From Bryum argenteum (lineage: Eukaryota > Streptophyta > Bryopsida > Bryales > Bryaceae), in NCBI GenBank assembly GCA_037043015.1, contig CM073321.1, forward strand, positions 14,629,001-14,693,000: 64,000 nucleotides of DNA, in the 5' to 3' direction. Below the pieces are notes generated by a model. The model saw only the letters and a list, made by a program, of their open reading frames with translations. It made no database searches and was not told where the DNA came from. Positions 1-64,000 of this stretch are shown here, piece after piece. A program made the position numbers and the translations under genes. Positions within the stretch are counted from its first letter, which is position 1; every line of letters starts with the position of its first letter.

Positions 1-49
1 ATATATTTCTTTTGTAGTTTTTGTTTGTTTTGACAGCTAGACTCTTACA
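1..49 (+). repeat. 3' end of the 5' LTR
   Basis: These bases repeat 5189-5237 and end in the same CTCTTACA. The rest of this LTR lies left of the window. Confidence 0.85.
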
Positions 50-51
50 TA

Positions 52-62
52 ATCCAAGACTT
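52..62 (+). promoter_or_regulatory. Putative self-priming primer binding site
   Basis: ATCCAAGACTT, three bases after the LTR end, is the exact reverse complement of AAGTCTTGGAT at 5176-5186 inside the 3' LTR. That LTR site lies 31 bases after the TATATA box at 5145, where the RNA should start. Priming by the folded 5' end of the element's own RNA through 11 bases is the known Tf1/sushi mechanism. I see no plant tRNA-Met type site here. Confidence 0.6.
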
Positions 63-228
63 CTCTTGATTTTCTGAAGGGCTTCATCCTCCCTTGTTTT
101 TTCAAACGACAAAAGTAGGACATTGATTAGATTGAGGAACTTATCCACCCTCGTGGTAGTGATTGAAGATAGCCACAGAACCGGGACGCATTTGAAGGCT
201 TTGCGAAGCCTGAAGAGTTGATTGAGAG

Positions 229-1299
229 GTGTTGCTTTTTGAGATGGAGAACGCCCAGATGATCGATGATGAGATCATGCAGCAGCAGCAGCAGGCGCAA
301 GGAGAAATTACGGCGGAAGACTATCAACAGGAGATCGTGAGGTTGCGCACACAACTTCAAGCTTCTCAGCAAGCTGAGAAGTTGGCTATCGAGCAGTTGG
401 TTGCACAACAGTCGCAGGTGGCTCCAGCGGCTGGACAATTCACGAGTTTAGGAGGTCCGTCTTCATCGCAGATGATGCCGCAATCGATGCAGCAACAATA
501 TGGAGGAACTGCCGTCGCATTGCGCAAGCGATTGCCAGATATTTCAAAGTTTGACGTGAGTCGCAAGGGCTACCCGATATGGAAGGTCGAAGCAGATAAC
601 AAGCTTCGAATTGAAGGAGCTGTACTTGGTACACCTCAAGATCAAGCCGCATACTTGTTTTCGAGGATGGACGCGAAGGCGCAGATGATGGTAGTATTTT
701 TCTACCAAAATCAACGTGGTTGCAATGCGACGACTTTTATTCAACATCTTGATAGCGTTTACATCGACCCGAATGCAGCAGCGCGGGCATTGAATCGGCT
801 TCAAGCAATGAAGCAGGGTAGGGAGTCATTCGCAACATTCTTGCCCAAGTTTGAGAAGGAGCTTGGTGAGAGTCAACTTACCATGGTTCCGTATATGGTG
901 AAGATAGGATATCTTCGCGGTGCTCTCAACTTAGAGATGCAACGCGCGATGATTGGACCTGTGACGTACATCGATTATGGTATGTTTGTCCAAGCTTTGT
1001 TGGCGGTCGGCTCTCAACTTGATTGCTTGCAATATCAGAAGGGTCGTGCAGCTCCGATCGCGACATCAAATCGCGTATGGCCAGATGGAGATGAGATGGA
1101 TTGGATGCCTACAGTCCAAATAAGCAAGCTTCGAGACGCGTCGACTTTGGAGGAACAACAACGGTGTCGCCAAGAGGAACGCTGTTTTTTATGTTTGAAG
1201 CGAGGCCACCGTGCAAATGACTGCTCATCCAAGCAAGGTGAAGGCAATGAGAAGAAGAAGAAAGAGAGCGCGGACAAAACTTCGATAGTGCGCGCGTGA
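229..1299 (+). CDS. gag: Gag of the chromovirus
   Basis: This 356-residue open frame would form the nucleocapsid and particle shell. The N-terminal 70 residues are glutamine-rich and probably coiled-coil. A gag core follows at about residues 100-280, and a CCHC zinc knuckle lies near residues 318-331 (CFLCLKRGHRANDC, spacing C-2-C-4-H-4-C). The tail is rich in lysine and glutamate. The start used is the first ATG of the frame, and an in-frame ATG lies five codons later. It is intact, unlike pol downstream. Confidence 0.85.
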   Translation: MLLFEMENAQMIDDEIMQQQQQAQGEITAEDYQQEIVRLRTQLQASQQAEKLAIEQLVAQQSQVAPAAGQFTSLGGPSSSQMMPQSMQQQYGGTAVALRKRLPDISKFDVSRKGYPIWKVEADNKLRIEGAVLGTPQDQAAYLFSRMDAKAQMMVVFFYQNQRGCNATTFIQHLDSVYIDPNAAARALNRLQAMKQGRESFATFLPKFEKELGESQLTMVPYMVKIGYLRGALNLEMQRAMIGPVTYIDYGMFVQALLAVGSQLDCLQYQKGRAAPIATSNRVWPDGDEMDWMPTVQISKLRDASTLEEQQRCRQEERCFLCLKRGHRANDCSSKQGEGNEKKKKESADKTSIVRA

Positions 1300-1349
1300 G
1301 AGAAAGAAGAGCAATGTCAAGAATCTAGAGACAAACTTAGACACGGGTG

Positions 1350-1617
1350 GTATGTATGTTGATGTTTTAATAAACTCAACTATATCTACTCGTGCTTTGT
1401 GTGATTCTGGATGCCAATGCTTTGCAAATCGTGTATGCGAGCAATTTGTTCGACGGAGAGGGTTGGATGCGTCATCTATTCAACCTAGATCTTTGGAGCA
1501 AGTTACGACAATGAAGAGGCGGCCTATGATTTGCCAAATTGCAAATTTTATGGCCGATATTGATGGTATGGAGGAGAAGATTGTTGCCTATGTTATTCCG
1601 GAGACGGATAGATGATA
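1350..1617 (+). pseudogene. Retroviral-type aspartic protease domain
   Basis: The frame carries ALCDSGCQCFA, with the Asp-Ser-Gly active-site triad of retropepsins at about 1399-1410. This domain cuts the Gag-Pol polyprotein and, as expected for gypsy elements, sits between gag and reverse transcriptase. The frame closes at 1615 before joining the polymerase, so the copy is frame-broken. Confidence 0.7.
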
Positions 1618-1847
1618 TAATCTTGGGAAAAGGTTGGATGGAGCGACATGATGCAAGTGTTCGACCTGCTAAAGAAGAGGTTTGCATTCAAAACCTTTCA
1701 AGATGATTGTGAAGACTCGACCGATTACGTTGGAGCCAATGCAAGAGATACGTGCATCAGTGATTCAACCTTTGCAGAGAAGCGGTGAACCAAGAGAGGT
1801 TTTTAGTGCCACTTGGTTGACATCCGGAAGGCACTACAACGAAGAAG

Positions 1848-2650
1848 GTGTATAGGGACCCGCACAACATGCTCCCGACCGCTCTCATGCCGATTATTGA
1901 CGCTTTTAATCGACAAGATGCAAAGTCGTTGCCCCCGCATAGGAAAGGGGTTGATCACGAGATCAATTTTATTGAAGGGAAGACTAATGATAACATCCCT
2001 GCCATGCCGCTGTATCAGATGTCCAAGGATCAATTATTAGTTTTGCGCAAGACCCTTACGGAGTTGTTGGGTAATGGATTTATTCGCGTAAGTAATTCAC
2101 TGCAGCAGCTCGGTCATATTTGTGAAGAAACCTGGCGGAGGATTGCGATTCTGTGTTGACTATCGGCGATTGAACGAGATGAGTCGGAAGGACAGCTATC
2201 CGATTCCGCGCATTGATGAGACGTTAAGATCCATTGCTGCAGCCAAATATATCTCCAAGGTTGATGTAATCTCTGCGTTTCATCGGATACGTGTGAAAGA
2301 AGGTGACGAGTGGAAGACGGCGTTCAAAACACGCTTTGGCTTATATGAGTGGTTGGTCACACCGTTTGACCGACGGACGCGCACTGCAACTTTTCAAAAA
2401 TATATCAATTGGATACTTCGCGACGAATTGGATATATCTTTGCTCCGCATATATTGATGACGTGGTGATCTATAGTGATACTCAAAAAGAACATCGTGAT
2501 GCAGTTCTCAAGATCATCCGTAAGCTTGCTAACGCAGGGCTTCAACTTGATTTTGATAAGAGCGAGTTTGAAGCAGACACTATTAAGTATCTTGGATATT
2601 TGGTGAAGACCGGTTGGGGTTTGCAGTGATCCACAGCAAAACTTGAGGCA
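1848..2650 (+). pseudogene. Reverse transcriptase domain, frameshifted
   Basis: Reverse transcriptase is recognised by GLRFCVDYRRLN, the DSYPIPRIDE segment, SKVDVISAFHRIRV and the catalytic YIDD box at about 2450-2461, followed by DFDKSEFEADTIKYLGY. These lie in at least three frames: a frame change occurs near 2110-2125, another between about 2310 and 2450, and a TGA stops the frame at 2627. It would copy genomic RNA into DNA in the particle. Cannot be translated as one protein. Confidence 0.88.
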
Positions 2651-2654
2651 ATTC

Positions 2655-3290
2655 GTCAATGGGAGCCGCCAACAAAAGTGAAAGGAGTTCGTGGATTTTT
2701 AGGTTTCTGCAATTATTATCGACAATTCATAGATGGATATTCTAACATTGCAGAACCTCTTACTCGACTAACGCGGAAAGATCAACCTTTCCATTGGACA
2801 TCGAAATGTCAACATGCCTTTGATCGATTGAAGGAGGCATTAATTCATGCGCCGGTGCTCGTTAAATGGACTCCAGGTTTGGAAACAACCATTGAATGTG
2901 ATTCCTCTGGTTATGCTGTTGGTGGCACCTTAATGCAAAAGGTGGACGGACTTTGGCATGCGGTTGCTTATTTCTCGAAGAAACACAGTCCAGCGGAGTC
3001 CAATTATCCGATTCATGACAAGGAAATGCTAGCAGTTGTACATTGCATCCGCGAGTGGCGTAGATTACTTGTTGGCCAACATTTTGAAGTCGATTCGATC
3101 ATCATCGCAATTTGGCTTATTTTCGAAGAAGCAACATTTGAGCGAGAGGCAAATGCGTTGGGCCTACGAGTTGAATGATTTTGACTTTGAGATCGTGCAC
3201 AAGCCTGGCAAGGATCAAGTTCAATCGGATGCACTTTCTCGTCGGGAATGGGATCTTCCCAACACGCAGATGATGATCGAATCATGAATC
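2655..3290 (+). pseudogene. RNase H domain, frameshifted
   Basis: Covers the connection segment VRGFLGFCNYYRQFIDGYS and the RNase H core, with TIECDSSGYAVGGTLMQ holding the first catalytic Asp and HDKEMLAVVHCIREWR holding the Glu. The reading frame shifts near 3090, and the end of the domain (FEIVHKPGKDQVQSDALSRR) continues in another frame up to 3287. It would degrade the RNA strand of the hybrid. Confidence 0.88.
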
Positions 3291-3299
3291 GATATCATC

Positions 3300-4240
3300 G
3301 ACTTTTGGACGGAGATGATGGCGCTTGAAGGTTGTCGCTAAATCCGCATGGATCACGGATGGTGTTGCGATTGAGAAAGAGGCTCACGCTCTGAGTCGAT
3401 AATGACCCGCGTCCCATATGTCCATTTATTGACGCAGAGATGATTGCATTATGGGATGTTGCCCCGCAAAACAAATCATCGTTATTGGAAGATGCGAAAG
3501 GCGGTTATGGATGGTGAGCGCCGACTACCTAAAGAATGGGGCTTACCTATCACGATTAGTGAGTGTTACGTAGATTCAGTCATCGATTGCGTTGGCGTGG
3601 GCGAATATGGATTCCGCGCACGAACCTCTTGGACGCGTTTGATCCAATCTACTCATGATTCACCACTAGCAGGACATCCAGGTCGTGAGGGTACGCGTGA
3701 CTTGATTGCACGTGAATATACGTGGCCTGGGTTGACACAAGATGTTTGGAGATTTGTATGGAACTGCAACGTGTGTGGAAAATCGAAGATTTGGCGGGAG
3801 CAGAAGCAAGGGTTGCTAAAACCTTTGCCAATTCCGGCACGGATTTGGACTGAGCTCTCCATTGATTTTATTACCGGATTGGCACCAAGCAGCGACCGTA
3901 CAAATATCATGGTTGTGACAGACCGTTTGTCCAAATCTATCATTGCTGTGCCTATGAAGACAATTCGTGCACTTGATGTGGCTCACAAACTTTTAGAGCA
4001 AGTTTTTCAGCATCACGGATTGCCTGCAGCAATTGTGTCGGATCGTGGTAGTCAATTTGTTAGTCTGCTTCGGACAGAAGTATGCAGATTGATGAAGATT
4101 ACGCGTCGGTTGTCGACAGCTTTCCATCCGGAGACAGATGGTGCAACAGAGAGGGCGAATCAAAGCTTGAAACATATCTTCGTATTTTCACGACATTTGA
4201 GCAAGAAGATTGGGCTTTTCAGTTGCCGATCACGATGATG
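3300..4240 (+). pseudogene. Integrase zinc-binding domain and catalytic core
   Basis: The zinc module is visible as HDSPLAGHPGREGTRDLI followed by WNCNVCGKSK (HHCC type). The DDE core follows: Asp in IMVVTDRLSKS, Asp in AIVSDRGSQFVS, and Glu in PETDGATERAN. The frame changes around 4090-4180. The wording GHPGREGTRDLI and KIWREQKQGLLKPLPIP is typical of fungal-like chromoviruses, in my recollection. Confidence 0.9.
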
Positions 4241-4957
4241 GCGTTGAATAATCGTGTGTCGCAGTCTATAGGTATGTCTGCATTTTTTATGACTCACGGT
4301 TATCATCATTCGGTCATGAATTTTACTATACCCGAGGAGGCAGGTTCTTCATTGTCACCGGCGGAAAAAAGACGCAAGCTTGTTGAGCACTGGCGTAATT
4401 CAAGTGAACTGGCAACAACGGCAATGGCCATTGCGCAAGAGACTCAAGAACGTCAGTCAAATACACGACGCTCGGTGGCCGAGGATTTTCGTCCGGGTGA
4501 TCGTGTGTGGTTGAAGTTGAAGAACATCAACACGTCCCGGCCAATCAAGAAGCTTGATTGTATTGCTCCTCTTTATCGTGTATTGGAGTGCGTAGGTACA
4601 CATGCGGTTCGTTTGAATACACCGTCAGGTATTCATCATGTTTTTCATGTGAGTTTAGTGAAGAAGGCAGCTGAGGATCCGTTGCCTTCCCAACTACCTC
4701 ATGATAATGAGCCCGGTGTTGTTTTGAGCAATCCCGCTTTAGAGGCATCCACTAGCGAGGACGAGTATGCTGTTGAAAGAGTGTTGCAACATCGACGTCG
4801 TGGACGCGGTTGGCAACTACTTGTAAAGTGGACAGGATGGCCGGAGCCTACTTGGGAACCAGTTTGCCAATTACAAAATGTCATGGCCTTAGACGATTAC
4901 GAGCGCTTGTTGCGCGCGTCTGGTACTGATATTCCTTGGGCACATTCTCTTGTATGA
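4082..4957 (+). CDS. Integrase C-terminus with chromodomain
   Basis: This is the 3' part of pol in its own frame. It begins inside the integrase core overlap, continues through the GPY/F-like segment (RPGDRVWLKLKNI, YRVLECVGTHAVRL, HHVFHVSLVKK) and ends in a chromodomain at about residues 225-280 (YAVERVLQHRRRGRGW, LLVKWTGWPEPTWEPV, LDDYERL). In chromoviruses this domain steers integration to particular chromatin marks. The three aromatic-cage positions look largely kept: Tyr/Val, Trp in VKWTGW, Trp in TWEP. Confidence 0.85.
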   Translation: MQIDEDYASVVDSFPSGDRWCNREGESKLETYLRIFTTFEQEDWAFQLPITMMALNNRVSQSIGMSAFFMTHGYHHSVMNFTIPEEAGSSLSPAEKRRKLVEHWRNSSELATTAMAIAQETQERQSNTRRSVAEDFRPGDRVWLKLKNINTSRPIKKLDCIAPLYRVLECVGTHAVRLNTPSGIHHVFHVSLVKKAAEDPLPSQLPHDNEPGVVLSNPALEASTSEDEYAVERVLQHRRRGRGWQLLVKWTGWPEPTWEPVCQLQNVMALDDYERLLRASGTDIPWAHSLV

Positions 4958-4978
4958 CACTTGTTAATTCATCAGCAC

Positions 4979-4999
4979 AGGAGGAGGAGGAGGAGGAGG
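4979..4999 (+). promoter_or_regulatory. Polypurine tract
   Basis: A run of AGG repeats immediately before the 3' LTR, in the position of the plus-strand primer of gypsy elements. Confidence 0.6.
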
Positions 5000-5008
5000 C
5001 ATTTATCA

Positions 5009-5237
5009 TGGGCCAAGGCCTCGTTGATAAGCTCGGATGTTCACTCGCTATTAATTTTGTAAATAGAACTTCGGCAGTAGAGCTAAAGTATAGCCTCGGC
5101 AGTAGAGCTAAAGTATAGCCTCGACAGTTGAGCCAAGAGTTTAGTATATAAGGGACTCTTATTCATTGTAAACCTAAGTCTTGGATCAATATATTTCTTT
5201 TGTAGTTTTTGCTTGTTTTGACAGCTAGACTCTTACA
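5009..5237 (+). repeat. 3' LTR
   Basis: Begins at about TGGGCC and ends in TTACA; the left end is approximate to about 10 bases. It has a TATATA box at 5145-5150, a predicted RNA start at 5176, and a direct duplication of a 24-base unit (TAGAGCTAAAGTATAGCCTCG) at 5079-5120. The last 49 bases match 1-49. Confidence 0.75.
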
Positions 5238-5496
5238 GTATGATACCTTAATGCTCATGAATCTAGAGTTGATTCACAAGCCGGGCCGGGAGAACGTGGT
5301 GCCGGATGCACTAAGTCGGATGACTGAACAAAGGCCAAGCACCACGCAAATCTTGATAGTGATGTATGGGAGAGAAGGTGATTTGGCAAAGCAGGTAAGG
5401 AAGGCGTATACGAAAGACCCCGAGGCTCAAAAGTTCTTAGATGAACTTAGGTGTGGCAAGAAGGGGGAATGCACGAGTGTGAGCGGAGAGTGGTGA
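5238..5496 (+). pseudogene. Fragment of a second gypsy element (RNase H end)
   Basis: The translation LELIHKPGRENVVPDALSRM is the hallmark end of a gypsy RNase H domain, followed by the linker to integrase. It is not the continuation of the element at 1-5237, which has its own RNase H. The first element therefore appears inserted into this older one, and the other half would lie left of the window. Confidence 0.7.
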
Positions 5497-6110
5497 GCGG
5501 TGAGCGATAATTGGCGATTTTTTTTTTTTTTTTTCATGAAAGATTAAGGCCCTATTACCACTCATTGTACTTGAAATAGTGACCCAATGACCATTGAGTT
5601 AAGGGTGATGAAATATATCTAGGAATAGTTTGATCCAAATGCATATCTCAAATCCGTGAAGTTAGATCCTATTTCCGTGCGAAAATAATGTTGGCTCCAT
5701 TCCATAACTCCTCAAATAATAATTAATCAAAGGTTTTTACATTCACGTCAATAAATTAGGGCTGACATCATCGCTTTTCACCCTATAAAATTCAAAGCCA
5801 ATTTTGCCCCTGATTAAGATTTGGAGCTGAAATTGGAGTTGATCGAGTTACATCAAAATTAGGGCTGACGTCTCCATCAGAGGCGTGCAAGGCATGGATT
5901 ACATTGTATTGAGATACATAGAGTAATACTTGAAGCACTTAGTGTAGGTGAAGCTATAAATGATAATTACGATAAAACCGTAAATATTGAAAAACGCATA
6001 TAGATAGTATATAAGTGATAGATCGACATTGTTAACTACATGTATGGCGCTACCATGTCCAGTACCTATCAGAAAGCAAATCACATACTACGGTGAAGGT
6101 GTAGCACCAT
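5497..6110. other. Intergenic, no gene seen
   Basis: Contains a T16-type homopolymer near 5519 and AT-rich sequence. Two copies of a TTAGGGCTGACRTC motif (near 5757 and 5861) recur once near the right end of the window (62,867). No coding evidence. Confidence 0.5.
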
Positions 6111-6408
6111 CAAAGTGCTACTCACACTCATTAGCCTCAAAGTCTATAAATTTAAGTACATTATTGCTGAATCGTGGACGTGTAGTGTCAGAGAGAATGG
6201 GAGACGGAGCACGAACGAACTCTTGAGCAAGACGCTCGGCATAAGAAGGTAGAGTGAATGTTGAAGGAGGGTTGTTGTAGAGATGAGCGTTGAGAGTCAA
6301 TCGCTCTTTCAGACGTGCGATCCTAAAAGTACAAAGAAAGTCAATACTACCGATTTGTTAGTGCGTAATTTAAAACCAAGAAAGAGAATAGAAGATGGTA
6401 TTACGCAC

Positions 6409-6947
6409 CAATGAATTTTCGTGGCTTCTTCACTTGTGGTTCATCAGAGTCATAATCTGCGGGAGGGGCTGATTCTCCACTTTCTTCATCACCGTGAGGA
6501 CCATTCTTGTAATCTTCTAGTACACCATCAAAGATTTCTTCGTCAGGTTCCATAGCGATCACTTGTCGGTTTGAGCGCGCGCAAGCAATTACAGGTGCAC
6601 TTAGAAATTCAGAAGCCCAGGTTAGAAATGCTAAGTGTATAAACGAATTCTAAAATAGCCGTTATGGATACATTACCTGTACTTGCGCTCTAGTCGAAGA
6701 CGAAATTTCCATCGTCTGTGAGGCAATCGTGGAAGCATTGAATGAAAGAGGGGTCCTTCTCTCGTGAGCCTCGCCATGGCGTACCGTCTGGAAGATAACG
6801 CAATGTCTCTTTGTCTGCAAAGTTAGAGAGGTGGTCGTCCTCATTAGGTATGATTGCCACATCCGCGTATGCGTGTGCCACTTGCCGAGTTTGGAACCTC
6901 GAAAACAACTCTTTACGAACATAAACTTTGATATGGAAGCAGTGAGT
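6409..6947 (-). pseudogene. Exons with methylase-like motif I and acidic tail
   Basis: Two exons, 6947-6677 and 6599-6409. The first reads PWRGSREKDPSFIQCF, then LTDDGNFVFD, a TAG, then SASTG. The second reads ACARSNRQVIAMEPDEE. Together this resembles the 'D.SAGTG..A.A......V.AVE.D' block that binds S-adenosylmethionine in the C-terminal part of amino-methyltransferases of the beta class. The TAG replaces the residue just before SASTG. After motif I the protein becomes acidic and proline-rich. A catalytic DPPY-type motif is not clear; DEWDIIPSLWP in the exon before (7385-7039) is the nearest candidate. Confidence 0.5.
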
Positions 6948-9546
6948 CTGCAAAACACAAGTATAGATACAGTAACATAGAAGCATAGAAGGCAATAATC
7001 ATGAATTGTGAAATTGGAAACTAGAATCTGCTCCGTACCTCTTTCGGTTTAGGTACGGTAGAGGCCATAGAGAGGGGATTATATCCCACTCGTCTTGAAC
7101 AACACAAAAATTATATGTATGGGACTCAAAATCGAGAGTACTCTCGATTCTACGACATTTTGGATGCATCAGAAGAATGGCTCCAATGTCTATCAAATGA
7201 TACACAGCAAAGAAGAAGAGGCTCTCAAAAGAGTTTTTATCACGCCGGTTCCAGGATGGAATTTCTATTAGAGACACACCCGGTACAAGCAAGTTCTTTG
7301 GAGCGTCTGGAAAAATGAGATCAATCCCTAGATGCTTGGGATTATATTCCATCGCTGTACACAGGTACTTCCGGTCTTTTCTAATCTGAGATACAAGTCA
7401 ATAATTAGATAGTGGATAATAGATTAAAAAGTACAAAATGTAAGTAGGGAAATTATAATTGACAAATGTACAAAATAGTACCTTCTTGATGTGCTGGACG
7501 ATTTTGAGGATCTGCGAATCCAAGTTTCCAGTCTTCAACGATTGATGAACCAAATCTCCAATGTTCCCCTTCTCGAGTTACATAGGCAAAGTGACTGATA
7601 TTTTTGCCGAAAAAGCTGCTACTAATGTGTTTGGCTTTCGAAAGAGGGCTTTTGGCAAATATTGGCTGGATGAGGCGATGTGGGGACTGCAGGGAGTTGT
7701 GGTCAACGGTGAATGATTGAGGAGGGGATCCAGCATTTCTAAGTCCACCTGTAGATTGTTGAGTCAATCTTGCACCGCGTCGAATGGCATTGGTTGCCGC
7801 TTTATCTGAAGCCTGAGTCAGATCAACTTCTTCTGGATCTGCAATGTCTTGTGCGAGGGGAACAATTTCTTCGGATTCTTCTTCAAGATCTACTAGAGGC
7901 TCCGGAACAGCGTTGCGTCGCTTCTTGTTGGCCTGAGGATTGGGCTGTGCAGCTTCCGGAGGTGAAGAGAGTGGGGCAAATGCGCCAAGCAAAATTGAAA
8001 AATCTCCATTGTCGTCTTCGTCGTATATTTCCATCGGTCCGGTGCCATCGGCGATTGTACCGAGGTTTTAAAGAAGATGCTTCTCCTCCTTATGCACATA
8101 GTCTTGGTGGCACTCAAGGAACCAACCACCAATCAACCTGTGAGGTACTAAACCGCCTCTGCTGGGCTTCTGAGAAAACGCTGTTGGGATTGTTTGTGAT
8201 GGAAACTTCTTCAAACTCTACTGGAATGGACCAAGAAGCTAATGCTCCCTCGGCAACTAACTACTATTTCAAGTACCTACAGTCAAGCAAACATAATAAG
8301 ATCATTTAATAGTTCGTACAAGATTGATTCAAATGATTAGTAAAGGAAATGCATACCGGAATATCAGTCGTTTAACGGTAGCTTTCCCACCACTAATCTT
8401 TTGAATGTTTGAGCCCTTAATGAACCTTGGGTTTGCATTAGGAGAGAGGTAGTTGCCGAAAGCCTTCTCCCATAAGAGCAACCTCCACTTCTCAACATAC
8501 GCAGATGGCTTAAGAACAACACTAGACCACTCAATGTTGAGATTGCCATCATCAACAAGTTTTTGCAATTCGCTTGCAAGGGATTGTTCCAGCTCAAAAA
8601 GAAGAGCATCCGTTAGACATTTAAACTACTGTGACCATAATAAAATTATAAACATTTGGATAACTTGCAAGTTACCTGTGCCCAAAGAGATGCGCAATGC
8701 AAAAATGCCACCAGAGTTTTATCTTTCATTGGACGCTCTTCTGGAAAGCAGACAAATCGACAAACTTCGTTTACTGCGTTCTACCAGTGCATCTACTTCC
8801 CTTTGAAATCGGGAAGAACATTGGTAGTGGCTACCATGTGTAAGCGATCGACGGTCATATCCGGTTTGTTGTTTTGCCTATAGTGAGAGTATATCTGCAC
8901 ATGAAACACGTTGACGATATCCATTTGAGTTTCAGAACTAAATGACAAGTAGGCTCATATTGAAACTCCAAAGTGAGATATGTATACCTCTTTTGGAAAT
9001 ACTTTTCCAAGCTTGTTATTGACGACATCGACCATTTCGTCAAAATTTTTATCACGAATGGACTTGATTTCTGCTTTGATTGCGTTATCCATGGCACTCC
9101 ATACGCCAGGTCCTGTTTGTTTATTCTTTGGAACAATGGCGTAGTAAGTAGTTTCAGCGTCATCCGATGCCTTTGCTAATCTCCTCTGTACAAATTATAA
9201 GGAGTTAGAAGGTGTGAAAAATACATATACAAAAATTGCAGTGAAGCACATACAACCTATCTTACCGCATATAAGAATTTAACAAAGACGTCAATTGTTA
9301 CAAGAAACCAAGTTTCCTTTTTTGCCTTGGCGTTCTTGCATATTCTGTAATACTCCGGAGATATGAGATCCTTGCAATCCTCAAGTTTCAGTTTTCCAAA
9401 CTTCCTCATGCGCTGCAATTTTGCACACAAACCGTCTTCGACATGGTCATGTTCAGTAGACCTGTAGAGCGGGATCCAACATGAGATACATTGACATTAT
9501 AAAAAATACAAATAAATTGTTTCAGGAAAATATGACAATTACTCAC

Positions 9547-10375
9547 CAATTTATGTCGTTAATAGCGTCTAGAAGGACGTTGCTCTCTCCTCGAGCATCA
9601 AGTACAATACAGTCCACGGAGATGTACCACGAAGGTTCCATCGTATGTTACCTCTCGATATGCCGCATCCACGCCGTAACACGATGGTTACCTTCGTTCA
9701 CGTAGAAGTACTTGTCACTAAGGTGTTGAAGAACCGGATCAGACTGCAGCGCCTTCTGAAACTCCTCATTAGCAGATTTCCAGAGTGGATTCGTCCACAC
9801 AACATCTTCAGCATCCACCATTTTTCTCTCCTTTTCTTATCGAAGGGAGAAACGTACATTACCATATTGCCCTCGCGATAGCCTTTGTTAAACCCATTCT
9901 CCAATTTTTGGACATCTTGCTCCGAGATAGGTCGAACCTTAGAGTAACAAATGAGACGACACAGTGGAATAAGCATCCGAGACTTTTTGACAGGTTTGTA
10001 CTGGAACCTGTTGATGATTGCAATTGAATCACTTTTGTGGATCATTCTCATCTCGTTTGCACTCTAATCCACATCTTTGTTTTGAAGATGAGTTGGCATG
10101 TGGACGATCCCAGCGTTGACACTTCCAGGCAATAAAGTGTCTTCATCTTCAGAATGAGAGACTGTCCAGCATGATCTTGCATGGGTTGAGGTTGACGGTC
10201 CTTTTCTAATGGACTGTCTTCCGGAACTCCGTTGCCCGTGTCTTCAGCACTTCTGCCACTATCATATAAAAGTTCATCTTCATCCAAAGATCCAGTTGGA
10301 AGAGAATTAAGCGGAGGTGGTGTAGCTTCTTCATCTTGAACCATATGGACTTGAGCTATGTTCATCTGACAATCC
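9547..10375 (-). pseudogene. Exon with ParB-like domain (EGNHR motif)
   Basis: The start follows a TGTCAG acceptor, and ATG is the first codon of the exon. After an acidic stretch, the text shows VRPISEQDVQKLENGFNKG and then, in the next frame, KYFYVNEGNHRVTAWMRHIE. ParB/Srx-fold proteins carry an invariant [DE]G.HR.A motif in the nucleotide-binding pocket, preceded by a segment selecting positions such as 'R.....DV..L...I'. Both parts are in the expected order and spacing. The frame shifts once between them, and a TAA follows WMRHIER, so this exon is not functional as it stands. Confidence 0.65.
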
Positions 10376-10559
10376 AGAAAACCAAATACAACACACCACA
10401 AAAAGAATTAGAAGGTATAAAAAGAACAATGAGATATAGAAAGTACTACAAAACTTTTTTATAATTAAGTATATGATAAACATATCATATAATTGGAGAT
10501 TGCAACTTTGCGGAAGTTGCGGAGATCGTCGTGGTGCAATTCTAGCTAACGCCTTTGCT

Positions 10560-10815
10560 TTGATTCCTCAAGCTTTTGCATCAACATTATTTTTTTGCAT
10601 ATAAATCGCTCGTGCAGCCCGATCAACGTCATCACGTGAAGTGTGACAGACAGGTGACGCAGGAGGTAGAGTTTTAGGAACCGAGGACAATGCTGTTACT
10701 AAAGGACGGGACTCTACTACAGCCATGACATGATCTTTCACAGCAGACAAATTGCTGTCAACATCAGATTCTTCTTCACGAACAACTCCATGATTGTAGC
10801 TTCAACGAATCCTGC
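10560..10815 (-). other. Candidate 5' coding exon, unknown
   Basis: After a TTGCAG acceptor at about 10,815 the minus strand reads VVREEESDVDSNLSAVKDHV and on through VDRAARAIYMQKNNVDAKA before a stop. Acidic, low-complexity and upstream of the ParB-like exon. It could be the N-terminal part of that gene or a separate remnant. Confidence 0.3.
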
Positions 10816-10977
10816 AATACAAGTCAAAACCACCAACACAGAAATTATCAGATACTATACAACGCCAAAGAACTTTACAAACATAATATAACTAAAAGAA
10901 ACGACCTTTGTTTTAAAAAGAAATCACATGCATTTGCACATGAGGGCACATCCCAAGCATCACATAATTAAAAGAAT

Positions 10978-11670
10978 AGGAATCGAGCATCACCCTGCCA
11001 GACCTGCGTCGATGCAAGTCTACCAGGTAGGTGAAAAATTCAGCAAAAAAAATGCCTCGTCCACCTCTGCAACGGCACAGTCATCAACGGTACACTCACA
11101 AAACCAGGGAGACAACCAATTTGGACAAATTGAGCTCCCTAACCCAGCCTCGGGCAGGGCCCTCACCGGCATCTAAGGCCATCTCATCAGGACGGAGCTG
11201 CTAAGGAGATCGGCACACCACGAGGAGTGGATCAGCTTCCCTTCCCCAAACACAAGGAAGATCATCCAATCGACCCACCAACGCCAGGAAGATTGACAAA
11301 AAGTCAACAGTTCGTGTTACATCTGTGATCAAAGCAAGCATAGAAAGAGGAATCAAGCATCACCCTGCGAGACCTGCGTTGACACAAGTTAGGCAGGTAG
11401 GTGAAATATTCAGCAGAAAACACGACATTTGTCCACCCTTGCAACAACAGAGTCATCAACGGCACACTCACAGAACCAGGAGGACGACCAATTCGGCCAG
11501 AGTGAGCTCCCAAACTCAGCCTCGGGTAGGGCCCTCACCGGCATCCTGGGCCATCTCATCAAGTGGAGCTGCTAAGGAGATCGGCACACCACGAGCTGTG
11601 GATCAGCTTCCCCTCCCCAAACACAAGGAAGATCATTTGATCCACTTAGCGACTGCAGCGGACGAATTCG
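10978..11670 (+). repeat. Imperfect tandem duplication, unit about 370 bases
   Basis: The block from 10,978 (CATCACCCTGCCAGACCTGC) to about 11,280 repeats from about 11,352 to 11,640, including the segments CCTCGGGYAGGGCCCTCACCGGCATC and GAGATCGGCACACCACGAG. Both copies give long open frames on the plus strand with HHPARPA, but codon use and lack of homologues known to me argue against a real gene. It may be the LTR or terminal part of an unidentified element. Confidence 0.6.
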
Positions 11671-11845
11671 AATGACTATGGGTTTCACGCCTGTGCACAA
11701 GTGACAGTCGAGAAAGTGACGATCATCGCGAGGCTTTGTCGACCTTGCAAAACAATGTGCCTAAGAGAATATTGTGCCGGATTTATCTACATTCATTTTG
11801 AGAATCTGCAAACATGTACCATATTAATGCAATAAAGTACGAGTT

Positions 11846-12250
11846 TTATGGATGCTTCTTGCAAACCTTGAAATCCTTTGAGTACCAAGCTTCCAACTTC
11901 GCGCGGGTCTTAATCACCTCCCTTGGTAGATAGCGATGGCATCTGTAAAACTCCGCAAACAAGTTGGACTCTGATGATTGTGTACTCACATTCTCCAAAT
12001 CCATCTCGACGTCCTCTTCTTTGCGCCGCATTGTCACTGCTGCTGCTTTGCCCAAGTTTGCCATTGCATTTGCAGCTCCTTCTTTCAAACCAAATTGAAA
12101 ATTGATAAGGTATGCCTTGCCGATAAGTTAAACTAGACCAAAAGAGACCTTCCATAGCATCTTCACTGTCAACCTCCATTCTATTATTGGAGCTATAAAG
12201 TATACTGTAACTATTTTCGTCTGCGATTTCTGTGACAATATGCAAAAACA
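11846..12250 (-). other. Candidate coding exons, unknown protein
   Basis: Minus-strand translation gives NNRMEVDSEDAMEGLFWSSL, and after a one-base frame change KEGAANAMANLGKAAAVTM and EFYRCHRYLPREVIKTRAKL. The composition is protein-like and the two frames abut, which suggests a broken exon rather than noise. I do not recognise the family. It may belong to the 5' part of the ParB-like pseudogene or to a third gene. Confidence 0.3.
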
Positions 12251-12564
12251 CAAGCCTGCCGAGCTTCTACATGCTGGGATTGATCCCGCTCGGCGGCTAC
12301 TGGATAACTAGGGTTTGATGGCTGCGGCGCTGCGCAGAGGCCTCCAGATACCAAGTCGTCAGCTCACACCTAGGCCTTGGTTTGTCAGGACGGAGCTGAC
12401 GGAGTGGGAACCGGGCTCTGGTTCGATAGTCGAGGGGGACGGCGTGGAAACCGGGCGGCCAGAGAGGACCGCGCCGAATGGACTGCTAACGGCCTGGACC
12501 GGGGCTGCGTCCGGGTATCAATCGTGAAGGAGGGCGACGAACTCGACCCAGGCGGGGGTCGCGT

Positions 12565-12712
12565 AGGGCGGACATGGACTTTTGCCTAGTTAGGGGGCGG
12601 ACATGGACTTCTGCGTAGTTAGGGGGCGAGCATGGACTTCTGCCTAGTTAGGGGGCGGACATGGATTTCTGCCTAGTTAGGGGGCGGGCATGGACTTCTG
12701 CCTAGTTAGACC
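12565..12712. repeat. Minisatellite, about 29-base unit
   Basis: Five near-identical copies of a unit reading GGCGGACATGGACTTCTGCC followed by TAGTTAGGG. It sits in a GC-rich stretch (12,300-12,750) with no convincing gene. Confidence 0.8.
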
Positions 12713-13087
12713 GGCGTGTCCATTGACGACCGGCAAAGCTATTGAGGACCGACGCGGCTGCTATGGATCGGACTAGACTAGTCCTATTGCATAATAGACT
12801 CGTACTTTGTACAGTTCGTGATAATTTTACACACACTGTATTGTATTTTCGATCACCGTACTTAGTCACTGCAGTCAGTATTAATATGATTCAAATGTAT
12901 AACATCAAATCAAACATATACTCAATTTTTGTTCATATTTTTCCTTCCTCACAAATAATAGATCAATATCTATAGTTGCAACACGTGTAATCAAAATTGC
13001 ATATCTAATCTATGGAGGTGAATGCTAAAATATGCCAGAATCCTGCATGACACTAAAGAAAAACGACATGTCATTTACCTCCTCTAT

Positions 13088-13470
13088 AATGTGATTAGTG
13101 GTATCTTCATCTTCTTCAATATCTTTTGTCTTCTTGATAGATTCTATCCGCTCCTTGTTCTCAAAACACTCCTTGAAATCCTTCTCCTTCTTGCATTTTG
13201 AGATTCTGCCTATACTAGGGCCCGACTTTACCGTCGTTCACTTCAAAATCAGCAGGGCCTCCATCATCTCCACTCGACCTAGACGCACCCACCTTTCGCA
13301 ATGCACTTCGTTTTCGCGCTTTCGAGTTACTAAAACGCGTACCCCCTCTCCTCTTCTTCGTCTAAGGCACACCGTCATTGGATCTCTCAGACCCCATGCT
13401 CACCGCGTCCATAACGTCAAGACTCTATTCAAACGGACACAAATCTTACCCTCTCAATACCTTACTAGCA
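13088..13470 (-). other. Candidate basic/acidic coding exon
   Basis: The minus strand reads TKKRRGGTRFSNSKARKRSA, then SRSSGDDGGPADFEVNDGK, and in another frame KCKKEKDFKECFENKERIES up to a GTAAAT donor at about 13,088. Lys/Arg-rich then acidic, like a nuclear linker. There is at least one frame break and a TAG. It could be an upstream exon of the minus-strand pseudogene. Confidence 0.25.
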
Positions 13471-13479
13471 CCAACTAAA

Positions 13480-14050
13480 CGAACAATGGAAAGGAACAAA
13501 TCGTCGTCCTACTCCTATATAAACAAAGTTTACAAGCCGCCCCCTAACCTAATTTGCGCATTTGATCATCAATTATCACAACAACTATGACGGCTCATGG
13601 GCGGCCAAATGTGACAGTCTTTGATATGAGATGCTAATCTATTTTTTGAATTTAGATACAAATGCTCTAACAATGATGGCGGCCGTTACTTTTCCAAATT
13701 TGAGACTGTCTACACTTGCACATTAATGACACTAATTACAATTCTTTAATGTTTGAAGGCATTACCAAAGACCCCTTCTCGGTAGGCGGAGCGCCCCCGC
13801 CCACCTCTACGTTGGTCTGTAAGCTTTGCAAAGATCTTCCTGTTTGTGTTGCGCCTTGTTCTGCAAAGATCTTTTAGATAGTTGGAGAAAATTGTCAGGA
13901 GCGTGCATGTGTCCATATAGGAACCCACAAACACCCTGTTAAAGTCGGAGATTATAGATGTGTAAGAAAAAAAATAGATGAGTTACTAGAAGAGCATGTT
14001 GACTGTTACCCTCAAGCAACAATTTCCAAAATAGTTATGTAAACGAGCAA
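13480..14050. other. Intergenic, no gene seen
   Basis: AT-rich flank before the MULE. A short minus-strand open frame at 13,746-13,934 has no recognisable content. Confidence 0.4.
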
Positions 14051-14054
14051 AGAC

Positions 14055-16590
14055 ATGCTAGGTAACTTACTTCTCCGTGACAAAGGTGACCCCGAAACTG
14101 GCAACCTTTCTCTCCGGCAGCTAGAACCTGTCTTTAAACAATGCAAAGAGTTGAACTCTCCGATCATGCAGAATCGTATCTACACTTTCAAGTACTTGCG
14201 TAGGTATGGCATTCTCGATGGGATTACGAAGCTCAGAGGTCTCAGCAACTCGGCGTATGTGCAACACAACATGTTCCCTAGCCAAGGCGACCAATCGGAA
14301 AAAGTCTTCAGCTTCAAGATATCCGAGGTCGGCCCCGGTAGCGGTGTTGACCTTGTTCGCCGTATGCAGCCTGGAGGAAACCTCTCCTACGCATGGATGA
14401 TGTTTGACCATGTCAAACGCGTTACAGATTGGACCACCATGGCCTTCCACGTGTACGACTCGCGTTACCAACGCATTCTAACCATTGTATGCTGTGATTT
14501 CCAGTCTGAGGACAAAGACGCTCAACTCGTCTTCTGGAAGAACCTCAACCACGTCAGGCAAGGAAAGGAGTACCCAAATTGTAGTTTCAAGGATTAATGG
14601 CTGATAGTGCTCAAGCCAATTGGAACGCTGTGCGCATCATCTACAACTTTGGAAACCCTGTTGTCCCCATGGAAGGCCGCGAACGCACATGTTATTTCCA
14701 TTGGACGCAGTCTCTTGGGAAACATACAAAACAATACATTGTGCACGAATTGCAAAGCCAACACCTGATTCTCTGTAAGCAGTACAAGGATGCGCGCACC
14801 ATGGAAGAGGCTGAGATGCGGTATTGGGCTATCAAAGCATGGTAGGCATCCTCAAAGGCTACCTCGGAAGTTGGTTTAGAACACCTAGGTCATTGACTTG
14901 CGTACTACCATTTTAGGTACAGACAATGGGGTGGATTTATGGAACTAGTAAGTATACAATTCCTTTGCGTTATTTTTGCTGATTACATGTTCTACGATAG
15001 CTTCTATAATGTTATGACAGTTGCAAAGAAAATGACAGTTATTGTTATAATAATATATATTAGTGGTTGATTTTTATGTGGATGTATATACTGTGAATGT
15101 GTATTAAGTACAAATCTAAATTATGAATAGAGTTCTAATAAGTTTGTACATTGCAGGAAAAATAATATTCAGTAGAAAAACTCACTGAGATGCCTTCTTG
15201 TAACTTTGTCGAGTCAATCCATAACAAATGGTTGCAAGCGTCTAGCAATAAGGGTAGGGATCTCTACGTTGCAGCCGTTGAGGATTACGTTTGAGCCTTC
15301 CTCCAAGTGGTCGGCTACCATCGATACAACAAAGGTGGAGCAAGTGGTTTTGGACCATCTGTAGACAAACTTCGTAAGCGTCTTCACGCCGTCCAACGTC
15401 GAGCTGATGGATCCGGCAATCCAGCTTGCGTCAACAAGAGAGTTATGGACTTCCCTCAAGCAGAGGCTTTCTCTACGCGTGATGCCCACTTGGAGGGGGC
15501 AGAGGTTTTCCGTTCCAGAAAACGTAAGGCATATGTTTCCATTGGTGCTGAAGATGAAACCCATCGACCTGACACCGTGAGCTACTCGCGTCCTCGGGTC
15601 GGGAGAGGAGTCACAGAAGCTTATGCTGAGAATCTCACTACTATCTACGAAGAAGATGAAGTTCAGGAGGAACCGCTGGAACCGTCCTTTTCTCCTAGAC
15701 CTTGTATTCAGCGCGTCATTGCTGTCCAAGAGACGAGAGTGAATGAGCGGCTTTGGCACATTGCCCGTTTGAAAGAGTCTTCAGCCAAGGCTTGTTGGGG
15801 TATTATGGCTAAGACTAGGAAGAAATGCAAATCCCGCATTGTCCAAAACGGGAAGGCGATCGCAGCTCCAACTTACACCAGAGTATGGCAGCGTCGTCAA
15901 GAACGTCCTAAAAAAATTAATCAGTTCTTCTTTTGTCCTGACGACATTGAGCGTTGTGTAAAGGGCAGTCGTCGTAAATGGATTGAGCCGTTCTCTCGGA
16001 AATAAGGTTGACCGCCTATTCCCTCACTTTGGCCCGTGAAGATTGGAACGAATCTAACACGTGACAAAATAGAGGCGTTGGAGAATGCGGGATTTCGGCT
16101 CCCACACAAGGAACGGCTTCCATTCATTACTGTTGCTCCACCGAGAGACTTGTCACATATTCCAGTGCCGAACAAGGCTGACGTGTACCCAAAATCACGC
16201 AAGTCTAAACTTCTTCGACGCATCAAGGCTGTGACTCCGAAGCACATGAAGAACATTGATTCAGCTCGTGCCATGGAGGCAAAATTACTCGAGGTGACCA
16301 TGATACCACAACCTCGTTTTGGATGTACTGTCGCTTTGGAGTCGGATTCAGAGTATATCTATAAACTATCTCTTAGTGAGAACCCGTAATGCCCGGTGTT
16401 CAAAAAAACCATAACTAAGCTAGACCGAAAAGGCAAACCGTATAGACATTGCAAGCACCTATACTTTGTGTTGGTATTGGTATGCAAATTTGATATCGAT
16501 AGAGACATCTTCATCCACACGCCCACCCTCAGTTTCAATGAGGTGAAAATGATTCTAGAGAGGGGCATCCTAGACCAAGTTACAGAGTAG
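14055..16590 (+). pseudogene. Mutator-like (MULE) transposase with SWIM finger
   Basis: The first frame (14,055-14,594) ends in AWMMFDHVKRVTDWTTMAFH and FQSEDKDAQLVFWKNL. A one-base shift leads into FMADSAQANWNAVRIIYNFG and TCYFHWTQSLGKHT. These fit the MULE transposase core, with Asp in FDHV, Asp in MADSA and a following Glu-rich helix. FVESIHNKWLQASSNKGRDL follows at 15.2 kb, a long basic linker runs to 16,005, and a SWIM-type zinc finger lies at the end (NP, TAA, CPVF ... YRHCKHLYFVLVLVC). Stops and shifts at about 14,590, 14,845, 15,295, 16,005 and 16,387 make it a pseudogene. Terminal inverted repeats were not found by eye. Confidence 0.75.
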
Positions 16591-16599
16591 ACTACCTCA

Positions 16600-17046
16600 A
16601 GGTCATATTATTCAGGTCACCTAAACCAACATCCACATCAACCCGATCTATATGTTATTCCTGTAATCGTGTGTTTCACACGTTATTTATCTTGAATTCA
16701 GCGCTTTACGGAAGTCAATAAATGTATTCATATTTACAAAAACTAATGAATTGCTATACCTCTTTGACTTCTGATTTCACAATTATAAGATACTAGTCTA
16801 CATTGTAAAATTCTTAAATGTCTCTTAAGTCCACCCAATTTGCAGAACGTGGTTTAAGTTCACCCAATTCAGAATTTTTAGCCTCATCTCCACGGGTTTA
16901 GGAACACTAAACCACGGTAATAAGTCAAGAATATTCAAATATTCTTGAGAATATTTGGGAAAAAATAATTAAATATTATTTTTAGAATTTTTTCTAATAA
17001 ATACATTATTGTAAGTAGTCTATTTAATAAATATATTATTGTAAGT

Positions 17047-17119
<73 letters not shown>

Positions 17120-18165
17120 TTAGTGAATTGATATGCTCATATATACATAATCTTATCATTAAAGTCTTTCAAAATAATAGGTCAATATATAGATCATTTG
17201 GAAATTTCTATTAATAGTTTAATTGAGATTACAACACTAACACACAATGAATCCAATAAATATAGTATTTTATCAATATATGATTTAGGTAAAAAGACAT
17301 TAATTAATACACTATTTCATAATAGATTATTTTAGAGAAGTTAATGAATAGATTATTCAACAAAACATTATGTAATATAGTCACCTATTATTTGAGAATG
17401 TGCTGATATTGAATAGAGTTATTGTTCAATAGATTACTTTATATATAGATTGGTATGATATTTTTATATTTTGATATGCCTTTAAAGAAAGAAAAGCTGA
17501 TAATAAATTATTAACTAGAATATTATTTTTAAAAATTAAAATTTGAGACTATGTGGTTTATGAATATATGTAGAAGTGTGAAAGATTGCGTAAGTGCAAT
17601 TTCAAATTTTTTTGATGTCTAATACATGTTAACTAAAACACTTAAGTATTGAGAAACGTAAGTAACATACTAGTGCATAAGGAGCTTAAATAAAATTCTA
17701 AAATTACAAGCTATAAATATTGCCTATAAAGTAAAATTTACATGCTACATGAATTAAGTTGACAAATCCTAATATATTGATTATCGATACATTCTGAAAA
17801 TATGAAAACATGTAGTAGTTTACATTCATGATTAATCATTCCTTAAAAACATTTTTCTTCTTCACACTCATTCTGAAACATTGTTGTTCTTCGATCTGCG
17901 TTCAAATATATTTATAATATAGTACAATAATTTATAAAGGAATAGTAATGTTAAGACATAAATACGCCGACGAAGTTCATGACTTTCAAAGATTGAATCA
18001 AAAGTATGAATAATTTCAGTACTTATATTTGAGAATCTCGATAATGTAAATACCTTCCAATATGTGTTGAAAGTAAGAATTTGTACAAAGTTCAACAACC
18101 TCTGTCTTCGGTTTGTTTAGTAGCAGTCACAGTGCTACTCTATTTGAAGAAACACACAATGAAAG
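16600..18165. other. AT-rich stretch, no gene seen
   Basis: Contains a (TA)n run of about 64 bases at 17,049-17,113 and otherwise dispersed A/T-rich sequence. Open frames here are short and compositionally biased. Confidence 0.6.
17049..17113. repeat. (TA)n microsatellite
   Basis: About 32 uninterrupted TA units. Confidence 0.95.
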
Positions 18166-18169
18166 TACA

Positions 18170-18398
18170 TTAGAGAAGAGAGCGAATAGCAACGTCAGGC
18201 TTTACTCCGCTAGCAATGTTTTCAACCACCTGTATAGATGTATATGACGGTGTATATAGTAATATAAGCAACCCAAGTAAAACAGTAAACCCGTTCTTTC
18301 GATAAAGAAATTTTTATCTCTTCTGCATACTCTTCGATCTTTTGTTTCACATCGTACATAATTCTTTTCACCAAAATTTGATACGAAGTACTAGACAT
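18170..18398 (-). CDS. Possible small two-exon gene, 55 residues
   Basis: Minus strand: ATG at 18,398, first exon to 18,291 (36 codons), a 61-base intron with GTTTAC and TATACAG borders, second exon 18,229-18,170 (19 codons plus TAA). Both exons are exactly in phase. The product begins MSSTSYQILVKRIMYDV, has a Lys/Glu-rich helix, and ends VKPDVAIRSLL. It looks like a short helical protein. No family is recognised. It could be the 3' end of a larger broken gene, or chance in AT-rich DNA. Confidence 0.28.
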
Positions 18399-18399
18399 G

Positions 18400-19040
18400 A
18401 TTGCGTTTGTAGGATCAAGGCTTACAATGATATTTATACTTCAATCAATGATTTAGGACATTGAAAGTGGACTTTGAGACAATAGTTGATAGGTAGTTTA
18501 AAAGTTACTCAGATGTTGCACAACACAAGTTCAATATTAAAGATCAATGAATGCATTATTTGTATTTCATATATGCATATTTGAAACGCAAAGATGATCC
18601 ATATTTGCAATTGATTTTTAACATTTCAATACAAAATCTAATTGTAAGATTAAACATCTACAAATCAAATTAAAACGTTCAATAATGTTATTTTGGTAAG
18701 TAATGTTATTTTAGTAAGCTTAATGTTAAAAAAATTAAAATTACATATATAACATTGAGGATGTATACATTGACATTCAGTTTAAATACATAACTTATGA
18801 ACATTAAAATTTCATTTCTTAAATGTTCCGGAGTGAATTTAATAAGTTTCACGAATTTACTTATCAAATTGTATATATTGTTCATTGTAGATTAATTTGT
18901 TGGTTTCTTTAAAAAATTTAAGTTAAAATATGTGATTTCATCACTGCTACTGATAGCTGTAGCAATTCGATTGTCTACATAATAGACTATGATTATATTT
19001 ACGTTGTATGAATTTATAATTTGAAAGATATATATTTCAT
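18400..19040. other. AT-rich stretch, no gene seen
   Basis: No coding block or clear repeat by eye. Confidence 0.5.
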
Positions 19041-19054
19041 ATATAAATAAATAG

Positions 19055-19419
19055 AGGCACCACAAGCCTTGGCTTGGTGGTTAGGGCTTAGGCCCCCAAT
19101 GAGGAGGTCGTGGGTTCTATTCCTCATGCTGGCATGGTGCTCACCACTATAGTCCACCCAAATATTGTGGGGGGTCTTTGGACCTTGTTGTATGGGTACC
19201 TCAAAGGCCTTTGGGGGGATACTATGTCAAGTATCTTCAAGGCATTAGTAACTAGGCTAGAAACTAGCGTAGTTATAGTGTCCACCCTCGAGAGGGGGAA
19301 GTAGTATTGTTCCAATTTCCCCTTGTCCGGTGGCCATCGGGATATTAGCATTACGAACGGACACTTCATTCACGCCGGCCCCTTAGAAAGGGACTGGAGT
19401 TTCTATCTATCTATCTATC
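19055..19419 (+). mobile_element. tRNA-derived SINE with (TATC)n tail
   Basis: The element is flanked by a perfect 13-base direct repeat TATAAATAAATAG at 19,042-19,054 and 19,420-19,432. The head has an A-box-like TTGGCTTGGTGGTTAGGG and a B-box-like GGTCGTGGGTTCTATTCC, the internal Pol III promoter of a tRNA-derived SINE. The 365-base body ends in CTATCTATCTATCTATC, the kind of short tandem tail used by some SINEs for LINE-driven retroposition. It carries no protein gene; the plus and minus open frames inside it are incidental. Confidence 0.85.
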
Positions 19420-19434
19420 TATAAATAAATAGTA

Positions 19435-19868
19435 TATGATATAATATGTAGTAAATATCTAGTATTATTATATTATATATAGATATCATATATATTACGT
19501 ATATACGAATAATTAAAACATAGTTGAATAAAAATGATGTTTACACGTACGAATTTTAACGAGATATTGCAAATGATAGAAATAATTTGAAGTACATAAT
19601 AATCAACATTCAATTATGAATTGTTAGCAAGTGCATACATATAAGAAACTTAGTATTAATAAACTTATAGATAAGATAATAGCTTAATACTTAATAAGAC
19701 TACACCTTAAGGTAAATTTTGCATCAAATTTATTTTATTGGAACTTTATTCAAAAAGAAAGGTTTAATGTTAAGCATACTCAAGTCACAAAAATATGAAA
19801 TTATGAGTTGTATCCATTGTATTGCTTCTGAGTACATAATTTTTGGGATCAGTTTTGTATCATGTCAT
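19435..19868. other. AT-rich stretch, no gene seen
   Basis: Between the SINE and the first palindrome array. Nothing recognisable. Confidence 0.5.
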
Positions 19869-19869
19869 G

Positions 19870-20360
19870 CAGTTTAGCTCGAGTCGAGCTAAACTGTATG
19901 GCCTACGTATTCCTGCAGTTTAGCTCGAGTCGAGCTAAACTGTATGGCCTACATATTCCTGCAGTTTAGCTCAAGTTGAGCTAAACTGCAGTATGTATTC
20001 GATCAAACAGTTTAGCTCGAGTCGAGCTAAACTTCACTATGTACTCGGTCAAACAGTTTAGCTCGACTCGATCTAAATTGCACTATGTATTCAATCGAAT
20101 TGTTTAGCTCAAGTCGAGCTAAAGTGCAGTATGTATCCAACCAATCAGTTTAGCTCGTGTCGAGCTAATCCGAAGCGCAGTACTGTACTTACACTTCTAC
20201 TGGAGTCCAGCTTAACTGCAGGGCGTTGAAGGATGAACAGTTTAGATCGAGTCGAGCTAAACTGCTTGATCAAATACATAATGCAGTTTAGCTCGAGTCG
20301 AGCTAACTTATAGAATGTATTCTCTTAGTCAGTTTAGCTCGACTTGAGCTAAACTGCATG
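19870..20360. repeat. Palindrome array A (about 11 units, CAG/CTG outer arms)
   Basis: Each unit is TTTAGCTCGA, one G or C, then TCGAGCTAAA, extended outward here by CAG on the left and CTG on the right, so the dyad is kept. Spacers are about 20-30 bases and share phrases such as TATGGCCTAC and ACTATGTAYTC. Two or three units are degraded (20,160-20,260). The array ends about 80 bases before the first coding exon of the DUF7869-like pseudogene, so it probably sits in that gene's first intron, as in the other copies. Confidence 0.9.
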
Positions 20361-20440
20361 TGTTTGTTTCTCATACTGTCCTTAAGTTGTGTCACTGTTT
20401 TTATTTCAATCTTTTTTGAGTTTGTGAAGATCTTTTACAG

Positions 20441-23332
20441 GTTGGATTTCTCTTCAAACAATGACGCTTTTGCCGAAGGACCTTTGAATCTTGGTTTACT
20501 TGCTGCTGAAGTTGTTCTTTCAAGGCTCTCAACAGAGGAGACTGTTGCATTGCTCGATTCCAAAGGACTCAGAAAAAAATAGCTGAGGGTTTACTTCGAA
20601 ACCTACGATCGGGCGATGTACCTAAGTGTAATGGCTTCCTTGGTGATTGCCGAGTTGTAGTGCAAGTTTCAAATTTGTTTGTTGCGGTCGAGGATTTTGA
20701 CGACTGGATATACTCCTTCAAGTCGTGGCCCATTCAGCAAGTCCTCCTAGACGGTGTGAGTCTTTTTGATCACAGTCAGCAAGATGTTTACAACAGATGG
20801 GTCCCGGAACGTAGTGGACGGCAGGGCTCATCTCGAACTCGATCGTATGATAATTCCTCAAGGAATGAGTCTACTCCAGTTTTGCGCAAATTACAGAAGC
20901 TGATGACGGTCATCAATGCGGTCACATGTAATACTTGCTATAGGCACAAGTGTGTTCAACTATACCCAAGCCCCAAGGGAGAAGATTAAGGTTTTCAGGT
21001 CTCGCATGTACAACAAGACTACTGTGCAGTTTAAGAATCACATTAAACTCGATGTCCATAAGCAGTTCCACAGAAATGCTGAAAGGCGAAATGTAGTCAC
21101 TCTAGAAGGTATAGATGTTTGCCCTCTTGCGTGGATGAAAATCATGGGCGTGAGCAACGATACGTTTAATCGCAACGCCTAGAGTGCAGTTGATGGTCTT
21201 GAGGCCCAGTTGCACGGAAACACGAACTTGCGAAAGCCTAGGAATCAAACGATTGTTGCTTCTGCTGTTTTAGGGGCAATAGTTGATTGACATGCTGATC
21301 ACATGCCTCACAAGTCCTGAAGCCTTCTATCGGGGTAGAAGGTTGTTGCCAAGGTACTTCCTTCAAGTTTTAAGTGGAAGGACCAAATTCCTCATTTTGA
21401 TCATCACCTTCAAGAGTGTGGGCTCCCGCCGGTGTCAGCTTCAAACCTTAGTAAGATTTGCCACCTCAGCTATCCAGAATATTATGCCAAAAGATTGAGG
21501 GACAATTTTGCGCGTTGCTCCAAGTGTGATGAGTTACAATCACTGATGAAGCTCACTCTTCTTGGGACACAATCATCTCTTACATGGTTGAGGAAGTTGA
21601 ATGTGCACTTAGATTCTGCATATGTATACAAAGACTTATACTACCTCAACCGCTTTAGATCTAAGAAATCGCCTCATAATATTTTGATCATTAGGCATAA
21701 CAAGATGGACCACTCAAAAACAACATCACCTGCTTTGTCTCATAAGGTGAAGAACATAGACGGACTTATGAAGTTACCTCTTGCAGTTACGGGAATTCTT
21801 GCTCATGGTCATGTAGACCAGCGTTACGCTCATTATGGACTAGATGTTTACTCACATGATGCCAATTATACTGTTGACTCGTTTGCAAAACTTTTGTGAG
21901 ATTCGGAAGCTGCACCTAAATCCTTATGTAGACCACTCTTTACAGAGCCTCCATCGCTCCACTGTATATAGCTCTTTTACGAGTTTCAGAGGTGTGTATG
22001 GATCCATTGGCCCGATTCGTGACATCCTAGTTCTAGCAAAGCCTTTGCCTCCAATTTTGAATGTCCAAATCGATAATGGTGTGAGTCATAACAAGAATAG
22101 ATTCCTCTTTAGATTCTGGTCTCTGTTGGTAGCAAAACGAGTATTTCGAGAGATATATGTTAATTTTATGCTCGTTGGTCACAATCATGATGACATAGAT
22201 GCGTTATTTGGACGTTGGAGCATGGCGTTGCGAAAGGAGGATTATCCTACCATCCCTCTTCTCATGAAATCTTTTATGAGGATTGAGAAACTTCCAGCTA
22301 TTCCACACCTCGTTTAAGAAGTTCCGGATTTCAAGTAATCCATTGAAGAGTGGATGTTAGATGGCGATGAAGCATTGGTGGGGCATACGAACGCGCATCA
22401 ATTCAAGTTTTACATGGATCCAAGTGGATGCCCCGTAATGAAGTACAAGATTTTTTGTCACGACAAGGAATGGCTTCCTAGAGGTGATCATGCTGGTATT
22501 AAATTGTGGAAGGAGGATTCTGAAGGGAGATCATTATGGCCACGTGGTGAACCGGATGCAATGCGTCCAAACGAGATGCGCCATTTGCCTGAGGAGGTGA
22601 AAGGGATTTCAGGCTTTGTTGATCACTGGCAACGATTATCACGTGAGTCAATTGAATTGCAGAGATTGTATATCATAGCCTCTCTCATATTATTGGAGCG
22701 GTGTTAAAGATGCTCTTTGTGTACCGATGGATATACTTGTATCGTCCCAAAATGGGATTCCGTCAACTTTGGAGGAACCATTAGCGTTGCAACATGGTTG
22801 TTAGCCATCAACTCGACTTGCACATGCTATGGAAGATGAGTTCGCTATAGAAGGGAATGTGCGCGAAGAGTACGACGATGATGATCATTTTGTTGGCCAG
22901 AGACGTGATTTTCCTGCTCCTTTATTCCAAGTTGGACGTGACCTTTATAAAGGTTATTTTGTTGCACAACGTCCATGCGGCACCGATGGCTGGCCTTTCT
23001 GGCTCGAGCGAGCTATGTCTAATCCAAATTCAAACCCAGATCTACCCAATACGGTCGACATCCAGTTCTTTCGTCCAATGTCACGCTCCAAAGAAATTTT
23101 GAAGTATTACACAAAGCGGGATACAAATAGAAAGCTTCGTTGGACTGTTGAGAAAGGTGTAGATGTATCTTCGCAACCTACAAATGCTATTTTCACTGCT
23201 TGGAAATCAACAATTACGCATTCTGACGAGGAAAGCAGTGAAGGTATAGACGCTATTATTACAATATCCAAGAATCAGGTCAAAATCATCAAGGCCTCTT
23301 TGCAAGAGCTTGCCTCATCTTTGATGGAGTAG
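20441..23332 (+). pseudogene. DUF7869-like putative DDE transposase, old plus-strand copy
   Basis: Starts after a TTTTACAG acceptor and runs in fragments. Key blocks: IKLDVHKQFHRN and TLEGIDVCPLAWMKIMGVS (about 21.05-21.17 kb); a CSKCDE zinc-like pair; ILIIRHNKMDHSKT (first acidic block); NVQIDNGVSHNKNRF (second); MLVGHNHDDIDALFGRWSM (third); then a C-terminal domain, FVGQRRDF through DLYKGYFVAQRP and WPFWLERAM. The three acidic blocks suggest an RNase H-like DDE fold. Stops at 21,180, 21,290, 21,897, 22,315 and 22,705 and several frame changes kill it. It is clearly more divergent than the copies at 26-30 and 44-47 kb. From memory the family is annotated DUF7869. Confidence 0.75.
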
Positions 23333-23334
23333 TC

Positions 23335-25215
23335 TTCTAGTATAAAGTATTTCTTATGAAAGTAGGTTTGTTTGTACTTATAGTTGATATTGACATATAT
23401 ATTACTTTGATATTTAGTATATAGAGTATTATATTTTTGTACGATTTACTATCCATATTCAATATATTTATTTTGTATAAGAAGATGATTGTTTAAGTTA
23501 ATTCCATCATTATTATTAATGGAAAGAAAATTATCCTTTGTTGGTATGTTTATCTTCACATATATTGTATCAAATATATGTATGGTTAGGACTTTTTTTA
23601 AGATAAACATACTTTCTAAGATTCAAGAGGTCTCATATCACCTCCCAATATAATGGAAATTAGTAAATTCAAAGTACATATGCCCAAGGTAAAATCCCTT
23701 TAAATGTTCTTTTTCGCTTCATCTGTTGTCTTGTTTAAAATTGGGAGATAGAAATGCTCCAAATATATAGGATATGAGATTAAGTAGCTCAGCGGGCACT
23801 TCGGTCTATTTTCTTGACCGTGTCAATCAAAAACATATGGATTTAGTATATGTTGCAATGCGTGGATATGTACGGTTGTTGGGATTGGATGTTTAATAGA
23901 TCAAAGCAATCGCCTTCTTGACACAATGTAGCTCGACTTAAGCTAAACCGAGAAGCAGGAGGAAGTTGATGGACCCTAATGTTTGGTGAGCCGAAAAGAC
24001 GTTAGTTAGAAAGGGGAAAGACATTAGCTAGAAAGGGAAGGACCGCAATTCCCTACACAACAAAAGATGGGAGTATGAACTCAGATATGCTCAACATCTT
24101 ACAGGAATTCAGAACCATGGGACCCATATCCACATTTCTAAAGCATAAAGAGTTCACTTGCAGGAAAAGAGCGAAGCACAACCTCGACTCGCCTACTCCC
24201 CTCTTTTAGATTACGAAAGAGGATTCTTTGCCACCTATGGAGGCACCTCTTTAGATGTATGCGAAGGAGCACCTGGTGACGTACAATTCCTTTTGAGGAG
24301 TAGGTGTGGCGCTTTGAACCAATGTAGTGACTCGACACCCGGAGATGGTGAGACAGCTTATGAAGGAGGTTGCTCACCTTTGAATGCAAAACTCTCAAGG
24401 AACCACCACTATTCTCAAGCAGTACCATGAAATCACTTAGCTAAAGGCTTAACTTTCCAAGTAGCTCAGGTATGCAAGGGCAAATTTCTTCGGCCGTAGG
24501 AAGTTGTTAACTTTGATGGAAGCTCAGTTGAAGGCCGAGCTCTTTGTTTGCAATGTGAGTAGGTAAACTAAGTGAAGTTATATAAAAGGCCATATTCGTT
24601 AAAATGAGACAAGTTTAAGTCTCATTTTAATCTCACTAATTTTAGATCATTAAATTGGTTCATTAAATTGAGACATATCATTAAATTGAGATATACCATT
24701 AAAATGAGACTTGCAAATTTATGAAACTTTGTTTAAATAACACTTAAAATTTGTTCATTAAATTGAGACAAGCTATTAAAACAAGACTCTAAATTATGTA
24801 GTTGCTCTATCTCTCATTGAATTTCTTCATTCCAATCAAAAGAATCTAAGGCCATCGTCTACAAACCTCACCTATAGCGTTCCTAAACATTGATATGAAA
24901 CATCTAACATTTTCTATTATTCTAAAAAGAAAAAAAATTATCAATAAAAGACATTGGAACAAATAATGAAATGTGAACATGCTATAAATAGTAACAACCA
25001 ATCCTTACACTTCTACGTACGTCGATGTGAATAATAATGAGAATATTCTCAAGCTATCAAAAAACATTTGTATATGCAAATTTTAGACTATGCCAAATTC
25101 TATAACGACAACAACTAACCTATCTTTGAGGTCATCATTTACCTCTAACCAATGAAATCCATAGTCTAATCTATCCCTTTGTCAACGAAAAAACAAACCA
25201 CTATATACTTAAATG
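23335..25215. other. Intergenic, no gene seen
   Basis: Mostly AT-rich. One isolated palindrome at 23,928-23,948. Several copies of ATTAAAATGAGAC-like motifs in both orientations at 24,600-24,790. Open frames at 24,138-24,430 have no recognisable content. Confidence 0.5.
23928..23948. repeat. Isolated palindrome unit
   Basis: GTAGCTCGACTTAAGCTAAAC, a degraded member of the same palindrome family, about 600 bases downstream of the plus-strand DUF7869-like pseudogene. Confidence 0.6.
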
Positions 25216-25220
25216 ACACA

Positions 25221-25740
25221 TCATTCTACAGCAGAAGAGTCTTGTATTGAGTCACTCGAAAAGGCTTGAACGGATGCCTTGATGATGTCAATTTGAGGCT
25301 TAGGTATTGCCACCTTTGGATCTAAAGTTCCTTCCCGAAAACGTGGCTTCCAAGCTGTCATGATACAACTTGTGCTAGACCAAGTTGGATTCATGGACCG
25401 ATCTTCGCGCCAAGAATTCCCTTTTTTTGTGTCCCATCCTTCATATGTTTCTATATTAATGTGTCGTTCAAAACCTGCGGGCTTCCAATATTGAATCTCG
25501 ATCATGTGCCTGTGTCCGGAATCCGGACTGGGATTGGTTATCGCCCTAGCCAACCACATTGGCCTCAAGTCATCATTCATTGGGCGAACTACAACAAAAT
25601 ACCCTGCAAACGTATCGCGATTTATACAAAATGAAGCGCGTGGACGATCAGGTCTACGTCCAACAAAGGGTTCATCCTCTGCATCCTCTTCTTGGAACAC
25701 GTAATTCGTTATAATGGGAATATTCAAACTCTCAAAAACC
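25221..25740 (-). pseudogene. C-terminal fragment of a DUF7869-like gene
   Basis: Minus-strand translation gives EDEPFVGRRPDRPRASFC, INRDTFAGYFVVVRP, PMWLARAITNPSP and IEIQYWKPAGF, then ends ... SIQDSSAVE. This matches the C-terminal domain of the genes at 26.2 and 23.3 kb. The upstream part is missing: the frame continues into FESLNIPII and then tandem-repeat DNA. It is a third copy of the family reduced to its last exon, lying just downstream of the copy at 26.2-30.6 kb. Confidence 0.75.
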
Positions 25741-25764
25741 AATCGACCTAAATTCCAACATATA

Positions 25765-25885
25765 TATCGAGCTAAACGCGCGTGTTCTAGAGCAAAACGC
25801 GCGTGATGTAGAGCTAAACGCGCGTGTTCTAGAGCAAAACGCGCGTGATGTAGAGCTAAACGCGCATGTGGTAGAGTTAAACTGA
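25765..25885. repeat. Tandem repeat with GAGCTAAA half-sites and ACGCGCGTG core
   Basis: About five 23-base units alternating TAGAGCTAAACGCGCGTGTTC and TAGAGCAAAACGCGCGTGATG types. It carries one arm of the palindrome family (GAGCTAAA) but is organised as direct repeats around the self-complementary CGCGCG. It creates the HARLALHHARFALEH repeat seen in the frame through it, which I regard as not coding. Confidence 0.8.
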
Positions 25886-26157
25886 ATACAAAAGATGATG
25901 AAAGTAGCAAAAGCAAAATGCATACTCACAGCAATTTGCAAAAAGAACACAATAAAACGATAAACTCAATTAAACTGGGAATCGACAATCAACTCCGAAA
26001 ATTTACAAACACTTGAATTGTTGACTTTAAGGCATAACAACTGTACCAATACTTAACTACGGTTGAGAGGTAGGACTTCTACGTGCATTTCTAAGATGAA
26101 TCTATTGGCAAAAAGTCACGACACGATAAATTGACAGCTCAAATTGCATTGAGGTCA

Positions 26158-26178
26158 TTTAGCTCGACTAGAGCTAAA
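26158..26178. repeat. Isolated palindrome 33 bases past a stop codon
   Basis: TTTAGCTCGACTAGAGCTAAA with one mismatch to the family core, lying just downstream (minus-strand sense) of the stop of the DUF7869-like gene at 26,211. Confidence 0.8.
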
Positions 26179-26210
26179 TTGGCATGCCCAAATAAATGAG
26201 GGATGTCAGG

Positions 26211-29200
26211 CTACTCCTCTCCACCGCCGAACCGCTCAATACTTTGTTTGATGATGTCGATTTGACGCTCCGATAACGAAATAATGGGACGCCGAGAGCC
26301 AAGTTTTGCACTTGATTTCCATGACGTAAAAATATCATCAGCATGAAGCCATTCCGGAATGTGAGTGTCTTCAACTTTCCATTTGAATGTCTTCTTCGTA
26401 TCCCAACCAGCATAGGTTTCCTGAACAACACTATTTTTTGATGTAGGTTGAAAATATTGCATTTGAATACAGCCTGGATAGTTGTGATCAACATCGAAAT
26501 CAGTTATAGCCCTAGCAATCCAGAAAGGATGAGCATCCCCATCAGCTGGCCGTAGAGCTACAAAATATCCAGCAAAAACATCTCGACCAACCCGAAACGA
26601 CTCCCTTGGTCTATCACACAACCGTCCGATAAAGTGCGGATCACGCCCATATTCCTCTCGCAATTCGCCAGTATTTAAGAATTCTCGTGTCGCAGGTACT
26701 CGAGTTAAAGGCCAACACCCGTTCTTCAGAAATGAAGACACTTCTATAGGCTCAACCAACGCAAGCTTCACAGCTCGCCAATATCGAATAACAAATTCAT
26801 GACGCCGACCAAATTCTCCAGATATGTCCTCCGCACTTGAAGTCTCCCACATCTTAATAAACCCTCCAATGCCTTTTACGATGTCATCACGGTTCTTCAT
26901 GGGAATGGGCGCCAAAGGTTTCATCTCACCTGTAGGTAACATTGGTTTCCCCGTACTTCGGTCCTCTTTCCACAATTTTATACCTCCATTAGTAGAAGGT
27001 AACCACTCATTGTCTGTGCATAACATCTTATACTGCATCATGGGCCATCCATTGTCATGCTTGTAAAACTTGAACTGCTGACCCTCCGAATGCCCAACTA
27101 GAATTTCATCTCTGGAACCAATGTACTCTTTTATATAACCCTTGAAGTCAGGTATTTCCTCTATCAAATGAGGAATGACCGGCAGAGACTCCGCGTCCAT
27201 AAATGACTTCATCAACTGAGGAAGTGTGAGAAAGTCATTCTCTTTGAGATTCATGCTCCAACGTCCAAAGAGGACATCAATGTCTTCGTGGGTATGTCCA
27301 ACTAACAAGAAATTGACATATACTTCACGAACACACCCATGTGTACCAGAAGAGACCAAAAGCAAAACATAAATCTATTCTTGTTGTCAGAAGCTGTGTT
27401 GTCCAGTTGCACATGCAAGACAGGAGGTAGAGGCTCCGCCACCTAAGAAACTTCACTTTCAGGTAGAAGAGAGTTTAAACACCCTTTTTTTCCAAACAAT
27501 ACAGCTTCAACTAAAGGCAGCGACCCCGAATTTGCGAATAATGACTTCGAATACGAGATCCGAACACCTTCTAGATCTCGTAAAAGCTTTAATATTGATC
27601 CAACAGTGTGATTGCAATCACTTGGATAAATATCGAGCCCATAATGAGCATACCGGACATCGCTATGCCCGTGAGCAATCATGCCAGTCACAGCAATTGG
27701 AAGCTTCATCAATGCATCGTTTGCCTTTGTTTTATTTGAAAATATAGGGCAGGCAGTCTTCGCATGATCCATTTTGTCATGTATTATACAAAGGACATCT
27801 CTCGGCCTCTGAATAGAAAGAGAACGATTTGAATAATAATACTCACGATGCGTTTCTTGATGATGCAAATGCTCCTCAAGCTTCTTGATCCACATAGTCT
27901 CTTCACATGAATCAGGTACCATAGACTTGATCATTGTCTCCATCCTGTCACAAGTTGAGCAACGAGCAAAGTTGTTCCCAGGCGCCTTCTTTGAATACTC
28001 AGAAAATTTTGACCTCCTAATCCTGCTCAGTGTGCTTTGAAAAATAGATTTCAAGCCCAACCTCTCATTGATGTCATTGATCCCGGGTATGGCATCCTTC
28101 CATCTAAAGGACGATGGCAAGGACCGAGAGACAACCTTCTCACCAGATGTCAACATCTTCGACCGGTGAGGCATATGATCAGCAGCATTGTCAATGAATG
28201 TCTTCAAAGTAGCAACAGCTTGCTTTACATGCAATCGTGGTTTCTTCTGACCAACATTCCCATGGTGCCGAGCACGTAGTCCTGCTGCAGCTTCTGCCTT
28301 CCTCCTGTAAAATGTGGAAATCGGAACTCCACTAATATGTTGCCATGCAAGCGCACAAACATCAATGCCTTCAGTGGTTACCATCATCGTGCCATTCGGT
28401 GCCTGATGAAAACGATTATGAACATCGATCTTGAAATGTGATTTAAATTTAAAACCCGACGCCTCGTACATCTGCTTTCGGAGAGCCATAATTTTCTCTC
28501 GAGGGAAAGGTTGGCAACAGTTCTTGTTGCAGCAAATCTTGCTTGCAACCAAGTTGACTGAATCTAATGTCAAGAGCTCCTCCTCCCTCTTGGTCCTTAC
28601 AAATCGTTGGTTCCGTTCTCCCAAATCATACGGTCGCACCCCCTTCTTCTTTGGATGATCGCGGGCATAAACAACGACGTTGAACTGATCAACTCGTAAA
28701 TGATCAAGTAGTGACCAACCCTCATGCATAGCATGGCTGAGCTTCCAGCTCCTAGTTCCATAAATGGTCTCAGCTGGTACGAAGTCGAAATTCAAGCACT
28801 TCACGATCTGCACAACTACTTGATCTTCACATACGGGCTCGTCATCACTCTCAAGCATTCTTTCAGCGTCCAGAGTCTGACAAATGCCTTCACCAACAAC
28901 GTCCCCACTATCGTCGAGAAGTGTCACAAATTTTGTAACCCATTTACTTCTGGGCAGTCCGGGGCAATCTTTTAAGTGGTCCGGAAGAACAAGCTCGGAA
29001 AGACCATCCAAGTCCTAAAGGACCACAAACATAGACGAATTAGTATGAATGGATAAATTCATAACAAAATTGTATTATGCAAAATAAGTAAGTTCAGTAC
29101 CTCTGAAAAAAGATGCTGAAAATCACCGTCGCCATCGTATTCACTCAATTCCATGATAACCTGAATGCCAGCAATAAACAAACAATCATGAGAAATCACT

Positions 29201-30594
29201 GGTAACTTAATCTACGTGCAGTCAATAATGTCCAAGACCATTGAGAATATATGACCATTTAGCTCGACTCGAGCTGAATGGGCTTCAAGGTAAGAATCTA
29301 CCACTTACTCACCATGCACGTGTATATTGAAGACCATTTAGCTCGAGTCGAGCTAAATGGTTTTGAAGATCTTAATACATGACCACCTTCGACAAAAGCG
29401 TGGTGAACAGTTTTCTTAATGACCATTTAGCTCGAATCGAGCTAAATGGTCATCAAGATAACTGTTCACGACTCACCGCGAAGAAGTAAAAGCTGGATGA
29501 CCTTTTAGCTCGAGTCGAGCTAAATGGTCTTGAAGATCTTAATACATGACTCTTACCCCGAAGCATGACGAAGAGGAAGACCATTTAGCTCAACTCGAGC
29601 TAAATGGTCATCAAGCTTCAACAGCTTCGAGGTAAGCGTGATGAACAGTTTTCTTAATGACCATTTAGCTCAACTCGAGCTAACTGGTCTTCGAAAAAAC
29701 TATTCAGCACTCACCACTACGCATTTAAAGCTGAATGACCATTTAGCTCGAGTCGAGCTAAATGGGTATACCACACACTTGCAGGTTAAGCCCATTTAGC
29801 TCGACTCGAGCTAAATGTGCTTACAGCTCTGATACATTGCAAGCCTATTTAGCTCGAGTCGAGCTAAATGGGCTTACTGCCCTGTAGCAGGTCAAGCCCA
29901 CTTAGCTCGAGTTGAGCTAAATGGGCTGGACTCACATAGAGTAAGAAGCCCATTTAGCTCGACTCGAGCTAAATGGGCTTACTGGCCTTGATTAAGGTCA
30001 AGCCCATTTAGCTCGACTCGAGCTAAATGGGCTTACTGGCCTTGATTAAGGTCAAGCCCATTTAGCTCGAGTCGAGCTAAATGGGCTTACTGCCCTGTAG
30101 CAGGTCAAGCCCATTTAGCTTGACTCGAGCAAAATGGGCTTGCATTTAATCAGAGCAGAGGGCCCATTTAGCTCGACTCGAGCTAAATGGGCTTGCACTG
30201 AATCAGAGCAGTACGCCCATTTAGCTCGAGTCGAGCTAAATGGTCATCCAATGAATCCTTAAGTACAGGACTTCATGAGCTTGTCCATATTTCATGCATT
30301 TGTTATATGAAACTGCCTCGATATTCATGCACAACAAATACTAAGAATCGTTCTTGGGAACTGTGCACAAGTAAAACAGTATCTTTGCCTCGATTTCCGT
30401 GCACAACTACTCCGACGATATCCACATTGCCATCAGGAATGCACCACGATGAACGCAAGATATGACCAATCAACAACAAATTCTTGTTATACATTGACAT
30501 TGAGGATATAGATCGAACTTACCCTCACGCCGTGCTTGGCGGTACAAAATACTTCAACGAAGGCCCTGGGCATCCTCAATAGCAGCACGCGCAT
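26211..30594 (-). pseudogene. DUF7869-like putative DDE transposase, best-preserved copy
   Basis: Minus-strand gene with exons 30,594-30,523 (begins MRVLLLRMPRAFVEV), 29,160-29,101 (VIMELSEYDGDGDFQHLF) and 29,014-26,211. All three join in phase 0 with clean GT/AG borders (donors GTAAGTTCG and GTACTG). Blocks in order: CNKNCCQPFPREKI; HFKIDVHNRFHQ; EGIDVCALAWQHISG; CSTCDR; VLCIIHDKMDHAKT; VGSILKLLRDLEG; HVQLDNTASDNKNRF; NFLLVGHTHEDIDVLFGRWS; C-terminal SH3-like module (VGRDVFAGYFVALRP, PFWIARAI, IQMQYFQP). Three conserved acidic blocks suggest a DDE/RNase H fold; this is inference. Only two lesions were noticed: a TAG at about 27,441 and one frameshift near 27,365. Confidence 0.75.
29258..30247. 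repeat. Palindrome array B (16 units) in intron 1 of the DUF7869-like gene
   Basis: Sixteen units with the core TTTAGCTCGA, G or C, TCGAGCTAAA, spaced about 50-80 bases. Outer arms change together: units near the coding end mostly have GACCA with TGGTC, units nearer exon 1 have GCCCA with TGGGC, giving 31-base dyads with 15-base arms. Spacers recur, for example CTTACTGGCCTTGATTAAGG twice in succession, and many contain their own small inverted repeat. The array lies wholly inside the 1.36-kb first intron. Confidence 0.95.
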
Positions 30595-30599
30595 CAACT

Positions 30600-31085
30600 C
30601 CAGAGCTACTAAGAGTCCCAAACCCTAATCAAAATTTTCAAAACTGGAAGCACTAATGGTAATAGGGAGTTTAGGCGAAACGTAGTGTACAGAGATGAGG
30701 GGCAGAGATGCGAAGGTGCGGAGGTGAGGCGAGGGGCAACAGGAGCGGAGCACGAGAGGAGCGGAAAGAGCACAGGAGCGGAGCAGGAGCGAAGGAGCGG
30801 AAAGAGCACAGGAGCGGAGCAGGAGAGGAGCGGAAAGCGCATAGTGCGCAAATGAGGAGAGAGCTAGAGCAAGCGGGAAGAGAAATGGCGCCAAAAAAGA
30901 GCACAAACTCAAAAGAGAAAGGGCGCCAAAAACGGCCAGTAACGGTATTGAGTAAAAGCGATGTGGTTGGGAACTTCGGCGGGAACGGGGAACTTCACGA
31001 GGAACGGGGAACTTCGCAAGGAATGAGGACATATTGGGAACTTTGGGAGGAACGAGGACATCTTGGGCCAGTAATAATCATTTGA
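30600..31085 (-). promoter_or_regulatory. GC-rich 5' leader/promoter region of the DUF7869-like gene
   Basis: In minus-strand sense this is a pyrimidine-rich block of CGCTCCTGTGCTCTTTC-type repeats, preceded by tandem GAAGTTCCCCGTTCC motifs (30,970-31,050). The same region precedes exon 1 of the second copy (47,100-47,520). Long open frames through it are low-complexity and differ between copies, so I treat it as untranslated leader and promoter. Confidence 0.5.
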
Positions 31086-33885
31086 AGTTAAGTCACCGAG
31101 AAATCCGGAATATTTCTAAAAATAGAAATTTCATAATTGTAATGAAAAAAGCCGGATTCGCGAGGAAAATGGATAACCCAAACTCAAATTAACAAAATAA
31201 TTTCATTTTGGGCACTAGAATGTTAACCCCTAAATGCGCCGAATGTCAAAAAACGATATTTTGGATAGAAGGCAGTACTTTGAATAGCCATATCTTCTTC
31301 ATCCGAGGTCCGTTTTGGATGAAATCACTTGGGTATTGTTCCAAATCAAGTCTAGTTTGTATTCTAAAACTTGGAATAAAGTATGAATCAATGGAATGCA
31401 CTTTAGTGAAGACACCTCTTCTATTTTATTGGAAATTAGTCAAGTTTACATCAAACCATAAAACCGTAATGAAAAACTCTAGTCCCTAGTCCATAATTAA
31501 CTTAACCTTTGATATTTCATAAATCAATAACTTTAATATCAATAGTTTTACCATTGTTGCAAATATTGTTTACCACAATTCATCCGACTACACAACGAGA
31601 AAAAAAAAAAAAACTTCTATCTAGTTGTTAAAGAGATAGTGTCATTTGTTATTTGAACCATAGTTTACAAGATTACCTTAAATAGAGTATAGGGAAAATA
31701 ATAGAAAATTATTAAATTACCTGAAATTTATACTAACTTATCAAATGTTTAGATGGAACACAAATTGTTCTCGTCATGTACCTTGGATTCATGTAGTCTT
31801 AAATGACTTAATTTTATTTCATACTAAATTTGAGCAGTAAGGTACCGACAGGTGATGTGAGGTATTGTAACATTCGCACTTACTAAAATATGTGTAATAT
31901 TAAATGACTAATATCTTGCACTTTACAACGGTTATAGTAAATATAATATTGAGTTTTTTAAAATGTGATTCTATAAGATTAGTTCCTACCTAATTAGGTC
32001 TGCTATATTAAGTATGATATTCAATAGGTTGAATGTATTATTTTACAGATGCATATTGTAAGTACAATATTCAATATATTTATGTGAGATACTATTATAT
32101 AAGTATTTAGACAGTGAATAAGTTGAGGAATTATAAGTTTAATACTTAGCTTTTTCAAGTGTATTATTACCATATATGATATTTGAAATATATAATTATT
32201 GGTTTAGAATTAAGTCTTCTTAACATTCAGTACGTAAATATATTTTACTGGTTTCATATTCTATGTGTGATATTCAAACTTAATAATATTTAGTTTTACT
32301 TCAATTCTTATGCTAAGATGATTTTTTTAGTATCAATGGTATTCTTAACTTGTTTTCAAAAGTTTAGAATGTATCCGCATCTACGCTTTCTTCCACAAAG
32401 TTGCTATCTAGCTTCTCTTTACATTGCAATCCTAAATCATGATCTTTAAAATTAATTAACCCTTAATCCTCAACCCTATACACTATAACCTAAATCTTAA
32501 TTTGTAAACTCTAAACCTTAAATTCTAGACTAAACCCTTATCCCTAAACACTTAAATTTGAATCATAACTACAGCTGACATTATAAAAGATTATAAACTT
32601 GTCTGGTAGTTACTTTGAATTCCAATCTGTATCAATGGAAAAATATCGAAAAACATAAATTTTAGAATTCTTCCGTCGAACACTATATAATTTTTGAGGA
32701 AAACTAGTCAAAGGTATTTATTAGTATTACGCAAATTTTTTAAGAATCTCAAGATTAAATTGTTTTATAGAATAAATAATTAAAACCAAATGTAAAAAAA
32801 AAATTAAACCAAGTTTAAATAAAAAATTATCACTTAATAAACTACGTTAAAATTATTATAATGTTAGGCGTATATTATGAGTTCTGGTATACGAAAGAAT
32901 GCGAGTATTTTCTCAAATTTACAACAATATTTGATTAATCAGATTTCATGTTTCAGTATTGCATTCACTACTCACAAAGAGGGGGGTTTGCAATGATGCA
33001 ATGAAACATTGAATATCCAAGTAAGAAATGTTTGTAACATTGGAAACCCTTTTTTTGCAATACTGAATTTGAATAATTACTATGAATTTTTCAAATGGTC
33101 GGTTTACTTTACACAAAGTTTTATAGTTTTTTAACCTATATCAAATAAAATTAATTATTCTATTATATTAAACTATATTAATTTTTATTCAATATTCTAA
33201 TATGTTTTATTTTACTATATTATACTATTTGAAAATATATTTCTTATAAATGTATATTAAATATTACGGAAATTGTTTATATATTCTATTTTACTTTATT
33301 AAATTGTATTAAATTAAAAATTATTATATCATATCATGTTAAATTATGTGATATTAAACCATCATATATTAAATATACCTAAATCATGTTTGGTCCATAC
33401 AATCGTGGACAAGACTCTATCAACAATAAATTACAATATTATAACATTTACAATAGATTTAGGATCTTATAAAATTTTGTTATAATAGAAGATAATAATG
33501 TAATAAAGGTAAATTATAAAATCATTACATCACCAACGGTGTATATCAAACATCGAGCATGTTTTACTAAAGAGAGTTGTGTATGAACAATCGAAAATGT
33601 TTTACCGTAATTCTGTAACTTACAATCTTGAGAATCTTAGGTTTGCCTCTGTGTATTTGTTCTAGCAACAGCGAAATCGCAAACTTTGTAACAAAAAGCG
33701 TTGTACTTTTGTGGATCTAACAGCTCCTAAGCAATGAGAAAGCAGCGCCGTCATTCTTGAACATGGTAGACTGCAAAACGTTCGAGTGTTTGCTTCAAAC
33801 TTTACGCACCAAATTGAAACTTAAGACAAGTTCCGTGTCGTCTCTCATATTTCTTTTAAGGAATGTAAACAATCGGAATAGACAC
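31085..33885. other. AT-rich centre of the first tandem cassette, left half
   Basis: No gene. Sequence blocks here, for example around 31,235 and 31,840-32,350, recur at 47,705 and 48,050-48,600, so this is shared cassette DNA. Degenerate CCCTAAA/CCTAAA motifs cluster at 32,455-32,560. Confidence 0.6.
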
Positions 33886-34140
33886 TAATAGAAAGCTGTC
33901 CTCAACGACTTGGGGGCGGCGACGTTCGTGAACCCATCCGTCATGTGGGGATTACGATTCAGCCAATCAAAACCTCGGACCAATGGGTGGCTTCGCCCAC
34001 TGGAACCTGTACAGTTTTCCATGAATTCAGGGCCGGGTGGATCCGCTTTTTCTGTGTCGCAGGTTCGAATCTGCTTGAGACCCGTGAAACAAGCTGCCCG
34101 GTTCATTGCTCCGTTCCTGCATTATTCACGATAAAAGGTC
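33885..34140. other. GC-rich island, no gene assigned
   Basis: Markedly less AT-rich than its surroundings. Contains two CCAAT-type boxes (33,962 and 33,981) and a Pol III B-box-like GGTTCGAATC at 34,063. No complete tRNA cloverleaf could be drawn. It begins at the point where the two tandem cassettes stop matching. Confidence 0.35.
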
Positions 34141-34468
34141 ATCGACATAATTTGTTACTTGTTGTGGTTTCTCGTTACTGAAGCGCTATATTCATGAACG
34201 GCTGTGGCGTGTGACGGGGATAGGAATTTCCTGATACATTTTTTGGCCAAGTTAGTTACTCGTTCGGTAACTTCGTCGTGCTGGATGGTTCTGTGGAAAT
34301 TTGAGTGGATTTTCTAAGTCATCCATTCTGCATACATATTTCGTTGTAAAGTAAATATGGCATGGTACTATTCCTGAATTGGTTAATGTTTACGTATTAG
34401 CAGGTCTCCATGCAGATTCTGTTGTTAGAATGAAAAACAACTTTAAACGATTTCAGAGAAACGACTTA

Positions 34469-35566
34469 TTACAATGTAGATAAAGTAGTTTCAATTTTTG
34501 TTGCAACAGAATCTCCTATACGTCTGAAAGCAAGTTTTTTGCTTTGAGGCATGTTTTTCCGATCATATGGTACCACATCTCCTCTTGAGTCTACTCCTCC
34601 GTGAGCTATGTACCCATGGCCCACGGACTTATAATAATCCCTTTTTGGGTCTGTTTGATTGGACCTCCCCTTGTACGGAGGAGTTTCATAATATATATCT
34701 GCTTCAGCTAATGTGCTTTGATATGCAACCAGATCATTATTCCATATTTCAGGTATATAAATGAATAAAACATGATTCAGTGATAAATCGCTTGGATTTA
34801 ATATTTTATCATTTATTATTTTATTACCATCTAATAATAATGAAGCAATAGATGTTGTTGGTATAAGATGATTGTCTTCATAAACTTCTTGCCATGCATT
34901 TTCAAATTTGATATTCTCCCAATATGGTGTTTCTTTTTTACTTTTATCTGCTGGAATGCTTGTGTAGCTAATAACAATTCTCATGTCAGTTTTCATATCA
35001 AATTTCTTGAGAATAAATAATTCAAGATATCCTTTTTGCATCAATGCACATTGAAGTATCTTGTTTGAAAGCGGCATCTTCTTTTTGTTTTCTTCACTCT
35101 TTTTTTGTAAAAAGATTTGTAATCGATCAAAAGTATCATGAAAATCTTGTAAAGAAGTTATTTCAATATCTTTAGTGATCGATGTATCTAAGATATATTT
35201 TGTGTGCTTTCGGAAATCAACGTTCAACAAATTTTCACATATGGGACAATGTGATGTCTTTTCAAGGCAAGTACCACAAATTTTGTGGCAATAATGAACA
35301 TAATATTGTTGTTTCGCAAGAATAGGCAATTCTACTCTAGATGCTGGGTCCATAAATATTTTATGGAAATACTCGCACTCTAAAGTTTTTTTGCATAAAA
35401 GAACATACAAACAATCGAACAATTTTTGAGAGTGTTGTGGAGCTTTACAACCTCTCGTTTTAGAATCATATATTAACTCTAAAACATTTTGCGATTCTAT
35501 GAAGTTAAGGGCAGTCACTTGTGCAATTCTAGGTTTTTTTGCCTCATGTACTACAACCTCATCCAT
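34469..35566 (-). CDS. RING/U-box-like protein, intact single exon, function unknown
   Basis: This 365-residue frame has a plausible ATG at 35,566 and no introns, in contrast with the intron-split genes around it. Residues about 67-110 hold the second half of a RING-type finger, YCHKICGTCLEKTSHCPIC (C-H-2-C-2-C-6-C-P-x-C), preceded by a U-box-like FMDPASRVELP instead of a clear first Cys pair. A Lys-rich helical region follows, then a C-terminal half without known motifs, ending GYIAHGGVDSRGDV and a short Ser/Thr tail. A ubiquitin-ligase role is only a guess. It lies in a 2.65-kb block missing from the second cassette, so it may be cargo or a later insertion. The AT-rich codons and lack of introns would also fit capture from a large DNA virus or a retrocopy. 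Confidence 0.65.
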   Translation of the reverse strand: MDEVVVHEAKKPRIAQVTALNFIESQNVLELIYDSKTRGCKAPQHSQKLFDCLYVLLCKKTLECEYFHKIFMDPASRVELPILAKQQYYVHYCHKICGTCLEKTSHCPICENLLNVDFRKHTKYILDTSITKDIEITSLQDFHDTFDRLQIFLQKKSEENKKKMPLSNKILQCALMQKGYLELFILKKFDMKTDMRIVISYTSIPADKSKKETPYWENIKFENAWQEVYEDNHLIPTTSIASLLLDGNKIINDKILNPSDLSLNHVLFIYIPEIWNNDLVAYQSTLAEADIYYETPPYKGRSNQTDPKRDYYKSVGHGYIAHGGVDSRGDVVPYDRKNMPQSKKLAFRRIGDSVATKIETTLSTL

Positions 35567-35849
35567 CTTTACAATAAAGGGGATAATTATAGACTAATGA
35601 AATATAAGGCAATAAAGTTTAACGCACAAAATATCTATATATATTATAATAAATATAATATACGGTCTTAACATTATATAGTTACTTAAACAAGCTTTTA
35701 ATGTGCTTTTCAAATTAAAAATAGAAAATGTAAAAGTCTATAGTAAGTTTTAAAAATGTAAAAGTCTATAATAAGTTTTGAAAATCTAAAATTCTAAAAT
35801 AAGTTTTAAAAATGTAAAAGTATAAATTCAAACTATACCTCGGGCTTCA

Positions 35850-36395
35850 ACTACTCCAGCTAGGGCCCCAACTGATGCAGCTGGGGGCCCAACTATTCCA
35901 GTTGGGGCCCCAACTAGTGCAGCTGGGGGCCCCGACTATTCCAGTTGGGGCCCCAACTAGTGCAGCTGGGGACCCCAACTATTCCAGCTGGGGCCCCAAC
36001 TAGTGCAGCTGGGGGCCCCAACTATTCCAGCTGGGGCCCCAACTGATGCAGCAAGGGGCCCCAACTATTCCATTTGGGGCCCCAACTAGTGCAGCTGGGG
36101 GCCCCAACTATTCCAGCTGGGGACCCCAACTAGTGCAACTGGGGGCCCCAACTATTCCAGCTGGGGCCCCAACTATTCGAGCTGGGGCCCCAACTGATGC
36201 AGCTGGGGGCCCCAACTATTCCAGTTGGAGCCCCAACTAGTGCAGCTGGGGACCTCAACTTATCCAGCTGGGGCCCCAACTGATGCAGCTGGGGGCCCTA
36301 ACTATTCCAATTGGGGCTCCAACTAGTGCAGCTGGGGACCCCAACTATTCCAGCTGGGGGCTCCAACTATTCCAGCTGGGGCCCCAACGTTCATA
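35850..36395. repeat. Minisatellite of GGGGCCCC and CAGCTG palindromes, 21-22-base unit
   Basis: About 25 copies of GGGGCCCCAACTATTCCAGCT alternating with an AACTAGTGCAGCT variant. Each unit contains two self-complementary words, GGGGCCCC and CAGCTG. Because 21 is divisible by three, long frames with GAPTIPA repeats appear; single-base length changes break them, and I do not call a protein. Confidence 0.9.
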
Positions 36396-36399
36396 GTCG

Positions 36400-38150
36400 T
36401 CCCCTCCCTCAAACAAAGCCTCGTTCCCACCCCCCTTTCCAGTAGCTAGAAAGCGATGTAGTAGAAGCGCAAGTCGTTCTTCTGGTATGATTCGAATCTT
36501 ACAATCTCACCCGTTACATTGGGCGTACAATTTTCCTCCTGAATTATGATCGACAGGAATGAAAATATAAATAATAAGATCTTATTTGTTTAAACTTTGG
36601 TTCTATTCACTAATTGTGATAAAATCATGAAATTAGATTTCTAAGATTTCATTGGGATTTATCTTTTGAATTTAATATTTAAACATAAATAAGCGGATTA
36701 TATGTAAATTTAATTGGACTTTAGTTCTATGCACTAATTTAAATAAAATGATAAAATTAGATTTCGAGAATCAGTTGGGATTCATATTCAGTTCTTGGGT
36801 GTCTCTAAAGTGCATTTGAAAACAAAACACAGGCTTAAACATGTACATAGTATGGTTATCAATCTATAATATATTCAATATCTTTACCATTGGTAACTTA
36901 CAAGACAATCCAAGCAAAAAATCATAGCGTATAGATTCGTTTTGCTGAAGTAATAAATGTTATGGGTATTACTAACAATTTTATAGGATAATTACTCTAG
37001 GATTTAAAAATATCTTTATTCACTTTATTTTGATTTCCTACAAATTAATTTAAGCTTTGACCATAGAAATGAACTAATCTAATTCAATGCGTGAAAACAA
37101 AAACATATAAAATAAACATAAAATTTTAAAGTAATCAAAAAAAAAAAAAAAATTTGAAAAAAAAAATACTTCCCTTGCTCTCGTGGTCCTAATATTTTCA
37201 CCATAATTATCATATGACATGAATTATGAATCAAAGTTATAAAAACCACTCTCCCTCCCTTTTTGCGCATAATTACACTTGCACTCGCCCCCTACTTCAA
37301 ATTCTGCGAGGTTATTGAATTCTCACGAAATTTTTTAGACATAGTTCCATTTGCCCTATATGATATTTTTTACACTTCCACCACATTCATATGGTCCTAT
37401 TTAGCTATTTTAGATATTAAAATCACCTTCTTTCCATCATTTTCTTATTCACCCCCTTATTCAAATTTCTAGAAGGTCCACGTAAATGATGACACATAGA
37501 TGGGTTACTCCTATGATTTATTTTATGATCCATTAATTTATTTAAGGTTATTATTAGCTAGTCACAGTACAAAAATCTTTTTTCTCCGCATTTTATTTAT
37601 TCTTCCCTTATTATTTTAAGTTCCAATGTGTTAAAACTTTTGTAAGAAACTCATAGCATATAGATGCCTCTTTCTCACAAATTTCTAAATATCACCATCC
37701 ATTTTATAGGTTAGCTAACCTACGATTTAAAAATATTTTTCCTCATCTTCTTTTAAATACATCTCCAAGCGCCTCCTATTTTGATAAGTCTAAATAATTA
37801 AACTTGTGTACTACTTCAAAAATACTTTTATTTCTTGCATGCTTCCAAAACACACGCTATATACTTTATAGGGTACCAATCACCTAGGAAAATTTCCAAA
37901 AAAATTTCAACCCTTTTTTTCCTAAACAAAGGCACCACCCCCTGATTAAAAACTTCAAGTAGTCCTAATGAAACCAAATGATTTTTGAATATTGATTTAG
38001 TATTTGTTTTTGGCACTAGGATTATTTCCATGGCTTATATAAAGTATGAAGTACACAAAATATTTTCTCCCCATTTTTTTATCCATACCCATGCACCAAC
38101 TCCTTATACAAAAAAAGTACAAAGAAAGTATTAAAAAAAATTTAAAAAAA
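36400..38150. other. AT-rich centre of the first tandem cassette, right half
   Basis: No gene. From about 36,980 to 38,000 it matches 50,760-51,780 closely; a shorter match (around 36,535-36,590) pairs with 49,910-49,965. Confidence 0.6.
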
Positions 38151-38647
38151 ATGGCACAAATTTGGGCAGCCCGGGCAGACAAGGCCGCGCGGGCAGCCCG
38201 GGCAGCCTCCAAAAGGCGGCGGACGGGCTGCTTGGGCGGGAACGGCCTCCGCCGACAGCAATCCGCCCGCCTCACAGAACCCTCCCTCCGTTGTCGCAAG
38301 TGCAGAGTCGCTCACGCCGCTCCGTCGCTCCCCTTTCCACCGCTGTGTCGCGCGCCCTCCGTTGTGTGCTGTCACCTTCCTCCATCTGTGTTTGCGCGCC
38401 CTCTGGTGTGTGCTTTCACCCTCCTCCATCTGTGTTTGCGTATTTCTGTCTCTCTGCGCCAGCTGTGTCGAGGTCCGCTCCCGCCAAGGTTTGCGCTTGC
38501 TGTCTGCGCCGAATTTGTCTCTCCGCGTCGCTGCTTTCCGCGCCCTTCCTGCACTCGCTGTCGCAGGTTTTCGCGCCTCCTCCATCGCACCTGCCTCCTC
38601 CATCGCCCCTGCCTGCGTATTGCAGCGCAATTTTTCACGAGCTATCT
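38150..38647 (+). promoter_or_regulatory. GC-rich 5' leader and first exon of the ParB/methylase-fold gene
   Basis: A GC-rich, pyrimidine-biased block (CCTCCATCTGTGTTTGCG repeats) that ends in a strong donor, CTT then GTAAGTTCG, at about 38,647. The next acceptor is at about 39,668. The equivalent block in the other copy is at 52,000-52,530. Open frames differ between copies, so this is more likely untranslated exon 1 with promoter than coding. Confidence 0.5.
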
Positions 38648-38825
38648 TGTAAGTTCGTAATTCTAGACTTTTAGGTTTTGGAATCAGTTTGCTGTTTCAT
38701 AGCTTTTTCAGATTTGCAGGGCACAATGTTATGGAATGTTGCTCGCGGAGTAATGGAGGTCTTCCAATTTGTGTTTTTCGCTTCGAAATTTGTGTTTTGC
38801 TGTTGAAATGCGCTCATTTACAACT

Positions 38826-39566
38826 TTCAGCTCATTTAGCTCGGTGCTCATTTAGCTCGATGCCCATGTAGCTCGATGCCCATTTAGCTCGATGCCCATT
38901 TAGCTCGATGCCCATTTAGCTCGATGCCTATCTAGCTCGATGCTCATATAATTTCATCAAATTATTTATCACCAAGACCACCACGCCCATTTAGCTCGAG
39001 TCGAGCTAAATGGGCTTCACCTGCGACAAGGCAGTAAGCCCATTTAGCTCGACTCGAGCTAAATGGGCTTGTCCTTCAACAAGGCAGTAAGCCCATTTAG
39101 CTCGAGTCGAGCTAAATGGGCCTGACCTTGTGTCTGGTCCGTGACCATTTAGCTCGACTCAAGCTAAATTGGCCTACTGCTATGTGGCAGTTCAAGCCCA
39201 TTTAGCTCGAGTCGAGCTAAATGGGCCTGGCCTTGTCTGACGTCCGTGACCATTTAGCTCGAGTCGAGCTAAATGGGCTTGAACTGCCACAGAGCAGTAT
39301 GCCCATTTAGCTCGACTCGAGCTAAATGGGCTTACTGACTTGTTGAAGGTCAAGCACATTTAGCTCGACTCGAGCTAAATGGGCCTGGCCTTGTTTGACG
39401 TCGAATTCATATTCCGTATTAGATGTCAAGCCCATTTAGCTCGAGTCGAGCTAAATGGTTTTTCTATTAGGTTCAGCATCATGCATATGAAGCCTGACTC
39501 GAGCTACATCGTCGCGATCCTCGTTTTAAGGTCAAGCCCATTTAGCTCGAGTCGAGCTAATTGATC
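38826..39566. repeat. Half-site ladder and palindrome array (10 units) in intron 1
   Basis: Begins with about seven direct half-sites (CATTTAGCTCGATGCC, about 20-base period, 38,826-38,945) and then ten full palindromes from 38,985 to 39,566, mostly with GCCCA and TGGGC outer arms. Both G and C occur at the centre. Spacers of about 20-24 bases recur in direct and inverted orientation. Confidence 0.95.
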
Positions 39567-39824
39567 TCGCCACCTAATCTAGACAAGTCAGATTTGAGCG
39601 TCAAGATAATGACAATATTTTACTGCCCATGTGAACCTTACATGTGATTCTTGTTTGTTGAATGAGAGTGATGCCGAGAACCAAACAGACTGCCAGAATT
39701 GTTCAGATGGCTGCGAATGCACCTGCCGAGCCGGAAATCGAAGTGGACATGGATGCGGTGAAGCAAGAGTCTGTTCCTGAGGTAATAGTCCACTTCATAT
39801 CTATGTTCCCATCTCATGTGTCTA

Positions 39825-42800
39825 TTTAGCTCGAATTGAGCTAATTCGCCCTCTGTTAATTTGTTATCCACAGGTCACTTATAGCATGCAAACCCTGGAG
39901 GGATTCCTTGCACCAGTACAACTCGAAGCACCAGACGATCTGCTTGGAACTATTGCTGTGGACGCGCAATGGGGGAGGTTGTGGACCCCCAAGCCACATT
40001 CTATCAAATCTTGGTCTATTCGTCCGATGAACAAGACCCATTTCTTCTTCTATCAACAATCCGGGTCTCACGGGGCATTTTTACCTCTGTGCCTTGATGC
40101 CTTCATCGAACTTGTTACTTATGAAGACGAATTCCTCATGATCAAGTTCGAAGCAGTGGAGGTCGAAGGTTACGTCTTCACTATTGTATTTCCCTCCAAT
40201 GAAGTCCGTTTCTCCCACGACTTCATCCGGAGCTTTATGGTCGGGAAGGTCGATCCCAATCAACTTCATCATATCGACACGAAATTGCAGCCCAATCAGT
40301 CTTCCCCGAAAATCTTCGCCAGATCGTACATTCCTTACACTGCGCAGATCTGGAAGGCTCTCTCTGATTTCGAGAATGCAAAGAAGAAAGGCAAGGCTCC
40401 AATGAAACGGCCCGGGAATCTACTGTTGCAGGCTCCATCCGGGAATGCTCCGTCGGGTCTAGGCACTCCAGAGGGAAGTCTAGGCGTGCAGGGAACGAAG
40501 TGGGCAAACCCGATCTCATCCAGCTCTGGCTCCAAAAGGAGCAAATCCTCCGGCAACGCACTTACGTTCATGAACCCTACAATGAACGTGGCTGTCTCGG
40601 AGAAGGAGATCAAGTATGAGGAAGCGACGAAGTCTCTGAAGGACTACTGGGACAACTATGCAGAGTGTTATGTCTTCGGACGTGACAATCCGCTTGACGT
40701 GTCGATCGACCTGCTCGACCCTGCAGAACCAAGGTTTATCGTGCGATCTCTGGAACCAGCCGGCATTGCGCATTACAAGAACATCTTGATAAATTCCCTC
40801 GATGTTACTTCGAGGCAAACCATCATTATTATGCCGAAGATCAAAGCTGAGCCTGAGATATGGGATTGGGAAGATTTGGTCCAATCTTGTCGGTTCCGAA
40901 TTATCGACGGGCAGCACCACGTTGAGGCTGCGAAACAACTGATTCGTGACAAGAAGATCGACGACTCGAAGATCCTTGCCCTTCAGACATGGAAAGCCCA
41001 TGTTGTGTGGCATTCCGACATCAGCAAGATTCTGGACGTGTCGGCCATGGCGAACAAGACGAACAATGCTGGGACGTTCATACCTTCCTGGGCAACGAAC
41101 ATCAAGGGCGCAAGAAAGGTTAGGGAAGACTATGGCCGCCCTCAGAAACTCAAGAAGCCGCATCGACGTGAGACACCGGTTGAAGTAGATAACCGGAAGC
41201 ATTATGAGGTATGAGATTACTTGTTCTTTTCTTTCTCTGGTTGGCGTTGTTTGCATTCTCTGTCGACGTTTTTGGGGACGTCGTTTTAGCTCGACTCGAG
41301 CTAAAGCAACATAGGTTGTTTCTTAATTGTTTAGGCTTTCGTGCAGACATTCGCGGCTGCTATGGTGAAGAGGTTCATCAGCATCAACACAAATAACGCG
41401 ACGGACAAGATCGTCAGACCGTCGGACCTTCGCAACGACCTCCTCATCATCACATTTCCGGACGACGTCTACGAGTTGTGGAAGAGGTTCATCACTGACT
41501 ACAGTCTTGGTGAGCTGATCGACCCTGACACCGAGCTCCCATTCAATCAGGGGAAAGATTGGGAGACCGTCTCAAAGAAGTTCACCTTGAACAGGGAGTT
41601 CTTCAAGGGAATGGGGCAGTTAGACGCGGAGAACCTCGAGGTCTTGGCGCAGCACTTGCTGAACGAGACTCCGGATCGAACGATGCCCTACCCCAAGGTG
41701 GCCGTGAGGAAGCCTGCGAAGAAATACTTCCAGTGTATGAGTGTGAAGCAGTGGGTCGAGAATCGGAAGAGGAAGAACACTGTCGCGAGGGAATTGCACA
41801 ACCTCAAGCCCTCGCTCGGTTTGTTCGACTCCGAGTGGCACTTCGACGTCGACAACTGGAGGAAATTCAAGGTGGAATACAATCTGACTCGTCAGACTAT
41901 GTCCATGCTTCTCTCGGTCCCGGGCGACTCGTTCTTCACCCTCTACCGTCAAAAGCAGACGAAGAATAGGAGTGCAGCAGAGATTTCGGAATATGCAGCC
42001 GAGTTCTTCAAGAAGTTCCTGGATGTCAAAGGGATGTTTGAACCTCCTGCACCGATTGTTTACACGCGGCTCTTTTACTCTTCCGAGTTCAAATTCGGGA
42101 TTTGGGACAAGAACTACGCCTGGAACCAATATTGCAAGTGTGATTTAGGCTTGATTGATTTGCGAGCTGTCCCAGGGAGTGGAAGTAGAGTGGACGACAC
42201 GGAGAGTCCATGCTTCCAAGAATTCCTTGATGTGTGGGCAGACACCGTGACCGATCCTCACATCAAGAATCCGGAGGTTTGGATGTTCATCACCTCCAAC
42301 GTCGACCGTCACTGCCAGGCAATGGTTTACGTCGACAAGAAGTTGAAGGACGAGTACTCTCGCAAGGCAGCCAACTACATGCCGGCCAGCAACGAGCGTT
42401 TCAACGGCATTGTAGAGGGAAAAGCTTCAGAGAAGCACTTGCTCCCCCTTGTCAAGAAGAGCAGCCATGCTCAGAGTGTGTTGGATACAATCCCCTCTGT
42501 ATTCTACGCGCCAGAGTTGCCCCTCTACTCGAAGCCCGGCGCGTACAGAGAACACGACCTTGGTCTTAGTGACACCGAGCTGCGATTGGAGTTCTACTGT
42601 CGGGTGTTGAAGATGTTCTCATCTCCGGGTGGGAAGTTTTTATCGATTATGGGTGGCACAAAGCCACTGTTGGCTGGAATTGTAAGTACCTCGCACCATT
42701 CCTTCAATTTGAACTTCTCATGCTCGTTTAGCTCGAGTCGAGGTAAACGGTCTCATGCTTGTTTAGCTCGACTCGAGCTAAACGCTCTCATGTTAAATCT

Positions 42801-42847
42801 CTTCAATTTGTATTTTGTCCATGGCCTTTTAGCTCGAGTCAAGCTAT
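39825..42847. repeat. Palindrome units in introns of ParB/methylase-fold copy 1
   Basis: One unit at 39,825-39,845 in the intron after the H3-like exon, one at 41,285-41,305 in the next, and three (42,727-42,747, 42,762-42,782, 42,828-42,847) in the following one. The first pair in the last intron is a 35-base tandem repeat with CG outer arms. Confidence 0.9.
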
Positions 42848-43547
42848 TTTCTCTTAGTCTTCTTATAAGTTTCTGTCTCCTTCTAAAACAGATGTGCCAG
42901 GCTGAGACATATGTTGTTATCAGCAAGACCGAGAAGGAGGCTTATACAAATGCTGCGACGGATTACCAACATCTGGACTACAACGATATCAACGTCGCAG
43001 CATACGTAAATCCAGAAGCTAATCGCGGTCCCAAGCGTTCTGCTGAAGGGTCGGGGAAGGGAAAGAAGAGGAAGTCTAAGAAGAAGACTACTCAGCCTGT
43101 AAGCGACGACTCTTCCGCTTCTGAGCACGAGCGTGAAGATGAAGGTGGTCCTTCTTCTCCGACGGGGATGAATTCTCCCATGGATTCAGCTGTTCCTCTG
43201 GTGTCTCCTCCCGCAATTGACTGGGCTGCGGTGGAAATTCCGTCCAGTACTGCTCGTGCTCCCCCTCGTGGTCGTGGTACTGCTCGTGCTCCCCCCTAGG
43301 GTCGTAGAAGCGGTCGAGCTCGGTCTTCTGCGTCTCATGGCCGCGGTACAGCACGCGCCCCTCCGCGCGAATCTACCAAGCATTCTTCTTCTGAGGCGCG
43401 AGCTGGAGAGGCTTCTCGGTCAAGAAGCGCTACTGTGCCTCAAGCACAGACGGCGCTCGAAGCCAACTATGGCGCCCGCGATGTCGTCGGGGACATTGAG
43501 AGCCCCCCCCTCCAGCGCCTGCGTCGTGGTCGACCATCGGAGGAGGA

Positions 43548-43568
43548 TTTAGCTCGAGACGAGCTAAA
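43548..43568. repeat. Palindrome unit inside a coding exon, copy 1
   Basis: TTTAGCTCGAGACGAGCTAAA lies in frame in the last exon and encodes LARDELN. One base departs from the perfect dyad. Confidence 0.85.
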
Positions 43569-44239
43569 CCAGCAGTCTCCAGGGGTCGTCGATATTGGGG
43601 CCGCTAGGACTCCAGTTCAGCACAGTGTTCCACCCCCGGAGTTTCGGAGGGAGGTTCGTTGAAAGAACTCGAACGATCGCATCTACCGGGATCTCTTTGG
43701 CGAAGACGATGTAGAACCTGGGCAAGAGCGTGTGCCACGGGATGCATCATCATCCGACAGCTCTGACTCGTCAGACAATGACGATGTTGAGGGTGCGAGC
43801 GGTGGCGACGGGGACGACGATGACCAAGCTGATGATGCTGATCTCGCGGCCATGACCTTAGACGACGAGGTGGCTCCTGATCCATCCCAGGAGGAGACTA
43901 CTTTGGCGCCTCCTCCCCAAGGCCCGCAGAGCGCACCCAGGAGGCAGATTGAGAAGGAGAAGTACGATAAATGGTTCGTGAAAGGTATTTGGAAGCCCGA
44001 GGACGAGCCGGAGGATACTATGGAAATCCGGTTTTACGACTTCTCGGAGGAGCCTAGTTCTCCAAGCCTTTGAGGGCTGAGGATGATCCTCTTCTCCCTG
44101 TCGTGCCTCTGCTCAGGGAAGAAGGAGAGCCTTCACAACCACCAGTGAAAGTGGAAGTTGTCGCCCCCATGCTCACGAAGGATCAGAAGCCAGCACAGAA
44201 GTGGCAAGAGAAGGAGGCTCTGAAGGCTCGCAAGGCAAA

Positions 44240-44245
44240 GAACAC
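44240..44245. other. Junction between tandem cassettes
   Basis: To the left is the exon text ending GCTCGCAAGGCAAAG (compare 58,605-58,619, where the gene continues). To the right begins AACACGTAATTC, which is DUF7869-like gene sequence in the opposite strand sense. The methylase-fold gene is therefore cut exactly here. Confidence 0.85.
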
Positions 44246-47084
44246 GTAATTCTTTATAATGGGAATATTCAAACTCTCAAACTCTAGATCTCGTAAAAGC
44301 TTTAATATTGATCCAACAGTGTGATTGCAATCACTTGGATAAATATCGAGCCCATAATGAGCATACCGGACATCGCTATGCCCCTGAGCAATCATGCCAG
44401 TCACGGCAATTGGAAGCTTCATCAATGCATCATTTGCCTTTGTTTTATGTGAAAATACAGGGCAGGCAGTCTTCGCATGATCCATTTTGTCATGTATTAT
44501 ACAAAGGACATCTCTCGGCCGCTGAATAGAAAGAGAACGATTTGAATAATAATACTCACGATGCGTTTCTTGATGATGCAAATGCTCCTCAAGCTTCTTG
44601 ATCCACATAGTCTCTTCACATGAATCAGGTACCATAGACTTGATCATTGTCTCCATCCTGTCACAAGTTGAGCAACGAGCAAAGTTGTCCCCAGGCGCCT
44701 TCTTTGAATACTCTGAAAATTTTAACCTCCTAATCCTGCTCAATGTGCTCTGAGAAATAGACTTCAAGCCCAACCTCTCATTGATGTCATTGATCCCTGG
44801 TATAGCATCCTTCCATCTGAAGGACGATGGCAAGGACCGAGAGACAACCTTCTCACCAGATGTCAACATCTTCGACCGGTGAGGCATATGATCAGCAGCA
44901 TTGTCAATAAATGTCTTCAAAGTAGCAACAGCTTGCTTTACATGCAATCATGGTTTCTTCAGACCAACATTCCCATGGTGCCGAGCACGTAGTCCATCTG
45001 CAGCTTCTGCCTTCCGCCTGTAAAATGTGGAAATCGGAACTCCACTAATATGTTGCCATGCAAGCGCACAAACATCAATGCCTTCAGTGGTTACCATCAT
45101 CGTGCCGTTCGGTGCCTGATGAAAACGATTATGAACATCGATCTTGAAATGTGATTTAAATTTAAAACCCGACGCCTCGTACATCTGCTTTCGGAGAGCC
45201 ATAATTTTCTCACGAGGGAAAGGTTGGCAACAGTTCTTGTTGCAGCAAATCTTGCTTGCAACCAAGTTGACTGAATCTAACGTCAAGAGCTCCTCCTCCC
45301 TCTTGGTCCTCACAAATCGTTGGTTCCGTTCTCCCAAATCATACGGTCGCACCCCCTTCTTCTTTGGATGATCGCGGGCATAAACAGCGACGTTGAATTG
45401 ATCAACTCGTAAATGATCAAGTAGTGACCAACCCTCGTGCATAGCATGGCTGAGCTTCCAGCTCCTGGTCCCATAAATGGTCTCAGCAGGTACGAAGTCG
45501 AAATTCAAGCACTTCACGATCTGCACAACTACTTGATCTTCACATATGGGCTCGTCATTACATTCAAGCATTCTTTCAGCGTCCAGAGTCTGACAAATGC
45601 CTTCACCAACAACGTCCCCACTATCGTTGAGAAGTGTTACAAATTTCGTAACCCATTTACTTCTGGGAAGTCCGGGGCAATCTTTTAAGTGGTCCGGAAG
45701 AACAAGCTCAGAAGGACCTTCCAAGTCCTAAAAGACCACAAACATAGACAAATTAGTACGAATGGATGAACTCAGAACAATATTGTATTCTGCAAATTAA
45801 GTAAGTCCAGTACCTCCGAAAAAAGATGCTGAAAATCACCGTCGCCATCGGATTCACTCAATTCCATGATAACCTGAATGCCAGCAATAAACAAACAATC
45901 ATGAGAAATCACTGGTAGCTAAATCTACGTGCAGTCAGAAATGCTTACTACCATTGAGAGTATATGACCATTTAGCTCGAGTCGAGCTAAATAGTCATCA
46001 AGCTTCAACAGCTTCGAGGTAAGCGTGATGAACAGTTTTCTTAATGACCACTTAGCTCGACTCGAGCTAACTGGTCTTCAAGATAACTGTTCAACTCTCA
46101 CCACGACGCAGTAAAAGCTGGATGACCATTTAGCTCGAGTCGAGCTAAATGGGCATACCACTCCGTTGTAGCTTAAGCCCATTTAGCTCGACTCGAGCTA
46201 AATGGGCGTCCAGCTCTGATTTAGTGCAAGACCATTTAGCTCGAGTCGAGCTAAATGGTCACGGACCTTAAACATGGTCCGGCCCATTTAGCTCGACTCG
46301 AGCTAAATGGGCTTACTGCTGTGATTCAGTGCACGCCTATTTTGCTCGACTCGAGCTAAATAGGCTTGCACTGAATAGAAGCAGTAAGCCCATTTAGCTC
46401 GAGTCGAGCTAAATGGGCTTGTATTCAATCAGAGCAATACGCCCATTTAGATCGAGTCGAGCTAAATGGGCTTGATCAGTTACAAGGCAGTATGCCCACT
46501 TAGCTCGAGTCGAGCTAAATGGGCTTGATCTGCTACAAGGCAGTATGCCCACTTAGCTCGACTCGAGCTAAATGGGCGTATTGCTCTGATTAAATACAAG
46601 CCCACTTAGCTCGACTCGAGCTAAATGGGCTTACTGCCCTGTAGCAGATTAAGCCCATTTAGCTCGACTCGAGCTAAATGGGCTTACTGCCCTGTAGCAG
46701 ATTAAGCCCATTTAGCTCGACTCGAGCTAAATGGTCTTCGGATGAATTCTGAAGTACAGGACTTCATGAGCTTGTCCATATATCATGCATATGTTATATG
46801 AAACTGCCTCGATATTCGTGCACAACAAATACTAAGAATCGTTCTTGGGAACTGTTCACAAGTAAAACAGTATCTTTGCCTCGATTTCCGTGCACAACTA
46901 TACCGACGATATCCACATTGCCATCAGGAATGCACCACGATGAACGCAAGATATGACCAATCAACAACAATCTCTTGTTATACATTGACATTGAGGATAT
47001 AGATCGAACTTACCCTCACGCCGTGCTTGACAGCTGCAATACTTCAACGAAGGCCCTGGGCATCCTCAATAGCAGCACGCGCAT
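44246..47084 (-). pseudogene. DUF7869-like putative transposase, second copy, internally deleted
   Basis: Exons 47,084-47,014, 45,873-45,814 and from 45,724 leftwards correspond to those of the copy at 26.2-30.6 kb, with high identity through HFKIDVHNRFHQ, CSTCDR, IIHDKMDHAKT and SILKLLRDLE. A one-base deletion breaks exon 1, and a stop (TGA) interrupts at about 44,948. After LLRDLE the text jumps directly to FESLNIPIIKNYVF, which belongs to the C-terminal exon type seen at 25.7 kb, so the second and third acidic blocks are lost. The end then runs into the antisense of the methylase-fold gene. Non-functional deletion derivative. Confidence 0.8.
45966..46738. repeat. Palindrome array C (14 units) in intron 1 of the second DUF7869-like copy
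   Basis: Same core and arms as array B. Fourteen units, spacing 50-80 bases, with GACCA arms near the coding end and GCCCA arms further out. Unit number and spacer order differ from array B although flanks are nearly identical, so the array evolves faster than the surrounding DNA. Confidence 0.95.
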
Positions 47085-47089
47085 CAACT

Positions 47090-47520
47090 CCAGAGCTACT
47101 AAGAGTCCCAAACTCTAATCAAAATTTGCAAAACCGGAAGCACTAATGGTAATAGGGAGTTTAGGCAAAACGTAGTGTACAGAGACGAAGGGCGGAGATG
47201 CGAAGGTGCGGAGGTGAGGCGAAGGGCAACAGGAGCGGAGCACGGGAGGAGCGGAAAGAGCACAAGAATGGAGCGAGAGCGAGGCGGAGCGCGAAAGCGC
47301 AGCGGAGCGGAGCAGGAAAGGAGCGGAAAGCGCATAGTGCGCAAATGAGGAGAGAGCCAGAGCAAGCGGGAAGAGAAATGGCGCCAAACAAGATTACGAA
47401 CTCAAAATAGAAAGGGCGCCAAATACGGCCAGTAACGGTATAGAGTAAAAGCGACGTCGTTGGGAACTTCGGGGGAACGGGGAGCTTCACAAGGAACGGG
47501 GAACTTCGCAAGGAACGAAA
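47090..47520 (-). promoter_or_regulatory. GC-rich 5' leader/promoter of the second DUF7869-like copy
   Basis: Matches 30,600-31,060, including pyrimidine-rich CGCTCC repeats and GAAGTTCCCCGTTCC motifs. Several small indels shift every open frame relative to the first copy, which supports a non-coding role. Confidence 0.5.
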
Positions 47521-50500
47521 ACATAATTAACGAAAATTCGGGAGGAACGACGACATCTTAGGGCAGTAAAATCATTTGAAGTTAAGTCGCCGAGGAATCT
47601 GTAATACTTCTAAAAATAGAAATTACATAATTGTAATAAAAAAAACCGGATTCGCGAGGAAAATGGATAACCCAAACTCAAATGAACAAAATAATCTCTT
47701 AATGCGCCGAATGTTAAAAAACGACATTTTGAATAGAAAGCATAACTTTGAATAGCCATATCTTCTTCATCTGAGGTCTGTTTTGAATAATATCACTTAG
47801 GTTTTCCTCCAAATCAAGTCTAGTTTCTATTCTAAACTTCGCAAAAGAGTATGAATTAATGAAATGCACTTTAGTGAAAACAGCTCTTCTATTTTATTGG
47901 AACTCCAAGCATGGAGCATGTATTATGATTGCAAGCCAATTACGTGAAATTAAAAATAGTTTTTCATGATTCGCTTTTTCATAATCATGATCTTAAGGTG
48001 ACTCTTAACAACTTTATAGTCTTTAAGCCTAGCGTTATGCTTAATTGATTAAAATCGACAGGTGTTGTGAAGTATAATTGTAAGATTTGTATTTACCAAA
48101 TTACGTGTAATATTAAAAGATAAATACTTTACACGTTGAAACAGTTATAGTAAATATTATATTCAAATTATTTAAATGTGATCCTATAAGATTAGTTTCT
48201 ATTTAATTAGGTGTGGTGTATTACGTATGATATTCAATTAAGTTGAATGTGATATTCTACAAATGGCCATTATAAACGTAATATTCAAGATATTTATGTG
48301 ATATAATATCATATAAGTATTTAGACAGTGATTAAGTTGAGAAATCATAAGTTTATTACGTATTTTTTCAAGTGTGTTATTTCCAATATGATATTTTAAG
48401 TATATTACTTAAAGTATAATATATTTAAAGTATAATTTTATTGCTTTAAAATTCAGTCTTGTTAACATTGAGTGACTATATGTTTTTTAAAAGTTTAGTA
48501 TTTTATGTGTGATATTCAAACATAATAATATTCTGTTTTACTTCAATTCTTATGCTAGGATGCTTTATATACTATAGTATTCTAAAGTTATCTTCAAAAA
48601 TTTATAATGTATCTGCATTTACGCTTTCTTTTATAAAGTTGATATCTAACTTCTATGTTTACTTTTCAATCCTTCCTCTTTAAGTTCAAAAATAATTAAC
48701 CTTTAATCCTAAACCTTCAACACAATAACTAAAACCTTAATTCCTAAACTCGTTAGCTTAAATTCTATACTCTATTTAAGGACTCTCGCAACGCATTCTA
48801 TCTCGTGGCGCACTCTCTACTTTCCCCGCGCACATGTCCTTTCGCTATTCCGCCGTTTTCTTCTGCTCCTACTCCTCGCTCATGCTACTTTAGCTAATCC
48901 TCGGGCTCATTCTCTTTCTTGCGCTTGTTTGCATCGCTTCGAAGCTCTTCTTCCGTTCAATTTGGTGCAGCCTCTGTATTTTTCCAGTCGATCATTTTTG
49001 GATTGATTCACTTGATTTAGCTCCGCGCTTGGTTTTTTCATTGAAACAATTTGATAGTTGCTACTGTAAAATGGTTGCAAATGGCACATTCATTTTAAGG
49101 AGATTTGTATATTAAGCTATGAGAATCAAATGTGTTGGTTGTGCATTAAATTTTAAATTTCGTTATTTGTTTACATGTGTCATGTTTACCCTGGCAGAAT
49201 ATTTATGTGAAATCTTCATAACTTTTTTATTTAGATATTCTTTACTTAAGTATTAATTTTTTATTAAAGATTAAGGAGTTTAGATTAATTTTTGTTTAAT
49301 ATACTAATATGTTTTGTTTTACTATATTGTACTATATGAAAATATATTTATTATTATAATAAGGTATATTCAATATTATTGAATATGCTATTATACACTA
49401 TATTACTACATTAATTTATACTTAAATAATAGTTATTATATCAATAGACTAATCTACTGTATTTTAAATTTTTTAATAATATATAATGTCTATCAGTTCT
49501 AATAGTTGAATGTGAATATTAATAATGTTTTGTTCCAATAGGATATTTCCCTACCTAACGGGGAAATGTAGATTAATAATCATGGGCATTCGTCATACAT
49601 AAATTAAATGCATATTTAATTGTGCGTAAATACTTTATTTTATTCCGTGCTAACAATATGCTTATTGCCTACAAAATTACTTAATGTAGGTTAAATCAGT
49701 TAACGTTTTACTAATGAAAATTAAATATTTAGAATCAAAAATATCTTTTTTGTAATTTTGTATCTTACTATCTTAAGAAACTTAGGTTTGCCTATGCGAA
49801 CTTATGTATGCAAAATTGAGATTCAAAAGAAGTTAAGTATCATTCCCAATATTTTTTTCAAGAAATGTAAGCAATCGGTATAAAAGGCAATGTAGTTACT
49901 TAATGTTTCCTCGTGAATTTTGATCGACACAAATGAAAATATAAATAATACGATCCTAATTGTTGAAACTTTAAGAAACAATGCTTACGTATAGGATATC
50001 GACTATGCATATCCGAATTTCAATCAAAATGAGACTCATTCTGTTAAAATGAGATTGACCCCAAAAAAGCTTGCTTTGTGGAAGACATCTAAGAATGACA
50101 AATACGCTCACATCACAAAGTTGTTGTGCATTCTTCAATTATTTCCTTCACGCAGAGAGAATTGGTTGCGCTATTTTCAGACAAAATTGATCCAATGGAT
50201 GAAGTAATTGCGGAGCGGAAAGAAGTAAAGCAATCAAAATATAAAAACCACTTACACTCTCTATTTGCCACTACATTAGATGTTTTTACTTACTTTAAAT
50301 ATTGACGGATTATTTAATTCTCATTTTCATTCTACAGTTAGTTTTTTCTAGCATATAATATTTCTAACACGATCACTAAAAATATATGGTTTCTTTTAGG
50401 TGTTTTAAAAATGATAATCACATCCTTATACAAACTTAAGGTTAATGTAGATGATAACATGCAGGATCGTTACCCGTATATATTATTTATAGGATACTTT

Positions 50501-52000
50501 CATTTTTTTAAGGTTCTTATGAAGTAATACAAGTAAAACAATCTTATTCTTCTATTTTATTTATTTACATTTTACTTATTATTTATAGTTTGAAAGTGAT
50601 AAAACTTTTACAAAAAACTCGTAGCATGTAGATTTGTTTTTTATACAAGTTATAAATATCACCATCATATTTATAAGTTTTCTTTTTAAGATCTAAACTA
50701 TGTTTCTTAATCTTAATTTACTTTCCCACCAATTAAACATATTTAACTAACATTTTATAGGATAATTACTCTAGGATTTAAAAATATCTTTATTCACTTG
50801 AATTTGATTTCTTACGAATTAATTTAAGCTTTAACCATAGAAATGAACTATTTTAATTCAATGCGTGAAAACAAAAACATATAAATTAAACAAAAACATA
50901 TAAACTAAACAAAAACAAATAAAATAAACATATAATTTTAAAGTAATGAAATAAAAAATGATTGAAAAAAAAGAAATACTTCCAATGTCTCGTGGTCCTT
51001 ATATTTTCACCATAGTTATCATATGACATGAATTATGAATTAAAGTTATAAAAACCACTCTTCGTCCCTTTTTGCGCATAATTACAGTTGCACTCGCCCC
51101 CTACTTCAAATTCTGCTGAGTTATTGAATTCTCACCAAATTTTTTAGACTTCCATTTGCCCTATGATATTTTTTACACTTTCACCACATTCATATGGTCC
51201 TATTTAGCTATTTTAGATATTAAAATCACCTTCTTTCCATCAGTTCTCTTATTCACCCCCTTATTCAAATTTCTAAAAGGTCAACGTAAACAATGACACA
51301 TAGATGGGTTACTCCTATGATTTATTTTATGACCCCATAATTTTTATAAGGTTATTAATAGTTAGTCACAGTACAAAAATCTTTTTGCTCCGCAATTTAT
51401 TTATTTTTCCCTTATTATTTTAAGTTCCAATGTGTTAAAACTTTTGTAAGAAACTCATAGCATATAGATGCCTCTTTCTCACAAATTTCTAAATATCACC
51501 ATCAATTTTATAGGTTAGCTAACCTAAGATTCAAAAATATTTTTTCTCATATTCTTTATATTTTCTACAAATTATTCAAAGTTCGGGTCGATAGAGTAAA
51601 TGTAATGTAAATCGGGAAAAATAGTTCCGATTTCTTAGATATTATTTTGGTGATTCCATAAATTTTATTGAATCCTTATTACCTTCTTCACATATAAAAA
51701 CCCCTTTCCAATAATTTTTTTTAAATACATCTCCAAACGCCTCCTATTTTGACAAGTCTAAATAATTAAACTTGTGTACTTCTTCAAAAATTAACTAACA
51801 AAAACATATTTAACTTACAAAACATATTTAACTAACGAAACATATTAAACTAACAAAACATATTTAAGTAACAAAAACGAATTAAAAAAAAACATATTAA
51901 ACTAACAAAACATATTTAAATAACAAAACATGTTAAACTAACTAAACATATTGAATTAAAAAAACGAAAAAAAAAAAAAAAAAAATTTAAAAAAACCGCC
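47520..52000. other. AT-rich centre of the second cassette
   Basis: No gene seen. It matches 31.1-33.9 kb and 36.5-38.0 kb of the first cassette in blocks. The RING-like gene and GGGGCCCC minisatellite are absent; the shared sequence resumes near 49,900. AAAACATATTTAACTAAC tandem-like repeats occur at 51,790-51,955. Confidence 0.65.
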
Positions 52001-52532
52001 AACCCGGCAGCTCGGGCAGGCCAAGCAGACCCGGCTTGGGCCGGGCAGCCTGGCAGCCCGGGCAGCACCGAACGGCGGCGGAGGAGGTCGTCTCGCAGAC
52101 AGGCGGCGGCGGGCGCGGTCGAACCCCTTCAATTGCTCCCGCCTGAGCTCCTTCTTCCCCGCCTCCATCCTCCCGCCGAGCTCCTTTCTTCCTCGCGCCT
52201 CCATCTTCCTCATTGCCGCGCCCTTCTCACCGCCGCCTCCTTCTCACCACCGCGCTTTCTTTCTCCGCCGCCCTCCCTCCGCTTGCTTCCATTGCGCTTT
52301 TCCTGTGCTTTTTCAGCTTTTCCTCATCGCGCTTTTCCTCATCGCTGCGTTCGCCGTGTTGTGCTCCTGCTCCTGCTCGCCGTGTTGTGCTCCTGCTCGC
52401 CTCTGTGTTGTGCTTTTGCTCCTCCGTGTTCAGCTTTTGCGCCTCAGTCTTCAATCGCTGCACGCTCTCGGCTCTTTTCTTCTGCGCTCTTTGTTGCATC
52501 ATCAGGGCATTTTTTGTCCACCTTCATTGTAA
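52000..52532 (+). promoter_or_regulatory. GC-rich 5' leader of ParB/methylase-fold copy 2
   Basis: GC-rich block ending in the donor CATT then GTAAGTTGC. The position and composition equal those of 38,150-38,647, though the sequence is more divergent than the exons downstream. Confidence 0.5.
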
Positions 52533-52709
52533 GTTGCTGATTCTGCACTTTTAGGTTTTGGATTGGGTTGGCATTTTCATAGCATTTTCAGTACATTGCA
52601 GGGCATAATATTATGGAATGTTGCTCGAAAAGTAATGCGGGTCTTCCAATTTGTGTTCTTCTCTTCGAAATTGGTGTTTTTCTGCTCAAATGCGCTCAAT
52701 TTCATCGTT

Positions 52710-53872
52710 CAGCTCATTTAGCTCGATGCCCATTCAGCTCGATGCCCATTTAGCTCGATGCCCATTTAGCTCGATGCCCATTTAGCTCGATGCCTATTTA
52801 ACTTCACTTAATCATCTAAATTTCCAAGAACACCAAGCCCATTTAGCTCGAGTCGAGCTAAATGGGCTGACTGCTTCACTGCAGTAAGCCCATTTAGCTC
52901 GAGTCGAGCTAAATGGGCTTACTGCACTGAAGCAGTCAAGCCCATTTAGCTCGACTCGAGCTAAATGGGCCTGGCCATGATTCAGGCCCGTGACCATTTA
53001 GCTCGAGTCGAGCTAAATGGGCTTGTCCGCTTCATTGCAGGTCAAGCCCATTTAGCTCGACTCAAGCTAAATGGGCGCGGCCCTGAATTGAGGCCAGGCC
53101 CATTTAGCTCGAGTCGAGCTAAATAGTCTATCTGCTATATTGCAGGTCGAGCCCATTTAGCTTGAATCGAGCTAAATGGGCCTGGCCATGATTCAGGCCC
53201 GTGACCATTTAGCTCGAGTCGAGCTAAATAGGCAGACTGCTTCATTGCAGGTCAAGCCCATTTAGCTCGACTCGAGCTAAATGGTCTCGGACCTGAATAA
53301 TGGCCAGGCCCATTTAGCTTGAGTCGAGCTAAATGGGCTCGAACTTCAATATAGCAGATAGACCATTTAGCTCGACTCGAGCTAAATGGGCCTGACCTCA
53401 ATTCAGGCCCGCGCCCATTTAGCTCGAGTCGAGCTAAATGGGCTTGACCGCTTCATTGCAGGTCAAGCCCATTTAGCTCGACTCGAGCTAAATGGTCCCG
53501 GGCCTGAATCAAGGCCAGGACCATTTAGCTCGACTCGAGCTAAATGGGCTGACTGCTTCATTGCACGTAGGGCCCATTTAGCTCGAGTCGAGCTAAATGG
53601 TCACGGCTATGAAACATTCGCCATCTGCTTCATTGCTTATCAAGCCCATTTAGCTCGAGTCGAGCTAAATGGGCCAGGCCATGTTTCATAGCCGTGACCA
53701 TTTAGCTCGACTCGAGCTAAGTGGGCTTGAACTGCCACAGAGCACTGAGCCCATTTAGCTCGAGTCGAGCTAAATGGGCATACTATTAGGTCCAGGGCCA
53801 TGCATATGTCGACCTTAGTGGACTTACTAGTAGGTTTTGGGTCATTTAGCTCGACTCGAGCTAATTGATCTC
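52710..53872. repeat. Half-site ladder and palindrome array D (19 units) in intron 1
   Basis: Half-sites (TTTAGCTCGATGCCCA) at 52,710-52,800, then nineteen full palindromes from 52,835 to 53,872 with mean spacing about 52 bases. This is the longest array in the window. Spacers form families (GCTTCATTGCAGGTCAAG, GGCCATGATTCAGGCC) and occur in both orientations. Confidence 0.95.
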
Positions 53873-54128
53873 TCCACCTATTGAAATCATGTCGGATTTG
53901 AGCGTCAATTTAATGACGATGTTTTATTGCCCTTCTGAATCTTACATGTGTCTCTCGTTTGCTGTATGGCAGTGATGCCGAGAACGAAACAAACTGCCAG
54001 AATCGTTCAGATGGCTTCGAATGCACCTGCCGAGCCTGAAATCGAAGTCAACTTGGATGCTGGTCAACAAGAGTCTGTTCCTGAGGTAATAGTCCACTTC
54101 ATATCTATGTTTCCATCTAATGTGACCA

Positions 54129-57100
54129 TTTAGCTCGACTCGAGCTAATTTGCCCTCTGTTAATTTGATATCCACAGGTCACTTACAATATGCAAGCCCT
54201 GGAGGGATTCCTTGCACCAGTAGTATTCGAATCAGCAGACGATCCGCTTGCAGCTATAGCTCTGGACGCGCAATGGGGGAGGTTGTGGACCCCCAAGCCA
54301 CATTCTATCAAGTCTTGGTCGATTCGTCCGATGAACAAGACGCACTTCTTCTTTTATCAGCAATCAGGATCTCACGGGGCATTTTTGCCCCTGTGTCTTG
54401 ATGCCTTCATCGAACTTGTTACATATGAGGACGAATTCCTCATGATCAAGTTCGAAGCAGTGGAGGTCGAAGGATTCGTCTTCACTATTGTGTTTCCCCC
54501 TAATGAAGTCCGTTTCTCCCACGACTTCATCCGGAGCTTTATGGTCGGGAAGGTCGATCCCAATCAACTTCATCATATCGACACGAAATTGCAGCCCAAT
54601 CAGTCTTCCCCGAAAATCTTCGCCAGATCGTACATTCCTTACACTGCGCAGATCTGGAAGGCTCTCTCTGATTTCGAGAATGCAAAGAAGAAAGGCAAGG
54701 CTCCAATGAAACGGCCCGGGAATCTACTGTTGTAGGCTCCATCCAGAAATGCTCCGTCGGGTCTAGGCACTCCAGAGGGAAGTCTAGGCGTTCAGGGTAC
54801 GAAGCGTCCAAACCCGAACTCTTCCAGCTCTGGATCCAAGAGGGGCAAATCCTCCGGCAGCGCTCTTATGTTCATGAACCCTACCATGAACGTGGCTGTC
54901 TCTGAGAAGGAGATCAAGTATGAGGAAGCGGCAAAGTCTCTGAAGGACTACAGGGACAGCTGTGGAGAGTGTTATGTCTTCTGTCGTGACAATCCCCTTG
55001 ATGTGTGGATCGACCTGCTTGACCCTTCCGACCAGGGTTTATCGTGCGATCTCTGGAACCAGCCGGCATCGCGCATTACAAGAACATCTTGATGAATTCT
55101 CTTGATGTAACTTCCAGACAAACCATCATCATTATGCCGAAGATCAAAACTGAGCCTGAGGTTTGGGATTGGGAAGTTCTGGTTCAATCTTGTCGGTTCT
55201 GAATTATCGACGGGCAGCACCACGTTGAGGCTGCGAAACAGTTGATTCGGGACAAGAAGATCGATGAATCGAAGGTCCTCGCCCTTCAGACATGGAAAGC
55301 CCACGTTGTGTGGCATTCCGACATCAACAAGATTCTGGACGTGTCGGCCATGGCGAACAAGACGAACAATGCTGGGACGTTCATACCTTCCTGGGCAACG
55401 AACATCATGGGCGCTAGAAAGGACTGGGAAGACTATGGCCGCCCTGAAAAACTGAAGAAGCCGCATCGACGTGAAACACCGGTTGAAGTAGATAACCGGA
55501 AGCGTTATAAGGTATAGATTACCTGGTCTTTACTTTTTCTGGTTGGCGTTGTTTGCATTCTCTATCAACGTGTTTGGGGATGTCGTTTTAGCTCGACTCG
55601 AGCTAAAACAGCATAGGTTGTTTCTTAATAGTTTGGCTTTCGTGCAGGCATTCGCGGCTGCTATGGTGAAGAGGTTCATCAGCATCAACAGTAACGCAAA
55701 GGACAAGATCGTCAGACCGTCGGACCTTCGCAACGAGCTCCTCATCATCACATCTCCGGACGACGTCTACGAGTTGTGGAAGAGGTTCATCACTGACTAC
55801 AGTCTTGGAGAGCTGATCGACCCCGACACCGAGCTTCCATTCAATCAGGCGAAAGATTGGGAAACCGCCTCAAAGAAGTTCACCTTGAACAGGGAGTTCT
55901 TCAAGGGAATGGGGCAGTTGGACGCGGAGAACCTCGAGGTGTTGGTGCAAAGACTTGGCCGAACGAGACTCGGATCGAACGTTGCCCTACCCCAAGGTGG
56001 CCGTGAGGAAGCCTGCGAAGAAATACTTCCAGTGCATGAGTGCAAAGCAGTGGGTGGAGAATCGGAAGAGGAAGAACACTGTCGCGAGGGAACTGCACAA
56101 CCTCAAGCCCTCGCTCGGTTTGTTCGACTCCGAGTGGCAGTTCGACGTCGAAAAATGGAGGAAGTTTAAGGTGGAATACAATCTGACTCGTCGACTATGT
56201 CCATGCTTCTCTCGGTCCCGGCGACTCGTTCTTCACCCTCTACCGTCAAAAGCGGCATTTAAGAATAGGAGTGCAGCGAGAGATATCGGAATATGCGGCC
56301 GAGTTCTTCAAGAAGTTCCTGGATGTCAAAGGGACGTTTGAACCTCCTGCACCGATTGTTTACACGCGGCTCTTTTACTCTTCCGAGTTCAAATTCGGGA
56401 TTTGGGACAAGAACTACGCCTGGAACCAATCTAGCAAGTGTGATTTAGGCTTGATTGATTTGCGAGCTGTCCCGGGGAGTGGAAGTAGAGTGGACGACAC
56501 GGAGAGTCCATACTTTCAAGAATTCCTTGATGTGTCGGCAGACACCGTGACCGATCCTCACATCAAGAATCCCGAGGTTTGGATGTTCATCACCTCCAAC
56601 GTCGACCGTAACTGCCAGGCAATGGTTTACGTCGACAAGAAGTTGAAGGACGAGTACTCTCGCAAGGCAGCCAACTACATGCCGGCCAACAACGAGCGAT
56701 TCAACGGCATTGCAGAGGGAAAAGCTTCAGAGAAGCACTTGCTCCCCCTCCTCTTTCTTGTCTAGAAGAGCAGCCATGCTCAGAGTGTGTTGGATGCGAT
56801 ACCCTCTGTATTTTACGCTCCTGAGTTGCCCCTCTATTCGAAGCCCGGCGCGTACAGAGAACACGACCTTGGTCTGAGTGACACCGAGCTCCGATTGGAG
56901 TTCTACTGTCGGGTGCTGAAGATATTCTCATCTCCGGGAGGGAAGTTTCTATCGATTATGGGTGGCACAAAGCCAATGTTGGCTGGAATTGTAAGTACAT
57001 TGCACCATTCCTTCAACTTGAATTCCACAAGCTCGTTTAGCTCGACTCGAGCTAAACGATCTCATGCTCGTTTAGCTCGACTCGAGCTAAACGATCTCAT

Positions 57101-57226
57101 GCTCGTTTAGCTCGACTCGAGCTAAACGATCTCATGCTCGTTTAGCTCGAGTCGAGCTAAACACTCGCATGCCTAACTCTATTCATCATGTATTTTGTCC
57201 ATGGCCTTTTAGCTCGAGTCGAGCTA
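54129..57226. repeat. Palindrome units in introns of ParB/methylase-fold copy 2
   Basis: Units at 54,129-54,149, 55,587-55,607, and five in the third listed intron: 57,036, 57,071, 57,106, 57,141 (exact 35-base period) and 57,208. Copy 1 has only two of the 35-base units at this place. Confidence 0.9.
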
Positions 57227-57926
57227 TTTCGTCTTAGTCTTCTTATAAGTTTCTCTCTCCTTCTAAAACAGATGTGCCAGGCTGAGACATTTGTTGTTAT
57301 CAGCGAGACCGAGAAGGAGGCTTATACGAATGCTGCGACGGATTATCAACATCTGGACTACAACGATATCAACGTCGCAGCATACGTAAATCCAGAAGCT
57401 AATCGCGGTCCCAAGCGTTCTGCTGAAGGGTCAGGGAAGGGAAAGAAGAGGATGTCTAAGAAGAAGACCACCCAGCATGCAAGCGACGACTCTTCCGCTT
57501 CTGAGCACGAGGATGAAGATGAAGGTGGTCCTTCTTCTCCGGCGGGGATGAATTCCCGCATGGATTCAGCTGTTCCTCTGGTGTCTCCTCCCGCAATCGA
57601 CTGGGCTGCGGTGGCAATTCCGTCCAGTACTGCTCGTGCTCCCCCTCGTGGTCGTGGTACTGCTCGTGCTCCCCCTCAGGGTCGTGGAAGCGGTCGAGCT
57701 CGGTCTTCTGCGTCTCATGGCCGCGGTAGAGCACGCGCCCGTCCGCGCGAATCTACCAAGCGTTCTTCTTCTGAGGCGCGAGCTGGAGAGGCTTCTCGGT
57801 CAAGAAGCGCTACTGTGCCTCAAGCACGGAGGGCGCTCGAAGCCAACTATAGGGCCTGCGATGTCGTCGAGGACATTGAGAGCCCCCCCTCCGACGCTTG
57901 CGTCGTGGTCCTCCATCGGAGGAGGA

Positions 57927-57947
57927 TTTAGCTCGACTCGAGCTAAA
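57927..57947. repeat. Palindrome unit inside a coding exon, copy 2
   Basis: A perfect core with central C, in frame, encoding LARLELN. It is at the same place as the unit at 43,548. Confidence 0.9.
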
Positions 57948-59353
57948 CGAGCAGTCTCCTGGGGTCGTCGATATTGGGACCGCTGGGACTCCAGTTCAGC
58001 ACAGTGTTCCACCCCCGGGGTTTCGGAGGGAGGTTCGTTCAAAGAACTCGAACGATGGCATCTACCGGGATATCTTTGGCGAAGACGATGAAGAACCTGG
58101 GCAAGAGCGTCTGCCGCGGGATGCATCATCATCCGACAGCTCTGACTCCTCAGACAATGACGATGTTGAGGGTGCGAGCGATGGCGACGGGGATGACGAT
58201 GACCAAGCTGATGATGCTGATCTCGCGGCCATGACCTTAGACGACGAGGTGGCTCATGATCCATCCCAGGAGGAGACTACTTTGGCGCCTTCTCCCCAGG
58301 GCCCGCAGAGTCCTCCCAGGAGGCAGATTGAGAAGGGGAAGTATGACAAATGGTTAGTGAAAGGTGTTTGGAAGGCCGAGGACGAGCCGGAGGATACCAA
58401 AGTAGTCCGGTTTTATGACTTCTCGGAAGAGCCTAGTTCTCCAAAGCCTTTGAGGGCTGAGGATGATCCTCTTCTTCCTGTCATGCCTCTGCTCAGGGAG
58501 GAAGGAGAGCCTTCACAACCACCAGTGAAAGTGGAAGTTGTCGCCCCTTTGCTCACGAAGGATCAGAAGCGAGCACAGAAGCGGCAAGAAAATGAGGCTC
58601 TGAAGGCTCGCAAGGCAAAGGAAGAAGCAGAGAGAGAAGCGGAGAGAGAGAGGCAAAGGTTAGCAGACATTGCAGCTGCGAATGCTCGAGTGGACAGATT
58701 GGAGTCCACATTCCTGAGCTCCCTGTCCGAAACCCGCATGGCACTAGGCAAGATGGAGCAGATGTTTCAATCATTCGGGAATATCTTATCCCAACTGCCT
58801 AGTTATCCTAAACCCATTGCCTCCATTACCCCCGATCAACCTCGCCTCAGCATTTGTGACGCGAGTCCACCAGCCATCGTCGCGCCTCCACATCCTCACA
58901 TCGTCGCGCCTGCACAACCAGCCATCGTCGCGCCTCCACAGCCTCCTATTGTTGCTGAACCAGAGATCGCACCCCGCCCCATACCCCTCGAGATTTTGGA
59001 GAAGCCGGCGAGAGAGAATGAAGTCCCGATTGAGGCAGCGCTGACGCCCAGCCACTCCCCCGTGGCTACCGAAGTTGTTCCTACCCTTGACTCTCCCGTG
59101 GCTGCTACTGAGACGGCCATAACTTCACCGGTAAATCCAGAGGTTAGTTATTATCCTTTCTTTGCTCTGCTATTCCCTCATCTCTTGAAGTTTTCGCATT
59201 TAGTAATCTTAAAGCCGGCGCACCTTGTTTGACAGGAGTCCGGCACCAATGGCGGCGAGTAGGTCGACGAGTAGTCTCCGAATTATTGGATGCTGTTTCG
59301 CTTTTTGTACATAGTACAATTATAATCGTTGTACTTATTGAAACATCATTCAA

Positions 59354-59359
59354 TAAAAT
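59354..59359 (+). terminator. Putative poly(A) signal of copy 2
   Basis: AATAAA about 90 bases after the stop, preceded by a small hairpin TTGTACATAGTACAA at 59,306-59,320. Confidence 0.5.
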
Positions 59360-59395
59360 TGAGACTCTTTTATTTCACATCACTTTTTATCTTCA

Positions 59396-60469
59396 GTGAG
59401 TCTGCGTCCTTCTCATCATAAGGCCCTAAACTTCGTCCTTTTCTATCAGGCCCCCGTTCTGAATACCTTGTTCCGTCCGATTGCTTCAAAATCCCCCGCC
59501 AACCACCTCATGTTACCTCTGGGTGTGGCGGTTCAGTACCCAATCAGTGCTGGCAGTTCTTTGCATACTTCAGCATTTTGCAAGGTACACACCCTCTTGT
59601 TTTAATACCATTTGCCATTGTTACGTGTTCCCTCACTGCAGGCAGGACCGTCCAAACATCCCAAACAGCGTATCTCGCCCGAGCTACCCATTACGCATAT
59701 CTCCCGCAGTCTTTTACGGTCCAAGCCCAAGTGGTTGAATGTGATGTTGGAGCTGGACGGGGTTCTATGTTCGATGGCCTCTGTGTCTACCCCAACGCCT
59801 GCAGAGTGCCTGTCCTTTCCGGATCCTAATAATCCTCCGGTGTTTTCCGCCACCGTCCCAACCTTAGTTGCCGGGAGGGTCGTCTACTGTCGTCCCGGGT
59901 TGACAGGGTTCCTTCGCTTACTAAATTTGTTTTGCCACGTCCACGTCTGGAGTACCCTAGATCCTAAGGTTGTCCATGGACTCTGCTCCTTTTTGTTCTC
60001 CAAGTCAGACGCTGCCCCTGGACTTGTCTTGGCTTCCAACCAATGCGATAATCTTTTGTTGAAGAATTACGCATTCGCCAAGTACCCCGGCACGACAAAT
60101 CCCATCCTCTTAAAATATCCTCGACGGCGGTTGTATCCTAGGAAGGGTGCCAATTTCAATGACGACAACTTGCTCATTGTCGATTCCAAGCTTGAGACTT
60201 GCATTGCGGTTTCCACAAAGAACACACTTTTCACTGTTCCGTGGAACCATTCCTGTCCGGAGGATCCAAAGTCGGACTTATTGAAGAGGATAGGCGAGAT
60301 ATGTCTTTCCGTGCATTTGAACGGTCCTGAAAATTTTGCCGAGACTATGCGCCATCATAGACCCACGCATAATGAACTGTCGAAGGACTCAGATTTGTAT
60401 ATGCTCTTGAGCCGTAATCTTCCATATTTGTGGAATCAGGACCGAATCAGTGGGAAGAATTTGCCTTAA
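59396..60469 (+). CDS. FCP1/SCP-like HAD phosphatase-fold protein, probably catalytically altered
   Basis: Two exons, 59,396-59,584 and 59,642-60,469, join in phase 0 (AAG/GTACAC donor, CACTGCAG acceptor), giving about 338 residues. The FCP1 homology domain is visible as VMLELDGVLCSM, YCRPGLTGFLRLL, HVHVWSTLDPKVV and LLIVDSKLETCIAV. In active family members the first motif is DxDx[TV]; here the first Asp, the phosphate-accepting nucleophile, is Glu, so hydrolysis is doubtful. It lies about 130 bases after the end of ParB/methylase-fold copy 2 on the same strand. It may be a third cassette gene (copy 1 is cut before this point) or a flanking gene. No stop or frame break was seen; the first-exon start is provisional. 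Confidence 0.6.
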
Positions 60470-60526
60470 ATTCTTTTATCAGTGGTATTATTCTAGTTTT
60501 TACCCTAGAGAGCTTATGTTTACCGG

Positions 60527-60817
60527 TTGCTTAGATGGAGATATATTGTAGATCGATTGGTGAATCCACCCTCGACATACATGATTAAATGCGTTGTCAT
60601 ATTGTGTACCTTTTTCATTGCACTTAGTGTCTTGGACTCACTTGCTAATATGGCTGTGTTTATGAACCAGGTTGCTGCTGTTGGACGTCAGCTCTCTCCA
60701 CATCCATCATGTGCTTTGCAAGCAAATCTTGTAATTGGTCCTTCGACGGTTCAGAGGCTTCCAATGTTACAAGTGACAACTCCAGAACTTTCTCAGAACG
60801 AATGCGGGGACGGCTAA
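60527..60817 (+). CDS. Possible small protein with one membrane helix
   Basis: An open frame of 96 residues with a hydrophobic stretch at about residues 19-46 (YMIKCVVILCTFFIALSVL). No homologue known to me. It overlaps the next frame and may be an exon of the same broken gene. Confidence 0.25.
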   Translation: MLRWRYIVDRLVNPPSTYMIKCVVILCTFFIALSVLDSLANMAVFMNQVAAVGRQLSPHPSCALQANLVIGPSTVQRLPMLQVTTPELSQNECGDG

Positions 60818-61188
60818 TCTACTTTGCTCCGGACGATGCGTCGGCTGTAGACTATACCAAGGAGGACATGGATAATGACGATGATGGTGTAGTAGACAGT
60901 CCCCCTATTGAGATTCAACCAATTATTGCAACCGGCAATGATCGAATCGGTGTGATGACCTCGGTTGCAGCGGCACCCCAAGGTGAAGCTGTATTACGCA
61001 ACCCCGTCGTCGACGCCCGTGCCTATTTAGCTCGATTCGAGCTAAATAGTTCCTCGCCAAATACTGTGGCTCATTGCTCCTTATCTCTTGGGGCAAACAC
61101 TCGCGTTCATCCAACACGATTTTCGACTGAGTCTCACCGTCTATTACGGAGACGTGCACCGAAGCGTCGTAGAAGTGGACGTAATTGA
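60709..61188 (+). CDS. Unknown acidic-to-basic protein with in-frame palindrome
   Basis: 159 residues: Ser-rich start, acidic MDNDDDGVVDSPP, then a palindrome-encoded ARAYLARFELNSSS at about residues 104-117, and a strongly basic end HRLLRRRAPKRRRSGRN like a nuclear localisation signal. The first Met is uncertain because the frame is open upstream. It could be the last exon of a gene that includes the frame at 60,527. The basic end resembles a nuclear protein tail; no function can be given. Confidence 0.35.
   Translation: MCFASKSCNWSFDGSEASNVTSDNSRTFSERMRGRLIYFAPDDASAVDYTKEDMDNDDDGVVDSPPIEIQPIIATGNDRIGVMTSVAAAPQGEAVLRNPVVDARAYLARFELNSSSPNTVAHCSLSLGANTRVHPTRFSTESHRLLRRRAPKRRRSGRN
61026..61046. 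repeat. Palindrome unit with central T inside an open frame
   Basis: TTTAGCTCGA, T, TCGAGCTAAA, extended to 13-base arms by CTA and TAG. It is the only unit seen here with T at the centre of an otherwise perfect core. Frame reading: LARFELN. Confidence 0.9.
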
Positions 61189-61189
61189 C

Positions 61190-61975
61190 TTAGAAGTACT
61201 TATAGGTGGAAGTTTTGTCACCTAAAACATTCCTTGCTTAAATGTTAATCAAACCTTCTTATGCGCATATTCGGTGTGATCCTTACTCTGTCTCCCTTTG
61301 AGGTTGAGTGCTTGGATAGTCGTATCTACCGTGTCTGGGTTGTGAGTTGGGAGTTAGGAATCCGGATTCATTGTTAGATCGTTTCTGTGGAGTTGAGGTC
61401 GAGATGGGCGTATTCTTGAGTGCCTTGTGTCTTGAACTGGTCTAGGTGTCTGAGAGAGGGAAACTGCTGTGGTAAACACTTTACGATCTGGGAGGGTCTG
61501 GGAGTAGAGTGTGTGAGGCCGGATTCCAATCCGACCTCCAGCTGCCACGGACTTGGGTTCTTCTGTAGTCTCAGAGGACGGATCAAGCACAGTTTGTGAC
61601 CGGAATACGTGTAGATGTCCTCTAGCTGGATTCGGAACTCTTGGGGTCTGTCATTGTATTAAATGTGATAGGGTAACCAAGACGGCCTGAGTGACCTGCT
61701 AGTTCGGACGGATAGGACAGATTAGTTGCGAGGACGTAATGTGTGCCTAAGTGGGTGTTTGTATGGGAAGAGTCTAAGTGTGGAAGTTTCCGCCACAGTA
61801 AACATAAGGGAAAGAGTCTTTGTGCATCCCCTCTTGCAAAAGGATATCCTTGCCATGCAAGGCTAAAACATAAGTTGGAAGTAGAAACGTTTGGGGGTTG
61901 GTTGTTTTAGCACTACTTCATCTTGGTCACTTCACAGAATCCCTGGAACGATACACGAGTCACCTAAACACGGGT
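61190..61975. other. Intergenic, no gene seen
   Basis: Mixed-composition sequence with short incidental frames. It may be the LTR or untranslated part of the gypsy element whose gag lies beyond. Confidence 0.4.
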
Positions 61976-61976
61976 A

Positions 61977-62609
61977 TTACACCAATAAACGTGTAAAGGA
62001 AGATAAAGCAAATACATGGCATTCGACAGTGTTGTTATTTGTTTCCGTCATTGGGCATTTTTGGGACCATCGTTGTTTTAGAACAGGGCACTGGCCTCGT
62101 CGGTGATGTAGGGACCCACACTCCCAAGAGCCATCACTTTTGCGAGGTTGGAATGCGTCGACATGGACTTCTTCTGGGTACATGGCGGCAGCGGTGGGTC
62201 GAGGTCGCCTTCTATCGTCATTGCGATTGTTGCCTGAGTTGAACCAACAACGCCCATTGTGAGCTTTCCCACATGTTGTACGTAACGTCAGGGTTATGCG
62301 GGCGTCGTTCCGTTGGCCTTGACCCGGTAGAGGCAACTGTGGAGCTTGTGTTTTATTAAGTAGCCCAAGTTCTCTACTGATGTCGTTGGCGGCTGTTAAG
62401 ATATCGGGTAGGGTTTTTACCTGTCTAATGACGATACCCTGCTGGATCCATGGCAACAGCCCTATTTTGAACCATTCGCATAAGTAGTCATCTGTTGGCC
62501 TCTGGTTCAACTTGTCAACCAACTGTTTGAATCTGTCGTAGAAGGTATCGAGAGTTTCTTCCTTTTCTTGGGCAAGATTGCAGTTGTGCGAGCAGTGAGC
62601 AAAAACCAA
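61977..62609 (-). pseudogene. gag: Gypsy gag fragment with zinc knuckles
   Basis: The minus strand encodes 210 residues with the gag core ETLDTFYDRFKQLVDKLNQR and YLCEWFKIGLLPWIQQGI, followed by a Cys/His cluster CGKAHNGRCWF and a second, ECGSLHHRRGQCP. These resemble retrotransposon zinc knuckles of an unusual spacing. It is unrelated in sequence to the gag at 229-1299. No adjacent protease or polymerase was found, so it is an isolated fragment. Confidence 0.65.
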
Positions 62610-64000
62610 TGAGCTGTGAGGAGACTTTTCTACTCATTGAGCAGATTTTTAATGACTATTTTAACATTTAGAAGTCATGAAAGTGTATCCAAATTTTGAA
62701 AAAAAAGATAAATAAGTGGTATGCAATTCCGTGGGAACTCCTAAATCCGTGGTAATGGAAGTCAAAATCATCTTGATGATAGAGTGTTGCATACAAAAAT
62801 TTAGTACCTCGTGGCACCGGTTATGTAGTTAAGGTTATTTGGAAATTGTATTGGAGGGACCAAATTAGGGCTGACGTCATCAATCAGTTGAGATTTTTAG
62901 TTTAGGGTCTATGATTGGGAGGCGTGCTCTCTTGTATCGGCCACGCTGCTGGAGGTGTATCTGTGACGTTGCGTGCTACTGCTACTTTGTGCCATCAAGA
63001 CGCTGACTGAAATATTTTCTTGGAGAGTACCTCCGACTGAAATATCAACACGGTGACAATCAAGAGTGTTTGTTTTGCCGTGTTTAGCATTTGGTATCTA
63101 CTGTTGGATCTGGTAGAATGTAACGATGATCAAGAACAGTGACGGCGTGGGTTGTAGTGTAAAAATGTGTGAACTTTATGTGGAGTTTAGGGATGAGGCG
63201 ATTTGGACAAAGGTAAGTAAAATATTTAGTTCATTCGTGAATGTTCATTTGAGTATGGAGGTGTTAGTTTTCTGAGAATTTTGTGCTGTGGACAGGTCCG
63301 CAATGGATGCAAGTTATGGAGCCCGTATTGTGGGCTTACAACAAGTCGGCTTGTTCCATGTAAGCAATCACATGCAGATAGAACTAGCTTAGATGTTGAG
63401 AAGATGCATTGTCTCCTCACAATTAACTGAAATCTGATTGAGTAATGTTTGGGGGAGAGTAATCTAAAAAATAGTGGTAGAAATCTGATGTACATGCATG
63501 AGATGTGAGGATCGATGTAAGGAATTATTTATTGTAACCAAGATAAATGCTATGGAAAGGTAGCCGTCAGCCACATTACTGTCAGTCGCCCTCGAAGCAT
63601 GCATTGAGGTGACAGCCACCTCTCCCATGCTCATCTCCGACATGTCCATCTCGCACATTCGGCGTACCATAGGCTGGTCAATAGCATGTGCCGGCTTTCA
63701 GTTTCGTGGAGTGGTTGTCGCGACGCTCATTGTCTGGTTAAGGTTGAAAACTTGACTCTGGATTACAGTCAACACGATTTGGGGGACTCATCGGTTTGCG
63801 TTGTTTATGTGGGTAATCCAGCATTACTAGTTGTGCTTGAATTTGGATTGGACTTTTTCACATTCTTCGTGTACTTAGTTGGTCGAAATTTGGGAGAGGG
63901 ATCAAGCCGCAAGCGTAGTTTCTGCTCGATATAGAAACTGTTAGAACTGTAGCGAGCGCAGTAAGGATCCTGTGAAGGATGGTCAATTGTCGAAGTAGGT
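62610..64000. other. Intergenic, no gene assigned
   Basis: Contains a TTAGGGCTGACGTCATC motif near 62,867, shared with the left end of the window. An open frame at 63,686-63,934 (82 residues) has a hydrophobic middle, but I cannot support it as a gene. Confidence 0.4.

Follow-up and report, generated by a model that had tools for sequence, protein, structure and literature searches.

Bacterial ParB-methylase fusions and ParB-parS systems combine a ParB-type motif, a methylase and a palindromic site beside the gene, and ParB proteins bind DNA, usually at a palindromic site. Subterminal repeats bound by the transposase are found in some other plant DNA transposons. DUF7869 was named in no paper of the literature that we searched. 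Sola transposons have a 4-bp target-site duplication (TSD), a DDD transposase and TIRs of 11-1124 bp, some elements exceed 15 kb, and the group is known from the moss Physcomitrella (PMC10741241, available excerpt). Accessory genes have been described in Sola2 elements with a second gene, Fanzor1, and in the virus-borne Mariner-2_PGv and Mariner-1_OLpv, which carry endonuclease and methyltransferase genes (PMC3627910, available excerpt).

We analysed a window of 64,000 nucleotides from Bryum argenteum (contig CM073321.1) together with its 258.8-Mb genome. Two elements, A and B, together occupying 25.7-61.2 kb of the window, are members of one DNA transposon family and contain the following features.

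25696-25723, + strand: TIR of A on the DUF7869 side, exact AACACGTAATTCGTTATAATGGGAATAT (genome-wide TIR pattern)
26229-27329, - strand: exon 2 of the DUF7869 gene of A, encoding the C-terminal half (Pfam PF25273, E 5.3e-20; tblastn of moss proteins)
27446-29014, - strand: exon 1 of the DUF7869 gene of A, an open frame of 523 aa (tblastn of moss proteins; dN/dS)
29337-30240, no strand: palindrome array, DUF7869 side of A, units mostly 53 bp apart (repeat search)
38990-39455, no strand: palindrome array, partner side of A (repeat search)
39886-41211, + strand: exon 1 of the partner gene of A, containing the ParB-like motif FRIIDGQHHVEAAK (tblastn, family alignment)
41362-42690, + strand: exon 2 of the partner gene of A, resembling a methylase by eye only (56-58% conserved in the sister subfamily; no Pfam match)
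42694-44240, + strand: partner gene of A, 3' part, ending at the start of B (self-BLAST)
44241-44268, + strand: TIR of B on the DUF7869 side, 1 mismatch
44283-45727, - strand: DUF7869 gene of B, 3' end gone through an internal deletion (self-BLAST, tblastn)
45971-46731, no strand: palindrome array, DUF7869 side of B (repeat search)
52842-53774, no strand: palindrome array, partner side of B (repeat search)
54190-55514, + strand: partner gene of B, exon 1, broken (tblastn)
55660-57000, + strand: broken exon 2 of the partner gene of B, limits approximate (self-BLAST and repeats)
57880-59232, + strand: long ORF at the tail end of B's partner gene (ORF; conserved piece in copy Y1, short one in Y2)
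59606-60469, + strand: NIF (CTD-phosphatase-like) ORF, the element's third coding segment (PF03031, just below cut-off)
60470-61178, + strand: partner-side subterminal region of B (homology ends at 61178, other sequence beyond)

The preliminary description of this DNA had reported DUF7869 genes, which we located at 26.2-29.0 kb (-), 44.28-45.7 kb (-, truncated) and 20.5-23.3 kb (+), and had described the gene pairs of A and B as diverging head to head from AT-rich centres; this arrangement was found, the partner genes extending over 39.9-43.3 kb (A, +) and 54.2-59.2 kb (B, +). It had also read A and B as a tandem pair in the same orientation. Tandem units limited by 26.2 and 59.26 kb are ruled out by the TIR positions (25696-25723 and 44241-44268). 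The first base of the TIR of B (44241) directly abuts the point at which A stops, the self-BLAST end at 44240 corresponding to 58620, and because B's own TIR starts exactly there, we read the two as a nested insertion: B appears to lie inside A, as seen from one side only, the far end of B and the remainder of A not having been found. The opening 40 bp or so of B are kept; about 1.8 kb is then missing, down to the equivalent of 27570.

The ends of the family were defined on other copies of the genome. X1 and X3 are complete, with TIRs of 28 bp showing 0-1 mismatch at both ends and TSDs of TTTG and AACC, respectively; the two complete copies measure 18.8 and 23.1 kb, and X2 and X4 are incomplete on the partner side. 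The TIR pattern, with up to 2 mismatches, was present at 922 places genome-wide (464 + 458), with 0 for the control. From 100 listed places with exact matches on contigs C1 and C2, we took TIR pairs in opposite orientation and 13-30 kb apart, excluding one pair with a MITE in its end (C1:24432488). All 15 of these pairs were flanked by a TSD of 4 bp and no longer, compared with 0 of 210 mispaired ends, and the 15 TSDs were 68% A+T (41 of 60 bases). The same ends as those of the giant element are borne by a 151-bp MITE, in which a degenerate iteron-like sequence was recognised by eye. With TIRs at both ends and a TSD of fixed length, the element is a TIR (class II) DNA transposon.

The alignment of 16 DUF7869 sequences showed three Asp blocks, HDKMD, QxDN and HTHDDID, that are invariant or almost so; in a 60-sequence alignment, in which many rows are truncated, the first block alone was listed at a conservation of at least 90%. 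These three blocks suggest that DUF7869 is probably a transposase of the DDD type. The fold was not confirmed: its structural model had a mean pLDDT of 67, and the PDB search gave no match at E<=0.001. The partner had been labelled as having a ParB/methylase fold. The family alignment contains the stretch DGQHHxxAAK, which we take to be a ParB-like motif. The fold itself was not recovered: the Pfam scan of the copy A partner (exons 1-2 of B left out) gave no match at cut-off, including no methylase domain over 41335-43299, and the model was of low confidence (pLDDT 42), with no significant PDB structure match and no PDB sequence match. The ParB label is thus a motif-level one. The NIF ORF, found in X1-X4 and Y1, scored 20.9 bits against PF03031 (E 3e-4), just below the cut-off of 21.8.

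The starts of both divergent genes face arrays of a 21-bp palindrome, TTTAGCTCGASTCGAGCTAAA, of which 4929 perfect copies were counted in the genome and 0 for the control. In the X1-X4 regions, read from 1-kb bins, half-sites lay inside the elements only. In the sister subfamily, Y1 had no half-site of TTTAGCTCGASTCGAGCTAAA and Y2 had two, with other repeats in place; of the three families seen, two carry arrays of a palindrome of their own.

We then compared the pairing of the two genes with shuffled positions. A head-to-head partner accompanied 33 of the 82 listed DUF7869 matches (shuffled mean 1.3, maximum 4, 500 trials) and 97 of 150 listed in the older family (mean 3.8, maximum 11, 300 trials), positions being shuffled within contigs and contigs of unseen extent set to 18-20 Mb. 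The first pair of lists holds the best 82 of 1959 DUF7869 candidates and the best 89 of 992 partner candidates, the older-family lists the best 150 of 1279 and the best 150 of 815; counts from lists of this extent give a maximum for the share of unpaired genes. Copies X4, Y1 and Y2 were scored as unpaired among the 82, yet the partner is present in their DNA. On direct examination, the partner was present in 4 of 5 young-family copies (X1-X5), none being found within 21 kb upstream of X5, and in both copies of the sister subfamily (Y1 and Y2, about 76% identity). For P0008 (DUF7869) and for P0122 (partner), the longest contig has 43751 bases and comes from the same source, a hint that the pair may occur in another organism.

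Both DUF7869 and its partner are under purifying selection. The dN/dS was 0.13 for DUF7869 (exon 1 alone, 8 copies, L001-L008, stop-bearing codons skipped), 0.37 and 0.33 for the partner exons and 0.43 for the NIF ORF; selection on the partner is weaker than on DUF7869, its dN/dS reaching 0.82 in pairs with broken copies. The TIRs, the TSDs, the genome-wide head-to-head pairing and this selection support the proposal that both genes travel in a composite mobile element. The assembly-wide search for pairing, common termini and TSDs suggested in the preliminary description was favourable among the matches listed, and the view that the genes are not chance neighbours agrees with a pairing above the shuffled controls in both families.

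The third cassette then proposed, at 6.1-23.3 kb, could not be upheld as a counterpart of A and B. Its features are:

19873-20353, no strand: palindrome array beside copy C, 46-bp spacing (repeat search)
20546-23302, + strand: copy C, an old and degraded DUF7869 gene of a sister family (tblastn; partner not found)

The gene at 6.1-10 kb, taken there as the third partner, is unrelated by profile: four hhalign comparisons with the partner gave a probability of at most 0.3%, from shallow profiles, and in tblastn the 4 partner homologues with listed rows, of 10 found, had no match on it. In the DUF7869 family to which the 20-23 kb copy belongs, the elements contain instead a gene homologous to that at 40-44 kb (hhalign between families 99.6%, E 2e-24). 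Of the DUF7869 matches listed, 24 resemble copy C at about 52-56%, and none of these has a listed partner. The inverted old copy had been presented as the key support for the element; this argument is not supported, since it couples the DUF7869 gene with an unrelated gene, an outcome that the preliminary description had itself named as refuting.

We consider it likely, with a probability of roughly 0.8, that the two genes form the coding core of a giant TIR DNA transposon family built of two divergent units, each facing a palindrome array. DUF7869, as the probable transposase, would cut at the TIRs and join with a 4-base stagger; the second unit consists of the partner, with its ParB-like motif and by-eye methylase-like stretch, and the NIF/CTD-phosphatase-like ORF behind it. 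A rival reading, in which the two genes are together through segmental duplication or by chance on a chromosome rich in repeats, could draw on contig C1 holding 115 of 150 and 117 of 150 listed older-family matches, but is highly improbable given that other contigs carry copies with the same ends and TSDs (15 of 15) and that the observed pairing was never reached in 500 and 300 within-contig random placements. That the partner is passenger cargo, captured once and with no role in transposition or maintenance, would fit the stop codons present in many copies of DUF7869 and partner genes, a MITE that requires the ends alone, and the 56 of 89 listed partner matches with no listed head-to-head DUF7869. 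We regard it as improbable, as a homologous partner is kept head to head in three DUF7869 families that are about 46-77% identical, and has a dN/dS below 1.

Within the transposon reading, what binds the palindromes can be proposed only tentatively. The ParB-like partner may, at below even odds, bind them as iterons, controlling the divergent promoters or bringing both internal arrays together in an assembly that may assist transposition or escape from silencing. It is about equally possible that the transposase binds these iterons while the partner has a different role, for example in chromatin; arrays flank both genes, and the MITE has its degenerate iteron-like sequence, whereas the ParB motif suggests that it is the partner that comes from a DNA-binding family. 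A ParB/parS-like system built into a plant transposon, whose protein loads its own palindrome arrays flanking the divergent promoter region, seems unlikely; if true, an element-specific nucleoprotein complex formed in this way would pair the ends, partition excised copies or shield the element from silencing.

DUF7869 thereby gains a likely job as a transposase, with ends, TSD and copy number. The results also point to transposons as the source of many moss proteins that are annotated as 'DUF7869' or 'hypothetical'. A plant transposon retains a large ParB-like partner across deep divergence, and the role of an accessory gene in a eukaryotic DNA transposon becomes testable here at the level of site, protein and selection together.

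Compared with bacterial ParB-methylase and ParB-parS systems, the moss partner has a ParB-type motif, a methylase-like stretch and an adjoining palindrome, but the gene is intron-bearing, lies inside a plant transposon and has no Pfam match at cut-off. Mariner-2_PGv and Mariner-1_OLpv are likewise DNA transposons with a methyltransferase-type accessory gene; they differ in their transposase family and recognisable methylase domains, and no ParB-like region is mentioned for them in the available excerpt of PMC3627910. Sola2 TSDs are of a fixed AT-only kind in the same excerpt, against 68% A+T in the moss element, and neither a ParB-like partner nor palindromic iteron arrays are mentioned for Sola in the excerpts of PMC10741241 and PMC3627910. 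The moss element shares the 4-bp TSD of Sola and, judged by its ends, TSD and size, would be most like this superfamily.

The window (G000:C1:14629001-14693000; assembly of 25 contigs totalling 258,844,377 bases) contains DUF7869 genes in two copies of a young transposon family, A and B, each with a large partner gene head to head, and in copy C, an old, degraded member of a sister family. The preliminary description had three such head-to-head pairs; this is correct for A and B, and fails for the 6-10 kb gene taken together with copy C. Apparent introns are present in the window, and no tRNA genes were found in it.

1-5000 (+): apparent Ty3-type retroelement, degraded; its ORFs look integrase-like and chromodomain-like by eye
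6118-10800 (-): broken gene, apparently intron-bearing
14043-14850 (+): ORFs resembling another transposase fragment, by eye, between copy C and the 6-10 kb gene
20.5-23.3 kb (+): DUF7869 (PF25273), copy C
25260-25712 (-): additional C-terminal piece of DUF7869, immediately at element A's TIR
25696-25723: terminal inverted repeat (TIR) of element A, DUF7869 side, same as AACACGTAATTCGTTATAATGGGAATAT
26.2-29.0 kb (-): DUF7869 (PF25273), copy A
34469-35593 (-): ORF of 374 aa, Cys-rich in one stretch, no Pfam match, centre of element A
35840-36471: 21/22-bp tandem array, centre of element A
39.9-43.3 kb (+): partner gene, A
44241-44268: TIR of element B, DUF7869 side, one mismatch to AACACGTAATTCGTTATAATGGGAATAT
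44.28-45.7 kb (-): DUF7869 (PF25273), copy B
54.2-59.2 kb (+): partner gene, B

In the window self-comparison, 27570-31434 matched 44283-47902 and 37095-44240 matched 50907-58620, in pieces at ~80-95% identity. The assembly-wide tally proposed in the preliminary description bore out the pairing, as at least 33 of the 82 listed young-family DUF7869 matches (best 82 of 1959 candidates) had a listed partner (best 89 of 992) head to head no more than 25 kb away. In 500 trials with random positions the average was 1.3 pairs and the highest count 4; two tail-to-tail pairs and one same-strand pair were found among the matches listed. The value of 33 is a lower bound, since X4, a copy fetched elsewhere in the genome, and Y1 and Y2, from a sister subfamily at ~76%, were counted unpaired, yet the partner is present in their DNA. 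For the copy-C family, 97 of 150 listed DUF7869 matches were head to head with the partner belonging to that family (150 listed), against an average of 3.8 and at most 11 in 300 random trials, next to five tail-to-tail and three same-strand pairs among the matches listed, where copy C itself is unpaired. By score, 94 of the 123 best listed matches and 3 of the remaining 27 were paired; because these three, inspected by hand, have 75-81% identity, the division by identity is 97/126 at >=73% and 0/24 at ~52-56%. Both genes are strongly enriched on contig C1 (44.1 of 258.8 Mb), with 64/82 (young) and 115/150 (copy-C family) of the listed DUF7869 matches and 72/89 and 117/150 of the listed partner matches; a sex chromosome is one possibility for C1.

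Five good DUF7869 copies (X1-X5) were fetched from contigs C3, C4, C6 (two) and C9. The partner was head to head in X1-X4, and none was present within 21 kb of X5. The DUF7869-side homology limit is identical in all five and in copy A; X1 (18,801 bp) and X3 (23,122 bp) carry AACACGTAATTCGTTATAATGGGAATAT at both ends, one of the X3 ends differing at a single base. X2 lacks its outermost partner-side bases, and X4 is truncated there. Genome-wide, the 28-bp TIR was found 464 times forward and 458 times reverse within two mismatches, and the reversed control had no such match. Exactly four bases were shared by the flanks of 15/15 TIR pairs and by 0/210 mispaired flanks, and the target-site duplications (TSDs) of X1 (TTTG) and X3 (AACC) agree with this 4-bp rule; the common termini and TSDs that the preliminary description proposed to look for are indeed there. 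A non-autonomous 151-bp MITE (L065, G000:C1:24448644-24448794) shares these TIRs and has a duplication of CTAA. Since the same TIR stands at 25696-25723 and 44241-44268, element B appears to have inserted into element A's partner gene. After the first 40 bp of B, ~1.8 kb is missing, as judged from its sequence and the self-comparison matches, and neither its second end nor the remainder of A was found. Element A, in turn, appears to be inserted in an older DUF7869 copy, the fragment at 25.26-25.71 kb.

The 6-10 kb gene, 43% and 41% identical to the Ceratodon proteins P0131 and P0132 (N6_N4 methylase matches below cut-off, E 0.034 and 0.015), was ruled out as a partner, with no similarity found to the 40-44 kb gene: the four partner homologues with tblastn rows listed did not match it, and hhalign gave probabilities <=0.3% in four comparisons with shallow profiles. 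The second gene of a copy-C-family element at C1:204-217 kb was located through the surrounding palindromes, and the 1.1 kb fetched codes for a protein homologous to the partner at 40-44 kb (30.8%, E 4.5e-29, the target being short; hhalign 99.6% with E 2e-24), with no resemblance to the 6-10 kb gene. The inverted old copy therefore loses its place as key support, while the composite mobile element stands on better evidence. Besides the partner genes of A and B, the window holds no homologue of the copy-C family's partner.

Pairwise dN/dS (Nei-Gojobori, own script) was 0.13 for DUF7869 exon 1, from 8 copies forming 28 pairs. Partner exons 1 and 2, at 15 pairs apiece, gave 0.37 and 0.33, and the NIF-like ORF behind them gave 0.43 (10 pairs). 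For partner exon 1, comparisons of A, X2 and X3 with one another yielded 0.17-0.25, and those involving broken copies reached 0.82. Across subfamilies, dS has reached saturation, with dN at 0.33-0.53. On these values the partner has probably been retained, under looser constraint than DUF7869, and not simply carried along.

As for the earlier 'ParB/methylase-fold' label, a CxFxxIDG block, which we take to be ParB-like, is nearly invariant in partner exon 1 (alignment of 11); Pfam, a PDB sequence search and a fold model gave no confirmation of ParB, exon 2 is methylase-like by eye only, and the NIF-like ORF scored 20.9 bits (cut-off 21.8). The 21-bp palindrome TTTAGCTCGASTCGAGCTAAA is arrayed beside gene starts and between the coding pieces of the partner, spaced by 53 bp in A and B and 46 bp in C, with 4929 perfect genomic copies and no match for a control sequence. 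X1-X4 have 78, 88, 82 and 67 half-sites, which lie within the element when binned at 1 kb; in X5 there are two. Y1 (L031-L032) has none and Y2 (L033-L034) two, with the same head-to-head genes and other short repeats of the GCTAAACGCACA type instead; the site therefore differs between subfamilies. DUF7869, with three Asp blocks, would cut and join, and the partner may read the palindromes (probability about 0.35), although their reading by the transposase itself is equally probable.

The elements are TIR transposons: they have 4-bp duplications, contain two divergent units as well as arrays of iterons, and both of their genes are under selection. Among listed matches bearing an organism name, the moss matches of the window DUF7869 protein are from Physcomitrium and Ceratodon, and a listed metagenome relative, P0079, is labelled 'transposase' by its source; we therefore take the genome to be that of a moss or a close relative. 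Our literature search, with Repbase and most subscription papers outside its scope, found no paper naming DUF7869 and, among the papers listed, nothing apparently relevant that links ParB to transposons of mosses, algae, bryophytes or plants; in those other sources the elements may already be catalogued, e.g. as Sola in Physcomitrium. By description, the Sola superfamily would be their best known home: PMC10741241 gives Sola a 4-bp TSD, a DDD transposase, a moss host and sizes >15 kb, and PMC3627910 describes Sola2 elements that carry an accessory Fanzor1 gene.
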